A stretch of 64,000 nt of DNA from Cupriavidus taiwanensis (GTDB lineage Bacteria; Pseudomonadota; Gammaproteobacteria; Burkholderiales; Burkholderiaceae): assembly GCF_900250115.1 (NCBI RefSeq), contig NZ_LT984804.1:2185301-2249300 (forward strand). Reading direction: 5' to 3'. The notes under the pieces are model-generated. The model searched no databases. It worked only from the letters and a program-made list of their open reading frames with translations, and was not told where the DNA came from. A program made the translations under genes and the position numbers. This document shows positions 1 to 64,000 of this stretch, in pieces (within the stretch, counting starts at the first letter, position 1; each line of letters starts with the position of its first letter).

Positions 1-2
1 GA

Positions 3-476
3 ATGTTTCACACCGCCATTGCCCTCGTGGCGGTGGCTTGTGGCCTGGTGGCGTTGTTCAAGTACGGCGAGATTGGAACCCGCACCCGCCCCGGCCGTCT
101 CTACGTGTGGCTGACTGCAGCGACAGCATTTACCGGGCTCTTTATCTTCCACCATGGCGGATTCGGACCGCCCCACGCACTGGCGATACTGACACTTGTC
201 GTCCTGGCCATCGCCGGTGTTGCTGAACGTCGCGGGGGAACGGGTGTGGCGCGCTACACGGCAGTACTGGGCTACTCACTCACGCTGTTCTTCCATCTGA
301 TTCCCGGATTGACCGAGACCGGCACGCGCGTGCCGGTGGGCGCTCCGGCCTTCACCGGTCCGGAAGACCCGACGCTTAAAGCAATAGTTGGCATCGCCTT
401 CCTGATCTACCTGATCGGCGCAGTCATCCAAGTCTCTCGCATTCGGCGCTCCCGCCGAATGGCGGTCACCCTCTGA
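3..476 (+). CDS. small integral membrane protein of unknown function
   Basis: I do not recognise the family. The 157-residue product is strongly hydrophobic with about four membrane segments: an N-terminal helix, a segment near residues 35-50, one near 58-72, one near 88-102, and a last helix near 128-145 followed by a basic tail (RIRRSRR). That pattern suggests an inner-membrane protein with a cytoplasmic C-terminus. The ATG is the first in the window, so upstream sequence is missing and a ribosome binding site cannot be judged. Nothing around it indicates a role; the next gene is a hydrolase 220 bp downstream. Confidence 0.6.
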   Translation: MFHTAIALVAVACGLVALFKYGEIGTRTRPGRLYVWLTAATAFTGLFIFHHGGFGPPHALAILTLVVLAIAGVAERRGGTGVARYTAVLGYSLTLFFHLIPGLTETGTRVPVGAPAFTGPEDPTLKAIVGIAFLIYLIGAVIQVSRIRRSRRMAVTL

Positions 477-695
477 ACTCTCCGCCGCGCCGACTGGCTG
501 GATGTAGCCGGTGGGTCGGTAACAGCGACGATCCCGAGATCGCTTTTTGACTGGAGTATTTGCGCAGTTTCCCAATGCCGGATTCCACCAATGCCTTTTT
601 CGCCTGACATGCCGGCAGTTTGTCCTGCATCCGCTCAGGCCGTTACCCATGATTCGGTGGCGAAGCTCGCCACCAGCTTGCCAGGAGATGCTGTC

Positions 696-1631
696 ATGAA
701 TCGGCTATTCGCCTATTGCATATCATCGTTGGGTGTTCTCCCTAAATCAGGCCATTTGGCGGACCGTGACCTCGCAGTCCCGGCGGCGGCCGCTCGCACG
801 TTGTACGCGACGGTAGGAAACGACAGGATTGGCTATCGCAGGTTCGGTCGGGGTCCGATGATCATTCTCGCCAACCGCTTACGCGGCACGCTCGATACAT
901 GGGATCCATTGTTCCTGGATGAACTGGCGTCGCGATACACCGTCGTCACTGTCGACTATCCCGGCATCGCGTATTCGACTGGCAAACTGCCCGATGCCAT
1001 GGCGACGGCATCGAAGTTCATCGACGATTTCGCCAATGCAATCGAGGCTGAACGCTTTGTCATCCTCGGCTGGTCGTGGGGCGGTCTTGTGGCTCAGACC
1101 TACCTTTTAGAGCACACCCAACGCATAACTCAGGCGATCCTGATTGGAACCAACCCTCCGGGGCACAATGAGATCCCGCTGCAGCAGGTGTTTCTCGACC
1201 GGGCATTCAAACCAGTGAACGATCTCGCGGATGAGGAAATTCTGTTCTTCGAGCCAGCTTCCGAGGCAAGCCGCGCTCAGGCCAAGGCCTCACACGGACG
1301 GATCTATGCAAGGGCTGGCGTTGCTTCCAGGATACCATCCACGCCCGATGAGTTCGCGCCGTACTTCAAGGCGGCGGAGGGTTTTCACAACGACGAAGAG
1401 CGCCGACGGGAACGCATGGAGCAGGTAGATTTGCCTATCCTGGTCATCGCCGGAGACCACGATACAAGCACCGCTGGACAGAACTGGTTTCCTTTGATCG
1501 GAAAGATGCGGCAAGCACAGTTCATTTTCTTCTCCGAAACTGGGCACGCTCCGCAGCACCAATACCCCGCTCTTGTATCCGACTACATTCACGATTTTTT
1601 GTCCAAGACGTCTCTTGACAGCAGGCAGTGA
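696..1631 (+). CDS. alpha/beta hydrolase
   Basis: A 311-residue alpha/beta-fold hydrolase. The nucleophile elbow is G-W-S-W-G-G (serine near residue 132), the acid is probably in AGDHD and the catalytic histidine in ETGHAPQ near the C-terminus. The oxyanion region is less canonical (ANRLRGT rather than HG-G). The frame is open back to an ATG at 591, but I chose 696 because AGGAG lies at 682-686, eight bases ahead, whereas 591 has no site. The substrate cannot be predicted. It converges with the haloperoxidase-like gene, with hairpins between the two genes. Confidence 0.8.
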   Translation: MNRLFAYCISSLGVLPKSGHLADRDLAVPAAAARTLYATVGNDRIGYRRFGRGPMIILANRLRGTLDTWDPLFLDELASRYTVVTVDYPGIAYSTGKLPDAMATASKFIDDFANAIEAERFVILGWSWGGLVAQTYLLEHTQRITQAILIGTNPPGHNEIPLQQVFLDRAFKPVNDLADEEILFFEPASEASRAQAKASHGRIYARAGVASRIPSTPDEFAPYFKAAEGFHNDEERRRERMEQVDLPILVIAGDHDTSTAGQNWFPLIGKMRQAQFIFFSETGHAPQHQYPALVSDYIHDFLSKTSLDSRQ

Positions 1632-1851
1632 GTTCTGCGCAAGGCGGCCCAAGCAGCAGGTGGCGCGCATCACTGACGTGGATCGCGCCCCCTGAACAGC
1701 CCGGCAGAAACGAACGCATCAGCGTCACTGCTAATTCGTCGCCTTTGATTTGCCGCTATTGCCTTCGACTCTTGGCATCTGGACGTGCTGGCGGCTGCCG
1801 AGGATCGGTCGCATCGGGGCAACGCCTGTTGCCCCAGCAGGCATGGGAACG

Positions 1852-1880
1852 AGGCCAGCCATGGGGCCTGGCCTGGTTTT
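1852..1880 (+). terminator. hairpin terminator between convergent hydrolases
   Basis: AGGCCAG (1852-1858) pairs with CTGGCCT (1868-1874) and is followed by GGTTTT, a plausible rho-independent stop for the plus-strand hydrolase. A second perfect 7-bp stem, GGGGCAA/TTGCCCC, lies at 1816-1835. Confidence 0.5.
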
Positions 1881-1882
1881 GA

Positions 1883-2707
1883 TCAGGACCGGATAAATGC
1901 CAGCAGGTCCGCGTTGATGGTTTCGGCATGCGTGGTAGGCATGCCATGCGGGAAGCCCTTGTAGGTCTTCAGCGTGCCGTTGCGCAACAGCTTTGCCGAG
2001 AGCGGCGCGGAGTCGGCGTAAGGGACGATCTGGTCGTCGTCGCCGTGCATTACCAGCGTTGGCACGGCAATCTTCTTCAGGTCTTCCGTAAAGTCCGTCT
2101 GGGAAAATGCAACGATGCCATCGTAGTGTGCCTTGGCCCCGCCCTGCATGCCCTGGCGCCACCAGTTCCCGATCACCCCTTCGTCCGCCCTGACACCTGG
2201 GCGGTTGAAGCCATAGAAGGGACCCGCAGGGATATCGCGATAGAACTGCGCCCGGTTTTGGGCCACCTGCGCCTGGAAGCCGTCGAAGACTTCCTTCGGC
2301 AAGCCGTCCGGATTGGCTTCTGTCTTGACCATCAACGGCGGCACAGCGGCTATCAGGACGGCCTTCGCGACGCGGCTTTCGCCGTGTCGCGCCAGATAGC
2401 GCACGACTTCGCCGCCGCCGGTCGAATGCCCGACGTGGACAGCGTTGTTCAGGTCCAGGTGCGACGTTAGCGTTGCCAGGTCGTCGGCATAGTGGTTCAT
2501 GTCATGGCCGCTAGCGGTCTGGGTTGATCGGCCGTGGCCGCGACGATCATGCGCAATCACGCGGAACCCATGATTCAGGAAGAACATCATCTGCGCGTCC
2601 CAGTCGTCGGCGCTCAGCGGCCATCCATGAGAAAAAACAATGGGCTGGCCGCTACCCCAATCCTTGTAGAAGATTTCCACACCATCCTTGGTCCTGACCG
2701 TCTGCAT
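1883..2707 (-). CDS. non-heme chloroperoxidase / arylesterase-type alpha/beta hydrolase
   Basis: A 274-residue protein of the cofactor-free haloperoxidase (Cpo) family. The features are [12 protein letters not shown] (oxyanion HGWP), the elbow GHSTGGGE (serine near 98), HDRRGHGRS, the acid in [10 protein letters not shown] and the histidine in FPHGMP. Length and all motifs match the family, whose members act as esterases and perhydrolases and are often induced by peroxide or aromatic compounds. The physiological substrate is unknown. The next gene on the same strand, upstream of it, is a broken isochorismatase-family gene. Confidence 0.9.
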
Positions 2708-2827
2708 GGCATTGCCTCCCAGTTAATTGCCCCTGTTCGCAGGAGCGGCGATGAACGTCTTTTGACCTTCCAGCTAACGATGCAAAACACACCATACCGA
2801 AGGATCGCCGCCTCCAAGGAAGCGACT

Positions 2828-3076
2828 TCAGGATGGCTGCCGTGGTACGACGCCCGAGTTAGCTCGATGGTGTGGCACATAAAGCACCTTAACGCGGGCG
2901 GCGCGTACCGTGGTCACAACCTTGTTCAGGTTCGCCAGCGTCCCGACCTGGTCCGCGACTGGCTTGGCCCGGCCATTGAGCTTGCCGGCCACGCTGAGGA
3001 AATCGTTGCAGGGATCGACAAGCAGCAATCCTGTGGCATCGGCGGAATACGGCCCTGGTTTGCTCGCGTCTGTCAT
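2828..3076 (-). pseudogene. truncated isochorismatase-family (cysteine hydrolase) gene
   Basis: Only the N-terminal part of a cysteine hydrolase survives. The first strand carries the catalytic-aspartate motif LLLVDPCNDF, and a later strand reads VKVLYVPHHR. After that the frame runs into unrelated residues and stops after 82 codons, against about 180-220 in intact members. The catalytic lysine and cysteine regions are absent. I placed the start at 3076, where GAGGGCG precedes an ATG; the frame is open to 3151. Similarity stops abruptly near 2850, so this looks like a deletion with the following hydrolase brought close. Confidence 0.65.
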
Positions 3077-3182
3077 CTCGCCCTCATTTCCATCTCCACT
3101 GCTGGTCATCATTTCTTGAAACCTCAATCCCCGGCTACGTAAAATCGGCAAATGTCGCCTGGTCTTTGCAAGGCCTCCGGAG

Positions 3183-4160
3183 GTGAAGCACCAACCAGGG
3201 AGCGATCCATTGACACAACTGGTCTGCCCGGAATTCGATGAATTCGAGGCCGCGCTTTACGGCGTCCAGGGAAGGTACGTGTTGCGGTCCAGACCACAAC
3301 GGGATTGGCGACTGAAGCTGATCGACCTCAACGGGGTGGCGATCATGATGGGCCGAGAGGGGGCGCCAACAGCCTATTCGGGCATCGGCATGCCTGACTA
3401 CTTCAATATCTTCATTCCTCTGAGTGCACAGCAATGCACTATCGTCGATGGCCGGGCCTTCGACGCGCAGACCGTCGGATGGATGGCGCCCGATCTGATG
3501 TTCCACATCGTTGCAGAGCGAGCAGCAAGCTGGCTGACAGTGGCGATTTCCGCACCGTTGGTGATGCACTGGGTCCACACTCATGCCGACGAGTTTGACG
3601 CGACGCTGCTGTCCAACAACCTGGTGTGCACCGGGCGCCGGGGCGTGATTGCACTACTGACGACGATATGGCGAATCATGCGTGTCGAGCGCGATGATCC
3701 CGCCCAATTGCGCTATCCAGGCGCTGAGCTTGCTGCGCGAACCGAACTGGTCGACCTGGTGTTTCGCGCCGTGCTTACGATCGATGAAGGCGCGGCCAGT
3801 ATCCGGCAAAAGCCTCGCCATCGGCAGATTCTCAGCCGGGCACTGGACCTGCTCAGTTTAATGGGGGAAACGCCAATCTTTGTGAACGATCTCTGCGCGG
3901 CTGCCGAAGCGTCCGAGCGCAGCGTCCGCAACGTATTTCATCGATACCTGGGCATGGGGCCTCACCGCTATCTGGCGCTGTACCGCATGCACGCCATCCG
4001 TGTGGCGCTATGCAACGCTGCGCCTGGCGATACGGTATCCGGCATCTGCGGACGGTTCGGTGTATGGGACTTCGGTCGGTTCGCCGCTCTCTACAGCGCC
4101 CACTTCGGCGTTCTGCCATCGCAAACGCTAAGGGCTCGCCGCGCATCGGCGAGAGTGTGA
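3183..4160 (+). CDS. AraC-family transcriptional regulator
   Basis: A roughly 325-residue activator with an N-terminal ligand-binding half and a C-terminal double helix-turn-helix (residues about 215-318). The DNA-binding signature includes LCAAAEASERSVRNVFHRYLG and, in the second helix-turn-helix, SGICGRFGVWDFGRFAALYSAHFG. The frame opens with a GTG at 3183; a TTG at 3210 preceded by GGGAG is an equally good start. The 3' end overlaps the remnant of a Bug receptor, so the last residues may not be original. The likely target is a neighbouring catabolic gene, but none intact remains downstream. Confidence 0.8.
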   Translation: MKHQPGSDPLTQLVCPEFDEFEAALYGVQGRYVLRSRPQRDWRLKLIDLNGVAIMMGREGAPTAYSGIGMPDYFNIFIPLSAQQCTIVDGRAFDAQTVGWMAPDLMFHIVAERAASWLTVAISAPLVMHWVHTHADEFDATLLSNNLVCTGRRGVIALLTTIWRIMRVERDDPAQLRYPGAELAARTELVDLVFRAVLTIDEGAASIRQKPRHRQILSRALDLLSLMGETPIFVNDLCAAAEASERSVRNVFHRYLGMGPHRYLALYRMHAIRVALCNAAPGDTVSGICGRFGVWDFGRFAALYSAHFGVLPSQTLRARRASARV

Positions 4161-4548
4161 CTGGTCTGACGCTGGCACGCTGGCGACGACCGCCGCGTGG
4201 GCGCAGACCACCTGGCCAACCAAGCCGGTGACACTGCTGGTCGGCTTTCCGCCCGGTGGCCAGACCGACTTTGCGGGACGTGCGCTGCTTAACGGCGTGC
4301 AGAGTTCGCTCGGGCAGTTGTTTGTCATCGACAACAAGGCCGGCGTGAACGGCAATATCGCCTCCATTGAGGTCATGCGCGCGGCGCCCGACGGGAACAA
4401 GCTGCTGGTAGGCAACGGCTCGATGACGATCATGCCGCATGTCTACACCACCGGCGGCCGCACGCCCGAGCAGCTCGCAGCGCTGACCCGCACCCACTAC
4501 AAGATGTGGGGCGAGGTGGTGAAGGCCAACAACATCGCGGCTGATTAA
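4160..4548 (+). pseudogene. internally deleted Bug-type (TTT) solute receptor remnant
   Basis: In the frame of 4171-4548 the sequence reads the end of a signal peptide (TLATTAAWAQTTWPTKP), then the Bug N-terminal lobe (VTLLVGFPPGGQTDFAGR, VIDNKAGVNGNIA). It then jumps from the strand ending GNGSMTIMPHVY directly to the C-terminal end, RTHYKMWGEVVKANNIAAD. About 200 residues between are missing compared with the intact paralogue at 7704. The true start codon and the first part of the signal peptide have been replaced by the AraC gene end. A 106-residue product could be made from a GTG at 4228 but could not form the two-lobed fold. Confidence 0.8.
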
Positions 4549-5104
4549 GGCTGCGCAGGCCGGTGAATGCCGGCCTGTCGCCAGCGCCGCGTCGCAACAC
4601 TACGTCCGCGCTACACGCAAATAATGCACGGAAGACCGATGATCCGACGGCTGAGTCCGCAGCCATGATCGGTCGTTCACCGTTACCCGACGAACGACCG
4701 AAGTACCTTCGGCTGCTGTCTCAACGCAGAGTTAAGGAAGGGTCGGAGCAACATGAACTTACGCCGATTTCCGAGACTCGACGCCTGCGTGCTCGCCAAA
4801 TCCGAAGCTTGTCTTAGATCAGCTGTGCTGGCTTGGCCTGCGACACGGCACTGTGGCGGCGCTAGTTGAGACGTGACGCCACCCTTGCTTTCATGCTGTT
4901 GCGATGCACAGATTTTGGAGCACTATCCACAGATTCGCCAAAACGCACAGCATTGTGACCTGCGTTTCGAGTTCTGACGTGGGCCACTCCGCGTCCATAC
5001 CGTGGAGCGACTGCACAAGTCCACCTGGGGCTTGCCCACATGTGTACGCCGCGTCGGACATATTGCGAAGGTCGGCTATACCTGAGCGACGGCGGGCGGT
5101 TCAA
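4549..5104. other. intergenic region without a recognisable gene
   Basis: Open frames here are short and lack family features. A perfect 8-bp stem, CAGGCCGG/CCGGCCTG (4556-4577), follows the Bug remnant and may be its old terminator. Nothing else stands out. Confidence 0.4.
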
Positions 5105-5986
5105 TCAGTGAAATCCGTCAAACGCCTGCTGTACGCATGCCGCGATCCGGCTGGCCAGGAAGTTCAGCGGGAAGTGGTCCGATGTCACGGCGAAGCTGCG
5201 GAACATGACCTCGTGCGAAAAAGGGATCTCGCACAGATCGGCAAGACCAAGCGATCGGCTCACGATTGGGCTGACGATCGATACGCCAAGGCCCTTGCCG
5301 ACCATCTTGCAGATGGTGGTGGCGTAAGGCGTTTCGATGGCAAGCGTTCTGGCCCCTGTTGGGAAGTGGCTATCGATCTCGCGCCGGTTTGCGCTTTCGG
5401 TAGGTAGCGAGATGAAGTGCTCTTCTTCGAAGTCGGCGGGCTCCAGGATGGCTCGGGTTGCCAGCCGGTGCGAACGGGGCACGATGCAAACGCCGCGCGC
5501 GACGTTGATTTCCCTGTAGTGCAGGCTCGGCAAGTCAGTCGGGACCGAGCAAAATCCGATATCGCAAAACCCGGTGGCCGTCCATTTTGCGACGACATCG
5601 GATCTGCCGGTATTCAGCGACACGGGAATATCGGGAAAACGTTGCCGAAAAATAGCCAATGCATCCGGTAACACGCTTTCAGCAATGGAGCCGACTGCCC
5701 CAATGCGAAGCAGGCCAGTGCCTCTGCGCCGAATCGAATTAGCGCTTTCGTCCAGCGATTCGAGTCCCATGAACGCCCGTTCGACTTCGGCATAGAACGC
5801 TTCAGCCTCGGCGGTCGGGAGCAATTTTGTCCCCACCCGCTGGAACAGCTGGAATCCCACGTTGCGTTCAAGCAACCCAATCCACCGGCTGACATTTGGC
5901 TGTGAGGTATGCAGGAGGCCCGCCGCCGTGGTCATGGAGCGTGACATCATAACGGCGCGAAATGCCTCAATCTCCTTGAAATTCAT
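5105..5986 (-). CDS. LysR-family regulator divergent from the lyase gene
   Basis: A 293-residue LysR protein with an N-terminal winged helix-turn-helix (MNFKEIEAFRAVMMSRSMTTAA, then TSQPNVSRWIGLLE) and a C-terminal effector domain (RIGAVGSIAESVLPDAL, GKGLGVSIVSP). The frame is open to 6082, but the ATG at 5986 has AGGAG upstream and matches the usual N-terminus. It is divergent from the argininosuccinate-lyase-like gene with about 160 bp between start codons, the usual layout for a LysR controlling its neighbour. The effector is presumably the substrate of the lyase/receptor pair; that is inference. Confidence 0.88.
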   Translation of the reverse strand: MNFKEIEAFRAVMMSRSMTTAAGLLHTSQPNVSRWIGLLERNVGFQLFQRVGTKLLPTAEAEAFYAEVERAFMGLESLDESANSIRRRGTGLLRIGAVGSIAESVLPDALAIFRQRFPDIPVSLNTGRSDVVAKWTATGFCDIGFCSVPTDLPSLHYREINVARGVCIVPRSHRLATRAILEPADFEEEHFISLPTESANRREIDSHFPTGARTLAIETPYATTICKMVGKGLGVSIVSPIVSRSLGLADLCEIPFSHEVMFRSFAVTSDHFPLNFLASRIAACVQQAFDGFH

Positions 5987-6146
5987 CGATCCGACTCCTG
6001 AAAACGCGGATTGTGACACGCGGGCAGCTCGCCTGTCGGGCCGCTGACCCATATCGAAATTGTATAAGAAGCTATGAACCACTTATTTGACCAATGGGTT
6101 GCATAAAACCAAACTCGATGCAGGTCTTCTTGAATCGAGTTCGAAA

Positions 6147-7688
6147 ATGGAATCCAAAGTCAGCCGCCGCCTGAGACAGCCTCCTGCTCCGCAGGTGATT
6201 CAGTATATATTTCAGCCCCGTACCACGCGGGAATTCTTCAACAAGAATTTCGACGTTCTCACCCAGATTAATCTGGCCCATCTGGTAATGCTGGATCGTC
6301 AGGATATTCTGGACAAAACCACGACATCGACCTTGGCTAAGGTCCTCCTGAAAATCCATCAGGACGGCCCCGACGCAATCGAGCTAGATCCGGCAAGAGA
6401 AGACGCCTATTTCAATTACGAGGCGCACCTGATCCGGCTGGTTGGCCAGAATCTCGGCGGGCGCCTGCACACGGCGCGCAGCCGTAACGATATTGGCGCC
6501 ACCAACGACCGGATTCGCGCACGCGGCTACGTGATGCGGATTTGCGCCGCGCTCGTGGCGCTATGCGACAGCGCGCTGGAACAGGCCGATGCCTACGCCG
6601 GTCATGTCATGCCGGGCTATACCCATATGCAGGCTGCCCAGCCCATCACCTACGGTTACTACTTTTCGGCGTTGGTTGAAGCGTGGTCGCGAGACATCGA
6701 CCGGCTGCAGCATGTACTGGAAACTGTCGATGGCTGCCCGATGGGCGCATGCGCGCTGGCTGGCACGTCGTTTCCCATCGATCGCACACTGACAAGCAAC
6801 CTGCTCGGCTTCAGCCAGCCGCTTGGCAACGCGCTGGACAGCGTTGCATCGCGGGACTTTGCACTGGAACTCAGTGCGGCGCTCTCGATCCTGATGATCA
6901 CGTGCAGCCGGATGGTGCAGGACTTCTATATCTGGTCGACGCCGGAATACGGCTTCCTGACGTTTCCCGACAGCATTGCCGGCACGTCGAGCATCATGCC
7001 GCAGAAGAAGAACCCCGTCGTGCTGGAGTACCTGCGCGGCAAGACTGCTCATCTGGTAGGTCTGACCTCGGCCGCGCTGACCACTGTGAAATCCACGCAC
7101 TTCACCCATTCCGGCGACAGCAGCCGCGAGAGCACGCGTACCTGCTGGGAGAGTTGTGAAGAGGCGCTGAAATGCCTGGATTTGATGGCGCTGCTGGTGC
7201 GTGATGTGCAACCGGAACGCGAGCGTATGGCGTCGCGCGCCTCGAACGATTTCTCCGCAGTGACCGATCTTGCCGACCTGCTCGTGCGTAACGCCGATCT
7301 TTCGTTCCGCGATGCGCACCATATCATCGGCGCCGTGGTACGGCGTGCACTTGACGAGCGTTTGCCGGCAATCGCGATCACTACCGGGATGATCGACGAC
7401 GCGACGCAACAGCAGGTTGGGCGTCGAGCCGCGCTCTCGGCAGAGGACGTTGCAAAATGCCTCGATCCAATCTGCAATGTGAATGGGCGACAGTCGTACG
7501 GGGCACCGGCACCGCAAGGTGTCCGCGAGCGGATCGGTGTACAGCGTTCTGCTCTTAAGGTGCGCGCCGAGGCGCTGGCATCCATCGAGAGACGAATCGC
7601 AGATGCCGCTGCCTCGCTGGAGCAGCATACGCTGGCAATCGCCGCTGCCGGCCACGCGCAGCACGCCCTGACGCACGCCAACTCATAA
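6147..7688 (+). CDS. argininosuccinate lyase-like C-N lyase (aspartase/fumarase superfamily)
   Basis: A 513-residue member of the argininosuccinate lyase branch. The signature loop GTSSIMPQKKNP carries the catalytic serine (near residue 290), and the substrate-binding stretches HTARSRND and GYTHMQAAQP are clear. The frame opens at a TTG at 6087; the ATG at 6147 fits the family N-terminus better although its ribosome site is weak. At about 510 residues it is longer than housekeeping ArgH (about 460). It sits between a LysR and a Bug receptor rather than arginine genes, so it probably eliminates fumarate from an N-substituted aspartate or removes ammonia from an imported acid. The substrate is unknown. 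Confidence 0.82.
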   Translation: MESKVSRRLRQPPAPQVIQYIFQPRTTREFFNKNFDVLTQINLAHLVMLDRQDILDKTTTSTLAKVLLKIHQDGPDAIELDPAREDAYFNYEAHLIRLVGQNLGGRLHTARSRNDIGATNDRIRARGYVMRICAALVALCDSALEQADAYAGHVMPGYTHMQAAQPITYGYYFSALVEAWSRDIDRLQHVLETVDGCPMGACALAGTSFPIDRTLTSNLLGFSQPLGNALDSVASRDFALELSAALSILMITCSRMVQDFYIWSTPEYGFLTFPDSIAGTSSIMPQKKNPVVLEYLRGKTAHLVGLTSAALTTVKSTHFTHSGDSSRESTRTCWESCEEALKCLDLMALLVRDVQPERERMASRASNDFSAVTDLADLLVRNADLSFRDAHHIIGAVVRRALDERLPAIAITTGMIDDATQQQVGRRAALSAEDVAKCLDPICNVNGRQSYGAPAPQGVRERIGVQRSALKVRAEALASIERRIADAAASLEQHTLAIAAAGHAQHALTHANS

Positions 7689-7703
7689 CTGAAGGAGACG
7701 GCC

Positions 7704-8666
7704 ATGATCAAGTTCACTGCAGTGCTGGTCGCAGCCATGGCGTGCTGCTCCGCCGTCAGCGCGCAAGGCTATCCCGACAAGCCCGTAGCCCTCGTCGTAC
7801 CGTTTGCGCCCGGGGGCACCGTCAATCTCACAGCACGGCTGCTGGCCACGCATATGTCCCAGTTGCTTGGACAGCCGGTCGTTGTCGACAACAAGCCAGG
7901 CGCCGGTGGCGCCATCGGCGCGGCGTTCGTTGCCAAGGCACGCGCCGACGGCTACACGCTGCTGTACGCGACAATGGGCAATCAGGTCATTCAACCGCTG
8001 GTGTCGCGCAACCTGAGTTTTTCTCCATCGAAGGACTTCGCGCCCATCGCGCTGTTCGCCACGGTGCCGAATGTGCTGGCCGTCTCCGCGAACACACCGG
8101 CAAAGAATATCGACGAACTGATTCAGTATGCGAAGGCGAATCCCGGCAAGCTCAATATGGGGTCGGCGGGCCAAGGGTCCGTCAACCACATGATCGGTGA
8201 ACTGTTCATGCTGCGCACCGGCGTCAAGTTCACGCACGTGCCGTACAAGGGAGCCGGGCCCGCAACGACGGATCTGCTTGCCGGGCAAATTCAGGTACTG
8301 TTTGCGAATCTTCCCGGCCTGCAGCCCTATGTGAAATCGGGCAAGGTCAGGTTGCTGGGTGTCGCCAGCCGGCAAAGGAATCCGGCGATTCCAGACGTGC
8401 CGACGTTCGCGGAACTCGGGGTCAAGAACGCGGAAACGGAGTCGTGGTCCGCCTTGATGGCCCCCGCCGGCACCAGCCCCGAGATCATCAGAAAGCTGCA
8501 GGACACCATCAGGGTCATTGCTACTGACCGCGCCGTGGTCAAGCAACTGACCACACAAGGCGTGCAGCCACTCTACGGCAACGCGGCAAACCTCGACAAG
8601 GTGATCGGCGACGACACCCGGCGCTGGGCCGAAGTAGTTAAGCACGCCAACATCCAACTGGATTGA
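7704..8666 (+). CDS. Bug-type tripartite tricarboxylate transporter receptor
   Basis: A 320-residue periplasmic solute receptor. A signal peptide ends at VSAQGYPDKP, followed by the family motifs LVVPFAPGG, VVDNKPGAGG, MGSAGQGS, HVPYKGAGPA and VASRQRNPAIPDVPT. GAAGGAGA precedes the ATG, 15 bp after the lyase stop, so the two are one operon. Bug proteins bind carboxylates or amino-acid-derived acids; the adjacent lyase suggests the ligand is an N-substituted dicarboxylate. No TctA/TctB membrane partner is in the window, which is common for orphan receptors in Cupriavidus and Bordetella. Confidence 0.9.
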   Translation: MIKFTAVLVAAMACCSAVSAQGYPDKPVALVVPFAPGGTVNLTARLLATHMSQLLGQPVVVDNKPGAGGAIGAAFVAKARADGYTLLYATMGNQVIQPLVSRNLSFSPSKDFAPIALFATVPNVLAVSANTPAKNIDELIQYAKANPGKLNMGSAGQGSVNHMIGELFMLRTGVKFTHVPYKGAGPATTDLLAGQIQVLFANLPGLQPYVKSGKVRLLGVASRQRNPAIPDVPTFAELGVKNAETESWSALMAPAGTSPEIIRKLQDTIRVIATDRAVVKQLTTQGVQPLYGNAANLDKVIGDDTRRWAEVVKHANIQLD

Positions 8667-8749
8667 CGATGCCGCGGCCCCCATGTTGGATATAGCGCCT
8701 ACTGCGGACTTCCCATATTGTCACGAGCGGGATATTCCAGGACCGCGTC

Positions 8750-8785
8750 CGTTAGCGGCTGTAGATCGGCCGCCAGCCGCTAACG
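8750..8785. terminator. bidirectional hairpin between convergent genes
   Basis: A perfect 12-bp inverted repeat, CGTTAGCGGCTG (8750-8761) and CAGCCGCTAACG (8774-8785) with a 12-nt loop, lies between the convergent Bug receptor and LysR genes. It lacks a long U tract. Confidence 0.55.
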
Positions 8786-8824
8786 AGCGAATAGCCGCTA
8801 CGGGGCGACAGCCGCCTATCCCGC

Positions 8825-9742
8825 TTAATTTCCTGCCAAGCGACCGTCACCAAGACGTAGCTCATGGATCAGTTCGACCAAAGCGCGTAGCCGCACCGGC
8901 ACGAACCTGTGGCCAGAGTAGTAAAGCCTGAGGCCGCCAAACGGCTGGCACCAGGGAACGAGCACGGGGACCAGGGCGCCGGATTTCAGTTCTTCGTCAA
9001 TGAACCATTCCGAGATGAAGCCGATTCCGAGTCCGAGCAGCACCGCCTGCTTGATGGCCGGCATCTCGCTGAGGGCCATGCGCACGGGCAGATCCATCTG
9101 CAGCTTCTGGCTCTTGTGCTCCAGCTCCCATTGATAGATGCCGCCGTGGGACATGCGCATGCCGATGCTCTGGTGCTTGAGCAGATCGCGCGGATGCCTG
9201 GGCGTACCGTTGCGCTTCAGGTAGTCGGGCGTTGCCACGACGAGCATGCGGAGGCTGCGGGAAAGCGGTACGGCGATCATATCCTGCGGCACGGATTCGG
9301 CAAGACGGATGCCCGCATCGAAGCCTTCGGCGACGACGTCGATCAGGCGCGACTCGCTCACGATGTCGATGCGTACCTGGGGATAGCGCTGCGCGTACTG
9401 ATGGAATAGCGGCTCCAGCAGCATGAGGGCTACCCCCTGCGGTGCGTTGATGCGCAAGGTGCCGCTGGGCGCGTCAGACTCGGTTGCCGCCTCTTCGTTG
9501 GCCCGCTGGATTTCGGCAAGCGCTGGCGCTATGCGCTCCACGTAGCGCTGACCCGCATCGGTCATGGCCACGCTGCGCGTCGAGCGGTTGAACAGGCGCA
9601 CTTTCAGCCGCGCCTCCAGGCCCGCAACGGCGCTGCTCACCGCCGTGGTCGACATGCCAAGCTCCAGCGCCGCGCCACGAAAACTGCTGCGGCGCGCGAC
9701 GGCCAGAACCACTTCGAGCTCGGTCATTCCTGTACGGTGCAT
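8825..9742 (-). CDS. LysR-family regulator divergent from aldehyde dehydrogenase
   Basis: A roughly 305-residue LysR protein of the group with the [11 protein letters not shown] hinge. The winged helix spans [20 protein letters not shown] through [15 protein letters not shown], and the effector domain includes [21 protein letters not shown]. Several ATGs are in frame (9793, 9778, 9742, 9727); I prefer 9742 because AGGAC precedes it. It is divergent from the aldehyde dehydrogenase with about 145 bp between, so it probably controls that gene, and it converges on the Bug receptor gene. Confidence 0.85.
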
Positions 9743-9886
9743 AGATTGTCCTGATTTTCGGGATACGTCATCTGCCATAGCACGGCTTATCAAAACAATA
9801 ACGTATTCCTAGACTTCTATGCAGGCGGACGCAGGTGAAGTTTTCCCACCTCCCGTACACGGTAGTCAGACCCCAAAGGAAGCGAC

Positions 9887-11317
9887 ATGCAACGTATCGA
9901 TCACATGTACATTAAAGGCGAGTTCGTGAGGCCGCACGGCCAGGAATGGTTCGATCTGCACAATCCCAGCACGGAAGAGATCATCGGCCAGGTTCGACTT
10001 GGCGACGAGAAGGACGCGCAACGCGCCATCGCCGCCGCCCAGGCAGCATTCCCCGCCTGGTCACGCACCACACGCGAGGAACGCATTGCAGCGCTGCGGC
10101 GCATGCACCGGGCCATCGCTGCCCGCGAGGAGGACCTGCTGCTGGCGATCGTGACCGAATATGGTGCGCCGTCCGTGCGCTCGCGCTGGATGGCGGAGTA
10201 TCCGGCCCAGACCGTTGCACAAGCCATCGACGCGCTGGAATCGTTTGAGTTCGAGGAGCGCGCTGGCGCCGCACGTGTCGTGATGACGCCGGTTGGCGTC
10301 GCGGGCCTGATCACGCCCTGGAACAGCAACGCCGGGTTTATCTGCAACAAGCTGGCAACGGCGCTGGCCGCTGGATGCACAGCCGTCATCAAGCCCAGCG
10401 AGATGAGCGCAAAGCAGACGCAGATCGTGGCCGAGGCGCTGCACGAGGCCGGCCTGCCGCCCGGCGTGTTCAACATCGTCAATGGCCGCGGCGACGTGGT
10501 TGGCGAAGAGATCGTGCGCAACCCCGGCATCGCCAAGATCTCGTTCACCGGCTCTTCCGCCGTCGGCAAGCGGCTGGCGAGCGCGGGGGCCGCCACCATG
10601 AAGCGTGTGACGCTGGAACTGGGCGGCAAGTCGCCCACGGTGGTGCTCGACGACGCAGACTTCGCCCACATCATGCCGCTCGTGCTCGAGGCGGGATTTC
10701 TCAACAGCGGCCAGGCCTGCATTGCCGGCACCCGCATTCTGGTGCCGCGCCATCGGCTTGCGGAGTTCGAGCAGATCGCAAGGGAAGCGGTTTCGCACGT
10801 CAAATCCGGCGATCCGCGCAAAGCCGACACCGACATCGGCCCGATGGTGAGCGCCACGCAATGGGAACGGGTGCAGAACTACATCCGTATCGGCATGGAG
10901 GAAGGCGCAGTGTTGCTGGCCGGTGGCGCGGGACGGCCCGACGGAATGCACAAGGGCTGGTTCGTCAAGCCCACCCTCTTCACGAACGCGAGCAACCAGA
11001 TGCGCATTGCGCGCGAGGAAATCTTTGGGCCTGTACTCACCATCATCCCTTACACGGACGATGCCGACGCTGTTGCCATCGCCAATGACACTACCTACGG
11101 CCTGAGCGCGATCGTGCTTGGCAAGGACACCGAGCGCTGCGAACGCATCGCCCGGCAGATCGACGCGGGCCGCGTGCTCGTCAACACGCTCGCCCATGAG
11201 CCGCGCGCGCCGTTTGGTGGCTTCAAGCATTCCGGACTTGGACGCGAGATGGGGAAATGGGGCATCAGTGCGTACCTGGAGCCCAAGACCTTGATGACGG
11301 AGTCGGCGCAGGCTTAA
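9887..11317 (+). CDS. NAD(P)-dependent aldehyde dehydrogenase
   Basis: A 476-residue aldehyde dehydrogenase. It contains GLITPWNSNAGFICNKLATAL (cofactor entrance), KPSEMSA, FTGSSAVGKR, the general-base glutamate in LELGGKSP (near 245) and the nucleophilic cysteine in NSGQACIAGTR (near 279). AAGGAAGCGAC precedes the ATG. Length and motifs match the broad class that includes succinate-semialdehyde and gamma-aminobutyraldehyde dehydrogenases; the exact aldehyde cannot be read from sequence. It stands alone after a divergent LysR regulator. Confidence 0.9.
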   Translation: MQRIDHMYIKGEFVRPHGQEWFDLHNPSTEEIIGQVRLGDEKDAQRAIAAAQAAFPAWSRTTREERIAALRRMHRAIAAREEDLLLAIVTEYGAPSVRSRWMAEYPAQTVAQAIDALESFEFEERAGAARVVMTPVGVAGLITPWNSNAGFICNKLATALAAGCTAVIKPSEMSAKQTQIVAEALHEAGLPPGVFNIVNGRGDVVGEEIVRNPGIAKISFTGSSAVGKRLASAGAATMKRVTLELGGKSPTVVLDDADFAHIMPLVLEAGFLNSGQACIAGTRILVPRHRLAEFEQIAREAVSHVKSGDPRKADTDIGPMVSATQWERVQNYIRIGMEEGAVLLAGGAGRPDGMHKGWFVKPTLFTNASNQMRIAREEIFGPVLTIIPYTDDADAVAIANDTTYGLSAIVLGKDTERCERIARQIDAGRVLVNTLAHEPRAPFGGFKHSGLGREMGKWGISAYLEPKTLMTESAQA

Positions 11318-11498
11318 TGATTGTTGGCAACGCTGGTGAATGGGCTCGATCCGTAGCGAGCGATGCAACGTCAGCCTCTCCGCACATGACGACGATTCGG
11401 CAAAGCGCCACCCGAGGCCGCCCGCCAAGCAAATACGTGTTGCGGCCAGAAGCCGTCATTCGTGAAGCCGACTCCGGAACCAGTTGCCATTCGGAGAG

Positions 11499-11687
11499 CT
11501 ATCCGTACAACGATGGGGAAGAAATCATGGCTTCTAAAATGACGAGCCAGACCTGACGCTCTATCCAATGGTCGACGAAGTTCTCTATTTCCTCTGGGAT
11601 CCCATCCGCATTGCAGATTCCGCGGGTCAGCATACCTTCTATCAGTTGAGCGGGATAAGGTGAGGCTCTCTGCGCAGTCGGCATCCG
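11499..11687 (-). CDS. possible small hypothetical protein
   Basis: A 62-codon frame beginning MPTAQRASPYPAQLIEGMLT and ending SSPSLYG, acidic and tryptophan-containing in its second half (EEIENFVDHWIERQVW). Its amino-acid composition looks more protein-like than the surrounding shadow frames and its base composition is less GC-rich. GGGCGG just before the ATG is a poor ribosome site. No family recognised. Confidence 0.3.
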   Translation of the reverse strand, partial: RMPTAQRASPYPAQLIEGMLTRGICNADGIPEEIENFVDHWIERQVWLVILEAMISSPSLYG

Positions 11688-11759
11688 CCCAGCACGCAGG
11701 CACTGTTGGCCGTATATGCCGGCCCGCGAACGCATTACAGGAAAACACGGACAGCGGGC

Positions 11760-12125
11760 TTACTGCTTGGCACCTGCTTCTTTGAACTCGACATCCTCCA
11801 CGTCCTCGTCTTTGTTCTCGACGCTCGCCTCTTTCCCATCGGCGGCCCGATCGGAGCGAGTGCCTGGCTGAGCCTGAACGTCCGCATAAGCCTTATCACC
11901 GAGTTTCGATCTCGCGTTCGCCTTGGTACACCTTGATGGTTACTGCCGCCTGGTTGTCGTCGGCCGTAGAGAAGACCTGTGAGAACTTGGTTTGGATGGT
12001 GCTATTCTTTGTGATCATCTTGCTCATCACACCGCCCAGGGTCTCGATCCCGAGCGACAGCGGGGTGACGTCGAGCAACAACACGTCTTTGCGCTCACCG
12101 GTGAGCACCGCACCCTGGTCGTGGC
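11760..12125 (-). pseudogene. dnaK: dnaK remnant
   Basis: Two fragments of Hsp70 survive. The first, in the frame ending at 11896, reads from the end of the ATPase domain into the substrate domain: [20 protein letters not shown], then [19 protein letters not shown] and [19 protein letters not shown]. The frame then stops. In a shifted frame the text resumes at the extreme C-terminus, [12 protein letters not shown]...EDVEDVEFKEAGAKQ, ending at 11760. Roughly 150 residues between are deleted, and the nucleotide-binding domain before 12125 is missing. It cannot make a chaperone. Its place beside three Hsp20 genes suggests a former heat-shock island. Confidence 0.85.
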
Positions 12126-12608
12126 CAGCGCCACTTCCAGGTGGGGAGCCGCCACTCTGTCCTTTTCGAACGTCGTGCCGATGCTGACCACGTAGGCGTC
12201 GCCTTGCGCCGTAACGTCGACCAGACGCGCCCGCGCGCTGAGGTTGTTATCGATCGCGACTGTGACCCACTTCCGCCACGCGTCGTGTCCGCTCGGTCGG
12301 AAAACCGCGCGTGCACTTAAGCCGCACCCGATGCCTGCCCAGGGTCACCCACTCAGAATCGAACTCCATCGAAGTCTCCATCCCGGAAGTGTCTGCCGCC
12401 AAAATAGAGGATTGTCCAACGATTTCAAGACCTCGGCATCGCACCCGGATTTTTCTGCTGGGGCGTGAGCCAGCACCGCACGTTCCGAGCGCCGCCTGTG
12501 CCGGAGAACGACATGGGCGGCGCCATGCATGGCCGGCAAGAATATTTTTGGCGGAGTGCGGCAGCCTCAAGCGTGCCAATGATCTTGACGCAGCTCGCCA
12601 ACTTCCAC
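12126..12608. other. gene-poor gap between the dnaK remnant and Hsp20 genes
   Basis: No frame here has family features. A minus-strand frame near 12300-12120 has protein-like composition ([27 protein letters not shown]) but no start codon, so it may be another relic. Confidence 0.3.
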
Positions 12609-13175
12609 TCACTTCACCTCGATCTTCCTCACCGAGGATTGCGACGTACCGGTCTTGGGTAGCCGCAGCGTCAATACACCCCGGTCGAATTTCGCCTCGA
12701 CGTGATCGAGGTCCACGCCATCCGGCAGCGGAATACTGCGCATGAAGGCGCCGTACGCCCGCTCCAGCCGGTAGCAGCCGTTTTCCTCTCTCTGAATGTC
12801 TTGCTTCTTCTCACCCCGCAACACCAGCGCGCCATCCTCGATGGTGGTCTGCAGGTCCTCGCGATCCATGCCGGGCAACTCCGCCGTGATCCTCAGCGCC
12901 GAACCATCGTCGACTACATCAATCCGCGGCTGGAAGCGCGGCGAACTGAAGTCGCCGAACCATCGATCCAGCCCGCCGAAGCCGGCGAAGGGTTCATGCA
13001 GAAACTCGCCCATTGCCCGCCACGGATCGCCTGAAAACAGCCGCGAAACATCGGGCCAGTCAGGTGACCAGTGCCTTGGCGCGGGAACATTCGACGACTC
13101 GCCCGTCGGTTGCCTGTCCTCGGTTGATTTGCGCAGGAACTTGAACGGGTTCCATTTGCCCAGATCTGTTTTCAT
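12609..13175 (-). CDS. Hsp20 / alpha-crystallin small heat-shock protein
   Basis: A 188-residue small heat-shock protein with a long N-terminal arm (residues 1-80, rich in Trp, Phe and Pro) and an alpha-crystallin domain from about 80: PRIDVVDDGSALRITAELPG, then the conserved GVLTLRLPK strand near 170. It acts as an ATP-independent holdase in the cytoplasm. It is the last of three tandem Hsp20 genes on this strand, 86 bp after the second. The C-terminal I-X-I/V-type tail is weak (RKIEVK). Confidence 0.9.
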   Translation of the reverse strand: MKTDLGKWNPFKFLRKSTEDRQPTGESSNVPAPRHWSPDWPDVSRLFSGDPWRAMGEFLHEPFAGFGGLDRWFGDFSSPRFQPRIDVVDDGSALRITAELPGMDREDLQTTIEDGALVLRGEKKQDIQREENGCYRLERAYGAFMRSIPLPDGVDLDHVEAKFDRGVLTLRLPKTGTSQSSVRKIEVK

Positions 13176-13261
13176 CTTGCCCTCACCTAATGATCAGTCC
13201 GTTTCCCCGGGGATTGCGGTGGCGCCCTTGCGGGACGCCACCGGCACCTGGCGACGTCAAC

Positions 13262-13669
13262 TCACGCCACGTTGACGGCAATGCGACGTGGACGCGCTTC
13301 GTCGCGACGCGGGATCGTCAGCTTGAGCACGCCGTCCTGAAGGTTCGCCTCGATCTTCGACGCGTCAAGGTCCGCACCCAACGAGAAGGCGCGCGCGAAA
13401 TGCGGCTGGCGTATTTCCGCGTGCTGCACCCGCAATCCGGCGGGGGTTGGCACGATCGCTTCCGCCTCGATATGGAGGTTGCCGTCGTGCACATTCACCT
13501 GGAGCTTGTCCTTGGTCACACCTGGAAGGTCGGCCCAAAGGGTGACGCCGTTGCTATCCTCAATGATGTCCACCGCGGGAAGCAGCGTCAGCGTCGGTGT
13601 CGGCCTTTCCTCCTGACCTTTTGCCACCGCATTCTGGTTGCGTTCCGCCACTTGGGTAGTGTCGTTCAT
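13262..13669 (-). CDS. Hsp20 / alpha-crystallin small heat-shock protein
   Basis: A 135-residue Hsp20 with a short N-terminal arm and an alpha-crystallin domain (PAVDIIEDSNGVTLWADLPG, LQDGVLKLTIPR) ending in an IAV motif in the tail (RRIAVNVA). It lies 15 bp after the first Hsp20 gene and is probably cotranscribed. The divergence among the three paralogues argues for an old array rather than recent duplication. Confidence 0.9.
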   Translation of the reverse strand: MNDTTQVAERNQNAVAKGQEERPTPTLTLLPAVDIIEDSNGVTLWADLPGVTKDKLQVNVHDGNLHIEAEAIVPTPAGLRVQHAEIRQPHFARAFSLGADLDASKIEANLQDGVLKLTIPRRDEARPRRIAVNVA

Positions 13670-13684
13670 GGCTGTCTCCTGGCG

Positions 13685-14125
13685 TTACTGGACCGTGATC
13701 GCCCGGGGCTTCGAAGCTTCGCGCTTGCCGACACTGACAGACAGGCAGCCGTTGGCATAGCGCGCCTGAACTTTGTCCGGGTCGGCGCTCTGCGGCAATT
13801 CGACCACACGCCGGAACGTGCCTGTGAATCGCTCTTGCGCGTACAGCCGGACTTCTGGATCATCCTCAGCTTGAACCGCTTCGCGCTCGCCGCTGATGGT
13901 CAGCAAGCCCTTGTCGATCGACACCTCGAACTGGTTCGGCTTGAGCCCGGGTGCGAACGCGACGATCTCGATCGAATCGTCCGTGGCGCCGATATTGACG
14001 GGGGGAAATGCCCCGAAGCGGCCGGAGCGGATGCTGGATGGAAAACTGCCGAACAGGCTCGCCATCTGCCATTGCAAGCGGTCGAGTTCGCTGAGGACGT
14101 CAGTTCCAAAGGAAAGGTCACTCAT
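13685..14125 (-). CDS. Hsp20 / alpha-crystallin small heat-shock protein (first of three)
   Basis: A 146-residue Hsp20 beginning MSDLSFGTDVLSELDRLQWQ, with NIGATDDSIEIVAFAPG and GCLSVSVGKRE in the crystallin domain. The frame is open to 14179, but AAGGAGG seven bases before 14125 fixes the start. It heads the hsp20 operon. The ISL3 element inserted about 150 bp upstream (14280) may have displaced or altered the native promoter. Confidence 0.9.
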   Translation of the reverse strand: MSDLSFGTDVLSELDRLQWQMASLFGSFPSSIRSGRFGAFPPVNIGATDDSIEIVAFAPGLKPNQFEVSIDKGLLTISGEREAVQAEDDPEVRLYAQERFTGTFRRVVELPQSADPDKVQARYANGCLSVSVGKREASKPRAITVQ

Positions 14126-14271
14126 GGTTGTATCCTCCTTCGACACAGCAAGGAGGCGAAGGGGCATACGCGCTCCCATTCACCTGCCAAGCTGCTGGCA
14201 AACAAACAGAAACACGCAGCACGCGAGCGTCGCGACTGCCTGAGCGAAAATAAAATAGTAATTGGCCACCC

Positions 14272-14279
14272 AAATTTCA
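14272..14279. repeat. target site duplication, left, IS copy 1
   Basis: AAATTTCA, repeated exactly at 15583-15590; an 8-bp duplication is typical of ISL3-family insertion. Confidence 0.9.
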
Positions 14280-15582
14280 GGTTCTTCGCAGAAAACCGTG
14301 GCCCGAAAGAGCACATTTTGTATGCTGATGTCTGTTTCTTCAGGTATCAGGGGGATGTGTGCTGGATCGCAAGACGCTGCAAGCACTGGGTTGCTGGAAG
14401 GGCTACCGGCTGGAGCGCGTGGAATGGCCGGAGGGAGAGAGCCGTACGCTGTCGTTGTACTTGAAGCCGGTCAGCAAGGTCATGCATTGCGAGGAGTGTG
14501 GCGCGCGCTGCCATCAGGTGCATGAGACAGTGGTCAGGCGAGTCCGGGACCTTCCGCTGTTCGAGTATCGGGTCGTACTGCACGTGCCGCGCCGGCGCGT
14601 TTGGTGCGACCGTTGCGGCGGTCCGAGGCTGGAGCGGCTGGAATGGCTTGGGCGCTACCAACGCGTGACGGCCCGCTTGGCCCAGGCTTGCGGCCACTTG
14701 TTGCGCCACTGTACGGTGCAGGCGGTGGCGGCCTTCTACGATCTGGGCTGGCACACAGTTAAATCGATCGATAAGGCTCGCTTGCGTGAGGCAGTGGCCG
14801 AGCCGGACTGGTCCAATATCCGCTACCTGGCCATGGATGAGTTCGCGCTACACAAGGGGCATCGATATGCCACGGTGGTAGTCGACCCCATTGGGCGGCA
14901 GGTGCTCTGGATCGGACAGGGGCGCTCACGCGAGACCGCCCGAGCCTTCTTTGAGCAGCTCCCCGCCGGCGTTGCGCAGCGCATCGAGGCCGTCGCCATC
15001 GACATGACGACCGCGTATGAGTTGGAGATCCGGGCGCATTGCCCGCAAGCAGAGGTGGTCTTCGACCTGTTCCACGTGGTAGCTAAGTACGGGCGTGAGG
15101 TCATCGACCGAGTACGGGTGGATCAGGCCAATCAGCTGCGGCACGATCGGCCGGCCAGACGGGTGCTCAAGTCCACACGCTGGCTACTGCTGCGGAATCG
15201 GGAGAACTTGAGCGTCCCCCAGGCGGTTCATCTGGATGAGGTCCTGGAGGCGAACCGGCCATTGCTGACAGTCTATCTGTTGCGCGACGAGCTAAAGCGG
15301 CTATGGTTCTACCGCCGCCCGGCGTGGGCGCAAAAAGCTTGGGAGCAATGGTGCGAGCAGGCTCGGCAGAGCCGAATACCTGCCCTGGAGTTGTTTGCGA
15401 AGCGCCTGCAAGGCTACTGGCATGGCATCTTGGCCCGCTGCCGCCACCCATTGAACACCAGCGTGGTCGAAGGCATCAACAACACCATCAAGGTCATCAA
15501 GCGCCGCGCGTACGGCTATCGCGACGAGGAATACTTCTTCCTCAAAATCCGCGCAGCCTTCCCCGGAATTCCTCGATGAACC
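14280..15582 (+). mobile_element. ISL3-family insertion sequence, intact copy
   Basis: A 1303-bp element. The ends are imperfect inverted repeats: GGTTCTTCGCAG at the left, and GGTTCATCGAGG read inward from the right. It is flanked by AAATTTCA on both sides. The same sequence recurs at 58886-60187, which defines the boundaries exactly. It carries one transposase gene. It sits between the hsp20 operon promoter region and a stretch with no clear gene. Confidence 0.93.
14359..15579 (+). CDS. ISL3-family transposase
   Basis: A 406-residue transposase. The N-terminus has a zinc-binding ISL3 motif (CEECGARCHQVH, then WCDRCGG at about 35-95), followed by a DDE domain with aspartates in YLAMDEFALHKG, VAIDMTTAYE and VFDLFHVVAKYG and a glutamate in VEGINNTIKVIKRRAYGY. 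Translation probably starts at GTG 14359; an ATG at 14355 is out of frame. The reading frame is intact, so this copy could supply transposase for the broken second copy. Confidence 0.93.
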   Translation: MLDRKTLQALGCWKGYRLERVEWPEGESRTLSLYLKPVSKVMHCEECGARCHQVHETVVRRVRDLPLFEYRVVLHVPRRRVWCDRCGGPRLERLEWLGRYQRVTARLAQACGHLLRHCTVQAVAAFYDLGWHTVKSIDKARLREAVAEPDWSNIRYLAMDEFALHKGHRYATVVVDPIGRQVLWIGQGRSRETARAFFEQLPAGVAQRIEAVAIDMTTAYELEIRAHCPQAEVVFDLFHVVAKYGREVIDRVRVDQANQLRHDRPARRVLKSTRWLLLRNRENLSVPQAVHLDEVLEANRPLLTVYLLRDELKRLWFYRRPAWAQKAWEQWCEQARQSRIPALELFAKRLQGYWHGILARCRHPLNTSVVEGINNTIKVIKRRAYGYRDEEYFFLKIRAAFPGIPR

Positions 15583-15590
15583 AAATTTCA
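15583..15590. repeat. target site duplication, right, IS copy 1
   Basis: AAATTTCA, matching 14272-14279. Confidence 0.9.
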
Positions 15591-16035
15591 AGGGGGCGAT
15601 TCTAGCCGGTCAGTGAAAAGTTATCGGCCGTTGGTGCCGCACGGGTCACCTCGACTACATCGCTTGCCCGCACATGCTGGGACATCGCCTGATCGGCAAA
15701 GCCTGGCAAAAACGGAGGGATGCAATTCAAACGCCGCCTATCAAGTGCACTGTAGGACTGTAGGGACGCGAACGCGCGGAGCGCCGACGCGGACCAATGC
15801 TCAGCTCCCTGACGCCTGGCTACCATGGCGGACCCGCCTGCCAGCCAATGGCAGCGGATAGCCACGCAGGCCACAATGACCGCGGAGCGAGTCAAGTCAG
15901 CCACGGCCGACATTTCCAGTGAAGTGAGCGTGCTGGTCCAGCAATCCAGCCTCTGCATCACGCTCGCGTTGCAGGGACTGGCGGAGCGATGACAGGAGCC
16001 GTGACAGGGCCCGAAGCCAAGCCAGCATCGGCACG
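15591..16035. other. gap after IS copy 1, no clear gene
   Basis: No frame with family features. A 38-codon plus-strand frame at 15876-15992 (MTAERVKSATADISSEVSVL...) has helix-like composition and may be a gene fragment, but it has no ribosome site. Confidence 0.3.
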
Positions 16036-17184
16036 TCATTCAACCCCGATCGTCGTGACCGGAACCCAACGGCCACCTTTCACCTGATAAAGGGTCGACG
16101 TCGGGTTCTTCAGGTCGCCGTTCGGATCGAAGGCAATCCTCCCGGTGATACCCTCGTATTGCGTTGCGCGCAGCGCCGCGAGAAAGTCGGCCGACGTCGC
16201 AGAGTTCGCCTGCCTGATCGCGTGTATCGCCACCCACGTGGCGTCATACGCGAAGGGCGCATAGCTGAGACTTTCGGTGCCGAAGCGCTTCCTGAATTTC
16301 TGCATGAAGGCCTTGCCTTGCGGCAGCGTTGCGACAGGACGCCCGTATTCCCAGGCCATCGCTCCATCCGCGGCGGGGCCGGCAATATTCAGGAAGATAC
16401 TGTCGGCGATGCCACCGCTTCCGACGAACTGGGTGCGCATGCCGAGTTCCCTCATCCGCTTTGTGATGAGTGCCCCTTGGCTGTCCAGGCCGCCGAAGAA
16501 CAGGATGTCAGCATTGGCGGCCCGGATGCTCGTGAGCTGCGCGCTGAACTCGACCGCCTTGTCGTTGGTGTATTCCGCGATCGCGATTCTTCCGCCGGCA
16601 CGGGTGACGGCCTTCTTGAACTCGTCCACTGCCCCCTGGCCGAACGCGGTCCGGTCGTCCATCACGGCAATGCGCTGCGCCTTCATGACATTGACCGCGT
16701 ACTTGCCAGCGGTACCGGAGTTTTGCGTATCGGTTGCAATGATGCGGAAGACGGTCTTCAGACCCTGATGCGTGATAGCCGGATTGGTTGCCGCCGGATG
16801 GATGACCGGGATGCCTGCACGGGCGAAAACCAGCGAGGACGGGAGCGCAACCCCGGAATTGTAATACCCGACAACGACAGCCACCCCGTCATCGACCAGT
16901 TTCTGGGCCACCTGAACGCCGATGCGCGGGTCACTTTGGTCGTCCACCGAATCAAGCTCGAAGCGGGCGTCCTGGCCATCCAGCCTGGTGCGCTGCGCGT
17001 TGGCTTCTTCAACGGCGAGACGAACACCATTCTCAATGTCCTTGCCGTTGGCGGCATTGATCCCTGTCAGCGGCACGGAAACACCGATCTTGACGACCAG
17101 CTGCCCATAAGACTGGTTGCAAGCCAGGGACAGCCACAGGGCGCTCAGACTCGTAATGAGCAGCCGTCGAGAAAAATGGATCAT
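16036..17184 (-). CDS. branched-chain amino acid-type ABC transporter substrate-binding protein
   Basis: A 382-residue periplasmic receptor of the LivK/type I family. A signal peptide (about 27 residues, ending near QSYGQ) is followed by VVKIGVSVPLTGINAANGKD, VGYYNSGVALP, HPAATNPAITHQG and DDRTAFGQG. GGAG upstream supports the ATG at 17184; the open frame continues to 17256. No permease or ATPase gene is adjacent, so it is an orphan receptor. It lies downstream of gcvT- and citE-like genes on the same strand. Confidence 0.88.
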   Translation of the reverse strand: MIHFSRRLLITSLSALWLSLACNQSYGQLVVKIGVSVPLTGINAANGKDIENGVRLAVEEANAQRTRLDGQDARFELDSVDDQSDPRIGVQVAQKLVDDGVAVVVGYYNSGVALPSSLVFARAGIPVIHPAATNPAITHQGLKTVFRIIATDTQNSGTAGKYAVNVMKAQRIAVMDDRTAFGQGAVDEFKKAVTRAGGRIAIAEYTNDKAVEFSAQLTSIRAANADILFFGGLDSQGALITKRMRELGMRTQFVGSGGIADSIFLNIAGPAADGAMAWEYGRPVATLPQGKAFMQKFRKRFGTESLSYAPFAYDATWVAIHAIRQANSATSADFLAALRATQYEGITGRIAFDPNGDLKNPTSTLYQVKGGRWVPVTTIGVE

Positions 17185-17456
17185 TGGCCGACTCCTGCGA
17201 CTAAGGGGCGGTGCTATCAGCGGCCGAAACCGACCCCGCACCGATTCTGGTAGCACCCTGAATGGCGACTTCTATTTTGCCATGGCGGCAAGGCAGTGGC
17301 AGGAGGCGGTGCAACGACGCGCCGCCTTACCGTAGTAGCTTGGACGCAAGAACCGTGGTGAGCTCGCTATGACGATGCCGTTCTCCGCTATACGTTCCCC
17401 GGCCTGCACCAATGCGCCAGCGATTCTGTACCGACGCTGAAGCGGCGCATCCCGGG

Positions 17457-17594
17457 TTACGCTTCCAGGCACGCCTGGAAGACAGCCATCACCGATGCAA
17501 ACAGAATCATCGAAACCGATATCGGGCCGGGCAAGAAATAGGCGACGGCAACGCATGCCGTGAGCAGGGTACCTACCGTTTCCTTGGTCATCAT
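17457..17594 (-). CDS. small hydrophobic membrane peptide (45 residues)
   Basis: A frame beginning MMTKETVGTLLTACVAVAYF and ending MAVFQACLEA, with AAAGG just upstream of two adjacent ATGs. It has room for one or two membrane helices broken by LPGPIS. I do not recognise it. It sits between the CitE-like and receptor genes on the same strand and could be a transporter accessory or the end of a lost membrane gene. Confidence 0.4.
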   Translation of the reverse strand: MMTKETVGTLLTACVAVAYFLPGPISVSMILFASVMAVFQACLEA

Positions 17595-17698
17595 CGACCT
17601 TTATCCTTTTCCACAGCGAAGCTTGATACGGCGAGATGGTGCGCCAACCTCGAGGCGCGAAGCATCATCGCGTCGACACCCGAGCCCAATCGCTGATC

Positions 17699-18589
17699 TC
17701 AGCTCTCGTCGATGTGACACAAGATACGATGTGCGAGGCGAAGGTGTGGGCGATCTATCATGGCGTTTCCCAATCTGGCAACACCAGAGGCGCCGACCCG
17801 CGAAAACGCCTCGACCACCTCGCTGGCCCAGCGAATTTCCTCTGGCTGCGGTATGAAAGCCTGGTTGATGGCGTCGATCTGAGAAGGATGTGCCGCGGCT
17901 TTGGCCGAGAATCCGTCTCGTTTTGCCTGCGCCGCTTCTTCCCCGATCCTCGCCGGATCGACCAGATTGGTGCGGACCGCATCGATCGCGTCGATACCCG
18001 CCTGGGCGGCCGCCAGCAGGCACATGGTACGAGCCACGGAAAACGGCGTGGTCAGCTCCTTGCCGGTATGCGACGAGAATGCGCCAAGGTCGGCGGCAAG
18101 ATCGTCCACGCCCCACATCAGCGCCCGCAGCCGCATCGGTGCGTTGCGATACGACGATAATCCGAAGACACCTTCGGCTGATTCGGTCGCCATCGCGATG
18201 ATGGACACTTCCCACCTATCCTCCAGCAGCGCGCATTCAAAGGCAGCGAGGAAGTCGCAAAGGCGATGCACATCATCGACACTACGACACTTTGGCAGCA
18301 CGATCGCATTGGGCCGGTGCGGGATCACGGCGGCCAGGTCGCGCAGGATGTGGCCGGATGCCAGCCCGTTGACACGCACCAGCAAGGCCTGATGCATCGA
18401 GGCACGATGTTGTTCGAGAAAGCCCACCAGCTTGCGCCGCGCGCCTTCCTTCCCTGGCTCCGGGATGGCATCTTCCAGATCGAAAACTAGTCCATCCGCT
18501 GCTGACTTCAGCGAGGACGCAAGCTTCCTCTCACTGTCAGCGGGGACGAAAAGGAGCGAGCGCAAGCGCTGTGGCAAGTTGTCGTGCAT
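17699..18589 (-). CDS. CitE-like HpcH/HpaI-family lyase
   Basis: A 296-residue TIM-barrel protein of the CitE/malyl-CoA lyase family. It has the N-terminal RLRSLLFVPADSERKL, metal and substrate residues in FDLEDAIPEPGK, LVRVNGLASG, VLPKCRSVDDV and a glutamate in ATESAEGVFGL. Members cleave malyl-CoA, citramalyl-CoA or citryl-type thioesters in a Mg2+-dependent reaction. No citrate lyase alpha or gamma subunit is near, so it is a stand-alone CitE paralogue. It lies 69 bp downstream of the gcvT-like gene, probably cotranscribed. Confidence 0.85.
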   Translation of the reverse strand: MHDNLPQRLRSLLFVPADSERKLASSLKSAADGLVFDLEDAIPEPGKEGARRKLVGFLEQHRASMHQALLVRVNGLASGHILRDLAAVIPHRPNAIVLPKCRSVDDVHRLCDFLAAFECALLEDRWEVSIIAMATESAEGVFGLSSYRNAPMRLRALMWGVDDLAADLGAFSSHTGKELTTPFSVARTMCLLAAAQAGIDAIDAVRTNLVDPARIGEEAAQAKRDGFSAKAAAHPSQIDAINQAFIPQPEEIRWASEVVEAFSRVGASGVARLGNAMIDRPHLRLAHRILCHIDES

Positions 18590-18658
18590 AAGCGTCCGTA
18601 ACGTGATTCTCAGGCGGTCAGGTTTGTGGCTGTTTTAAAGATATTGCTCAAAGCCGCC

Positions 18659-19810
18659 CTATTGTTCCCCCACTGGGCTTCCGTTCCGTACGAAAGGTGG
18701 ACGAACGACTTTCGCGGAAATTCTCTTGTTGTAGACTTCAACACTCACATACGAGCCGACCTTGATGTCTGGGGTAAGCAGAGCCAAAGCGATGGCGATT
18801 CGAAGCGTCGGACTATAGGTTCCGCTGGTTACCTTCCCGATCATTTCCCCCTCGAGGCTCATCACCGGGCTCTGCGTGCGAGGGACCGCGGCGCTTCCTT
18901 CGAAAGCGAGCCCGACAAACTGCCAATCCTGGCGGCGCGCTTGTAGCGCTGCCTTGCCGACAAAGTCGCGCTCCGGCCCCAGGTCAACACTCCAGCCCAA
19001 GCCGACGTCGAAGGGCGAGGTCTGTGGGTCCATGTCCAACCCATTCACGTGCATGCCTGCTTCGAGCCGAAGCGTCTCCCATGCGTCGAGGCCTGCTGCC
19101 GAGATGCCGGCCGACCTCAGCATGTCCCATACCTGACCAGCATGTTTTGCCAGCACCATCATTTCGAAGCCGTCCTCGCCGGTCTTCCCCGTTCGCGCCA
19201 GCATCATTTCGCCCACCGCGAAGTCGTGCACGATGATGGAGTTGAAAGGCTTCACCTTGCCAGCGGCGCGCGTCGACGGGATGGCTCGAAAAACCCTTTC
19301 CCGCGCATTGGGACCTTGGACGGCAATCATTGCCAGCGCTTCCACGTCGCCGCGAACCATATCCTCGCGCCGCGCGACCAGGGTCACCGAGCTTTCGGTC
19401 TCAACCACCTGTGCCAGGATCCATTCAATGTCGCGGCTGGCAGCGTGCGCGTTCAAGACCATACGGAAGCATTCATGGTCCAGGTAGTAAACGACAACGT
19501 CATCGATTACTCCGCCTTCCATGTTAAGCATGCATGAATAGAGCGCTTTTCCAGGCGATCGCAGCTTGCCGATGTCGTTGGCAAGCAGCTTGCGGAGAAA
19601 CATTCGAGCGTCCACCCCATGTATGTCCACCACGCACATGTGCGAGAAGTCAAAGATGGCGGCATCCTCGCGCACGGTGTGGTGCTCCTCGATCTGGGAT
19701 CCATAGGCAACCGGCATACTCCAGTCACCAACCTCTGCCATGCGGGCGCGGTTGAAACGGTGACGCTCATACAGTGGGGTGCGCAATGGGTGCAGGATCG
19801 TCTGGCTCAT
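18659..19810 (-). CDS. GcvT-like tetrahydrofolate-dependent aminomethyltransferase
   Basis: A 383-residue T-protein homologue: LRTPLYERHRFNRARMAEVGDWSMPV, then VREDAAIFDFSHMCVVDIHG, MIAVQGPNARE, RTGKTGEDGFE and GLDAWETLRLEAGM, with the C-terminal barrel (GKVTSGTYSPTL). The folate-binding fold is intact. No gcvH or gcvP is present, so it may transfer a one-carbon unit from another methylated amine to THF, or supplement a glycine cleavage system encoded elsewhere. It heads the gcvT-citE-receptor group and is about 110 bp from the end of the GlxA-type regulator gene on the same strand. Confidence 0.85.
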   Translation of the reverse strand: MSQTILHPLRTPLYERHRFNRARMAEVGDWSMPVAYGSQIEEHHTVREDAAIFDFSHMCVVDIHGVDARMFLRKLLANDIGKLRSPGKALYSCMLNMEGGVIDDVVVYYLDHECFRMVLNAHAASRDIEWILAQVVETESSVTLVARREDMVRGDVEALAMIAVQGPNARERVFRAIPSTRAAGKVKPFNSIIVHDFAVGEMMLARTGKTGEDGFEMMVLAKHAGQVWDMLRSAGISAAGLDAWETLRLEAGMHVNGLDMDPQTSPFDVGLGWSVDLGPERDFVGKAALQARRQDWQFVGLAFEGSAAVPRTQSPVMSLEGEMIGKVTSGTYSPTLRIAIALALLTPDIKVGSYVSVEVYNKRISAKVVRPPFVRNGSPVGEQ

Positions 19811-19921
19811 GGGAGGTCAAGGTCAGTAGTCAAGCTGGCGCAGAATCGCGCATTGCGTTGCGGGCCTGAAGGCCAGGTGTCCGGGGTCCTGGCGAGCGCT
19901 TCGCGCCGCCGCCGGCAGCGA

Positions 19922-20935
19922 TCATCGCGTCGGTCGCCGTTCATGGCTGGGCGCATGACCGAACTGGGCCCGGTACGCCTTGCTGAAGTGGCACGGCGAA
20001 TGGAAGCCGCAGACGGCCGTGACACGGGCAATTGAGGCGCTGGTCGTGCGCAGCAGTTCGCGCGCGCGCTTCAGGCGCAGGGTCAGATAGTGGTGGGTCG
20101 GCGACACATTCAGATAGATCTTGAAGATCCGCTGCAGATGCCGCTGCGACAGCTGAACCAGCCGCGCCAGCTCGTCCAGTGACAGCGGTTCCTCGATATT
20201 CGCCTCCATCAGCCGCACGACCTCGATCAGCTCCGCCCGCGAGAGGCCAACCCGTGCATCGACCGGGATCGGCTGTGGATCGGTCGCGCCACGGATCCGC
20301 TCCAGAATGAACTGCTCCGAGACTTGCGCGGCCATTTGCTGGCCGAGACGCAGGCCGACAAGATTCAGCATCATGTCGATCGGCGCGGTACCGCCCGTGC
20401 AGGTAAGGCGGTCCCGGTCGATGACGAACAGTTCGTCGGCGAACTGCACCAGCGGAAACTCGCGGTGCAGCGCGGACCGGTTCTCCCAATGGACGGCACA
20501 GCGGTAACCGTCGAGCAGATTGCTCGACATCAGCGCGTAGGCACCCGTGCAGATGCCGCCGAGCGGCATGTTCTGCCCGGCGAGTCGCGCAAGCATCATG
20601 CGCGCGCCGTCGTCGACGGCCTCCCGGATGCCGATGCCGCCGCAGACGATCATCACATCCGGCATTTTCGAGGCCTCGAGCGCCTGCGTTGGCCGTACCG
20701 CGATGCCATTGCTCGCCCGCACCGCCGCGCCGTGGGACGAATAGATCGACCACGTGTAATGCTCGGCACGCCCGACATAGTTCGCCATCCGCAGCACTTC
20801 GACCGCGCTCGAGAATGCGATCATCGAGAAATCGGGCAGCGTCAGAAAGCCGAAATGCGCGAGCGTCGACATCGGCGGTGTAGCGCTGTGAGCCAGCGCG
20901 GCGGCAACGGACCTCACATCGCTCTCCTGGCGCAT
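19922..20935 (-). CDS. GlxA-family regulator (DJ-1/PfpI plus AraC), GbdR-like
   Basis: A roughly 337-residue regulator with an N-terminal DJ-1/PfpI-like sensor domain (FGFLTLPDFSMIAFSSAVEV, GGICTGAYALM) and a C-terminal AraC double helix-turn-helix (LDELARLVQLSQRHLQRIFK, then ARVTAVCGFHSPCHFSKAYRAQFG). It is clearly paralogous to the regulator at 37206. I chose 20935 because the frame's first ATG (20977) would overlap choW; from 20935 the gap is 13 bp. It is the third gene of choV-choW-regulator, so it probably senses betaine or a product. Confidence 0.85.
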   Translation of the reverse strand: MRQESDVRSVAAALAHSATPPMSTLAHFGFLTLPDFSMIAFSSAVEVLRMANYVGRAEHYTWSIYSSHGAAVRASNGIAVRPTQALEASKMPDVMIVCGGIGIREAVDDGARMMLARLAGQNMPLGGICTGAYALMSSNLLDGYRCAVHWENRSALHREFPLVQFADELFVIDRDRLTCTGGTAPIDMMLNLVGLRLGQQMAAQVSEQFILERIRGATDPQPIPVDARVGLSRAELIEVVRLMEANIEEPLSLDELARLVQLSQRHLQRIFKIYLNVSPTHHYLTLRLKRARELLRTTSASIARVTAVCGFHSPCHFSKAYRAQFGHAPSHERRPTR

Positions 20936-20948
20936 GGATCGGCCGGAA

Positions 20949-21845
20949 TCAGGCGTGGGCCGTCGCCGTCTTGGCACTGAACAGCTGCCTGAGCCCCGAG
21001 AAGAGCGGCGCCTTCGCGGTACCCGGTGCGCGCCCGAAGCTCTCCGTAATGCGGTCCAGGATAATCGCCAGCAGCACCACTGACAGGCCGCTCTCGAAGC
21101 CCAGGCCGATGTCGAGCCGCTGGATGCTCGCCAGTACCTCGTTGCCGAGGCCGCCCGCGCCTACCATCGAAGCAATGATCACCATCGACAGCGCCATCAT
21201 GATGGTCTGGTTGACGCCTTGCATGATCGACGGCAGCGCGTTGGGGAACTGCACCTTGTACAGCAGCTGCCACGGCGTGCAGCCGAACGCATAGCCGGCC
21301 TCGACGATCTCCATGTTCACCTGGCGGATCCCAAGACTGGTCAGGCGCACCGCTGGCGGCATCGCAAAGATCACCGTCGACAGGATGCCCGGCACGCGCC
21401 CCAGGCCGAACAGCATCGCCGCGGGAATCAGGTAGACGAACGCCGGCATGGTCTGCATCAGGTCCAGGATCGGGCGCACGATCGCCGCCACCACTCGGCT
21501 CTTCGCCGCCCAGATACCGAGCGGCACGCCCAGGAGCAGGCTGATGATGGTCGACGACAGCGTCAGGCCCAGCGTAATGACAGTCTGGTCCCAGAATCCC
21601 GTGGCGAAGATCACGAACAGCGACGCGGCCGTGAAGAGCGCGAAGCGCCAGCCGACGCGCCAGAGTCCGATGCCGATGAAGATCGCCATCATCAGCCACA
21701 TCGGCACCGCCTGCAGGCTGCGCTCGATCAGTGCGGCGAGCCCCTCGATGGCGCGCCCGACCGCGTCAAACGTTGCCGCGTCGTGATCGAGAAGATAGTG
21801 GACAGACTGATCGACCCAGCGGCCGAGCGGAAGGAATTCAGACAT
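20949..21845 (-). CDS. choW: choline/glycine betaine ABC transporter permease
   Basis: A 298-residue ProW/ChoW-type inner-membrane permease with about six transmembrane segments. The core is TLGLTLSSTIISLLLGVPLG, PILDLMQTMPAFVYLIPAAM and the EAA-loop region EAGYAFGCTPWQLLYKVQFP. Its start overlaps the end of choV by 8 bp, so the two are translationally coupled. With ChoV and ChoX it forms a high-affinity uptake system for betaine or choline. Confidence 0.92.
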   Translation of the reverse strand: MSEFLPLGRWVDQSVHYLLDHDAATFDAVGRAIEGLAALIERSLQAVPMWLMMAIFIGIGLWRVGWRFALFTAASLFVIFATGFWDQTVITLGLTLSSTIISLLLGVPLGIWAAKSRVVAAIVRPILDLMQTMPAFVYLIPAAMLFGLGRVPGILSTVIFAMPPAVRLTSLGIRQVNMEIVEAGYAFGCTPWQLLYKVQFPNALPSIMQGVNQTIMMALSMVIIASMVGAGGLGNEVLASIQRLDIGLGFESGLSVVLLAIILDRITESFGRAPGTAKAPLFSGLRQLFSAKTATAHA

Positions 21846-22995
21846 GGTGACCTCGCAGGTGCGTGATGGCTTTCAGGATGACGGCGCGGTCGACCGAGCC
21901 GCAGTAGCAGCCATGCTCGTCGACGACCGGCAGCGCGTTCGGGCTCGCGACGACGCGCTCGACAACGTGTTCAAGCGACGCATCGCGCCGGATGCTTTCG
22001 ACCGGCCGCACGCTTGCCATGGCATCGCGCATGACGCAGCCGCGCAGCTTGCGCTGGGCATCTAGCACAAAGGCATAGCTGGCGTGGCCGTTCAGCGTCG
22101 TGGCAATCGTCGGCGCATCAAGCTTTGAAACGATCGGTATGGCGTCCGTCTGCATCAGGTCGCCGGCCGTCAGGTAGCGGCTGGTGTCGATGCCGTCGAA
22201 GAACGTGCGGACATAGTCGTCGGCCGGCTTCGCAATGATCTCCTGCGGCGTGCCGACCTGTACCAGGCGGCCGCCTTCCATGATCGCGATCCGGCTGCCG
22301 ATGCGCAGCGCTTCCTCCAGATCGTGGGACACGAACATGATGGTGCGGCGATGCTCTTTCTGGAGCTGCAGCAGCACGTTCTGCATTTCCTTGCGCTTGA
22401 GCGGATCGAGCGCGGAGAATGCCTCATCCATGATCATCAGCGAAGGGTTGACCGCAAGCGCCCGCGCAAGGCCGACACGCTGCTGCATGCCACCCGACAA
22501 TTCGCGCGGCAGCTTCTGCGCAAACGCCGAGAGGCCGACCTCTTCGAGCACATCCATCGCCCTGCGCTCACGCTCCTTCCTGCCGACGCCGGCGACCTCG
22601 AGCCCGAACGCCGCGTTCGACAGCACCGTGCGCTGCGGCATCAGCGCGAACGACTGGAACACCATGCTCATGTCCTTGCGGCGCAGCGCGATCAGTTCCG
22701 ATCGGCTCACGGCGGCCACGTCGCGGCCACCGATCAGCACCTTGCCGGCTGTCGGCTCGACGAGCCGGTTCACGAGACGGATCAATGTCGACTTGCCGGA
22801 GCCGGACAGGCCCATCAGCACGAAGATCTCGCCTTCCCTGACGTCGAACGATACGTTGTGCACACCGACGACCTGGCCGGTGCGCCTGAACACCTCGTCC
22901 TTCGTCGAACCGGCGGCGAGCATGTCGAGCGCCTGTTGCGGATTGCTTCCAAATACCTTGCACAGACCTTCGACCACGACCTTTGGACTATCCAT
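21838..22995 (-). CDS. choV: choline/glycine betaine ABC transporter ATPase
   Basis: A 385-residue ProV/ChoV ATPase: Walker A GLSGSGKST, Q-loop VFQSFALMPQ, signature LSGGMQQRVGLARAL, Walker B LMIMDEAFSALDP, H-loop FVSHDLEEA. Two CBS domains follow (about 265-385), which in OpuA-type ATPases sense ionic strength or nucleotide. I placed the start at 22995 behind AGGAG; the frame is open to 23151. A candidate AraC-type operator lies about 200 bp upstream. Confidence 0.93.
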   Translation of the reverse strand: MDSPKVVVEGLCKVFGSNPQQALDMLAAGSTKDEVFRRTGQVVGVHNVSFDVREGEIFVLMGLSGSGKSTLIRLVNRLVEPTAGKVLIGGRDVAAVSRSELIALRRKDMSMVFQSFALMPQRTVLSNAAFGLEVAGVGRKERERRAMDVLEEVGLSAFAQKLPRELSGGMQQRVGLARALAVNPSLMIMDEAFSALDPLKRKEMQNVLLQLQKEHRRTIMFVSHDLEEALRIGSRIAIMEGGRLVQVGTPQEIIAKPADDYVRTFFDGIDTSRYLTAGDLMQTDAIPIVSKLDAPTIATTLNGHASYAFVLDAQRKLRGCVMRDAMASVRPVESIRRDASLEHVVERVVASPNALPVVDEHGCYCGSVDRAVILKAITHLRGHHV

Positions 22996-23192
22996 CGAAA
23001 CCTTCTCCTGGTCCTGCGGGGACTCATACGTCATATGGCATGCCTGCGTCTTCCTCTCAACGAAATGCGCTGGCGGTGCTTTGCTACCTCTTTCCTGGAA
23101 TGCGTTGGCAAATTCGATCCGTCGCATCACAAGCGGACACGGTGCGATCACCTACATAGTTGCCAGAAAATGCCCCCCTCTGCCGATGAATT

Positions 23193-23219
23193 CCGACACG
23201 TGCTTGCCCAAATGCGACA
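23193..23219 (-). promoter_or_regulatory. candidate AraC/GlxA operator upstream of choV
   Basis: On the minus strand TGTCGC and TGTCGG start exactly 21 bp apart, with GGGCAAGCAC between them. The same layout occurs upstream of fdhA and the porin. It lies in the 478-bp choV-purU divergent region, in which I see nothing else. Two-turn direct repeats are typical of AraC-family dimers. Confidence 0.55.
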
Positions 23220-23473
23220 CCGGCATTCATGGCGACCGATTGTCCGGGCCGGCTTGTCCTCAAGCGACGCCGAATGGATCGATTGCGACCCGCTCGCGCG
23301 CCGTCGCTGCCGCCACCGGCATTGGACCGCGCCTTCGGCGTTGGCGCGCCGATACCAGCCACGCGGCGCTTCGGTTCTATCCAGCCTGCCACCCATCCTG
23401 CTTTACTTCGCGCATGGCACGCGCGAGCGCACCACGCGGACCGCCGGCCACACCACTCCAACAAAGGAATCCA

Positions 23474-24346
23474 ATGGACACCCTGCCCCGCCCCCAACCA
23501 TTCGTGCTTACGCTGTCGTGCCCGAGCGCGCCCGGCCAGGTGGCCGCGGTCGTGGGCCTGCTAGAGCGCCACCGCTGCTACATCGACGAACTGACCGTCT
23601 TCGATGACGACCTGAGCAACCGCTTCTTCCTGCGCTGTGTATTCCATCCGACTCCCGCACAAGCGCTTGGCATCGACGTGTTGCGGCATGAGTTCATGCC
23701 GATAGCGGACGGCTTCGGCATGCAATGGGCGATCCACGACGCGCTCGCACGCCCGAAGGTACTGATCATGGTGTCGAAGCTCGAGCATTGCCTCGCGGAT
23801 CTGCTGTTCCGCTGGCGCATGGGCGAGCTGAAGATGGACATCGTCGGGATCGCGTCTAACCATCCCGACCTGGAGCCGCTCGCCCGGCAGCATGATCTCC
23901 CGTTCCGGCACTTCCCGATCACGCCTGAGACGAAGGCGAAACAGGAAGCGCAGTGGCTCGACCTGTTCGAGTCGAGCGGCGCGGAACTTGTCATCCTTGC
24001 ACGCTACATGCAAGTGCTGTCGCCCGAGACCAGTGGGAAACTCGCCAATCGCGCGATCAACATCCACCACTCCTTCCTGCCCGGCTTCAAGGGTGCGAAG
24101 CCGTATCACCAGGCGCATGCGCGCGGCGTAAAGCTGATCGGCGCGACGGCGCATTTCGTCACCGACGATCTCGACGAAGGCCCGATCATCGAGCAGGCCG
24201 TCGAGCGCGTCGATCATTCGTACCGGCCGGAGCAACTGCTCGCGGTCGGGCGCGACGTCGAATGCATCACGCTCGCGCGCGCCGTCAAGGCGTTCATCGA
24301 GCGACGGGTGTTCCTGAACGGAGACCGGACCGTCGTGTTTGCGTAG
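23474..24346 (+). CDS. purU: formyltetrahydrofolate deformylase
   Basis: A 290-residue PurU. It has an N-terminal ACT domain (FVLTLSCPSAPGQVAAVVG) and a C-terminal formyltransferase fold with IASNHPDLEPLA, NIHHSFLPGFKGAKPYHQA, the HxS and Asp residues of the hydrolase active site, and GATAHFVTDDLDEGPIIEQ. The frame is open far upstream (to 22235), but AAAGGA before the ATG at 23474 and the family N-terminus fix the start. It converts 10-formyl-THF to formate and THF, recycling folate charged during sarcosine oxidation. It lies between choV and choX, splitting the transporter genes. Confidence 0.93.
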   Translation: MDTLPRPQPFVLTLSCPSAPGQVAAVVGLLERHRCYIDELTVFDDDLSNRFFLRCVFHPTPAQALGIDVLRHEFMPIADGFGMQWAIHDALARPKVLIMVSKLEHCLADLLFRWRMGELKMDIVGIASNHPDLEPLARQHDLPFRHFPITPETKAKQEAQWLDLFESSGAELVILARYMQVLSPETSGKLANRAINIHHSFLPGFKGAKPYHQAHARGVKLIGATAHFVTDDLDEGPIIEQAVERVDHSYRPEQLLAVGRDVECITLARAVKAFIERRVFLNGDRTVVFA

Positions 24347-24359
24347 GTCCAACGCACAA

Positions 24360-24388
24360 CGGCCACGATCGCATCGCGACCGTGGCCG
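24360..24388. terminator. hairpin between convergent purU and choX
   Basis: A 13-bp stem with one mismatch, CGGCCACGATCGC (24360-24372) and GCGACCGTGGCCG (24376-24388), with a 3-nt loop, lies between the convergent stop codons. Probably a bidirectional terminator. Confidence 0.65.
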
Positions 24389-24418
24389 GCTCATGGTTCC
24401 CTGCGGTCGTTTGAGGAA

Positions 24419-25282
24419 TTAGCGCTCGCTCTCGAGCCACGCATTCACGCGCTCGGCATTCGCGGAGATCCATGCATCGGCGGCCGCGTCGGGCTTCGTG
24501 CCGCCCTGGATCGCCAGCATCACGCTATCGATCTCGCCTGGCTTCCACTGGAATTTCTTCAGGAATGCCACGACCGGCTTCGCCTTCGCCTCGAGACCCG
24601 GGTTCACGATGTTGTCGACGTGCTCGGATTCACCGAACACTTTCTTCGGATCGTCGAGGAAGCGCAGCTTCCACTTGGCGAACATCCAGTGCGGCGCCCA
24701 ACCCGTCACGATCACGGGCTTGTTCGCGTTCATCGCGCGCGCCAGCTCGGCAGTCATCGCACTGCCCGAACTCGGCATCAGCGAATAGCTGAGTCCATAG
24801 CTCTTGATGGCGTCGGAGGCCTTGCGCATCACGCCCGCGCCCGCATCGATGCCGACGATGCGGCCTTCGAATGCCGTCTTCTGGGCGTTCAGATCATCGA
24901 TGCTCTTCGCGCTCACGGATGCCGGAACGATCAGGCCGATTCTTGCCTCGGTAAAGTTCGGACCAAGATTGACCACCTTGGTCTTGAACTGGTCCCAGTA
25001 CGCGCCCTGCGTAACCGGCAGCCAGGCGGACAGCGTCGCATCGAGATCGCCCCGCGCGACGCCCTGCCACATGACGCCCGCTGCAAGCGGCACGAGCTGG
25101 ACCGGGTACCCCAGCTTCTTCTCGATGATGCGTGCGGCGACGTTGGTCGTCGCGACGCTGTCATCCCAACCCTCGACGTAGCCTATCTTCAGGGTCGGTC
25201 TGGTATCCCCCAGCGCGAACGCGCTCCATGTCAACATCACCGACGCCGCGCCGGTAAACAACAGCTTGGAAAGAAGCTTCAT
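24419..25282 (-). CDS. choX: choline/glycine betaine ABC transporter substrate-binding protein
   Basis: A 287-residue OpuAC/ProX-type receptor with a signal peptide ending near SAFALGDT. Ligand-region aromatics are visible in VEGWDDS, AAGVMWQGVA, LSAWLPVTQGAYW and VTGWAPHWMFAKW, a tryptophan-rich pattern like the cage that holds the trimethylammonium group. It lies 108 bp after gbcB on the same strand, so it may be read from the catabolic operon rather than with choVW. Confidence 0.92.
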   Translation of the reverse strand: MKLLSKLLFTGAASVMLTWSAFALGDTRPTLKIGYVEGWDDSVATTNVAARIIEKKLGYPVQLVPLAAGVMWQGVARGDLDATLSAWLPVTQGAYWDQFKTKVVNLGPNFTEARIGLIVPASVSAKSIDDLNAQKTAFEGRIVGIDAGAGVMRKASDAIKSYGLSYSLMPSSGSAMTAELARAMNANKPVIVTGWAPHWMFAKWKLRFLDDPKKVFGESEHVDNIVNPGLEAKAKPVVAFLKKFQWKPGEIDSVMLAIQGGTKPDAAADAWISANAERVNAWLESER

Positions 25283-25390
25283 GGCATACCTCCATTGGCC
25301 GGAGCGGAACCGCCCCGTGTACTTAGAATCGTCGAGAATGCGGCGCGACGGTCCTCGTTGGCCATCAGCCGCGTGGCAGGCGCTACTGCC

Positions 25391-26545
25391 CTACTTGTCG
25401 ATGACGAGATCCGACAGCGGCTTGCTGCAGCACAACAACACCATCCCCTGGTCAATCTCGCGCTGGCGGATGCCGCCGTTGTGTTTCATTTCGACCTGGC
25501 CGGACACGAGCTTGACCTTGCAGGTCCCGCACATCCCCTGCGTGCAGGACGCTGGCAGCCGTACGCCCGACTGCCGCGCGGCATCAAGCACATGCTGGCC
25601 CGACCCGCAGGCGATCTCGCGCCGGCTCTTCGCGAAGCTGACGCTGAACTGCGCCATGTCCGCATTACCGTTGGTTGCCGGCGCGGTGTCCGCAACAGTC
25701 GCGTGGGCCGCTCCCTCGGCCGTCAACGTCTCGAACGAGAAACTTTCCTCGTGGTAGCGCCTGCGATCAAAGCCGGCTTCTTCGAGGAGGTCGCGCACCG
25801 CCTTCATGTACGGCGCCGGCCCGCACGTGAAGATCTCGCGCTCCATGAAATCCGGCGCGATCAGCTTCAGGAGCGGGAGCGACAGGAACCCCGTCACGCC
25901 TGGCCAGCTGGTACGCGCCCCAACCCGCTCGCAGACAAAGGCGGTGCGGAAGTTCGCGTGGTTCGATGCGATCAGGTCGAGCTCGCGGGCGAAGATGATG
26001 TCGTCCGGCGTCCGCGCGCTGTGCACGAACATGATGTCGCGATCCTCGCCGAGATCGTGGTGTGCCCGGCTCATCGACATCAGCGGCGTGATGCCCGAGC
26101 CCGCGGACAGGAACAGGTACTTGCGCGCCGGATGCCGCGCGCAGGTGAACTCGCCGGCCGGGCCCAGCACCCGGATCGGCGTGCCCGGCCGCAGGTTGTC
26201 GTGCAGCCAGTTCGACACCTTGCCGCCCGGCACCCGCTTGACCGTGATCGAGAGCGTATGCGGCCGCGCGGGCGACGACGAAACCGTGTAGCACCTGTTG
26301 ATCGTGTCGCCCTCGATCTCGAGCTCGAGCGTGATGAACTGCCCCGGCTCGAACACGAACGCGCGGCCCTCCGGCGAATGGAAGAAGAAGCTCTTCACGT
26401 CGTGCGTTTCCTGCCGCACGTGGCAGCACACAAGCGTCTCCTCGACGTCGCTCGTCCAGCGCTGCGGGAGCGCATTCCAGAACGCCGGGCGCGTCACCCG
26501 GCTGTCGGCTGGCTCGAATTGGACTGCATCGCGCATCATCTCCAT
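25391..26545 (-). CDS. gbcB: glycine betaine demethylase, ferredoxin-NAD(P)H reductase subunit
   Basis: A 384-residue hybrid reductase. The FAD domain carries NRCYTVSSSP (the RxYS/T flavin motif), the NAD domain has LSAGSGITPLMSM and FTCGPAPYM, and a C-terminal plant-type 2Fe-2S domain has SCTQGMCGTCKVK with the fourth cysteine in LLCC. It passes electrons from NAD(P)H to the Rieske oxygenase GbcA, which removes one methyl of betaine as formaldehyde. The gap to gbcA is 21 bp. Confidence 0.93.
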   Translation of the reverse strand: MEMMRDAVQFEPADSRVTRPAFWNALPQRWTSDVEETLVCCHVRQETHDVKSFFFHSPEGRAFVFEPGQFITLELEIEGDTINRCYTVSSSPARPHTLSITVKRVPGGKVSNWLHDNLRPGTPIRVLGPAGEFTCARHPARKYLFLSAGSGITPLMSMSRAHHDLGEDRDIMFVHSARTPDDIIFARELDLIASNHANFRTAFVCERVGARTSWPGVTGFLSLPLLKLIAPDFMEREIFTCGPAPYMKAVRDLLEEAGFDRRRYHEESFSFETLTAEGAAHATVADTAPATNGNADMAQFSVSFAKSRREIACGSGQHVLDAARQSGVRLPASCTQGMCGTCKVKLVSGQVEMKHNGGIRQREIDQGMVLLCCSKPLSDLVIDK

Positions 26546-26566
26546 CTCCGCTTCCTTTGCCTTCGC

Positions 26567-27808
26567 CTATGCGCCGACGTGCTCGGCAAGCCGGCGGATA
26601 TACCAGGCCGAGAACTTCTCGACGAGGCCTTCGGTGAACGGCGAGTAGGGGCCGGGCTCGTACGCGCTGCTTGCCGCGCCGCGCTGCGAGTACTCGACCA
26701 GCACGCGGTCCTGGTCATTGGTCGCGTTCCACACCGCCGTGAGGTTCTCCACGTCGTAGTCGACGCCTTCCTGCGCATCCTTGTGGACGAGCCATTTCGT
26801 GCGCACGAGCGTTTCGCCGGCCGACAGCGGAATCACCGAGAACGTGACGATGTGGTCGCTCATGAAGTGATGCCATGAGTTCGGCTGCGTCCAGAACGAG
26901 AGCCCGCCCAGGTCGGCCTGCTCGAATTTGCCGAGCAGCTTCTTCGAGGCGACCTTCGCGTCGAGCGTCTGCGACTCGCCGCTGCGGTCGAGCGGCAGGC
27001 GCTGCGTACGGTAGCCGGTTGTCTCGAGCAGGCGCTCGATCTCGGCTGACGGCAGGTTCAGCGCCTCCCACTGCGCCGCGCGCGCAATGCAAGTCTTCTC
27101 GAACGCTTCCATGCCCTCGGCGTTGGCCGGCGACTGCTGATAGCCGAACCCGTACTCGTACAGCGAAATGGTCAGCTCGGGATGGTTCGCCACGCAGTGA
27201 TAACACTCGCGGTTGTTCTCCATCGTGAGCTTCCAGTTGCCCTTCTCGATGATGTCGATCTGCGCGGCAATCTTCGTGTTGGGCAGGTCGTGCGGCAGCA
27301 AATAGGGCTCCATCGCGGCGCGCATCGCCGCGAAGTCGGCGGGAGGCTCGTCCGCCAGGCAGACGAAGATCAGGCCCGCGAGGTTCTGCACGTGCACGGA
27401 TTTCAGGCTGTGCTTGCACCGGTCGAACTTCTCGCCCATGTGCTCGGCGAACATGAGGTCGCCGTTCAGGTTGTAGGTCCAACTGTGGTACGGGCAGACG
27501 ATGTTGCCGACCGTGCCCTTGTCCTCGTTGCACAGGCGCGCGCCGCGGTGGCGGCACACGTTATGGAAAGCGCGCACCTGCATGTCGTCGTCGCGCACGA
27601 CCAGGATCGAGTCGTGGCCGAGCTCGATGGTTATGTAGTCGCCCGGCTCGGGCACGTCTGGCTCGACCGCCACCTGGATCCAGTGCTTGCGGAAGATCGC
27701 TTCCATATCGAGCGCGAAAATCTCCTCGCTCTGATAGAAGGGTGCCTCGAGGCTGTAGCCTTGCTTGCGCCGTTCGACCAGCGCACCAATGTCTGCCGAT
27801 ACTTTCAT
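26567..27808 (-). CDS. gbcA: glycine betaine demethylase, Rieske oxygenase subunit
   Basis: A 413-residue Rieske non-heme iron oxygenase. The Rieske centre is CRHRGARL plus CPYHSW (about 90-113), and the mononuclear-iron region follows in NNRECYHCVANHPEL. It oxidises glycine betaine to dimethylglycine and formaldehyde with O2. GGAG eight bases before the ATG at 27808 fixes the start; the frame extends to 27934 inside etfB. In Pseudomonas gbcA is divergent from gbcB; here the two are collinear and follow dgc/etf. Confidence 0.93.
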   Translation of the reverse strand: MKVSADIGALVERRKQGYSLEAPFYQSEEIFALDMEAIFRKHWIQVAVEPDVPEPGDYITIELGHDSILVVRDDDMQVRAFHNVCRHRGARLCNEDKGTVGNIVCPYHSWTYNLNGDLMFAEHMGEKFDRCKHSLKSVHVQNLAGLIFVCLADEPPADFAAMRAAMEPYLLPHDLPNTKIAAQIDIIEKGNWKLTMENNRECYHCVANHPELTISLYEYGFGYQQSPANAEGMEAFEKTCIARAAQWEALNLPSAEIERLLETTGYRTQRLPLDRSGESQTLDAKVASKKLLGKFEQADLGGLSFWTQPNSWHHFMSDHIVTFSVIPLSAGETLVRTKWLVHKDAQEGVDYDVENLTAVWNATNDQDRVLVEYSQRGAASSAYEPGPYSPFTEGLVEKFSAWYIRRLAEHVGA

Positions 27809-27863
27809 CGTCTGGCTCCGGATTCCCTGCATTCCTGGTTTGTTTGCCGATGGATCGGCAACA

Positions 27864-28649
27864 TCAGTAGTCAATGAGTTGATGCTCGCGTAAGTACGCA
27901 AGGATGACTTGTGCTTTTTCGACCGAAGTCCCACCGTTTACGACGTTTCCGCCGCGGCTCTCGGTCGTCGTCGCCGACAGCATCCGGGCATGCCCGGAGC
28001 GCTGCTCGGCAGCGGCCAGCCTGACTGGCTTGCGCTCGGGGGCGCCGAGCGTCCATGCGGCGGCGCCGGCATCTTCGAACCGCGCCGCGGGCGCCGTCCG
28101 GATCGCGCCCGCACGCAGCCGTGCGTACGCATAGCGCGGCTGCGCATTGGCGAGCGAATGGACGGCCACCACGGTCGGCAGCACCGCCTCGACGCGCCGG
28201 CGCAGGCCCTTCGGCAGGAACTGCCGGACGGTGACGCGCCCGTCCGCGATGTCCACATCGACGGCCGCCCCGACCAGCGGGCGGCCGAGCGCCGCCGCAA
28301 CGTGGTACGGCAGCATCCCGGTGTCGTATGCGCCTTCCGCCCGGGTGCCGGTCAGAACGAGGTCGTAGTCCTTCACACGCGCGGCCAATGTGCGCCCGGC
28401 ATCATCCCCGGCCCCACAGGCAAGCACTTCGACTTCGCGTGCCCCGAGCGCCAGGTACCCGGCGAGTGCCGGCTCCGCGGCGTCGCCAGCGTGCAGCACC
28501 GCGAGCTGCGCGCGATGCTTGTCCGCCAGCGCGAGGCCGATCGCGAGCGCCGCGGCGTCGTTGCGGCTGTAGCGCGTTGCCCCGCTGACCGGATGACGGC
28601 CAACCGAAACGAGCACCGCGATCCGCCGGATTTGTTGGTGGGCGTTCAT
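27864..28649 (-). CDS. etfB: electron transfer flavoprotein beta subunit (dimethylglycine pathway)
   Basis: A 261-residue EtfB/FixA-like protein with the N-terminal domain IAVLVSVGRHPVSG and a recognition-loop region LTGTRAEGAYDTGMLPYHVA. It overlaps etfA by 4 bp (ATGA). It is more divergent than housekeeping EtfB and belongs to the dgc-associated type, presumably dedicated to DgcA/DgcB electrons. A glycine-rich tail (ESRGGNVVNGGTS) precedes a terminal helix of the AEPQA type. Confidence 0.85.
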   Translation of the reverse strand: MNAHQQIRRIAVLVSVGRHPVSGATRYSRNDAAALAIGLALADKHRAQLAVLHAGDAAEPALAGYLALGAREVEVLACGAGDDAGRTLAARVKDYDLVLTGTRAEGAYDTGMLPYHVAAALGRPLVGAAVDVDIADGRVTVRQFLPKGLRRRVEAVLPTVVAVHSLANAQPRYAYARLRAGAIRTAPAARFEDAGAAAWTLGAPERKPVRLAAAEQRSGHARMLSATTTESRGGNVVNGGTSVEKAQVILAYLREHQLIDY

Positions 28650-29815
28650 GCTGCGGCTCCCAGCGGTTCGCGGACGCTGGCCGCTGCCGGCGCCCTTCCG
28701 TTCGTGCGGCGTGCGGCCTGCACCGCTTCAATCAGCGCCGCGATCGTCTCCTTCGCGTCCCCGACGATGGTCAGGTTCGCGCGCTTGGCAATGGGCGCGC
28801 TGCCGTCCAGATTGACGGCGATCACGTGACGGCAGTCCTTGATGCCCTGCAGATGCTGCACCGCGCCGGAGATGCCAAATGCGATATAGACACTCGCCTC
28901 GACCGTCTTGCCGGTCGCGCCGACCTGCTTGTCGCGCGTGAAATGGCCGTTGTCGACGGCGACGCGGCTCGCGGCGATTGCTGCGCCGAACACGCCGGCA
29001 AGCTGTTCGAACGCACCGATATCGGCGACGCCATTGCCGGCGGACACGATGAAGTCCGCCTCCTCGAGCGCGACCTGGGCGGCATCGATCTCATCGAGGC
29101 CCAGGTCGCGGTACGGCTGGGCGCCGTCGCCGATCCCCAGCAGGAAGTCGCCGGACAGCGACTGGCCCGCGCCGGTGAACGGCAGCTTCGTGTCGACCGC
29201 ACCGGGTGCGAGCAGGATCACGTCGGGCAGCGAGCGCGTCGCAAAGGCGCGTTTCGCCTGTGCGTAGGTGCCGACGTGGCGCGCGTCGAGCTCGACCACG
29301 TGCGTCGCGACGCTCGCACCGGTTGCGGCCGCGTAGCGGCGGCCGAGATCGCCATCGCCGGTCGCGTTATCGGGCAGGAAAACCTGCTTCGGCGACAGCG
29401 CGGCCGCGCAGGCCAGCAGCGCCTGCAGCTCGGCATCGGGCGCAAAGGCGCGGCGATCGAACCCGGGCAGCGCGATGACCTTGTCGGCGCCGAGAGCCGC
29501 CGCGTCGTCCTTCAGCTCGCCGAACACCAGCAGCGCGACCTCGGTCTGCGCATCGGCAAGCAGCGCCGCCGCGGCGAGCGCCTGGCACGCATGGTCGTCC
29601 AGCGCGCCGCGCTCGCTGTGCGCGGCGACGAGCAGCACGTGCTGCGCATCGCTGACCGCGCGGCGCGGCCTTGTCGCCGTCCCGCCGTGGCCGTGCGCGG
29701 ACCAGTGGGGGGCGTTTGGATCCGCGCTGCCGGTTTCGCCGAGCGTGATCCTTCTCAGGCCCGCCGCCGTGATCACGAACGGACGACGCGGATCGATACG
29801 TGGGATCTTGTTCAT
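28646..29815 (-). CDS. etfA: electron transfer flavoprotein alpha subunit (dimethylglycine pathway)
   Basis: A 389-residue EtfA with an extended N-terminus. The FAD domain is conserved: VGATGKTVEASVYIAFGISG, AVQHLQGIKDCRHVIAVNLD and AKRANLTIVGDAKE. The ATG at 29815 lies 4 bp after the dgcB stop; the frame continues to 29950 inside dgcB. With EtfB it probably moves electrons from the flavin demethylase DgcA to the membrane iron-sulfur protein DgcB. Confidence 0.87.
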   Translation of the reverse strand: MNKIPRIDPRRPFVITAAGLRRITLGETGSADPNAPHWSAHGHGGTATRPRRAVSDAQHVLLVAAHSERGALDDHACQALAAAALLADAQTEVALLVFGELKDDAAALGADKVIALPGFDRRAFAPDAELQALLACAAALSPKQVFLPDNATGDGDLGRRYAAATGASVATHVVELDARHVGTYAQAKRAFATRSLPDVILLAPGAVDTKLPFTGAGQSLSGDFLLGIGDGAQPYRDLGLDEIDAAQVALEEADFIVSAGNGVADIGAFEQLAGVFGAAIAASRVAVDNGHFTRDKQVGATGKTVEASVYIAFGISGAVQHLQGIKDCRHVIAVNLDGSAPIAKRANLTIVGDAKETIAALIEAVQAARRTNGRAPAAASVREPLGAAA

Positions 29816-29819
29816 CAGG

Positions 29820-31745
29820 TCACTCCAGCGAGGCCGCAACGAGTTCGGCCACATCCAGCACGTCCGGCCGCGGGCCGACGACACCTTCGAGCATTGCCGT
29901 GCAGTTCGGGCACCCGACCGCGACCACTTCCGCGCCCACGGCACGCGCATCGGCGATGCGAATATCCGGGATGCGCTGCTTGCCCGGGATATCGGTCAGC
30001 GGCGCGCCGCCCCCGCCGCCGCAACAGCGGCCGCGCATGCCATGGCGCTCCATCTCGACCACCTTGATGCCGATCGTCTTCAGCAGCTTGCGCGGCGCCT
30101 CGGTCTCGCCGTTGTAGCGGCCGAGATAGCACGGATCGTGATAGGTGGTGACCTTCTCGCGCAGCGCCTCCACCGCCTGCGGCGCGATACGCCCGCTGTC
30201 GGCCAGTTCGGCGAGATAGCTGGTGTGATGCTTGACCGTGACGCGCAAGCCCAGGGCGCGATACTCGTTGCGCAGGCTGTGCATGACGTGCGGGTCCGCC
30301 GTCACGATCTGCCCGAAGGACAACGTGCCGAGCGTGCCGATCAGGCGCTTCGCCATCTGCTGGAACGTCGCCTCGTCGCCGAGACGGCGGGCCACGTCGC
30401 CGGTGTCCGTTTCCACGCCGCCGAGCACCGCATAATCGACGCCAGCCTTGTTCAGTACCTTCACGAAGGCCCGCAGCGTGCGCTGATAGCGCATGTCGAA
30501 TGCCCCCTCGCCGGCAACGATCAGCACGTCTACGGCCTTGCCCCGCTGCGCGACCGGCGCATTGAGGTCGACCGACCAGTCATAGCGCGCCGCGGTGTCG
30601 TAGCCGCCCATCGTGCCGGTCTCGCGCAGGTTCGCGAGCACTTCGGCCCCTTTGCCGGGCACGATGCCATGCACGAGCGTCTGGTTGCGGCGCATGTCGA
30701 CGATCGCATCGACATGCTCGATCAGCATCGGGCATTCCTGCACGCAGGCCCGGCAGGTGGTGCACGACCACAGTGTGTGCGCTTCGATCAGTCCCGACAC
30801 GATCGGGCCATTCGGCTCGCCGCAATGGCGGCCGACAGGAAGGCCCGGCGTCGGGCTGCCAGCGTACGCGGCATCGCTGCCGCCCGCCATGCCGACCACG
30901 AGATCCTGGATCAGTTTCTTCGGATTGAGCGGCTGGCCCGAGGCGAACGCGGGACACGCGGCCTCGCACTTGCCGCACTGCACGCAGGCGTCAAAGCTCA
31001 GCAGCTGGTTCCAGCGGAACTGGACGGGCCTGGCGACGCCGTATTCCTGCTTTTCGATCTCGGGCAGCTTGAGCGCGGTCGGCGGCGTGGCCGTGCCGTC
31101 GCCGGTGTACGAGTCAGACTTGCCGGCAAACCGTTCCTGACGCGGATGGAACGCGAGATGCATGAGGCCAGCGATCGCGTGCTTCATCGGCCCGCCTTTC
31201 GCCGCGCCGAACGTCATCGCGAACGCGCCGGCGCCGATCAGCAGCGCGCAGGCTACCGCGAACGCACCCGACATGACGTCAGCCGGCACGGCCACGAACA
31301 ACACGAGACCGAGCGCAAACGAACCAAGCAGCCACGGCAGCGTGTTCCATGGCCCCTTCGACAGGCGCGCGGGTACGTCCTTGGCGCGCCGGCGGCGCCA
31401 GACGAACACCGCGCCAATTAGCATCGCGAGCGCCGCGGCGAAAATCGCCTTGTCGAGCCAAGGCGAGTAGATCGCCAGACCGTAATTGACGAACACGAGC
31501 GCCAGCGCGCCAATCGCACCGCCGGCCGTGGCAACGTGCGTCCTGGCAATGTACGGATCGCGGGCGACCACGTGGTGCAGGTCGACGAAATAGCGCTTCG
31601 GGATGGCCAACAGGTTCGCAATGCCGAACGATCCGGGCGCGGTCGCCCGGCCGAGCCGCCAGTACGACGCGCGCTTCACGACCGCGAATGCGAGCCCCGC
31701 CACCGACAGCCACAGCAGAACGGTAATCAGGAGGGACGGGTTCAT
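29820..31745 (-). CDS. dgcB: dimethylglycine catabolism membrane iron-sulfur protein
   Basis: A 641-residue protein. About five or six transmembrane helices (residues 1-200) are followed by a two-cluster 4Fe-4S ferredoxin domain, CVQCGKCEAACP (near 260) and CTTCRACVQECP (near 340), and by cysteine-rich CCG domains ending GRCCGGGGGAP. The layout resembles GlpC/HdrD-type quinone-linked reductases, so it most likely delivers electrons to the quinone pool. The gap from the dgcA stop is 2 bp. Confidence 0.9.
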   Translation of the reverse strand: MNPSLLITVLLWLSVAGLAFAVVKRASYWRLGRATAPGSFGIANLLAIPKRYFVDLHHVVARDPYIARTHVATAGGAIGALALVFVNYGLAIYSPWLDKAIFAAALAMLIGAVFVWRRRRAKDVPARLSKGPWNTLPWLLGSFALGLVLFVAVPADVMSGAFAVACALLIGAGAFAMTFGAAKGGPMKHAIAGLMHLAFHPRQERFAGKSDSYTGDGTATPPTALKLPEIEKQEYGVARPVQFRWNQLLSFDACVQCGKCEAACPAFASGQPLNPKKLIQDLVVGMAGGSDAAYAGSPTPGLPVGRHCGEPNGPIVSGLIEAHTLWSCTTCRACVQECPMLIEHVDAIVDMRRNQTLVHGIVPGKGAEVLANLRETGTMGGYDTAARYDWSVDLNAPVAQRGKAVDVLIVAGEGAFDMRYQRTLRAFVKVLNKAGVDYAVLGGVETDTGDVARRLGDEATFQQMAKRLIGTLGTLSFGQIVTADPHVMHSLRNEYRALGLRVTVKHHTSYLAELADSGRIAPQAVEALREKVTTYHDPCYLGRYNGETEAPRKLLKTIGIKVVEMERHGMRGRCCGGGGGAPLTDIPGKQRIPDIRIADARAVGAEVVAVGCPNCTAMLEGVVGPRPDVLDVAELVAASLE

Positions 31746-31747
31746 CG

Positions 31748-33811
31748 TCAGAAATCCTTCACGAGCCGCAGCGCGTCATAGATCGCGCCGTGGATGTTGT
31801 GCATCGAGATGCAGTCGCCGACGCGGAACAACAGGAAGCGGCCGTTGCCGAGCGTCTCCGACAGGCACGGCTGCGGCTCCGACGCAAACAGCTTGTGCAC
31901 GTCGACCTGGCCGCGATTGAGCGATTCCGGCTTGAGCTTCCAGTAGAGCGCGTCGTTCGGGGTCGAGCCGTTCTCGATCACGACCTGGTCGACCGCGCGT
32001 TCCTCAAGTTCTTCCGTGTACTCGTTGCGCAGCACCGCGATCTTCTTGCCGCCTTCCTCGTAGACGCGATCGAGCCAGTAGTTCGGCGTATGGATCACGC
32101 CCTGCGCGTACAGGCGGCGATAGAAGATCGGGAAGGTGGTGCCGCCGCAGTCGTCGGCAACCTTGACGTCCGGCGTCACGATCTCGACCTTCGCGCCGCG
32201 GCTCGCCAGGTAGTCGGCGACACCCGCGCCGGCGTGCGTGCTCACGCCGTCGTAGACGAGCACGTTCTCCTTCGCCTCGACGCGGCCGGCCAGCACGTCC
32301 CACGAACTGACCGCGAGCCCCTCGGCGACGGCCCAGCCTGGCACCTGGTCGGAGAATGCGCGGCCGCCCGTCGCGAGCACGATGATGTCCGGCTTCTCCG
32401 CCATGATCATCTTCGCATCCGCTTCAACGCCCAGGCGCCGGTCGACGCCGAGGCGCTTGGTCTCCATGTCGAACCAGCGCACGATGCCCTGCATCTGCTC
32501 GCGCTGCGGTGCCTTGGCGGCGAGCACGATCTGCCCGCCCACTTCGGTGCTCTTCTCGAACAGCACGACGTCGTGGCCGCGTGAACGCGCGACGCGCGCC
32601 GCTTCCAGCCCCGCCGGGCCGGCACCGACCACGACCACCTTGCGCTTCGGGCCACGCGACTTCTCGATGACGTGCGGCATCGTCGCCTCGCGCGAGGTCG
32701 CGGCGTTCTGCACGCACAGCACGTCGAGGCCGTTGTACTGGCGGTCGATGCAATAGTTCGCGCCGACGCATTGCTTGATCTCGTCTTCGCGGCCGTCGCG
32801 AATCTTGATGACCATGTGCGGATCGGCGATCTGGGCGCGCGTCATGCCGACAAGGTCGACCATGCCGTTTGCGAGCAGGCGCTCCGCCTGGCCCGCGTCG
32901 CGGATGCTCTGCGCATGCATCAACGGCACCTTGATCACCGACTTGATGCCCGCGGCCAGATGCACGAACGGCTCGGGCGGCAGCGCCATCGGCGGCATGC
33001 AGTTTGCGAGCGTGTTGTGCGTATCGGCGCCGGAGCCGACCACGCCGATATAGTCGACGAGCCCCGACTCGGACATCGCCTGCGCGATCTCCTTCAGTTG
33101 TTCGTGATCGAGACCGTCTTCATGGAATTCGTCGCCGCACATGCGCAGACCAACACAGAAATCCTTGCCGACCACCTCACGCACCGCCTGGAGCACCTCC
33201 ACGCCGAAGCGCATGCGGTTCTCGAGGCTGCCGCCCCACTCGTCGGTGCGGAAGTTCGTGCGCGGGCTCCAGAACTGGTCGATCAGGTGCTGGTGCGCGG
33301 CCGAGATCTCGATGCCGTCCATGCCCGCGTCCTTCACGCGCTTCGCGGCTGCCGCAAAGTCGGCGATGATGCGGCGGATCTCCTCGACCTCGATGATCTT
33401 CGCGTTGCCACGGTGCACGGGCTCGCGCACGCCGGACGGCGTCATCAGGTGCGGCCAGTGCTCGCCATGGAATGCCGAGCGACGTCCCATGTGCGTGGCC
33501 TGGATCATGATCCTGGCGCCGTGCCGGTGCATCGTTTCGGCCAGCCGCGACAGCGGATCGATGATCTTGTCAGTCGAGAGATTCACCGACTTCCACCAGC
33601 CCTGGGGACTGTCGATCGACACGGGACTCGAGCCGCCGCATATCGCCAGGCCGACGCCGCCCTTTGCCTTCTCTTCGTAATAGCGAATGTAGCGGTCACC
33701 TGGCAGGCCGCCCGGCTCGGCATACACTTCCGCGTGCGCCGTGCTCACGATCCGGTTGCGGAGCGTCAGCTGATTGAGCTGCAAAGGTTTGAACAAGTGG
33801 GGATAACGCAT
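31748..33811 (-). CDS. dgcA: dimethylglycine demethylase, trimethylamine dehydrogenase-like flavoprotein
   Basis: A 687-residue protein with an N-terminal Old Yellow Enzyme barrel (1-340, including LFKPLQLNQLTLRNRIVSTA, SAAHQHLIDQFWSP and GGSLENRMRFG), an iron-sulfur segment, and a C-terminal FAD/NAD domain (VVVGAGPAGLEAARVARSRG). It oxidises dimethylglycine to sarcosine. In trimethylamine dehydrogenase the cluster cysteines are C-X2-C-X2-C-X11-C; here the second position is alanine (CVGANYC-X11-C), leaving three. That may be usual for this subfamily. Confidence 0.92.
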   Translation of the reverse strand: MRYPHLFKPLQLNQLTLRNRIVSTAHAEVYAEPGGLPGDRYIRYYEEKAKGGVGLAICGGSSPVSIDSPQGWWKSVNLSTDKIIDPLSRLAETMHRHGARIMIQATHMGRRSAFHGEHWPHLMTPSGVREPVHRGNAKIIEVEEIRRIIADFAAAAKRVKDAGMDGIEISAAHQHLIDQFWSPRTNFRTDEWGGSLENRMRFGVEVLQAVREVVGKDFCVGLRMCGDEFHEDGLDHEQLKEIAQAMSESGLVDYIGVVGSGADTHNTLANCMPPMALPPEPFVHLAAGIKSVIKVPLMHAQSIRDAGQAERLLANGMVDLVGMTRAQIADPHMVIKIRDGREDEIKQCVGANYCIDRQYNGLDVLCVQNAATSREATMPHVIEKSRGPKRKVVVVGAGPAGLEAARVARSRGHDVVLFEKSTEVGGQIVLAAKAPQREQMQGIVRWFDMETKRLGVDRRLGVEADAKMIMAEKPDIIVLATGGRAFSDQVPGWAVAEGLAVSSWDVLAGRVEAKENVLVYDGVSTHAGAGVADYLASRGAKVEIVTPDVKVADDCGGTTFPIFYRRLYAQGVIHTPNYWLDRVYEEGGKKIAVLRNEYTEELEERAVDQVVIENGSTPNDALYWKLKPESLNRGQVDVHKLFASEPQPCLSETLGNGRFLLFRVGDCISMHNIHGAIYDALRLVKDF

Positions 33812-33872
33812 CGCGGACGACCTCTGGCGTTTGTGTGTCTCGTATTTGTCGTAGTGCGGACGTGCTTCGGTG

Positions 33873-34406
33873 TCAGCGCGCGATCGGCGACACTTCGAAC
33901 ACGCAGTGATCGTGCCCTTCGGCTGCGCACTGCACTTCCTTCGACTGCGCGCGCGGAGCGCCCTTGCCGGCGGGAGTGGTGTCGTTGACCCAGTCCATTG
34001 CGCCGGCGAACCAGCCGGCGAACATGTAGCAAAGCTTGCCGCTCTTTTCCGGCTGCTGGAGCACGAATGACGAGTGGCGCAGCGCGATGCGCGCGCTCGC
34101 CGTCGCCGGATCGGCTTGCAGGATCGAAAACAGCCCCCAGCCGCGCTGCGACAGCCGCTTCAGGTAATGCTCGAACACGGCCATCCCGCGGATGTCGTGC
34201 AGCCGTGCCTCCTTGTCGCACCAGTGGTAGGCGGACTTGTAGCCGGCCTTGTAGAGGATCTCTTCGTACGCCTCGCGGCCGAGCGCCTCTTCGACGGCGA
34301 CGTGGTTGTTCGTGAAGAAGTGGCGCGGCACGTAAAGCATCGGCAGCGCGTCGGTGGTCCAGACACCGGTTTCGGGATCAACGTCGATTGGCAGTTGCGG
34401 TTGCAT
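33873..34406 (-). CDS. DUF5943-type protein of the dimethylglycine operon
   Basis: A 177-residue protein with features of the V4R-like DUF5943 family that accompanies dgcAB in proteobacteria: MLYVPRHFFTNNHVAVEEAL, GWGLFSILQADP and CAAEGHDHCVFEVSPIAR. The paired cysteine and histidine near the end (QCAAEGHDHC) resemble the metal- or small-molecule-binding tail of V4R domains. Biochemical role not established. It lies between the dipeptidase and dgcA, cotranscribed. Confidence 0.75.
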   Translation of the reverse strand: MQPQLPIDVDPETGVWTTDALPMLYVPRHFFTNNHVAVEEALGREAYEEILYKAGYKSAYHWCDKEARLHDIRGMAVFEHYLKRLSQRGWGLFSILQADPATASARIALRHSSFVLQQPEKSGKLCYMFAGWFAGAMDWVNDTTPAGKGAPRAQSKEVQCAAEGHDHCVFEVSPIAR

Positions 34407-34536
34407 CGTGGTAACTCCGTGAGGAAAGGAAAGCCGCTGGATCGTTGCGCAGAGGCGGCGTCGCCCGCGAGCGCGCGCGTATCGCGCGCGCCCGTCCCGT
34501 TGGTGGTGATTTGATTGAAAGTTGGCGGTGCGGGGA

Positions 34537-35508
34537 TCAGGCGCCCCACACTTCCTTGAACACGCGTACCCAGTTCTCGCCCATGATCTTGCGGATGCGA
34601 GAGGCCTTCCAGCCAGCTCGCTCCATCGCCGCAGTCAGGTTCGGAAACTCGCCGATGGTCCGGATCCCTTCGGGGTTGATCACCTTGCCGAAGTTGGTCA
34701 GGCGCCGATAGCGGCCCTTGTCGTGCGTCAGCATGTCGAAGAACTCGGTGCTGTAGCCCTGCGTGAAATCCGTGCCGATGCCGACCGCGTCCTCGCCGAC
34801 CAGGTTGACCACGTAGTCGATCGCCTCGATGTAGTCCTCGACCGTCGCCTCGATCCCGCGCTTGAGGAACGGCGCGAACATCGTCACGCCGACGAAGCCG
34901 CCCGCATCGGCGATCTCCTTCAGCTGTGCGTCGCTCTTGTTGCGCGGGTGTTCCTTGAGGCCGGACGGCAGACAGTGGGAGTAGCAGACCGGCTTCTTCG
35001 AGAACGCAATCGCCTCGGACGAAGTGTTGCCCCCGACGTGCGACAGATCGACCATGATCCCGACGCGGTTCATCTCGGTAATCACCTCCCGGCCGAAATC
35101 CGAAAGCCCGCCGTCGCGCTCGTAGCATCCGGTGCCCACCAGGTTCTGCGTGTTGTAGCAGAGCTGCACGACGCGCACGCCCATGTCGGCGAACGCTTCG
35201 ACATAGCCGAGGTTGTCCTCGAACGCGTGGGCATTCTGGAAGCCGAGGATCACGCCGGTCTTGCCCTCATGCTTTGCGCGGCGGATGTCATCAGTGGAGC
35301 GCACGAGTGTCAGCAGTTCGCTGTTGTCGCGAATCGCCTGCTTCATCAGCGCAATGTTGTCGACGGTCTTGGTGAAATTGTCCCAGACCGAGACCGTACA
35401 GTTCGCGGCCGTGACGCCGCCCTTCTTCATGTCTTCGAACACCGACCGCTCGAACTTGGAGATGTTCAGGCCGTCGATAATGATGCTGTCCTGGTGCAGC
35501 GGGCTCAT
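34537..35508 (-). CDS. membrane dipeptidase (peptidase M19) family
   Basis: A 323-residue renal-dipeptidase-like metal hydrolase. The barrel motifs include DGLNISKF (where classical members have DGHND), VDLSHVGGNTSSEA, PVCYSHCLPSGLKEHPRN and GIGTDFTQGY. Members in dgc operons are conserved but their substrate is unknown; hydrolysis of a betaine-derived dipeptide or amide is only a guess. GGAG precedes the ATG at 35508, and the gap to glyA is 29 bp. Confidence 0.85.
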   Translation of the reverse strand: MSPLHQDSIIIDGLNISKFERSVFEDMKKGGVTAANCTVSVWDNFTKTVDNIALMKQAIRDNSELLTLVRSTDDIRRAKHEGKTGVILGFQNAHAFEDNLGYVEAFADMGVRVVQLCYNTQNLVGTGCYERDGGLSDFGREVITEMNRVGIMVDLSHVGGNTSSEAIAFSKKPVCYSHCLPSGLKEHPRNKSDAQLKEIADAGGFVGVTMFAPFLKRGIEATVEDYIEAIDYVVNLVGEDAVGIGTDFTQGYSTEFFDMLTHDKGRYRRLTNFGKVINPEGIRTIGEFPNLTAAMERAGWKASRIRKIMGENWVRVFKEVWGA

Positions 35509-35537
35509 GGGGGGCTCCAGTCCTTTATTCGTTCGGG

Positions 35538-36812
35538 TCAGTAGATCGGGAAGCGATCGCACAGCGCGAAGATCTGGTGGCGCACGCGCTGCTCGGTGGC
35601 GGCGTCGCCCTCCGGATTTGCGCGCAGCGCTTCGAACACCTCGAGGATCAGGCGGCCGATCTCGCGGAACTCCGCAACGCCGAAGCCGCGCGTGGTGGCC
35701 GCGGGCGCGCCGAGCCGGATCCCGGACGTGATGGTCGGCTTCTCGGTGTCGAACGGGATGCCGTTCTTGTTGCAGGTGATGCCGGCACGTTCGAGTGCCT
35801 GCTCGACCTGGGTGCCCTTGAGTCCCTTCGGGCGCAGATCGACCAGCAGCAGGTGGTTGTCGGTGCCGCCGGTGACGAGGTCGACACCACCTTCCTTCAA
35901 CACTTCGCCAAGCGCCTTCGCGTTCGCGAGCACGTTGTCGATGTAGGTTTTGAAGTCCGACGTCAGCGCCTCGCCGAACGCCACCGCCTTGGCTGCGATC
36001 ACGTGCATCAACGGGCCGCCCTGCAGACCGGGGAACACGGCGGAGTTGATCTTCTTTGCGATGTCTTCATCGTTGGTCAGCACGAAGCCGCCGCGCGGAC
36101 CGCGCAGGGTCTTGTGCGTGGTCGAGGTGACGACGTGGGCATGCTCGACCGGGTTCGAATGCCGGCCCGCGGCGATCACACCGGCGATGTGGGCCATGTC
36201 GACCATCAGCTTCGCGCCGACGCTGTCGGCGATCGCGCGGAAGCGGGCGAAGTCGAGCTGGCGCGGATACGCAGAGAAGCCGGCGATGATCAGGCTCGGC
36301 TTGTGCGCCTTCGCGAGCGCTTCGACCTGGTCGTAGTCGATCAGCATCGATTCACGGTTCACGCCATACTGCACGGCGTTGAACCACTTGCCCGACAGCG
36401 CCGGCCTGGCGCCATGGGTCAGGTGACCGCCGGCGTCGAGCGACATGCCGAGCACGGTATCGCCGGGCTTCGTCAGCGCGAGCATCACCGAGCCGTTCGC
36501 CTGGGCGCCGGAGTGCGGCTGCACGTTGGCAAAGCCGGCGTTGAAGAGCTGCTTCACGCGCTCGATCGCGAGCGATTCGACTTCGTCCGCGAATTCGCAG
36601 CCGCCGTAGTAGCGCTTGCCCGGGTAACCTTCGGCGTACTTGTTGGTCAGTACCGAACCTTGGGCTTCGAGCACCGCACGCGACACGATGTTTTCCGAGG
36701 CGATCAGCTCGACTTGCGACTGCTGACGCTCGAGTTCCTTCGAAAGGGCGCCGCGAACCAGCGCATCGCGCTCGGCCAGGGGCTGCGAGAAGAAAGACTG
36801 GGTGTTCGACAT
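35538..36812 (-). CDS. glyA: serine hydroxymethyltransferase
   Basis: A 424-residue SHMT with [46 protein letters not shown] and the PLP lysine in [16 protein letters not shown]. It joins glycine from sarcosine with 5,10-methylene-THF to make serine, using both products of SoxBDAG. The frame is open to 37094, but the conserved N-terminus sets the start at 36812. It heads the long glyA-dipeptidase-DUF5943-dgcAB-etfAB-gbcAB-choX unit and is divergent from the GbdR-like gene. Confidence 0.95.
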
Positions 36813-37205
36813 AAAGGTCCGTGTGGGATGAAATGGCTGACTGGGGGCGAGAGGCCCGCTGCGCCAGGCTTGTTCGCCTGATCGGCGCGGCGTTGCCAAC
36901 GGCTCTATTCTTGTCGTTGGTGTTTTTGGCCGATTGATGAATTCAGACGCGTTCTTTTCCATTTCCGCCATTCGCGTCCGATTTGCGCAAGTGGCGCAGG
37001 AGGGCACCGCGATGGTGCCGGGGACGCAGTGTGGTTGCGGGGCGTCACGATTGCGGTGCAACAAGGACCACGTTGCTGGGTTCCAGCGGAACACCCTACT
37101 AAAGAGCTAGGGTTTCGCCGTATGGCATGCTTGTTGCGGCTGACTTAACAATAAGTAAAAAGCATCCAGGCCTTCGCCCTTCCCCGCTTCCCGCGAGGAC
37201 TGGAA
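36813..37205. promoter_or_regulatory. divergent promoter region between glyA and the GbdR-like gene
   Basis: 393 bp with no gene. An AT-rich stretch near 37130-37160 (TTGTTGCGG...AACAATAAGTAAA) is the likely promoter of the plus-strand regulator. I looked for the 21-bp TGTCGG repeat seen at choV, fdhA and the porin and found no convincing copy. No glycine riboswitch core was visible. Confidence 0.4.
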
Positions 37206-38252
37206 ATGCACCTTAAAAATCTGAAGGACGCCCCCATGTCGACCGACCGCACCGCGTCGTTATCCCACTTCGCGTTCATGCCGCTGCCCAACTTCACCAT
37301 GATCGCGTTCACCAATGCGATCGAAGTGCTGCGCATGGCGAATTACCTGAGCGGCCAGGAGCTGTACCGCTGGAGCATCATCAGCCCGGAAGGCGGGCTG
37401 GTGACGGCGAGCAATGGCCTGGCGCTCGACACCGAGCGGGCAGACAGTATCGCGCGTCCTGACATCGTGTTCGTTTGCGGCGGCATCGACGTGCAGCGTT
37501 CGACGACCGCGGAGCACCTGTCCACGCTGCGCCGCGCGGCGCGCGAGGGCACCATGCTGGGGAGCCTCTGCACCGGCACGTACGCACTGGCGAGATCCGG
37601 CCTGCTGGCCGGCTATGCCTGCGCGATCCACTGGGAAAACATGTCAGCGCTCAAGGAGGAGTTTCCCGATACGCGCTTCCTGAAGGAACTGTTCGTGATC
37701 GACCGCGACCGGGTCACGTGCACGGGGGGCGTCGCGCCGCTGGACATGATGCTGAACCTGATCGCCCGGCGCGTCGGTACCGCGCGCGTCACGCAGATCG
37801 CCGAGCAATTCATTGTCGAGCACGTGCGCGACACGAGCGCGCAGCAGAAAATCCCGTTGGTCGCGCGACTGGGTTCGGCGAAGAAGTCCCTGTTCGAGGT
37901 AGTCTCGCTGATGGAGAACAACATCGAGGAGCCACTGTCGCGCGAAGAGCTGGCACGGCTGGCCAACCTGTCGCAGCGGCAGTTGCAGCGCCTGTTCCGC
38001 GACCATCTCGGCATGACGCCGACGCACTACTACCTGACGCTGCGCCTGCGCCGTGCCCGCGAGCTGCTGCTGCAGACGGATATGTCGATCATGCACATCA
38101 CGATGGCATGTGGGTTCCAGTCCGCGTGCCATTTCAGCAAGAGCTACCGCGACGAGTTCGGTGTCGCGCCTACGCGCGAACGCAGGGCGCAGAGCGCGCC
38201 GCTGGCGAAGTCGTCTGGGCATGCGTCCCCTTCAGTAATGCTTCATGCGTGA
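37206..38252 (+). CDS. gbdR: GlxA-family regulator, probable glycine betaine regulator
   Basis: A 348-residue regulator with a DJ-1/PfpI-like sensor (SHFAFMPLPNFTMIAFTNAI, GSLCTGTYALARSG, CTGGVAPLDMMLNLI) and an AraC DNA-binding domain (LSREELARLANLSQRQLQRL, then ITMACGFQSACHFSKSYRDEFG). It is divergent from the glyA-dgc-gbc operon. Pseudomonas GbdR has this architecture and activates gbc, dgc and sox genes in response to betaine or dimethylglycine; the assignment here is by analogy. The frame's ATG at 37206 may be early; an ATG at residue 11 is also possible. Confidence 0.8.
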   Translation: MHLKNLKDAPMSTDRTASLSHFAFMPLPNFTMIAFTNAIEVLRMANYLSGQELYRWSIISPEGGLVTASNGLALDTERADSIARPDIVFVCGGIDVQRSTTAEHLSTLRRAAREGTMLGSLCTGTYALARSGLLAGYACAIHWENMSALKEEFPDTRFLKELFVIDRDRVTCTGGVAPLDMMLNLIARRVGTARVTQIAEQFIVEHVRDTSAQQKIPLVARLGSAKKSLFEVVSLMENNIEEPLSREELARLANLSQRQLQRLFRDHLGMTPTHYYLTLRLRRARELLLQTDMSIMHITMACGFQSACHFSKSYRDEFGVAPTRERRAQSAPLAKSSGHASPSVMLHA

Positions 38253-38296
38253 GCGCCTGATGGCGCGGCAGTGCACCACATTGCCCCAAGGGCAAA

Positions 38297-38323
38297 ACGG
38301 GCGGCCGGAAAGCGGCCGCCCGT
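38297..38323 (-). terminator. rho-independent terminator of fdhA
   Basis: A perfect 11-bp stem, ACGGGCGGCCG/CGGCCGCCCGT, with a 5-nt loop. Read on the minus strand it is followed by TTTTGCCC. It lies between convergent gbdR and fdhA and may act both ways. Confidence 0.8.
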
Positions 38324-38342
38324 CTGGCTTCTGCGCCGGTGA

Positions 38343-39539
38343 TCAGGCCGCCAGCAGCCCGTGCGGATCAATGACGAATTTGCGTGGCGCGCCGCCATCG
38401 AACTGCTTGTAACCTTCCGGCGCCTGTTCAAGCGGGATGACCGTCACATTGACGATCTCCGCAATCGGCAAGCGATTGTGCAGGATCGCCTGCATCAGGT
38501 TGCGGTTGTACTTCAGGACCGGCGTCTGCCCCGTATGGAACGAGTGCGACTTCGCCCAGCCGAGCCCGAAGCGGATGCTCAGGCTGCCGCGCTGGGCCGC
38601 GGCGTCCTTGGCGCCCGGATCATCGGTCACGTACAGGCCCGGAATCCCGATCGCACCGGCGGGCCGCGTGATTTCCATCAGCGAGTTGAGCACCGTGGCA
38701 GGCGCTTCCTCCACATAGCCCGACGAGCCGTGGCCATGCGCCTCGAAGCCGACGCAGTCCACCGCGCAGTCGATCTCGGGCGTGCCGAGAATCCCGGCGA
38801 TCTGCTCGCCGAGCGTGGCGTCCTTCGACAGATCGACGACTTCAAAGCCCATCGCCTTCGCGTGCGCGAGACGCGCCGGGTTCATGTCGCCGACAATCGT
38901 GCAGGCCGCGCCGAGCAGGCGCGCCGAAGCGGCGGCGGCCATGCCGACCGGACCCGCGCCGGCGATATAGACGGTCGAGCCGGGCTTCACGCCCGCGGTC
39001 ACGGCACCGTGATAGCCCGTCGGCAGAATGTCCGACAGGCAGGTGAGATCGCGGATCTTCGCCATCGCCTGGTCGCGGTTGGGGAATCTCAGCAGGTTGA
39101 AGTCGGCATACGGCACCATCACGTACTCGGACTGCCCGCCGATCCAGCCGCCCATGTCGACATACCCATACGCACCACCCGCACGCGACGGGTTGACGCT
39201 AAGGCAGACGCCGGTATGTTGCTCCTTGCACATCGCGCAGCGGCCGCAAGCGACGTTGAACGGCACCGACACCAGATCGCCAAGCTTCAGCGTCTCGACG
39301 TCGCGGCCGATTTCGATGACCTCGCCGGTGATCTCGTGACCGAGCACGAGGCCGGTCGGTGCGGTCGTGCGGCCGCGCACCATGTGCTGGTCCGACCCGC
39401 AGATGTTCGTGCTCACGACCTTGAGGATCACGCCGTGGCCAATGGCCCGGCCGCTGGGATCGACCATTTTCGGATAGTCGATCTTCTGAACCTCGACCTG
39501 GCCTGGTCCAAGATATACGACACCTCGGTTGCTGCTCAT
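38343..39539 (-). CDS. fdhA: glutathione-independent formaldehyde dehydrogenase
   Basis: A 398-residue zinc-dependent medium-chain dehydrogenase of the Pseudomonas putida Fdh type. It has the catalytic zinc region NICGSDQHMVRG and GHEITGEVIE, the structural-zinc cysteines CGRCAMCKEQHTGVC, and NAD binding in YIAGAGPVGMAAAASARLLG. The length equals the P. putida enzyme. It oxidises formaldehyde released by GbcA and sarcosine oxidation without a thiol cofactor. GGAG eight bases before 39539 fixes the start. Its leader shares sequence with the porin leader. Confidence 0.95.
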   Translation of the reverse strand: MSSNRGVVYLGPGQVEVQKIDYPKMVDPSGRAIGHGVILKVVSTNICGSDQHMVRGRTTAPTGLVLGHEITGEVIEIGRDVETLKLGDLVSVPFNVACGRCAMCKEQHTGVCLSVNPSRAGGAYGYVDMGGWIGGQSEYVMVPYADFNLLRFPNRDQAMAKIRDLTCLSDILPTGYHGAVTAGVKPGSTVYIAGAGPVGMAAAASARLLGAACTIVGDMNPARLAHAKAMGFEVVDLSKDATLGEQIAGILGTPEIDCAVDCVGFEAHGHGSSGYVEEAPATVLNSLMEITRPAGAIGIPGLYVTDDPGAKDAAAQRGSLSIRFGLGWAKSHSFHTGQTPVLKYNRNLMQAILHNRLPIAEIVNVTVIPLEQAPEGYKQFDGGAPRKFVIDPHGLLAA

Positions 39540-39568
39540 CGCATTGTCTCCATGTCTGGTTGAATCGT

Positions 39569-39610
39569 GCCGCGGCCACGCCGATCGGCGCGGCATGCGC
39601 GGCAGCGTCT
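39569..39610 (-). promoter_or_regulatory. fdhA leader hairpin element shared with the porin
   Basis: The segment matches 42594-42634 over about 35 bp. In the transcript, a late arm (GGCGUGGC) can pair with the adjacent GCCGCGCC, or an earlier GCUGCCGCGC can pair with the GC-rich 3' arm, so two structures compete. It lies 30-70 nt before the fdhA start codon. Confidence 0.5.
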
Positions 39611-39640
39611 TCGAGCGTATGCCGGGATACCGGTGCGGAA

Positions 39641-39677
39641 TGTCCAAAACCCGACAGGCGCTTGCACGGTGCCGACA
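39641..39677 (-). promoter_or_regulatory. candidate AraC/GlxA operator upstream of fdhA
   Basis: On the minus strand two TGTCGG half-sites start 21 bp apart with GTGCAAGCGC between, followed by TTTTGGACA, which resembles a -35 element. The nearer half-site is about 112 bp from the fdhA start. The arrangement is nearly identical at the porin. The remaining intergenic sequence up to 39886 holds the MFS gene promoter, not otherwise recognisable. Confidence 0.65.
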
Positions 39678-39886
39678 TCGGGGAGCGCCGGCGCCGCCTC
39701 GGCATCGCGAACGCAGCGCATGTCCACCGGCGGATCTGAGCGGACCGCCCCACGCTGGCCCGCCGATGGCGGATTTGCACAGACCGGCGGCGGTTATGCT
39801 CCAGAGCATGTGGCGATAACCGCGTCTACTGAAGTTGGGGCCTGCAAGCAACCTGCTAAGAGGCCCCGATTTCTTTCAAGGACGCC

Positions 39887-41317
39887 ATGCCAACGCCCAC
39901 CACCTCACCCACGCGCTCGAACGCCGCCGCCCGGCTCGAACGCCTGCCCTTTTCCGGCTACCACAAGCTGATTTTCATCGTCGTCGCGATCGCATTTTTC
40001 TTCGACTCGGTCGATCTCGCCACCATGACCTTCATACTGGGCTCGATCAAGCAGGAGTTCGGGCTGTCCACCGCAATGACCGGCGTCGTCGCCAGCGCAA
40101 GCTTCTTCGGGATGGTGGTGGGCGCGGCGCTCGCCGGCCTGCTCGCGGACCGATTCGGACGCCGGCCCGTGTTCCAGTGGAGCATGGTGCTGTGGGGCGT
40201 GGCGTCGTACCTGTGCTCGACCGCGCAAAGCGTCGACGCGCTGATCGTCTGGCGCGTACTGCTCGGGGTCGGCATGGGCATGGAGTTTCCGGTCGCGCAG
40301 ACGCTGTTGTCCGAATTCGTCCCCACCGCGAACCGCGGCCGCCTGATCGCACTGATGGACGGCTTCTGGCCGCTCGGCTTTATCACCGCCGGGATTGTCT
40401 CTTACTTCGTGCTGCCGCAGTTCGGCTGGCGCGCCGTGTTCGCGCTGCTCGCGATCCCGGCCGTATTCGTGCTGATCGTGCGCCGCATCGTGCCGGAGTC
40501 GCCGCGCTGGCTCGAGCATGCGGGCCGGCACGCCGAGGCCGACGCGGTGATGTGTGGCATCGAGGCCAGGGTGATGCGTTCAGCCGGTGTCGCGATGCTG
40601 CCGCGACCGTCGCTGCAGCCAATGGCCGAGCCAGTGCGCGGGCGCGGCGCGCTGCGCGAGATCTGGAGCGGCGCCTACCGCCGCCGCACCACGATGGTCT
40701 GGCTGCTGTGGTTCTTCGCGCTGCTCGGCTTCTACGGACTGACCTCCTGGCTTGGCGCGCTACTGCAGCAGGCCGGCTTTGCGGTCACGCAATCGGTGTA
40801 CTACACGGTACTGATCTCGCTCGGCGGCGTGCCGGGCTTCCTGTGCGCGGCGTGGCTCGTCGAGCGCTGGGGGCGCAAGCCCACCTGCATCGCGTCGCTG
40901 CTCGGCGGCGGCATGATGGCGTACCTGTATGGCCAGAGTGCGCTCTACGGCGGCAGTGTCGCGCTGCTCGTTGGCACCGGCCTGGCGATGCAGTTCTTCC
41001 TGTTCGGCATGTGGGCGGTGCTGTACACCTACACGCCGGAACAGTATGGCACCGGCTCGCGTGCGACGGGGTCGGGTTTCGCCTCGGCAGTCGGGCGAAT
41101 CGGCTCGCTGATCGGGCCCTATGTGGTTGGCGTGGTGCTGCCGGTCTTCGGACAGGGTGGCGTGTTCACGCTCGGCGCGCTGTCGTTCGCCGTGGCGGCA
41201 CTGGCGGTGTGGGTGCTGGGTATCGAGACCCGCGGCGTCGCCCTGGAAGCGCTGGCGTCCGAGGAGGCAACAGGCGAAACCCAGCTTTATCCCGCTGTGG
41301 CGGACAGGTCTTCCTGA
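39887..41317 (+). CDS. MFS transporter (sugar/aromatic acid-type)
   Basis: A 476-residue major facilitator with 12 predicted helices. It has DSVDLATMTFILGSI in helix 1, the loop 2-3 motif GLLADRFGRRPVFQ, RVLLGVGMGMEFPVAQTLLSEFVPTANRGR and the second-half repeat WLVERWGRKP. The family usually moves aromatic acids, dicarboxylates or betaine-like compounds by proton symport. AAGGA precedes the ATG. It is divergent from fdhA, so it may carry a betaine-pathway substrate, but the ligand is not evident. Confidence 0.88.
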   Translation: MPTPTTSPTRSNAAARLERLPFSGYHKLIFIVVAIAFFFDSVDLATMTFILGSIKQEFGLSTAMTGVVASASFFGMVVGAALAGLLADRFGRRPVFQWSMVLWGVASYLCSTAQSVDALIVWRVLLGVGMGMEFPVAQTLLSEFVPTANRGRLIALMDGFWPLGFITAGIVSYFVLPQFGWRAVFALLAIPAVFVLIVRRIVPESPRWLEHAGRHAEADAVMCGIEARVMRSAGVAMLPRPSLQPMAEPVRGRGALREIWSGAYRRRTTMVWLLWFFALLGFYGLTSWLGALLQQAGFAVTQSVYYTVLISLGGVPGFLCAAWLVERWGRKPTCIASLLGGGMMAYLYGQSALYGGSVALLVGTGLAMQFFLFGMWAVLYTYTPEQYGTGSRATGSGFASAVGRIGSLIGPYVVGVVLPVFGQGGVFTLGALSFAVAALAVWVLGIETRGVALEALASEEATGETQLYPAVADRSS

Positions 41318-41360
41318 CGCGCCGGCGCGGATAAAAACGGGATGGCCTGTCCGGGCCGTC

Positions 41361-41390
41361 CGCCACGAGTCGCTGCCGCGACTCGTGGCG
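41361..41390. terminator. hairpin between convergent MFS and porin genes
   Basis: A perfect 13-bp stem, CGCCACGAGTCGC and GCGACTCGTGGCG, with the 4-nt loop TGCC. A strong bidirectional hairpin, without a clear U run. Confidence 0.75.
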
Positions 41391-41409
41391 CCCTCAGGAC
41401 AAGATCCGT

Positions 41410-42561
41410 TCAGAACTTGTGGCGAATCGCGGCGCGAACCTGGAACTGGCTCGACGTCGATGAAGCGTTCGCCGCCCCCGGCAAGTCAGCCATGTCCAAT
41501 GCGGTGCCGGTCTTGCCGCCGGCGACACGCTGGTAGGCACCCTGGATATAGACGTCCGTGCGCTTCGAGAAGCTGTAGTCCGCCATCAGGCCGAAGGAAT
41601 GGACTTTCGGCTTGGCGTCGCCCGACGACGCGTTGAAGTTTTCCAGGGTGAGCGTATAAGCCCCTCCCGCATAGAAGGCGGGGGTGAACTGATACTTGAA
41701 GTTCACTTCCAGGTTCTGGAACCGGAGCGAGTTCAAGGTACCGCTGGCCGGCAGGATGGAGCCGGAGATGTACGACGTGGACAGCGGTTCGGTCAGGTTC
41801 GAGTTGGTGTAAGCGAAGCCGGCCGTTGCCGCGCCAAACGTGTAGTTGATGCCGGCACCGAAGATGCGCAAACGCCTGGCAAGGAAGTTCTGGTCGCCGC
41901 CGTTATTGATGGCACCTTCCGCTGTGGCCGACGGGTTGTCCGCCTGGAGATAGGCCGCAGCCAGCAACAAGCCGCCGTTCGCGTACTGCATCCCCGCGCC
42001 GAACTGGCGGTTGTTGGCAAAGTTGGTGTCGTTGCTGAAGCTGTAGGTGCCGCCGAACTGGAACCCGCCCAGCGAGGGACTGGTGTACTTGACCGTGTTG
42101 TTGACGCGGAACGAGTAGATCAGGTTGTCGTTATCGTAGGGGTGGCCGAACATGGTCCCCCCCCAACTGCCGGCAACGGTCGTCGGCGCGAGATAGTCGA
42201 TCACCGAATCATACTGGCGCCCGAGCGTGACGCTCCCCCATTGATGGTCGGAAAGCCCGACGTAGGCTTGCCGACCGAACATCAGCCCGCCCTGTGCCGC
42301 TCTGCCGTTGCTCGCATTGAAGCCGTTCTCGAGCTGGAACAACGCCTTGAGGCCGCCGCCCAGGTCCTCCGTCCCCTTCAGGCCCCAGCGGCTGCCTTGC
42401 GCAAAGCCGCTTGCCAGCTCGGTCAGGCGGTTTCCTCCGACGTTGTTCGTGTAGTTGATGCCTTCGTCGACCACGCCGTACAGCGTGACGCCGCTTTGGC
42501 CAAAGGCGGACGCGGAAAACATCAGCGCCAGGACAGGCCCGGCAGTCGCTCCCTTTTTCAT
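41410..42561 (-). CDS. general (OmpC/Burkholderia-type) outer membrane porin
   Basis: A 383-residue gram-negative porin. A signal peptide ends at SAFGQSGV, followed by VTLYGVVDEGINYTNN, GSRWGLKGTEDLGGGLKALF, FGRQAYVGLS and the terminal strand FQVRAAIRHKF ending in phenylalanine. The 16-strand trimeric type forms a diffusion pore. GAGGAGAG precedes the ATG at 42561. Its promoter and leader copy those of fdhA, so it is probably induced with betaine catabolism and admits betaine or a precursor. Confidence 0.93.
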   Translation of the reverse strand: MKKGATAGPVLALMFSASAFGQSGVTLYGVVDEGINYTNNVGGNRLTELASGFAQGSRWGLKGTEDLGGGLKALFQLENGFNASNGRAAQGGLMFGRQAYVGLSDHQWGSVTLGRQYDSVIDYLAPTTVAGSWGGTMFGHPYDNDNLIYSFRVNNTVKYTSPSLGGFQFGGTYSFSNDTNFANNRQFGAGMQYANGGLLLAAAYLQADNPSATAEGAINNGGDQNFLARRLRIFGAGINYTFGAATAGFAYTNSNLTEPLSTSYISGSILPASGTLNSLRFQNLEVNFKYQFTPAFYAGGAYTLTLENFNASSGDAKPKVHSFGLMADYSFSKRTDVYIQGAYQRVAGGKTGTALDMADLPGAANASSTSSQFQVRAAIRHKF

Positions 42562-42593
42562 TGGATTCTCTCCTCGTATGATCGTGACTCGCG

Positions 42594-42634
42594 CCGCTGC
42601 CGCGCCGATCGGCGCGGCATGCGCGGCAGCGTCT
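42594..42634 (-). promoter_or_regulatory. porin leader hairpin element shared with fdhA
   Basis: Contains the 20-bp perfect palindrome GCCGCGCCGATCGGCGCGGC and, just upstream in the transcript, GCUGCCGCGC, which can pair with the same GCGCGGCAGC arm. The two hairpins exclude each other. About 35-70 nt before the start codon. Confidence 0.5.
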
Positions 42635-42664
42635 ACGAGATTAGTGCGGGAGACCGGGCAGCCT

Positions 42665-42701
42665 ATGTCCAATACCGACACGCGTTTGGACCATGCCGAC
42701 A
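42665..42701 (-). promoter_or_regulatory. candidate AraC/GlxA operator upstream of the porin
   Basis: Minus-strand TGTCGG half-sites start exactly 21 bp apart (complements at 42675 and 42696) with GTCCAAACGC between, followed by TATTGGACAT. The nearer half-site is 114 bp from the start, against 112 bp at fdhA. Confidence 0.65.
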
Positions 42702-42717
42702 CGGCCCGGGGCAACGC

Positions 42718-43164
42718 TCAGCCCGCCTTCCCGCTGCGCCTCATGTAATCGGCGCGTGTCCACTCGAGCGCCACGCCTACGCGTTGCGTGCCGGGGCGGA
42801 TCTTTGGCTTGTGCACGGCGAGCGCCAGCGTGTCGAGCGCAGGCCATTCGCGGAACGACAGCTCCGCGATCTCCGCCACCAGCGTCTCGAGCAGGCGCGT
42901 ATGCGGCTTGTTCGCGAGGAACGCGGCGAGGCGCGCGCAATAGCCGTCGTAGTCGATCCACTCGTCTTCCTCGCGCGGCTCGCAGCCATAGCCAAGACGC
43001 GCGTCGATGACGATGGGCTGCGGTGCGTCGTGCTCGTGCGGATGGATGCCGATGCGCACCGGCACCGCCAACGCGTCGATGAACACGCTCCAGCCCCTGC
43101 ACGGCAGGAGCGGCGCATCGAGTGCAGCGAGCGGCCCGCTGAACGCGCTGTCGACGAGCTTCAT
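42718..43164 (-). CDS. folB: dihydroneopterin aldolase-like protein of the sox operon
   Basis: A 148-residue FolB-fold protein. The core reads FIDALAVPVRIGIHPHEHDAPQPIVID, then RLLETLVAEIAELSF and LAVHKPKI, as in pterin aldolases. The start ATG overlaps the soxG stop (ATGA), so it is part of the operon. A 20-residue N-terminal extension precedes the fold. Genes of this family recur with soxBDAG and may support tetrahydrofolate supply for the THF-dependent sarcosine oxidase; I infer that role. Confidence 0.82.
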   Translation of the reverse strand: MKLVDSAFSGPLAALDAPLLPCRGWSVFIDALAVPVRIGIHPHEHDAPQPIVIDARLGYGCEPREEDEWIDYDGYCARLAAFLANKPHTRLLETLVAEIAELSFREWPALDTLALAVHKPKIRPGTQRVGVALEWTRADYMRRSGKAG

Positions 43165-43814
43165 GATGTCAGCGGCTTCGCCGCGTCGAGCATGATGCGG
43201 CAGAAGTAATCGGCAAAGCTGCGGCGCACCACGATCTCGAAGCGGGCGGCGCCGGTCGGCACGAGCACGATCGAGGCCTTGAAGTAGTGGCTCTGCACGC
43301 ATTGCCCCGGCTTGAGCACACGCGGGTGCAGGTCGAGCGGGCAGCCACGCGCCAGCACATCGCGTGCGCGCTCGCCGCTGATCTCGACAACCGTGTAGCC
43401 GCTGCCGACGTCGACCGCCGCCGCATATGCACCGACGACTGCCTGGGCGAGCTTCGGCTCGAGCACGCCCGCCGGCGCCGGCTCGTTCGACCGCACCAGC
43501 CACTCGTCTGGGCCGAGCCACAGTACGTCATACGCGGCACTCCGCGCGACTGTGTTCGGTGCGGCCGGCGGAATGCACCCGACCACGCACTCGAACGCGT
43601 CGACGAACAGCGGATCGGACAGATCGCCTCGCACGTTGACGAGATCAAGAAAGGGCCGCTCGCGCATCGCGAATTGCTTCGACGCGCGCGCCTGCTGCGC
43701 GTTCAGCAGAGCGGCCGCGCCGATGAACGGCGACTCGAGCCGCACGCCGCGCTTGCGCGCGTCAGACGCCGGCATGTCCGCGACCGGCGTAGCATTACCC
43801 GCTTCATTCCACAT
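43161..43814 (-). CDS. soxG: sarcosine oxidase gamma subunit
   Basis: A 217-residue SoxG. Features are LVNVRGDLSDPLFVDAFECV, VLWLGPDEWLVR, GSGYTVVEISGERARDVLARGCPLDLHPRVL and a conserved C-terminal FEIVVRRSFADYFCRIMLDA. It is the small GcvT-related subunit of the heterotetrameric oxidase and has no cofactor of its own. It overlaps soxA by 11 bp. The N-terminal 15 residues before KRGVRLESPF may be an extension. Confidence 0.92.
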   Translation of the reverse strand: MWNEAGNATPVADMPASDARKRGVRLESPFIGAAALLNAQQARASKQFAMRERPFLDLVNVRGDLSDPLFVDAFECVVGCIPPAAPNTVARSAAYDVLWLGPDEWLVRSNEPAPAGVLEPKLAQAVVGAYAAAVDVGSGYTVVEISGERARDVLARGCPLDLHPRVLKPGQCVQSHYFKASIVLVPTGAARFEIVVRRSFADYFCRIMLDAAKPLTS

Positions 43815-46800
43815 TCTGGCGCACTCCTTCGGTATCGTAGAAAACGGGGCTGGAGATCTTCGCCATCACGCGCCGGCCGTCGGCCAGCGGGATCGCAACA
43901 CTCTCGCCCATCTTGCCCAGGCCGCCCTTCACGACGGCGAGCGCGATCGAGCGCTTCAGGATCGGACTGTAGTAGCTCGACGTCACATGGCCGATCATCG
44001 GCGTTGGCTCTGACGTCGACACGCGCGTGCCCGGCGCGAGGATCTGCGCGCCCTCGGGCAGCACGAACTCCGCGTCGTCGGTCAGCAGGCCGACGAACTG
44101 CTTGCGGCCTTCCTTCGCGGTATCCGAACGCGTGAGCGAACGCTTGCCGAGGAAATCCTTCGACTTCGCGACGACGCCGCCCATGCCGAGGTCATACGGC
44201 GTGACCGAGCCGTCGGTATCCTGGCCGACGATGATGTAGCCCTTCTCCGCGCGCAGCACGTGCATCGTTTCCGTGCCGTACGGCGTGATGTCGAACTCGG
44301 CGCCAGCGGCCATCAGCGCTTCCCACACGGCGCGCCCGGCGTTCGCGGGCACGTTCACTTCGTATGCCAGTTCGCCCGAGAAGCTGATCCGCATTACCCG
44401 CGCCTTCGCGCCGGCGACGGTGCCATTCCGATAGCTCATGAACGGGAACGCATCGTTCGCGAAGTCGATGTCATCGCAGACCTTGCGCAGCACCTTGCGG
44501 CTGTTCGGACCGACCAGCGCGAACGTCGCCCAGTGATCGGTCACCGATGAAAGCCGGACCTTCATATGCGGCCATTCGGTCTGCAGCCAGCGCTCCAGCC
44601 AGGTCAGCACGCGCGCGGCGCCGCCCGTGGTCGTCGTCATCATGAAATGCTGCTCGCCGAGCCGTACCGTGACGCCGTCGTCGAACACCATGCCGTTCTC
44701 ATCGAGCATCAGGCCATAACGGCACTTGCCGACCTCGAGCTTGTTCCACGGGTTGGTGTACATCCAGTTCAGCAGCGTGACCGCGTCCGGGCCCTGGATG
44801 TCGATCTTGCCGAGCGTTGATGCATCGAGGATGCCGACGCTGTTGCGCACCGCGAGGCACTCGCGCTTCACCGCCGCATGCAGGGTCTCCCCCCTCTTCG
44901 GGAAGTACCAGGGACGCTTCCAGTTGCCGACGTCCTCGAACAGCGCGCCATGCTCGACATGCCATTCGTGAATGCAGGTCTTGCGGATGGGGTCAAGGAA
45001 GTCGCCGACTTCCCGCCCGGCGAACGTGCCGAACGTGACCGGCGTGTAGTTCGGGCGGAACGTGGTCGTGCCGGTCTCGGGAATCGACTTGCCGAGCGCC
45101 TGGGCCAGGATCGCCATGCCATTGATGTTGCCGAGCTTGCCCTGGTCGGTACCGAAGCCCATCGCGGTGTAGCGCTTCACATGTTCGACCGACTCGAAGC
45201 CCTCGCGCGCGGCAAGCAGGATGTCCGACGCGGCGACGTCGTTCTGGAAGTCGACGAACTGCTTCGGCCCGCGTGCGGCGGCCGCGCGGCTGCCGACCAG
45301 CCAGAGCGGCAGCAGCGCGCCCTCGGCGACGGACGTGACCTTCGGCACGGCCGGGGCCTTTTCGGGACGGAACCCGGCGGCCTTGGCCGCGTCGATGCCG
45401 GCTTCCAGCGCGAGCGGCAGCGCCAGCGCCAGGTTGAACTCGCCCGCCGCCGCACCCACGCTCGCCTCCGCCTGCAGCGACTTGCCCGGCACGAAGCAGG
45501 TCTTTTCATCGCTCCACTGCGCCTTGCCGCCCGACTGTGCGAACAGGTGAAGCACCGGGCTCAGGCCGCCCGACATGGCGACGAGATCGCAAGGGATCTT
45601 CGACACCTTGCTACCCGTCTGTCCGTTCGCATAGGAAGTCACATTGACCGACGTGACGTGCCGCTTGCCGGACGCGGCCATCACGACCGCGCCATGCATG
45701 ACGGTCACGCCCTGCCGCTTTGCGAGGGCGGGCAGCGCTCCGCCGGTCGAGGCGCGCGGGTCGACGACCGTCACCTTCGCGCCGCTCGCCTTCAGGTCGA
45801 GCGCCGCCTGGTAGCCGCGATCGTTGTTGGTGAACACGACCGCATCGCGCCCCGGCAGCACGCCGTAACGATGAATGTAGGCCGACACCGCCGACGCCAT
45901 CATCACGCCCGGGAGGTCATTGTTGCCGAAGACGATCGGGCGCTCGTGCGCGCCGGTCGCGAGGATCACCCGTTTTGCGCGGATCTTCCACAGCAGCTCG
46001 CGCGTGCCACGACGCTTCGATACGGGCAGGTGGTCAGTGAGCCGCTGCGTGACGGTGACAAGATTGTGGTCCTGGTAGCCGAACGCGTTGCTGCGCGACA
46101 GTATTGTCACGTCCGGCAGCTTGCGCAGCTTGCCCTCGATCTCGCCGACCCATTGCAGCGCGGGCTTGCCGTTGATCTCGGTCCGGCCGGACAGCAGGCT
46201 GCCGCCGAGTTCACGCTGGTCGTCGACGAGGATCACGCGCGCACCGCCCACTGCCGCCGCATGCGCGGCGGTGAGGCCCGCGGGCCCGCCGCCAACCACG
46301 AGTACGTCGCAGTGCGCGTAGCACTTGTCATAGCGATCGGCGTCCAGTTCTGTCGGCGCCTTGCCGAGGCCGGCCGCTTCGCGGATCTTCTCTTCATACG
46401 TAGGCCACATCTTGCGCGGCCACATGAATGTCTTGTAGTAGAAGCCCGCGGGCATGAAGCGCGCGAATTTCTGGTTGACCGCCATCCGGTCGCGCTCAAG
46501 ATCCGGCTCCGCGTTGACGCTGGTCGCGACGAGGCCCTGGTACAGCTCGATTTCCGTCGCGCGCGCATTCGGCACCGTGTAGGCGCCGCGTTCCAGTTGC
46601 ACCACGGCATTCGGCTCCGCGACGTCGGCGGTCACGATGCCGCGGGGACGGTGGTACTTGAAGCTGCGCGCAACGAAGCGCACGCCGTTTGCGAGCAGCG
46701 CCGATGCGAGCGTGTCGCCCTGATAGCCCTGGTAGGTGCGTCCGTTGAACGTGAAGGTCAGTGGCTCGCCGCGCTGGATGCGGCCGCCCGTGCCGAGACG

Positions 46801-46815
46801 GTCTTTCTGGCTCAT
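43804..46815 (-). CDS. soxA: sarcosine oxidase alpha subunit
   Basis: A 1003-residue SoxA. It has an N-terminal ferredoxin-like domain (TFTFNGRTYQGYQGDTLASA), a nucleotide-binding fold with VLVVGGGPAGLTAAH near 171-185, a second dinucleotide domain (VILATGAHERPIVFGNNDLP) and a C-terminal GcvT-like folate domain (about 600-1003; KPWYFPKRGE type, here RPWYFPKRGE). It binds NAD+ and THF and converts the methylene unit to 5,10-methylene-THF. It overlaps soxD by 4 bp. Confidence 0.95.
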   Translation of the reverse strand: MSQKDRLGTGGRIQRGEPLTFTFNGRTYQGYQGDTLASALLANGVRFVARSFKYHRPRGIVTADVAEPNAVVQLERGAYTVPNARATEIELYQGLVATSVNAEPDLERDRMAVNQKFARFMPAGFYYKTFMWPRKMWPTYEEKIREAAGLGKAPTELDADRYDKCYAHCDVLVVGGGPAGLTAAHAAAVGGARVILVDDQRELGGSLLSGRTEINGKPALQWVGEIEGKLRKLPDVTILSRSNAFGYQDHNLVTVTQRLTDHLPVSKRRGTRELLWKIRAKRVILATGAHERPIVFGNNDLPGVMMASAVSAYIHRYGVLPGRDAVVFTNNDRGYQAALDLKASGAKVTVVDPRASTGGALPALAKRQGVTVMHGAVVMAASGKRHVTSVNVTSYANGQTGSKVSKIPCDLVAMSGGLSPVLHLFAQSGGKAQWSDEKTCFVPGKSLQAEASVGAAAGEFNLALALPLALEAGIDAAKAAGFRPEKAPAVPKVTSVAEGALLPLWLVGSRAAAARGPKQFVDFQNDVAASDILLAAREGFESVEHVKRYTAMGFGTDQGKLGNINGMAILAQALGKSIPETGTTTFRPNYTPVTFGTFAGREVGDFLDPIRKTCIHEWHVEHGALFEDVGNWKRPWYFPKRGETLHAAVKRECLAVRNSVGILDASTLGKIDIQGPDAVTLLNWMYTNPWNKLEVGKCRYGLMLDENGMVFDDGVTVRLGEQHFMMTTTTGGAARVLTWLERWLQTEWPHMKVRLSSVTDHWATFALVGPNSRKVLRKVCDDIDFANDAFPFMSYRNGTVAGAKARVMRISFSGELAYEVNVPANAGRAVWEALMAAGAEFDITPYGTETMHVLRAEKGYIIVGQDTDGSVTPYDLGMGGVVAKSKDFLGKRSLTRSDTAKEGRKQFVGLLTDDAEFVLPEGAQILAPGTRVSTSEPTPMIGHVTSSYYSPILKRSIALAVVKGGLGKMGESVAIPLADGRRVMAKISSPVFYDTEGVRQNVE

Positions 46816-47108
46816 TTCTTGCCCCCTCCTTGCGGTGCATTGGCGCCGGGCTGGACGAAGGTCTCGTAGCCCTTGATGTCATAAGAGACCGTATCGCGCT
46901 CGACCTTGAACCACCGGCGGCAGCCCTGGGCGTGGATCCATTGCTCGCGATGCGTGCCGCGGGTATTGGTGCGCATGAACAGGTAGTCTCCCCATTCGCG
47001 GTCGGACAGCTTGTCGGTTTCGAGCGGGCGCGCGATGTCAGCCTCGCCGCCACATGAGAATTCGGATTCGGCGCGCGGCCCGCACCACGGACATTCGATC
47101 AGCAGCAT
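46812..47108 (-). CDS. soxD: sarcosine oxidase delta subunit
   Basis: A 98-residue SoxD with the zinc site CPWCGPR near the N-terminus and HAQGCRRWFKVERDTVSYDI downstream, as in the crystal-structure family. It holds the alpha and beta subunits together and has no catalytic role. The C-terminal tail (PQGGGKK) is disordered-looking. It follows soxB by 19 bp. Confidence 0.95.
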   Translation of the reverse strand: MLLIECPWCGPRAESEFSCGGEADIARPLETDKLSDREWGDYLFMRTNTRGTHREQWIHAQGCRRWFKVERDTVSYDIKGYETFVQPGANAPQGGGKK

Positions 47109-47127
47109 TTCTTTCTCCTCGTGGCGT

Positions 47128-48372
47128 TCAGTGCGCGACGGCGGCAGCGCCGTGCTCGTCGATCAGGTGGCCGGTATAGAAGCGATCCAGCGCGAACGGC
47201 GCGTTCAGCGCATGCGGCTCGTCGCGCGCGATCGTGTGCGCGAATACCCAGCCCGAGCCCGGCGTCGCCTTGAAGCCGCCCGTGCCCCAGCCGCAGTTGA
47301 AATAGAGCCCCTTCACGTCGGTCTTGCTGATGATCGGGCAGGCATCCGGCGACACGTCGACGATGCCGCCCCACTGGCGGTTCATCCGCACACGCGAGAA
47401 CACCGGGAACATTTCGACGATGGCTTGCAAGGTCCCCTCGATGATGTGGAAGCTGCCACGCTGGCCGAAGCCGGTGTACTGGTCGATGCCCGCGCCGATC
47501 ACCAGGTCTCCCTTGTCGGACTGGCTGATGTACGCGTGCACCGCATTCGACATGATCACCGAGTTGACAACCGGCTTGATCGGCTCCGACACCAGGGCCT
47601 GCAAGGGATGGCTCTCGATCGGCAGACGCACGCCAGCCATGTCGGCGAGCGTTGTCGTATTGCCGGCCGCGACCACGGCGACCTTCTTCGCCTTGATGAA
47701 ACCCTTCACCGTCTCGACGCCGACGACCGCGCCGCGGTCGCGACGGATACCCGTCACCTGGCAATTCTGGATAATGTCGACGCCCGCGCGGTCGGCGCCC
47801 CGCGCGAAGCCCCACGCGACCGCGTCGTGCCGGGCCACGCCGGCACGGCGCTGGATCGACGCGCCAAGCACGGGATAGCGGCTGTTCAGGTTGATCGTCG
47901 GCTCGATCTCCTTGATCTGCTGCGGCGTCAGGAACTCCGCGTCGACGCCGTTCAGGCGGTTGGCGTTCACCCTGCGCTCGGTATCGCGCACGTCCTGCAG
48001 CGTGTGTGCCAGGTTCATCACGCCGCGCTGGCTGAACATCACGTTGTAGTTCAGGTCCTGCGACAAGCCCTCCCACAGCTTCATCGCCTTTTCGTAGAGC
48101 GCCGCGGACTCGTCCCACAGATAGTTCGAGCGAACGATCGTCGTGTTGCGCGCCGTGTTGCCACCGCCGATCCAGCCCTTCTCGAGCACCGCCACGTTCG
48201 TGATCCCGTGTTCCTTGGCGAGGTAGTATGCGGTCGCGAGACCGTGTCCGCCACCGCCGACGATCACCACGTCATACTCGCGCTTGGGCTCCGGGCTCTT
48301 CCATTGCCTTTCCCAGTTTTCGTGATAGGACAGGCCGTTGCGGAACAGACTGAATATCGAATAGCGGCTCAT
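47128..48372 (-). CDS. soxB: sarcosine oxidase beta subunit
   Basis: A 414-residue SoxB with the FAD dinucleotide fold [20 protein letters not shown] (about 32-51) and [10 protein letters not shown] near 180-189, whose histidine matches the covalent FMN attachment site of heterotetrameric sarcosine oxidases. It oxidises sarcosine to glycine, producing H2O2 and passing the one-carbon unit to THF on SoxA. GAGG before 48372 supports this start (the frame opens at 48393). The gap to sdaB is 14 bp. Confidence 0.95.
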
Positions 48373-48386
48373 TTCATGGACCCTCG

Positions 48387-49775
48387 TTAGCATTCAATGA
48401 CGTTCACGGCCAGGCCGCCGCGCGACGTCTCCTTGTACTTCGTCTTCATGTCGGCGCCGGTCTCGCGCATGGTCTTGATCACCGAGTCGAGCGACACGTA
48501 GTGCTGGCCGTCGCCCTTCAACGCCATGCGGGATGCGTTGAGCGCCTTGATCGCGCCCATCGCATTGCGCTCGATACACGGAATCTGCACCAGCCCGCCG
48601 ACCGGGTCGCAAGTCATTCCAAGGTTGTGCTCCATGCCGATTTCGGCGGCATTCTCGACCTGATCCGGCGTACCGCCCATCACGGCGGCCAGCGCGGCCG
48701 CGGCCATCGAGCACGCGACGCCCACCTCTCCCTGGCAACCGACCTCGGCACCCGAGATGGATGCCGTCTCCTTGTAGATCATCCCGATCGCTGCTGCCGT
48801 CAGCAGGAACTCGACGATGCCGTCGTCATTCGAACCTGGCACGAACTTCACGTAGTAGTGGAGCACCGCCGGGATCACGCCAGCCGCGCCGTTCGTGGGC
48901 GCGGTGACGACGCGGCCGCCCGCCGCGTTCTCCTCGTTGACGGCCATCGCATACAGGTTGACCCAGTCAAGCATCGACAGCGGATCACGCAGCGACTCCT
49001 CGGATCGTGTGCGCAGGCGGTGGTTGAGCTCGGCCGCGCGGCGCTTCACGCGCATCGGGCCGGGCAGCTCGCCCTCGACCTTGCAGCCACGCTCGACGCA
49101 GGCAGCCATCGTTTGCCAGATCGCCAGCAGCCCGGCGCGCACGTCTTCGGCCGGGCGCAGCGCGCATTCATTGCGAAAGATCAGCTCCGCAATCGACAGC
49201 CTGCTATCGCTGCACGCCTGCATCAGGTCGGCACCAGTGCGGAACGGATACGGCACCTCGGCCGCCGCGCGCACGCCGTTGACGCGATCGCCGTCGCGAT
49301 TGACCACGAAGCCGCCGCCGATCGAGTAGTACTCCTTTTCGACGAGCAGCTGTCCCTGCTCGTCGAACGCCTGGAAACGCATGCCATTCGGGTGCACGAC
49401 GTTGCCCGTGCCGCTCATCAGGCGGCGAAAGAAGCCGATGTGCTCCTTTTCGTCGAACGCAACCTCATGCTTGCCGAGCAGCAACAGCCGTTTATCCTTG
49501 CGGATCTGCGCGAGGCGGGGCTCAATCACGTCCGGATCGACCCGATCGGGCAGGCTGCCCTCGAGGCCGAGCAGCACCGCCTTGTCCGTGCCATGGCCCT
49601 TGCCGGTCGCACCGAGCGAACCGTACAATTCGGCCCGCACACGGCGCACGAAGCCGAGCAGATTCGCATCCTCAAGGTGCGAGACGAATCGGCATGCGGC
49701 GATCATCGGGCCGACCGTATGCGAACTTGATGGACCGATGCCGATCTTGAACAGGTCGAAAACGCTGACATTCAT
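48387..49775 (-). CDS. sdaB: L-serine ammonia-lyase, iron-sulfur dependent
   Basis: A 462-residue single-chain serine dehydratase. The N-terminal motif [16 protein letters not shown] binds substrate. The catalytic domain carries cluster cysteines in [10 protein letters not shown] and in [14 protein letters not shown]. It deaminates serine to pyruvate, the last step from betaine. It heads the sdaB-soxBDAG-folB operon, as sdaB lies beside sox genes in Pseudomonas. The window also holds a decayed paralogue at 57914-58705. Confidence 0.94.
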
Positions 49776-49929
49776 CTGGCTGCCTCTTTGCTCTTGCCTG
49801 GTAGGTGTCGTTGGACGTCAGTACATCAAAGCGTGGAATTTGCCGATAGAACAAAAGCGGCATCGACGTGGGACGACGCCGCCAGGCGCGGGGCCGAACC
49901 GGCCGGAAATTCGCTTTGGCGATGATTTG

Positions 49930-49956
49930 CGTCGGAAAAGTGCAAGTCCGCGGCAG
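49930..49956 (+). promoter_or_regulatory. possible operator half-site in the sdaB/regulator intergenic region
   Basis: CGTCGGAAAAGTGCAAG matches the first half of the fdhA operator (TGTCGGCACCGTGCAAG), in plus orientation, but the second half-site (CGGCAG, 21 bp on) is degraded. It is 155 bp upstream of sdaB. The rest of the 328-bp gap shows nothing clear. Confidence 0.3.
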
Positions 49957-50103
49957 GCGGATCGGCGACGCTGGCGGTGACGGAGCCGCGTCGAGCGGAC
50001 AGGCGGTGAGCGCTGCATGGATGCCGTACGCATCACCGGCGCCCGCCACCCGAGCCCCACCGCCCCGCCGCCAGATCCGCCCGCTTTGCCCGAGCCTGTC
50101 AAG

Positions 50104-51201
50104 ATGGATGCCGCCATGACACCCGACGTTCCCATTTCCCCGGTCGCCGAGCCGACGCCACGGCGCGTGCGCTTCGGCATCGTGCTGCTGCCGAACTTCA
50201 CGCTGACCGCGTTCTCGGGTTTCGTCGACATGCTGCGGCTGTCGGCCGACGATGGCGACTACAGCAAGCCGGTGCGGTGCGTCTGGAGCGTGATCGGGAA
50301 CACACTCGCGCCAGTGCGCGCGAGTTGCGGGATCCAGGTCGCGCCATGGGAAACGTTCGACGAGGCAGAGCCGTTCGACTATGTGGTCGTGGTCGGCGGG
50401 CTACTGCACTCGGGGCCGCAGGCCGGACCTGAGACGCTGGACTTCATCCGCCGCGCAGCGGCCGGCGGCGCCACGATCGTCGGCATCTGCACCGGCGTAT
50501 TCGCATTGATGCGCGCGGGTGTGCTGCAGGGGCACCGCGCCTGCGTCAGCTGGTTCCATTACTGGGATTTTATGGAGCGATTCCCGTCGGTGGATCCGAA
50601 CCTGCTGATTGCCGACCGGCTGTTCGTGATCGACCGCCGACGCATCACCTGCTCAGGCGGGCGCGCGTCGATCGATGTCGCAGCCGCCATTCTGCTGCGC
50701 CACTTCGATCACGCCACCGTACAAAAGGCGTTGCGAATCCTGCTGGTCGGCGAGATGCAGAAGGGTAATGCACCACAGCCGCATCCACCCGGCCTCGAGC
50801 CCGCGACGCACCCGAAGGTCAAGCGCGCGATCCTGCTGATGGAGCAGCACGTCGGCCGGGCGCTCCCGCTTGAGGCGCTTGCCTGCAAGCTCGACCTGTC
50901 GCCGCGACAGCTCGAGCGCCTGTTCAAGGCGGAGACGGGCAAGAGCCCACAGGCATTCGCCAAGCATGTGCGGCTAAGGACCGCTGCGTGGTTGCTGACC
51001 AGCTCGGACCGCACGGTCGCCGACATCGCCCTGAGCTGCGGCTTTGCCGATGCATCGCACCTCGGCCGTGAATTTCGCAAACAGTTTGGCGTGCCGCCTG
51101 CAACCTACCGCGACAAGGGCCTGGATTCCGCCGAGTCGATGCTGCCCGACGGCGATGCCGGCGAGGTCCCGGCGCTCACTGAAAGCGAAAGCGAGTGTTG
51201 A
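50104..51201 (+). CDS. GlxA-family regulator divergent from the sdaB-sox operon
   Basis: A roughly 365-residue regulator with a DJ-1/PfpI-like sensor (FGIVLLPNFTLTAFSGFVDM, VGICTGVFALMRAG) and an AraC domain (LACKLDLSPRQLERLFKAET, then IALSCGFADASHLGREFRKQ). The ATG at 50104 or 50116 is preferred over 50017 because the earlier 29 residues are proline-rich and unconserved-looking; no clear ribosome site helps. Its position facing sdaB-sox suggests control of sarcosine and serine catabolism, as SouR does in Pseudomonas; identity not proven. Confidence 0.8.
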   Translation: MDAAMTPDVPISPVAEPTPRRVRFGIVLLPNFTLTAFSGFVDMLRLSADDGDYSKPVRCVWSVIGNTLAPVRASCGIQVAPWETFDEAEPFDYVVVVGGLLHSGPQAGPETLDFIRRAAAGGATIVGICTGVFALMRAGVLQGHRACVSWFHYWDFMERFPSVDPNLLIADRLFVIDRRRITCSGGRASIDVAAAILLRHFDHATVQKALRILLVGEMQKGNAPQPHPPGLEPATHPKVKRAILLMEQHVGRALPLEALACKLDLSPRQLERLFKAETGKSPQAFAKHVRLRTAAWLLTSSDRTVADIALSCGFADASHLGREFRKQFGVPPATYRDKGLDSAESMLPDGDAGEVPALTESESEC

Positions 51202-51371
51202 ATGTCAGGGATGATGCAACGGCGTTCTCGGGATTCCGGTACGCCTGATCGCGATAGCGGGCGTCGGCCAACTTACGTCTGTCTTCGGACAAATGCACGC
51301 CCACTGGATCATCACGATCGCCGGTCCCCCTATAGTTTGGCGCCAAGAGCTTATTTCGATAGAAGAGATCA

Positions 51372-52478
51372 ATGAAAACACGCGCAGCAGTTGCCTGGGG
51401 TGCGGGAAAGCCGCTGACCATCGAAGGCGTGGACCTGGAAGGCCCGCGCGCCGGCGAAGTGCTGGTGGAAATCAAGGCCACCGGCATCTGCCATACCGAC
51501 TACTACACGCTGTCCGGCGCCGATCCGGAAGGCATCTTTCCGGCGATCCTGGGCCACGAGGGCGCGGGCATCGTCACCGATGTCGGCCCCGGCGTGACTT
51601 CGCTCAAGCCCGGCGACCACGTGATCCCCCTCTACACGCCGGAATGCCGCCAGTGCAAGTTCTGCCTGTCGCGCAAGACCAACCTGTGCCAGGCCATCCG
51701 CGCCACGCAAGGCAAGGGCCTGATGCCGGACGGCACCTCGCGCTTCTCGATCGACGGCAAGCCGATCTTCCACTACATGGGCACCTCGACCTTTGCCAAC
51801 CACATCGTGGTGCCGGAGATCGCGCTGGCGAAGATCCGCCCGGATGCGCCGTTCGACAAGGTCTGCTACATCGGCTGCGGCGTGACCACCGGCGTGGGCG
51901 CGGTGCTGTTCACCGCCAAGGTGGAAGCCGGCGCCAACGTGGTGGTGTTCGGCCTGGGCGGCATCGGCCTGAACGTGATCCAGGCGGCGAAGATGGTGGG
52001 CGCCGACAAGATCATCGGCGTGGACCTGAACCCGGGGCGCGAAGCCATGGCGCGCAAGTTCGGCATGACGCATTTCATCAACCCGAAGGACGTGGAGAAC
52101 GTGGTCGACCACATCATCCAGCTGACCGACGGCGGCGCGGATTACTCGTTCGAATGCATCGGCAATACGCAGGTCATGCGCCAGGCGCTGGAGTGCTGCC
52201 ACAAGGGCTGGGGCAAGTCGATCATCATCGGCGTGGCCGAGGCCGGCGCGGAAATCTCCACGCGTCCGCTCCAGCTGGTGACCGGGCGGGAATGGAAGGG
52301 CTCGGCCTTCGGCGGCGCGCGCGGGCGCACCGACGTGCCCAGGATCGTCGACTGGTACATGGAAGGCAAGCTCAACATCGACGACCTGATCACCCACACG
52401 CTGCCGCTGGAGCGCATCAACGAGGGCTTCGACCTGATGAAGCGCGGCGAGTCGATCCGCTCGGTGGTGCTGTACTGA
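51372..52478 (+). CDS. frmA: S-(hydroxymethyl)glutathione dehydrogenase / class III alcohol dehydrogenase
   Basis: A 368-residue class III alcohol dehydrogenase: [30 protein letters not shown], structural-zinc cysteines [32 protein letters not shown] and [15 protein letters not shown]. It oxidises the glutathione adduct of formaldehyde, a second detoxification route beside FdhA. The usual partner frmB (S-formylglutathione hydrolase) is not adjacent. Codon choice is markedly C/G-ending and uniform, as in highly expressed genes. Confidence 0.95.
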
Positions 52479-52560
52479 GACGCGCCGCTCCCAGCGCGCA
52501 TCCTTGTCGGGCAGGGACCGGATGACCAGTTCCTGCCGACCCGGCCGCGTTCGTCCCGGT

Positions 52561-53559
52561 TCAAGCTACGCCGGCAACATCCTCGACACCAGTGCTCGCG
52601 AAGCGCTCACGATAAGCGCCTGGGGTCACGTTCAGTCGCCGCTGGAACGCCTGCCTCAGCCTCGCCTCTGAGCCGAAGCCGCTCTCCATGGCGATCCATT
52701 TCAGCGGCTGCTTACCGTCTTCAAGGAGCCGTCGGGCCGAGTCCAACCGGGTCTGCTCCACATATGCCGAAGGCGTGTGCCCGGTTTCTTTCAGGAACAC
52801 CCTGGAGAAATTTCGCTCACTCATCGCAAAGCGCGCCGCGAGGACCCTTACCGAGAGATCCGCCTTCGGTGAGCGATGAATATAGTCTTGTATATCGCGA
52901 ACCTGCGGATGAACCGTCATCTGGCTGAGCAGATGTCCGCTGAACTGCGACTGCCCTCCCGGCCGCTTCAGGTAGACCACGAGATCTCTCGCCACCGACA
53001 ACGCGATATCGCGACCCAGATCCTCCTCCACCATGGCCAGGACCAGATCGAAGACGGCGGTCACGCCGGCAGATGTCCAGACGTGCGCATCACGAATGAA
53101 TATGGCGTCGGCATCCACGAGTATTTCGGGATACCGCTGGCGCATGAGTTCAGCCACACTCCAGTGCGTGGCAGCACGCCGGCCCCTGAGCAGGCCGGCC
53201 TCAGCAAGAAAAAAGCTTCCTGAGCAAAGTCCCACCATGGTTTTTATCCTGGGGGCACACTCGCGGCACCAGTCCACGATATCGCCACTCACCGCCAGGA
53301 CATTCAGAATGTCCCGGGCCCCGACAATCACCACCACGTCTGCGGGCACCAGCTCATTGAGCGCCTTGGTGGCATCAAGCGAAACCAGCGTGTCGGACCG
53401 GATGACTCCGGCACACGGCCCAACAATACGAAGCTGGTATTTCGGCGCACAGCCAAGCTGCTGCAAGCGGGTGTTGGCATAGTCGAAGACATTGATGGCG
53501 CCAACCGCTTCTATGGCCTTGAATCCGGGATAGATGACGATGTCTACAGTAGCTCTCAT
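52561..53559 (-). CDS. GlxA-family regulator convergent with frmA
   Basis: A 332-residue regulator. The DJ-1/PfpI-like domain reads VDIVIYPGFKAIEAVGAINV and VGLCSGSFFLAEAGLL, with AATHWS after it; the AraC domain reads ARFAMSERNFSRVFLKETGH and IAMESGFGSEARLRQAFQRR. It differs from the other three GlxA paralogues in the window, keeping the C-S-G-S pocket cysteine. The frame is open to 53733, but MRATVDIVIYPG at 53559 is the natural start. The target is unknown; frmA is convergent, so control of it is uncertain. Confidence 0.82.
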   Translation of the reverse strand: MRATVDIVIYPGFKAIEAVGAINVFDYANTRLQQLGCAPKYQLRIVGPCAGVIRSDTLVSLDATKALNELVPADVVVIVGARDILNVLAVSGDIVDWCRECAPRIKTMVGLCSGSFFLAEAGLLRGRRAATHWSVAELMRQRYPEILVDADAIFIRDAHVWTSAGVTAVFDLVLAMVEEDLGRDIALSVARDLVVYLKRPGGQSQFSGHLLSQMTVHPQVRDIQDYIHRSPKADLSVRVLAARFAMSERNFSRVFLKETGHTPSAYVEQTRLDSARRLLEDGKQPLKWIAMESGFGSEARLRQAFQRRLNVTPGAYRERFASTGVEDVAGVA

Positions 53560-53838
53560 TCCGCACCACGTCGAGGCATGGCGCTGTCGGGGCTCGACCG
53601 CGCACGTCGAACGCCGCATTGTATCCAACCCTCCTGCCAGTCCCAAGCCACGCGTTGCATTACGCACCCGCCCCGACACATGGGTGGTGGGAGAACACGG
53701 GGCATCACTTCGATCCGGCGTGTGCCGGGCCAACCAGGGGCCACGCGCAAGCGCGCCGCTTCCCGTTCGACGGGCCCTGCCCGTCTTGATAAGATCTGAT
53801 GGTTGACTTCGCTGGCCCCATCAAGGGGGACAAGCTCC

Positions 53839-54009
53839 ATGCGCTGCCCAAGGTGCGGGTTCGAGAATCCGGCAGGCGCCAAATTCTGTGAGGCATGCGG
53901 CGCCAGGCAGGTGCGCGTCTGCCCGGCCTGCGGGCAAGAGGCCGCGGCCAGCGCCAAGTTTTGCAGCGAATGCGGCGCGCCGCTGGGCGCCCCCGTAAGC
54001 GCCCCGTAA
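53839..54009 (+). CDS. zinc-ribbon ORF, probably the N-terminal part of the downstream cyclase protein
   Basis: A 56-codon ORF with two CX2C...CX2C zinc ribbons: CPRCGFENPAGAKFCEACG and CPACGQEAAASAKFCSECG. GGGGGA precedes the ATG. In related cyclase/ATPase proteins this double ribbon is fused to the cyclase through a Pro/Ala linker. Here the linker is a 12-bp tandem repeat in which one unit lacks a C, so the frame ends at TAA 54007-54009, 70 bp before the cyclase ATG. It may be separately translated, or the gene may be frameshifted. Confidence 0.65.
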   Translation: MRCPRCGFENPAGAKFCEACGARQVRVCPACGQEAAASAKFCSECGAPLGAPVSAP

Positions 54010-54045
54010 GCGCCCCCGTAAGCGCCCCCGTAAGCGCCCCCGTCA
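53987..54045 (+). repeat. 12-bp tandem repeat with frame-breaking short unit
   Basis: Five units of GCGCCCCCGTAA (the last ends GTCA). Unit 2 (53999-54009) has four Cs instead of five and is 11 bp. In frame the units encode APVS; in the frame of the cyclase they encode KRPR. Loss of one more C, or gain of two, in unit 2 would join the zinc-ribbon frame to the cyclase frame. Confidence 0.85.
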
Positions 54046-54079
54046 GCGCCCCTCTGCCTCAAGCGCGGCCGTCCGTGTC

Positions 54080-57000
54080 ATGGCAGCTGCTTCCAGCCCC
54101 CCCATCGACTACACCCCACCCTATCTGGCCGAGCGTATCTTGGCGGCCCAGGCAGAGATGGAAGCCCGACACCCGACGGATGGCGAGCGCAAGCTGGTCA
54201 CCGCGCTGTTCGCGGACATGGCCGGCTCGACCGCGCTGATCCATGATCTCGCTCCCGAGGACGCACGCAGCCTGATCGATCCCGTGCTGGCCCTGATGAT
54301 GGAGGCCGTGCACCACTACGAAGGCTATGTCGCCAAGTCGATGGGCGATGGCATCCTGGCGCTGTTCGGCGCGCCGATCGCGAACGAAGACCATCCCCAG
54401 CGGGCCTTGCTGGCAGCGCTGCGCATGCAGGAGGCCATGCGCCATTACGCCGACGGCGTGCGTCTCGCCCAGGGCATCGCGCTGCAGATCCGCGTCGGCA
54501 TCAACTCCGGCGAAGTGGTGGTGCGCACGATTCGCATCAAGGATTTGCACACCGACTACGATCCGGTGGGTAACTCGATCCATATTGCTTCGCGCATGGA
54601 AAGCATCGCCGTGCCCGGCACGATTGTGGCAAGCGAACACACCCGCAACCTGACCGAAGGCTATTTCGCGTTCAAGTCCCTCGGTGCAACGCCGATCAAG
54701 GGCGTGCAGGAGCCGCTCGAGGTCTTTGAAGTCCTCGGACCCGGCCCGCTGCGCACCCGGCTGCAGGTATCGGCCAGCCGCGGGCTGGCGCGTTTTGTCG
54801 GCCGCGCCCGCGAGCTGGAACAATTGCGCGAAGCGCGTGCACGGGCACGGGCCGGACATGGGCAGATTGTCGGCGTGGTCGGCGAGCCAGGGGTTGGCAA
54901 GTCGCGGCTTTGCCACGAGTTCAAGCTGCTTGCGCCGCGCGATTGCCTGGTGCTCGAAACCTTCTCGGTTTCGCATGGCAAGGCCTACCCCTATCTGCCA
55001 CTGATCGAGCTGCTGCGGAACTACTGCCAGATCACCGCGCAAGACGATGAGCGCCGGCGGCGCGAGAAGCTCACTGGCAAGCTACTGACACTTGACCGCG
55101 CGCTGGAACACAGCCTGCCCTATCTTTGCCACCTGCTGGGAGTCGTCGAACCAGGCTCGGCGCTGGCACAGATGGACAACCAGATCCGCCAGCAGCGGAC
55201 CTTCGAGGCAATCAAGCGGCTGCTCGTGCGCGAAAGCCTGACCCAGCCACTGGAGCTGATCATCGAAGACCTGCAGTGGCTCGACAGCGAAACCGAGGCC
55301 TTCCTCGGCTTTCTCGGCGAGGGCGTGCCCAGCGCACGCATTCTGCTGCTGGTCAATTTCCGGCCGGAATACCGGCACGACTGGAGCCGCAAGAGCTATT
55401 ACACCCAACTGCGCCTGGATCCGCTTGGCGAAGCCGAAGCCCGGGACCTGGTGCATGCGCTGCTGGGCGATGCCACCGGACTGGCCCGGCTCGAGCAACT
55501 GATCCTGGAGCAGACCGAAGGCAACCCCTTCTTTATCGAGGAGGTGGTGCAGGATCTCGTCGAGGGACAGGTGCTGCGCGGCGAGCGCGGGCAATACCGT
55601 CTCGAGCAGATCCCGGGCAAGCTGCACATCCCTGCCACTGTGCAGGGAGTGCTCGCCGCCCGTATCGACCGCCTGCAGCCAGCCGAGAAAGCGCTGCTGC
55701 AGACCTTGGCCGTGATTGGCAAGACATTTCCGTGGAGCCTGCTTGCAAGCGTCGTCGCGCAGCCCGAGGACAAGACGAAGAGACTGCTGGCCCGGCTGCA
55801 GGCCGGGGAATTCATCTACGAGCAGCCAGCCTTCCCGGAGGTGGAGTACAGCTTCAAGCATGCGCTGACCCAGGAGGTAACCTACGGCTCCTTGCTGAGC
55901 GATCGGCGCCGTGCCTTGCATGAGCGCACCGCCCAGGCAATCGAGACGCTGTTCGGCGCCCAGCTCGAGGAGCACTGCAGCGAGCTGGCGTACCACTTCA
56001 GCCGCAGCGGCAATACGGCAAAGGCGGTGGAGTACCTGCACCGCGCCGGACGCCAGGCCGTGCAACGCTCGGCCGACGCCGAGGCCGTCGCCCACCTCAC
56101 CATGGCACTCGGCCTGCTCGCCACGCTCCCTGACTGCCCCGAGCGCGCACAGCAGGAACTCGCGCTTCAGATCACCCTCGGCCCGGCCTGGATGGCCAAG
56201 GGAGGCTTCGCCGCCCCGGAAGTCGGAGCGACCTACGCGCGCGCGCTGGCACTATGTCAGCAGCTCGAAGACACGACCCAGCTGTTTACTGCCCTGATGG
56301 GACTGCGCACGTTCTACACAGTCCGTGCGGAACTCCGGACCGCTCGCGAACTGGCGGGGCAGCTGCTTGACCTGGCCGAGCGGGCGCAGGATCCTGCGTT
56401 GCTGGTCCAGGCACGTCGGGCGTTGGGCGCCAATCTGTTCTATCTTGGCGAACTGGTGCCGGCTCGTGTGCGACTGGAGCAGGCCATGGCACTCTATGAC
56501 CCCCGGCAGCACCGCTCGCATGCCTACGTCTATGGCCTGGAACCGGGTGTGCAAGGGCTGGCCCTGATTGCCATGGACCTGTGGATGCTTGGCTACCCGG
56601 CCCAAGCCTGCACGCGTAGCCAGGAGGCGCTTACCCTGGCCCGGAGCCCGTCCCATCCCTCGGACACAGCCGATGCGCTGATAGCCGCTGCGCAGGTCCG
56701 TCTGTCCTGTGGCGAAGTGCAGCTGGCCCACGAGCTCGCGCAGGCACTGGTCGCCCTCGCCACCGATTATGGCTTGCCATACGGCCTGGCTTGCGGAACC
56801 ATCCTGTCGGGCTGCGCCGTGGCGGCAAGCGGGCAAGTCGCAGATGGAATCGGGCTCATTCAAAAAGGCCTGCGCGCTTACCGCGAAACCGGGGCCGAGC
56901 TCCTGCGAACCCATTTCCTGGCGCTCCTGGCCGAAACCTGTGCCAGAGCCGGACAAGTTGAAGCAGGGCTTGCGGCGGTGGCCGAGGCGCTGGCTGCCGT

Positions 57001-57334
57001 GGAGCGAACCGAAGAGCGGGTGCACGAAGCAGAGTTGCATCGGCTCAAGGGAGAACTGGCGCTGCTGGAAGCGGGCCGACCGGGCGAAGCGAACGAAGTC
57101 GCCAACGAAGCGGAAGGCTGCTTCCGGCGGGCGATCGCGATTGCCAGCAGTCAGGAAGCCCGATCACCGAAGCTGCGCGCGGTTGTGGCGCTGAGCCGCC
57201 TGTGGCAGCAGCAGGGCCGGCATGCCGAGGCCCGCTGCTTGCTGTCCGAGACCTACGGCTGGTTCAGCGAAGGCTTCGACACAGTGGACTTGCGAGAGGC
57301 GCGCGCGTTGCTCATCAAACTCGAGGAACCGTGA
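54080..57334 (+). CDS. adenylate/guanylate cyclase-domain protein with AAA ATPase and TPR repeats
   Basis: A 1084-residue signalling protein. A class III nucleotide cyclase domain (about 33-205) has FADMAGST and YVAKSMGDGILALFG with metal aspartates and RVGINSGEVV. A STAND-type ATPase (about 235-560) has Walker A GVVGEPGVGKSRL and ELIIEDLQWLDSE. The C-terminal third is helical TPR-like (QALVALATDYGLP, LAETCARAG). The ATG at 54080 lacks a ribosome site, which fits loss of a fused N-terminus. Whether it makes cAMP or only binds nucleotide cannot be read here. Confidence 0.85.
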   Translation: MAAASSPPIDYTPPYLAERILAAQAEMEARHPTDGERKLVTALFADMAGSTALIHDLAPEDARSLIDPVLALMMEAVHHYEGYVAKSMGDGILALFGAPIANEDHPQRALLAALRMQEAMRHYADGVRLAQGIALQIRVGINSGEVVVRTIRIKDLHTDYDPVGNSIHIASRMESIAVPGTIVASEHTRNLTEGYFAFKSLGATPIKGVQEPLEVFEVLGPGPLRTRLQVSASRGLARFVGRARELEQLREARARARAGHGQIVGVVGEPGVGKSRLCHEFKLLAPRDCLVLETFSVSHGKAYPYLPLIELLRNYCQITAQDDERRRREKLTGKLLTLDRALEHSLPYLCHLLGVVEPGSALAQMDNQIRQQRTFEAIKRLLVRESLTQPLELIIEDLQWLDSETEAFLGFLGEGVPSARILLLVNFRPEYRHDWSRKSYYTQLRLDPLGEAEARDLVHALLGDATGLARLEQLILEQTEGNPFFIEEVVQDLVEGQVLRGERGQYRLEQIPGKLHIPATVQGVLAARIDRLQPAEKALLQTLAVIGKTFPWSLLASVVAQPEDKTKRLLARLQAGEFIYEQPAFPEVEYSFKHALTQEVTYGSLLSDRRRALHERTAQAIETLFGAQLEEHCSELAYHFSRSGNTAKAVEYLHRAGRQAVQRSADAEAVAHLTMALGLLATLPDCPERAQQELALQITLGPAWMAKGGFAAPEVGATYARALALCQQLEDTTQLFTALMGLRTFYTVRAELRTARELAGQLLDLAERAQDPALLVQARRALGANLFYLGELVPARVRLEQAMALYDPRQHRSHAYVYGLEPGVQGLALIAMDLWMLGYPAQACTRSQEALTLARSPSHPSDTADALIAAAQVRLSCGEVQLAHELAQALVALATDYGLPYGLACGTILSGCAVAASGQVADGIGLIQKGLRAYRETGAELLRTHFLALLAETCARAGQVEAGLAAVAEALAAVERTEERVHEAELHRLKGELALLEAGRPGEANEVANEAEGCFRRAIAIASSQEARSPKLRAVVALSRLWQQQGRHAEARCLLSETYGWFSEGFDTVDLREARALLIKLEEP

Positions 57335-57380
57335 ACCATCGCCGGACGAAGCAAACTCCACATGGAGTGGACCACCATCC

Positions 57381-57902
57381 CTAGCTTGCCAAAGCGAGAA
57401 CCGCGCCCCGCTCATCCTGCTGATGAGGGCGCGCTACCAGGTAGCGGCCATCCCCGAAGACGAGCGGCCTCTGTTCGGACCGTTCCAGGCGGACAACCCG
57501 ACCGATATAAATCACATGGTCGCCTTCAGGATGGGCGGAAACCTTTATGCACTCCAGGTTTGCCGCGCACGCACTGATAATGGGAACGCCGCCCATACCG
57601 GATCGAAATGCGAGATGGCGGAATTTATCGTCGCCAGCTGTCGAAAACTGTCTGGAGATTTGAATTTGATGCTCCGAGAGGATATTTACCGCAAACCGCT
57701 CCGCGTCCCGAAAAACGGGATGGCTCCTGGATGAGAGCGATTGACTCCACAGGATCAATGGCGGATTTAGCGAGACCGAGCTGAACGAGTTGACGGTGAG
57801 CCCGCAGGCCCTGCCAGTGGCGTCCAAAGTGGTCAGCACAGCCACCCCTGTGGGGAACGCACCCAACGCCTTGCGCAGAGCCAGACTATCAATATGTTCC
57901 AT
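57381..57902 (-). CDS. flavin reductase-like FMN-binding protein
   Basis: A 173-residue flavin reductase (HpaC/FMN-binding split-barrel) family member: LRKALGAFPTGVAVLTTLDA, GLTVNSFSSVSLNPPLILWS, AVNILSEHQ and the end motif LVFGDGRYLVAR. It uses NAD(P)H to supply reduced flavin to a two-component monooxygenase, but no oxygenase partner is near. It lies just downstream of the broken serine dehydratase gene (12-bp gap) and converges on the cyclase gene. Confidence 0.88.
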   Translation of the reverse strand: MEHIDSLALRKALGAFPTGVAVLTTLDATGRACGLTVNSFSSVSLNPPLILWSQSLSSRSHPVFRDAERFAVNILSEHQIQISRQFSTAGDDKFRHLAFRSGMGGVPIISACAANLECIKVSAHPEGDHVIYIGRVVRLERSEQRPLVFGDGRYLVARPHQQDERGAVLALAS

Positions 57903-57913
57903 GGCTTTTCCCT

Positions 57914-58705
57914 TCAGGCTGCGCTGAAAGCCCCACCGCGACCAGGTCGCCGGCCGTGCTCCCCGGCCAGATAGGAGCTTATGCCAGGGTGGCGATTCAG
58001 TCCGGTGTCAATTGCGTTCTCGATTTGTTCGTTGCTACCGCCCAGGACCGCAGCAAGACCCGCGGCAGCCATCGCGCAGGCCACCTCGACTTCAGCCTGG
58101 CTGCCGGCCTCGCTCCCAAATATCGAGGCGTTTTCCCTACCAATAATGCCGATGGCCGCAGCGGTTAACAGGAAATCCACCACACCATCCTCATTGGCTC
58201 CGGCTACGAACTTGCGGTAGTACTGCAGGACCGCAGCAATTATGCCGCCGGCGCCATTTGGCGGAGCCGCCGCGATTCGCCCGCCCCTGGCCTTTTCTCG
58301 GTTCAGCGCCATCGCGTGCAGGATGGCCGAGTCCAAACGCTTTGATAGTTGCCGATCGCGCTCGGCAGTTGGGCGCCGCACCTGTATCGGCCCCGGAAAA
58401 CTACCGCCGCTTGGGCAGCCCCGCGCTATACAAGCTTCCATGGCAGCGGCAATTTCCAGAATCCCGGCGCGAATATCATAGGTGCTGCGCCAGCATTTCT
58501 CATTCTCCAGCATCAGGTCGGCAATGGTGCGACCTGACGCCTTGCACATCCGCAGGAGCTCCCCGGCGCTGCGAAAGGAGTAGGGCATCGGGTGCTCGTC
58601 GACCCTCGGCACATTCAAGTGGCGAGCCCCGATCATGAGGCCCACGGCAGGCGAACCAAAGGGGTCGATTTCAACCTTGAAGATATCGAATATGCTGACG
58701 GACAT
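57914..58705 (-). pseudogene. decayed L-serine dehydratase paralogue
   Basis: The 263-residue frame clearly derives from an SdaB-type enzyme, but it is internally deleted and has lost key residues. The substrate motif GPSSSHT is DPFGSPA here. The cluster cysteines of [10 protein letters not shown] and [13 protein letters not shown] are absent except one (GSQAEVEVAC; then ISSYLAGEHG). About 130 residues between the motif region and YSFRSAGELL are missing, and the C-terminal part is truncated. The start at 58705 (MSVSIFDIFK) matches the intact gene's start. Confidence 0.85.
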
Positions 58706-58877
58706 ACTGCCCTCGACCATGTCTGCGCTACCAGTTCCGCTCGCTCCGAACGGAGCGCCGTCCGCCCTTGGGCGTGTCACTAGTACATCAGGTATTGCAG
58801 GCCGAGAGATAGAACCGGTGCGTCGTCACATTAGGACATTCGCGCCAAGGCGGGATTCGTCTAGCGACAGGCGCGCC

Positions 58878-58885
58878 TTTTTTTT
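58878..58885. repeat. target site duplication, left, IS copy 2
   Basis: TTTTTTTT, repeated at 60188-60195; 8 bp as at copy 1. Confidence 0.85.
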
Positions 58886-60187
58886 GGTTCTTCGCAGAAA
58901 ACCGTGGCCCGAAAGAGCACATTTTGTATGCTGATGTCTGTTTCTTCAGGTATCAGGGGGATGTGTGCTGGATCGCAAGACGCTGCAAGCACTGGGTTGC
59001 TGGAAGGGCTACCGGCTGGAGCGCGTGGAATGGCCGGAGGGAGAGAGCCGTACGCTGTCGTTGTACTTGAAGCCGGTCAGCAAGGTCATGCATTGCGAGG
59101 AGTGTGGCGCGCGCTGCCATCAGGTGCATGAGACAGTGGTCAGGCGAGTCCGGGACCTTCCGCTGTTCGAGTATCGGGTCGTACTGCACGTGCCGCGCCG
59201 GCGCGTTTGGTGCGACCGTTGCGGCGGTCCGAGGCTGGAGCGGCTGGAATGGCTTGGGCGCTACCAACGCGTGACGGCCCGCTTGGCCCAGGCTTGCGGC
59301 CACTTGTTGCGCCACTGTACGGTGCAGGCGGTGGCGGCCTTCTACGATCTGGGCTGGCACACAGTTAAATCGATCGATAAGGCTCGCTTGCGTGAGGCAG
59401 TGGCCGAGCCGGACTGGTCCAATATCCGCTACCTGGCCATGGATGAGTTCGCGCTACACAAGGGGCATCGATATGCCACGGTGGTAGTCGACCCCATTGG
59501 GCGGCAGGTGCTCTGGATCGGACAGGGGCGCTCACGCGAGACCGCCCGAGCCTTCTTTGAGCAGCTCCCGCCGGCGTTGCGCAGCGCATCGAGGCCGTCG
59601 CCATCGACATGACGACCGCGTATGAGTTGGAGATCCGGGCGCATTGCCCGCAAGCAGAGGTGGTCTTCGACCTGTTCCACGTGGTAGCTAAGTACGGGCG
59701 TGAGGTCATCGACCGAGTACGGGTGGATCAGGCCAATCAGCTGCGGCACGATCGGCCGGCCAGACGGGTGCTCAAGTCCACACGCTGGCTACTGCTGCGG
59801 AATCGGGAGAACTTGAGCGTCCCCCAGGCGGTTCATCTGGATGAGGTCCTGGAGGCGAACCGGCCATTGCTGACAGTCTATCTGTTGCGCGACGAGCTAA
59901 AGCGGCTATGGTTCTACCGCCGCCCGGCGTGGGCGCAAAAAGCTTGGGAGCAATGGTGCGAGCAGGCTCGGCAGAGCCGAATACCTGCCCTGGAGTTGTT
60001 TGCGAAGCGCCTGCAAGGCTACTGGCATGGCATCTTGGCCCGCTGCCGCCACCCATTGAACACCAGCGTGGTCGAAGGCATCAACAACACCATCAAGGTC
60101 ATCAAGCGCCGCGCGTACGGCTATCGCGACGAGGAATACTTCTTCCTCAAAATCCGCGCAGCCTTCCCCGGAATTCCTCGATGAACC
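58886..60187 (+). mobile_element. ISL3-family insertion sequence, second copy (frameshifted)
   Basis: A 1302-bp element that appears identical to 14280-15582 except for one missing C in a C4 run (59567-59569). It has the same ends GGTTCTTCGCAG...CCTCGATGAACC and its own T8 target duplication. It lies between the decayed serine dehydratase and the giant sensor kinase, in the same orientation as copy 1. Confidence 0.93.
58965..60184 (+). pseudogene. ISL3-family transposase, disrupted by a 1-bp deletion
   Basis: The frame is intact for 58965-59612, then shifts where CCCC has become CCC. The remainder continues in the next frame (59609-60184). The catalytic aspartates and glutamate are split between the two frames, so active transposase is not expected unless ribosomes slip. 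The GTG start is as in copy 1. Confidence 0.9.
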
Positions 60188-60195
60188 TTTTTTTT
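60188..60195. repeat. target site duplication, right, IS copy 2
   Basis: TTTTTTTT, matching 58878-58885. Confidence 0.85.
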
Positions 60196-60274
60196 CGCGC
60201 TCCCGCCTCACACGCCTTGATGTAAAAGCAAAAGCCTGAAAGGTTCAAAGCGAGTGGCCCGGATTGGCATTTCT

Positions 60275-63200
60275 TCACGAAGACCAGACCTGGCAACCCT
60301 CTTCGGACGCAGTTTCGGCGGCCATCAAAGCGAAACCGAATACCGCGCCCCGCGGCCGGTTCGGCCAGGCGTGCAGACGCCCGCCATGCGCCTCGATGAT
60401 CGAGCGACAGATCGACAGACCCATGCCCAAACCTTCGGCCTTGGTCGTGTAGAAGGGCTGGAAAACCTGCTCCGTATCGCCAGGCAGGCCGACACCGACG
60501 TCGTGCACCGTGACCACTACCTCACGCGTCGGGCTGACCGCGGTGCGGACCATGAGTTCGCGTGAATGCTCGAGGATTTCCCGCATGGCCTCAACGGCAT
60601 TCATAACGAGATTCAGCAACACTTGCTGGAGTTGGATCTTATCGGCACACACCAAGGGCAGCGAAGGCACGAGTTCGGTTTTCAGGTTGACTTGGGTGCG
60701 CTCCAGTTCGCTGGCAAAGAGCGGCAGCGTCTCGGTGATCATTTCGTTAAGATTGATCCGCTGCGCTTGAGGCCCGGTCTTGCGCAACATCGAACGCATG
60801 CCCGCAATAACGCTGCCAGCACGTGCCCCTTGTTCGACAATGGCACCCAACGCTGCAACCGCCTGCTCGACCTCCGGTTGCTTGCGATCGAGCCACCGTA
60901 GCGCGGCGCGTGCCTCAATGGTCAATGCCGCAATGGGCTGGCTCACCTCATGGGCGATTGACGCGGTAAGCGCATTAAGTGTCATCACACGGCTTGCGTG
61001 AGCCAGCTCCGCCTGCGCCTGGCGCAGCGATTCATCCGTGCGTCGGCGATGCTCGGAAAGCCGACTGTTCTCAATAGCACTGGCCGCCTGGAACGCCAGC
61101 AGCTTGATCACTTCGATCCGTGCCGGAACGAACACGCCTGGCGCAAGCGCGTTTTCAAGATAAAGCACTCCGGCCATACGGCCTTGATTTAGCAGCGGCA
61201 GGCACAGCATCGAACGTGCCCGGCGTTGGCAAACAAAAGGATCAGCGGAAAAGGCTCCGTTGGCGCAGCCATCGTTTATCACCACGTGCTCGCGCGAATC
61301 CAGCACCTGCTCGATCATCGCCATCGGCATATCGGCCGCGTCGAGCGGGCGCACCGACAATGTCACCATGACCGTTTCATCACGAACGGCAGCCTCGGCT
61401 TCCACGCGGTGCTCAGCGCCTTCGGGCAAGATGAGCAGCCCGCGCGTCGCGCCGGCCTGCTCGATCGCAGTCCGGATCAGCGTTGCCAGCAGCCGCTCCA
61501 GCCCGGTCTCGCCAGAAATCGCATCCGAGATCGCGATGACCGTGGCCAGGTCCAGATGCTGGAGCGGCGCGCCAATCGTGCCCATCGACGACGTTGAGGC
61601 AAGGGTGGCGCCCGCTTCGGCGGCCAGCGCGGGATATTGCATGTCGAGCTGCCAGACCTTGGCGTCTGCACCCCAACGCGTGTAACCGTGACGCGCCTGA
61701 CGCAAGTACACCATTGCTACGTTATCCAGTTGCCGATCCAGATAAAAGCGCGCCGCCAGCTCGTTTGCCAGGGCCTGCATGTGGATGAGGTCGCCCTCGC
61801 GTGCCAGGGCGATAGCCGACTCATACCCGCGCATCGCGTCGATGTCGCGTCCTTCGAGCCGGGCAATCTCCGCCTGGACCAGCGTGGCCCGGTGCGCAAA
61901 CGTCGCCGGACATCGCCGTGCCCATTGCGCCAACTGCCAGTGGTGCCCGGCCAGGGCGGGAAGGTGGCCTGCGAGTTCGCCTTCGACGGCGGGATTGCAG
62001 CACGCCGCGCGTGCCAGGGCGGCGTAAAAATGGTATTCCGCCTGCTCGAAATAGGCTGGCGAGGTCCACAGAAGTGGGTGCGCCTGCGCCGCCGCATCCA
62101 ACGCCTCAGCGGGGGCACCAGCCAGGTAGCGTGCCTGAAGCTTGCGTATCCAGTACCAGCATGACACCAGAAGCATCCCCACGTCGCCGCGCAACCGGTC
62201 TTCGAACGATGCTTCGCTGAAATCCTTGGCGTCGAAGCGGCCGAAGACCGGCGTCAATCCGCGCAGCGTGCGTACGAGCTGGCGCTGGGGCGCAAGGCGG
62301 TCCGCTAACAGCGTGAATCGCGGCCCCCATACGAACACGCTGCCCGAGTCGGCATCCCGCTGAACAGTGCCGAGCGGATCGCCGATCGCCAGCGCGTGCG
62401 TCATCAGGCTGCTCCGGATGTACGCGGCATAGGTGAGGTCGCCAATTTGCTGTGTCAACTCCAGCGCCTGACGTAGCAGGCCGCGCGCGACCCGCAGCGG
62501 CTTGGACCAGTGCAGAAGATTCCCGCCGACGACTTGATATACGCGTGCGCGTATACGATCCATGCCTCGCCGTTCCGCAACCTCTACCGACAGACGCTCA
62601 AATGCGACGCCGGCCGACTCGCCGGTTGGCGCGGCCACTTGCAGCATCGCCACCCATGCATAGGCCAAGGCAGATTCGTCGCTGTTGCCATGCGACACGC
62701 TCAGGTTGACCATGCGCAGTATCACAAGCCTGCGCAAATGATCGTCGGTGTACCAGGCCGGCTGCACGAGGGCAACCAGCACGCGCATCGTGGCGAGCGC
62801 GCCAGCATCCGTCATCGGGGGCAGCGAGGCCAGTTCGGCGATCTCGCGGTCGCCAAGTTGACGGGCAAACAGCGCCTCCTCGTGCTCCAATGCGGTGGCG
62901 TTCGGATGCGATGCCCATTCGACCCCGGCACGCTGCAGGTAAGCAAGGCCTACCGTGACTGCTTCGGCACGGCGCCCGCCGGTCATCAGCAAACCGAGCT
63001 GGAGCTGCGTGAGGAGTGCCAGCGCGGTGATCGACGAAGTGCGCGCTGCCAGTGCTGCCAACCGATGCTCGGCGCGCGCCGACTTCCCGGTGAGAAACTC
63101 GCATTCGGCCATGTGCAGTGTCAATTCGAAGGCGAGGGCCTCGTGCCGGGAAAAGCCGTGATCGCCCAGCAGTGCAAGCCCGATCGACAGATAGTGCAGC

Positions 63201-64000
63201 GCCGCGGTGTTGGCGCATGCGGACTTGGCGCGCAGGGCAGCGGCCAGGTTTAGTTCCGCGAGCCTGTCGCGCTCGTCCTGCCCCACGATGTTGTCGGTCG
63301 CGCGGTTCAATTGCCCGACTATGGTAAAGACGTTGGCGTCAAGCTCGTCGGACGGCGTGCGCTCAAGCAGCAGTCGGCCAACACGCAGATGGAACGCCTG
63401 CCGCGTTGGCTCGGCGATGCGCGAATAGGCCGCTTCGAGGATGCGATCGTGAGAGAAGCGCAGCACGTTCTCCCTGCACGAAACCAGCCCCGTTCGCTCG
63501 GCCTCCCGGACCGCGGGCTCCAGTTCATCGGCGTCACCGGTCCAACCGCGCGCCAAGGTGTCGACCGTGGTGTCGTTGCCAAGGCAGGCGAGCAGGGCCA
63601 GTGTCGATCGGGTACTGGCTGGCAGCCGGTCGATCCGTCTAACCATCAGCGATACCACGTTGTCGGTCAGCGCCTTGGCTGCGATCTGCCCGAGATCCCA
63701 GGTCCAGCGTGCCGCGCCGTGATCGAAGTGCAGCAGCCCCTCCTCGGATAATTCACTGATGAACCGCGTGGCGAAAAATGCGTTGCCAGCCGTCTTCTCC
63801 ATCACCAGTCGCGCAAGCGGTGTCGCCGTTTCGGTATCGCAGTGGAGCGCGTCGGCGACGAGTTGCCGCAGGTCAGATTCGTCGAGGCAGCCCAGCTCGA
63901 CCTGGGTCACTGCGGCGCCATCCGCGCGTAACGCATCGGCGCATTGCATCACGCCCTGGTCGTCCCCGACCTCGTGACTGCGATAGGCGCAGACCACCAG
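60275..64000 (-). CDS. giant STAND ATPase/TPR-GAF-histidine kinase hybrid (partial)
   Basis: The C-terminal 1240 residues; the gene runs off the window, so the ATPase core, and any kinase domain before it, is unseen. Visible in order: the end of the ATPase/winged-helix region (LRFSHDRILEAAYSRI), a long helical TPR-like region, a GAF domain (about residues 830-1000; SMLCLPLLNQGRMAGVLYLE), a dimerisation/phosphoacceptor helix ASIAHEVSQPIAAL with the histidine, and a catalytic ATPase domain (QLQQVLLNLVMNAVEAM, GLGMGLSICRSIIEAHGG). It matches the class of Ser/Thr-kinase-like/ATPase/histidine kinase hybrids that integrate many signals. Confidence 0.88.
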   Translation of the reverse strand: MVVCAYRSHEVGDDQGVMQCADALRADGAAVTQVELGCLDESDLRQLVADALHCDTETATPLARLVMEKTAGNAFFATRFISELSEEGLLHFDHGAARWTWDLGQIAAKALTDNVVSLMVRRIDRLPASTRSTLALLACLGNDTTVDTLARGWTGDADELEPAVREAERTGLVSCRENVLRFSHDRILEAAYSRIAEPTRQAFHLRVGRLLLERTPSDELDANVFTIVGQLNRATDNIVGQDERDRLAELNLAAALRAKSACANTAALHYLSIGLALLGDHGFSRHEALAFELTLHMAECEFLTGKSARAEHRLAALAARTSSITALALLTQLQLGLLMTGGRRAEAVTVGLAYLQRAGVEWASHPNATALEHEEALFARQLGDREIAELASLPPMTDAGALATMRVLVALVQPAWYTDDHLRRLVILRMVNLSVSHGNSDESALAYAWVAMLQVAAPTGESAGVAFERLSVEVAERRGMDRIRARVYQVVGGNLLHWSKPLRVARGLLRQALELTQQIGDLTYAAYIRSSLMTHALAIGDPLGTVQRDADSGSVFVWGPRFTLLADRLAPQRQLVRTLRGLTPVFGRFDAKDFSEASFEDRLRGDVGMLLVSCWYWIRKLQARYLAGAPAEALDAAAQAHPLLWTSPAYFEQAEYHFYAALARAACCNPAVEGELAGHLPALAGHHWQLAQWARRCPATFAHRATLVQAEIARLEGRDIDAMRGYESAIALAREGDLIHMQALANELAARFYLDRQLDNVAMVYLRQARHGYTRWGADAKVWQLDMQYPALAAEAGATLASTSSMGTIGAPLQHLDLATVIAISDAISGETGLERLLATLIRTAIEQAGATRGLLILPEGAEHRVEAEAAVRDETVMVTLSVRPLDAADMPMAMIEQVLDSREHVVINDGCANGAFSADPFVCQRRARSMLCLPLLNQGRMAGVLYLENALAPGVFVPARIEVIKLLAFQAASAIENSRLSEHRRRTDESLRQAQAELAHASRVMTLNALTASIAHEVSQPIAALTIEARAALRWLDRKQPEVEQAVAALGAIVEQGARAGSVIAGMRSMLRKTGPQAQRINLNEMITETLPLFASELERTQVNLKTELVPSLPLVCADKIQLQQVLLNLVMNAVEAMREILEHSRELMVRTAVSPTREVVVTVHDVGVGLPGDTEQVFQPFYTTKAEGLGMGLSICRSIIEAHGGRLHAWPNRPRGAVFGFALMAAETASEEGCQVWSS

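Follow-up and report, generated by a model that had tools for sequence, protein, structure and literature searches.

Which regulator, if any, is served by the tandem repeats in front of choV, fdhA and a porin gene in Cupriavidus taiwanensis, a bacterium of soil type? In the window (the whole 64-kb stretch of DNA analysed here), three TGTCGS-N15-TGTCGS repeats with a 21-bp period lie in front of these genes, each oriented toward its own gene. The original prediction had described TGTCGG or TGTCGC half-sites 21 bp apart at the three genes, with a CAA-purine-C core between them; all three repeats are present, read on the minus strand, and the core is correct in the sequences. The choV range (23193-23219) stood, while those given for fdhA and the porin were 10 bp too long and took in a TTGGAC stretch. 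The distances from the nearer half-site to the start, put at 112 and 114 bp, were recounted as 111 bp for fdhA (ATG at 39539) and 113 bp for the porin. A fourth site, absent from that prediction, was found in front of glyA.

Four tandem sites and their promoters

The four predicted operators are as follows.

23193..23219, minus strand: choV operator, TGTCGC-N15-TGTCGG, upstream of choV-choW-gbdR2; TGTCGCATTTGGGCAAGCACGTGTCGG
36944..36970, minus strand: glyA tandem operator, first half-site TGGCGG, N15, second half-site CGTCTG; upstream of glyA and divergent from gbdR1
39651..39677, minus strand: fdhA tandem operator, upstream of fdhA; TGTCGGCACCGTGCAAGCGCCTGTCGG
42675..42701, minus strand: porin tandem operator, upstream of the porin gene; TGTCGGCATGGTCCAAACGCGTGTCGG

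Each comprises two direct half-sites in a 21-bp period, with a 15-bp spacer between the 6-mers. All four sites combine the TGTCGC-like core with A-A (distal half-site, positions 15-16), and the exact sixth base C occurs at choV only. The sites lie upstream of genes for quaternary-amine and betaine metabolism. The choV site is situated between choV on the minus strand and a formyl-transferase gene on the plus strand (23474-24346). The genes behind the sites are:

21838..23034, minus strand: choV, ATP-binding protein of a choline/betaine importer (TIGR01186, over cut-off)
35538..36812, minus strand: glyA, first gene of a co-directional run
38343..39539, minus strand: fdhA, glutathione-independent formaldehyde dehydrogenase (TIGR02819, 782.4 bits, over cut-off)
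41410..42561, minus strand: porin (Porin_4)

choV is followed by choW (TIGR03416, over cut-off). The run behind glyA consists of an M19 peptidase gene, a DUF5943 gene and what we take to be dgcA, dgcB, etfA, etfB, gbcA and gbcB, the gbc, dgc and etf names coming from best matches below cut-off.

At every site a -10-like hexamer stands 37 bases away, counted from base 1 of the proximal half-site:

23156..23161, minus strand: AACTAT, choV
36907..36912, minus strand: AAGAAT, glyA
39614..39619, minus strand: TACGCT, fdhA
42638..42643, minus strand: TAATCT, porin

This common offset was first spotted visually in the four window sites; of 5000 random quartets, 0 attained such a score. Of the fdhA/porin-type sites, 68 of 68 have a -10-like hexamer at an offset of 37 or 38 from the proximal half-site, as counted by a regex written after the relatives' sequences had been viewed. 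The site beside betI at locus L122 is without the -10. The proximal half-site over the -35 region and the fixed -10 distance point to the class II arrangement of AraC activators. The araI1-I2 site of E. coli AraC likewise has its half-sites in tandem, spaced 21 bp apart, with the proximal one over the -35; the window sites resemble it in these two respects and differ in half-site sequence and sensor domain.

Closer parallels come from Pseudomonas. The P. aeruginosa CdhR site is described as having a GGTCGC half-site and a 15-bp spacer, "very similar" to the sites of GbdR, SouR and ArgR, and the conserved CG of the distal GbdR half-site as being required for binding (PMC5806209). The window sites share with these GbdR/CdhR operators the two direct half-sites, the 15-bp spacer and, as described there, a position before betaine/carnitine genes (PMC5806209). 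They differ in the half-site (TGTCGG/C or TGGCGG), in targets that include fdhA and the porin gene, and in the presence of two GbdR-like paralogues; the likeness is judged from the CdhR paper's description. The Pseudomonas ArgR box is described as TGTCGCN6GNAA, in tandem, 5 bp apart, with a less conserved second repeat (PMC10963909), and the choV distal half-site matches it exactly. Unlike the ArgR box, the fdhA and porin sites have G as sixth base and the glyA site has TGGCGG; moreover, ArgR responds to arginine. A literature search revealed no announcement of this operator for Cupriavidus in titles and abstract openings, with subscription journals sparsely covered.

Genome-wide exclusivity and conservation

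A site model was built from relatives' sites only and then run over the strain's own 7.0-Mb genome, the kind of genome motif search that the original prediction had proposed. Exactly the four window sites came out on top, with 29.0 (choV, the best match), 27.2, 27.2 and 24.8 bits (glyA), and outranked everything else, the next match reaching 15.5 bits. The bare pattern TGTCGS-N15-TGTCGS showed no enrichment genome-wide (29 sites vs 28 for the reversed control) and was therefore dropped as evidence; it has three sites in the 64 kb, where its density elsewhere in the genome predicts 0.24 (P ~0.002). Adding the conserved positions to the bare pattern was decisive, in that the site set then stands out genome-wide. 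An Rfam search of the 64-kb window at gathering scores gave 0 matches.

Failure of the motif to be enriched upstream of betaine genes in relatives had been named as grounds for discarding the idea; the opposite was found, the sites being kept before the same genes. At up to 2 mismatches, the site was present in all 64 complete fdhA upstreams (the starting set was 66 loci whose fdhA has >60% identity, one of them with a short upstream and one failing the start/length filter) and in all 9 complete porin upstreams (of 10 porin loci), against 2.4% of 20,000 random 300-bp stretches from the same loci. Of the gbdR1 loci, 80 of 80 have one glyA-type site each, at a distance of 213-335 bp from where gbdR1 starts, a count that rests on a looser regex derived from the same loci, followed by a check of where the matches lay; a first, stricter regex had found a glyA-type element or look-alike in only 41 of 81 records. 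Across 47 relatives' sites T1, G2, C4, G5, A15 and A16 are invariant, although the selecting patterns already required most of these letters. The sites fall into three subclasses, the fdhA/porin type being distinct from the glyA type.

Among 60 family genomes, a sample that overlaps the 80 loci (several contigs are equal in length in both), the glyA-type site occurs in exactly the 18 that have a gbdR1 orthologue, a co-occurrence that is partly trivial because the site adjoins gbdR1; G026 and G037 have only 3-mismatch matches, with no window gene adjoining. Matches of the fdhA/choV/porin type were found in 16 of the 18 gbdR1 genomes vs 0 of the 42 others. These 27 matches lie upstream of fdhA (14), choV (8) and the porin gene (1), beside betI (3) and, at L121, near no window gene (1). 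The two gbdR1 genomes with no such match are G015 and G030. G015 is also without an fdhA match at E 1e-100, and G030 has a contig equal in length to that of L080, where the fdhA site is visible under a looser pattern. A choV-type site at 0-1 mismatch is present in 8 of the 60 genomes, including the strain's own; of the 18 gbdR1 genomes, 8 have a strong choV site and four a weak one (10.6-13.2 bits), and in the other six no choV site was found.

Beyond the family the signal thins. An order-wide model scan with stricter filters (150 genomes) gave six genomes with matches: those of the strain's own genome and G009 are real, and four outside the family are weak (18.6-19.2 bits). Among the matches listed, seven outside genomes match GbdR with an E value no worse than 1e-75, of which six were analysed and G190 (43%) was left out. 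Four of the six have a 1-2-mismatch repeat ~75-160 bp upstream of choV, which is weaker evidence and comes from the 2-mismatch pattern alone; the site model reported none of these repeats at E 1 or better. The best model scores in these genomes, 13.9 and 13.7 bits, fall one within choW and one upstream of sda. At L191 (G066) choV has no repeat on its own strand within 300 bp, L190 has no choV in the locus, and at L196 (G174) a repeat ~356 bp from choV was left out of the count.

Candidate regulators and alternative readings

The window was said to hold four GlxA regulators, and Pfam indeed finds four paralogues with DJ-1/PfpI and HTH_18 domains:

37206..38252, plus strand: gbdR1, DJ-1/PfpI + AraC HTH (Pfam); NF052371, 395.6 bits
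19922..20977 (ORF limits), minus strand: gbdR2, GbdR-like (Pfam), third gene of choV-choW-gbdR2; NF052371, 365.8 bits
50017..51201, plus strand: glxA2, more distant GlxA paralogue (Pfam), divergent from sda; NF052371, 171 bits
52561..53733 (ORF limits), minus strand: glxA3, fourth GlxA paralogue (Pfam DJ-1_PfpI + HTH_18); NF052371, 104.5 bits

The products of gbdR1 and gbdR2 are 54% identical, and neither reaches the cut-off of the NF052371 GbdR equivalog (480 bits); they are GbdR-like and not filed as equivalogs. The putative assignment of the repeats to a GlxA paralogue gains support from the match to CdhR and ArgR in half-site, 15-bp spacer and A-A, from conservation and from the fixed -10 distance. 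The four sites probably serve as operators for an activator from the GbdR clade (AraC family, GlxA-like) that responds to betaine. The likely binders are the two GbdR-like proteins, with GbdR1 as the best candidate; GlxA2 is less likely. GbdR1, GbdR2 and GlxA2 orthologues occur in the same 18 genomes, so co-occurrence is unable to name the binder. In Burkholderia thailandensis, gbdR1, gbdR2 and souR reportedly regulate choline catabolism (Nock and Wargo, 2016), and that system would resemble the present one in having two gbdR genes and a sarcosine regulator in a member of the Burkholderiaceae.

It is very improbable that the repeat just reflects promoter duplication or chance and serves no shared regulator. 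The promoters and leaders of fdhA and the porin gene are clearly a duplicated pair (leader score 98 vs a shuffle maximum of 26), and their sites therefore count as one line of evidence; the bare pattern, too, is unenriched genome-wide. However, leaders of the other site pairs score below or barely over shuffle level (27 vs 24-25 at most), yet the site and the -10 register are common to all four, and the sites are conserved across genera. The genome-wide model ranking, the shared offset of 37 and the 68/68 register already disfavour this explanation. A division of the sites between clades is somewhat more plausible, though still unlikely: GlxA2, a candidate SouR-like sarcosine sensor by position only, would take the fdhA and porin sites and GbdR the glyA and choV sites, the spacer telling the site types apart. 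The distinct fdhA/porin and glyA subclasses are consistent with this, as is the position of glxA2, which is divergent from sda, the gene ahead of the sox genes. Sarcosine oxidase generates formaldehyde, the substrate that FdhA would remove. A 1-mismatch repeat lies ~222 bp upstream of sda in the outside genome G066, and the first recognition helix (placed by us) of GlxA2 matches that of GbdR1 at 7 of 9 residues, as does that of GbdR2. SouR sites are also reported as similar to those of GbdR (PMC5806209). On the other hand, no site at 0-1 mismatch precedes glxA2 in the window or in 17 relatives (two relatives have one at 2), and the model scores at most 7.5 bits in the glxA2 upstreams of the 17. 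GlxA2 orthologues (66-69%) exist in G004 and G048, which are without sites and without an fdhA or gbdR1 orthologue, and the second recognition helix of GlxA2 shares 5 of 14 residues with GbdR1 vs 10 of 14 for GbdR2.

A finer form of the GbdR-clade reading, and no alternative to it, is that GbdR1 and GbdR2 split the sites (for example, GbdR1 on glyA and fdhA and GbdR2 on choV) or that GbdR1 acts on gbdR2 in a cascade via the choV site. We regard this as possible but doubtful. In its favour, there are three site subclasses, and choV, choW and gbdR2 stand together in all 18 gbdR2 genomes of the 60-genome sample. The recognition helices of the two proteins are alike, however, which suggests sites in common, and four outside genomes with a single GbdR-like match among the matches listed keep the repeat upstream of choV.

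Predicted mechanism and significance

For the GbdR-clade activator, we infer that GbdR1 and/or GbdR2 would place one subunit on each half-site of the 21-bp repeat and activate rather than repress. Of the two half-sites, the distal one (TGTCGS-N8-AA) is better conserved and would lie at about -70 to -50, and the proximal half-site, over the -35 region, at about -49 to -29, in AraC class II geometry. RNA polymerase would be recruited by the dimer to a poor -10 hexamer, set 37-38 bases away from where the proximal half-site begins. GbdR and SouR are described as activators, with betaine or dimethylglycine (GbdR) and sarcosine (SouR) as inducers (PMC12093977). The signal here may be glycine betaine or dimethylglycine, which would switch on glyA and the demethylation genes predicted to follow in its operon, uptake through choV-choW-gbdR2, formaldehyde disposal by fdhA, and the porin.

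A more specific picture is offered tentatively. The four promoters may form a compact regulon limited to one 20-kb stretch of the 7-Mb genome, with operators shared by two GbdR paralogues, one of which is encoded inside the operon it controls, as a feed-forward element; the porin may have been recruited by a copy of the whole fdhA promoter and leader, becoming a betaine-inducible outer-membrane channel.

In sum, a pattern spotted by eye has become four defined promoters that lend themselves to testing and have conserved counterparts in Burkholderia, Paraburkholderia and Caballeronia, and the site model finds such sites in genomes of the family Burkholderiaceae. The regulation would be of a known sort, with operators of a betaine-sensing activator from a known family, a reading that is well supported and fairly ordinary. 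One signal would connect the removal of formaldehyde with betaine uptake, with one-carbon salvage and with a porin.

The glycine betaine island and its repeats

The glycine betaine island spans approximately 17 to 50 kb of the window, on contig 2 of a 7.01-Mb genome in three contigs. It contains choV, choW, gbcA/gbcB-like, dgcA/dgcB-like and etf genes, glyA, fdhA, a porin gene, folB, sox subunit genes and sda; the gbc, dgc and etf matches fall below NCBIfam cut-offs, and these genes carry the putative names of their best matches. The closest named gbdR locus is that of Cupriavidus necator SHC 2-3 (99%, in a comparison that may omit the genome's own records). Four GlxA-type regulators also lie within the island.

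14359-15579, + strand: ISL3-family transposase adjoining the island
19922-20977, - strand: GbdR2
23474-24346, + strand: formyl-transferase-domain gene, divergent from choV
37206-38252, + strand: GbdR1
50017-51201, + strand: GlxA2
52561-53733, - strand: GlxA3

The three 21-bp-spaced repeats originally noted upstream of choV, fdhA and the porin gene exist, all on the - strand and each oriented toward its own gene. Among same-strand TGTCGS pairs (S, G or C) in the window, a spacing of 21 occurs three times and any other spacing up to 60 at most twice. The bare pattern means little alone, since its genome-wide count is close to that of the reversed control (29 and 28 sites); the window holds three such repeats versus 0.24 expected (P ~0.002). 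Each of the 64 complete fdhA upstreams from 80 relatives' gbdR loci carries the repeat; of its 14 specified positions, none is mismatched in 40 upstreams, one in 22 and two in 2, and the corresponding counts for nine porin upstreams are 4, 1 and 4; 2.4% of 20,000 random 300-bp stretches from the same loci, true sites included, held it with up to two mismatches.

Four sites and their promoter geometry

A first weight matrix, trained on relatives' fdhA and porin sites, scored fdhA 45.1, porin 37.5 and choV 16.7 in the window, followed by a match within the porin gene (5.0) and a site upstream of glyA (0.7; maximum of the backwards control, -4.2). Weak by this matrix, the glyA site was recognized because a related tandem repeat recurs in relatives between gbdR and glyA: exactly one occurs in each of the 80 gbdR loci by a looser regex derived from those same loci, always on the strand opposite gbdR and at a distance of 213-335 bp from its extrapolated start. 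A second, sequence-only model of 38 positions was trained on 47 sites from relatives, with each of the three subtypes represented and the window's sites excluded. Against the window's own genome (150 of 4407 first-look candidates scored), choV reached 29.0, porin 27.2, fdhA 27.2 and glyA 24.8 bits, and the next candidate 15.5; because the training set includes orthologous sites from other Cupriavidus, this ranking indicates exclusivity, not independent discovery.

In a 60-genome family sample that overlaps the 80 loci, as several contigs of matching length show, a gbdR1 orthologue (78-100% identity) occurs in 18 genomes. The glyA-type site is present in all 18 and confined to them: 17 have it next to gbdR1, and in G051 it is ~1.9 kb away from a second copy of that gene. 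An fdhA-, choV- or porin-type match was found in 16 of the 18 and in 0 of the other 42.

At all four window sites, a -10-like hexamer starts 37 bases past the first base of the proximal half-site, the one nearer the gene.

-10-like hexamers at offset 37
choV: AACTAT
fdhA: TACGCT
porin: TAATCT
glyA: AAGAAT

The offset was first spotted by eye on these sites; across 50 offsets, none of 5000 random quartets from window intergenic stretches had a mean score as high as theirs. In relatives, the offset peaks at 37 for the glyA and choV types and at 38 for the fdhA/porin type. TA[CAT]NCT, a regex composed after such sequences had been viewed, occurs at 37 or 38 in each of the 68 fdhA/porin-type sites that the 80 loci contain; of the other offsets scanned, none of at least 20 has it in those 68. 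If the -10 is of the usual kind, the half-sites would span roughly -70 to -50 and -49 to -29, which is the arrangement of AraC at araI1-I2.

In three relatives (L122, L126 and L139), fdhA-type sites adjoin betI too (identified by NCBIfam in L126 and L139, by resemblance in L122); those of L126 and L139 have a -10 and are directed away from betI. In G034 (L188; also the L126 case), fdhA is reduced to a C-terminal remnant (query residues 249-397), and the fdhA-type operator, intact and accompanied by its -10, lies ~6.6 kb ahead of it, probably because of an insertion.

Candidate regulators

The GGTCGC half-sites of P. aeruginosa CdhR are separated by a 15-bp spacer and are said to resemble closely those of GbdR, SouR and ArgR (PMC5806209). 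The ArgR box, TGTCGCN6GNAA, occurs as tandem copies 5 bp apart, of which the second is usually less conserved (PMC10963909; PMC4997734). Because these half-sites are alike, each of the four paralogues is in principle a potential binder. GbdR-model scores were 395.6 (GbdR1), 365.8 (GbdR2), 171 (GlxA2) and 104.5 bits (GlxA3), all below the cut-off of 480. By our own placement of recognition helices 1 and 2, aligned GbdR1 shares 7/9 and 10/14 residues with GbdR2, and 7/9 and 5/14 with GlxA2; since the first-helix matches are equal, only the second helix tells GbdR2 from GlxA2.

Outside the family, four genomes (G072, G119, G162 and G116) carry a repeat with 1-2 mismatches ~75-160 bp upstream of choV (starts extrapolated), in a choV-choW-gbdR cluster, with one GbdR-like protein each among the matches listed; the second sequence model did not report these choV repeats. 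A GlxA2-like gene (46%) is also close by in G116, and a 1-mismatch repeat upstream of sda in G066 would fit a sarcosine regulator too. No operator repeat at 0-1 mismatch was found upstream of glxA2 in the window or 17 relatives. The evidence favors GbdR as the binder, with GlxA2 possible at fdhA. A distinct conserved element, ATGCCGnTTTTnTTCTAnCG, lies in the sda-glxA2 intergenic region (window 49843-49863, -) and in 10 of 17 relatives; it may be a promoter or an operator for GlxA2.

The fdhA and porin promoters

From promoter through leader, fdhA and the porin gene align end to end (leader score 98, versus a maximum of 26 in 200 shuffles); the remaining leader pairs fall below, or barely over, the shuffle maximum. 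The porin thus seems to have entered the regulon through a copied fdhA promoter. A porin relative above 60% identity occurs in 10 of the 80 loci (nine named Cupriavidus, one Ralstonia), and the site in all nine with a complete upstream. Between -10 and start codon, the fdhA (39540-39610, -) and porin (42562-42632, -) leaders each have a strong GC hairpin (z -2.8 and -2.6; 2/200 shuffles equally good for each); support is uneven in six relatives' fdhA leaders (z -3.2 to +0.9).

In sum, the original reading of the repeats as the operator of a GlxA-type paralogue is supported, with regulator binding, ligand and sign of control as inferences. The sites are a good example of a known operator kind; the new part is the complete four-promoter map.
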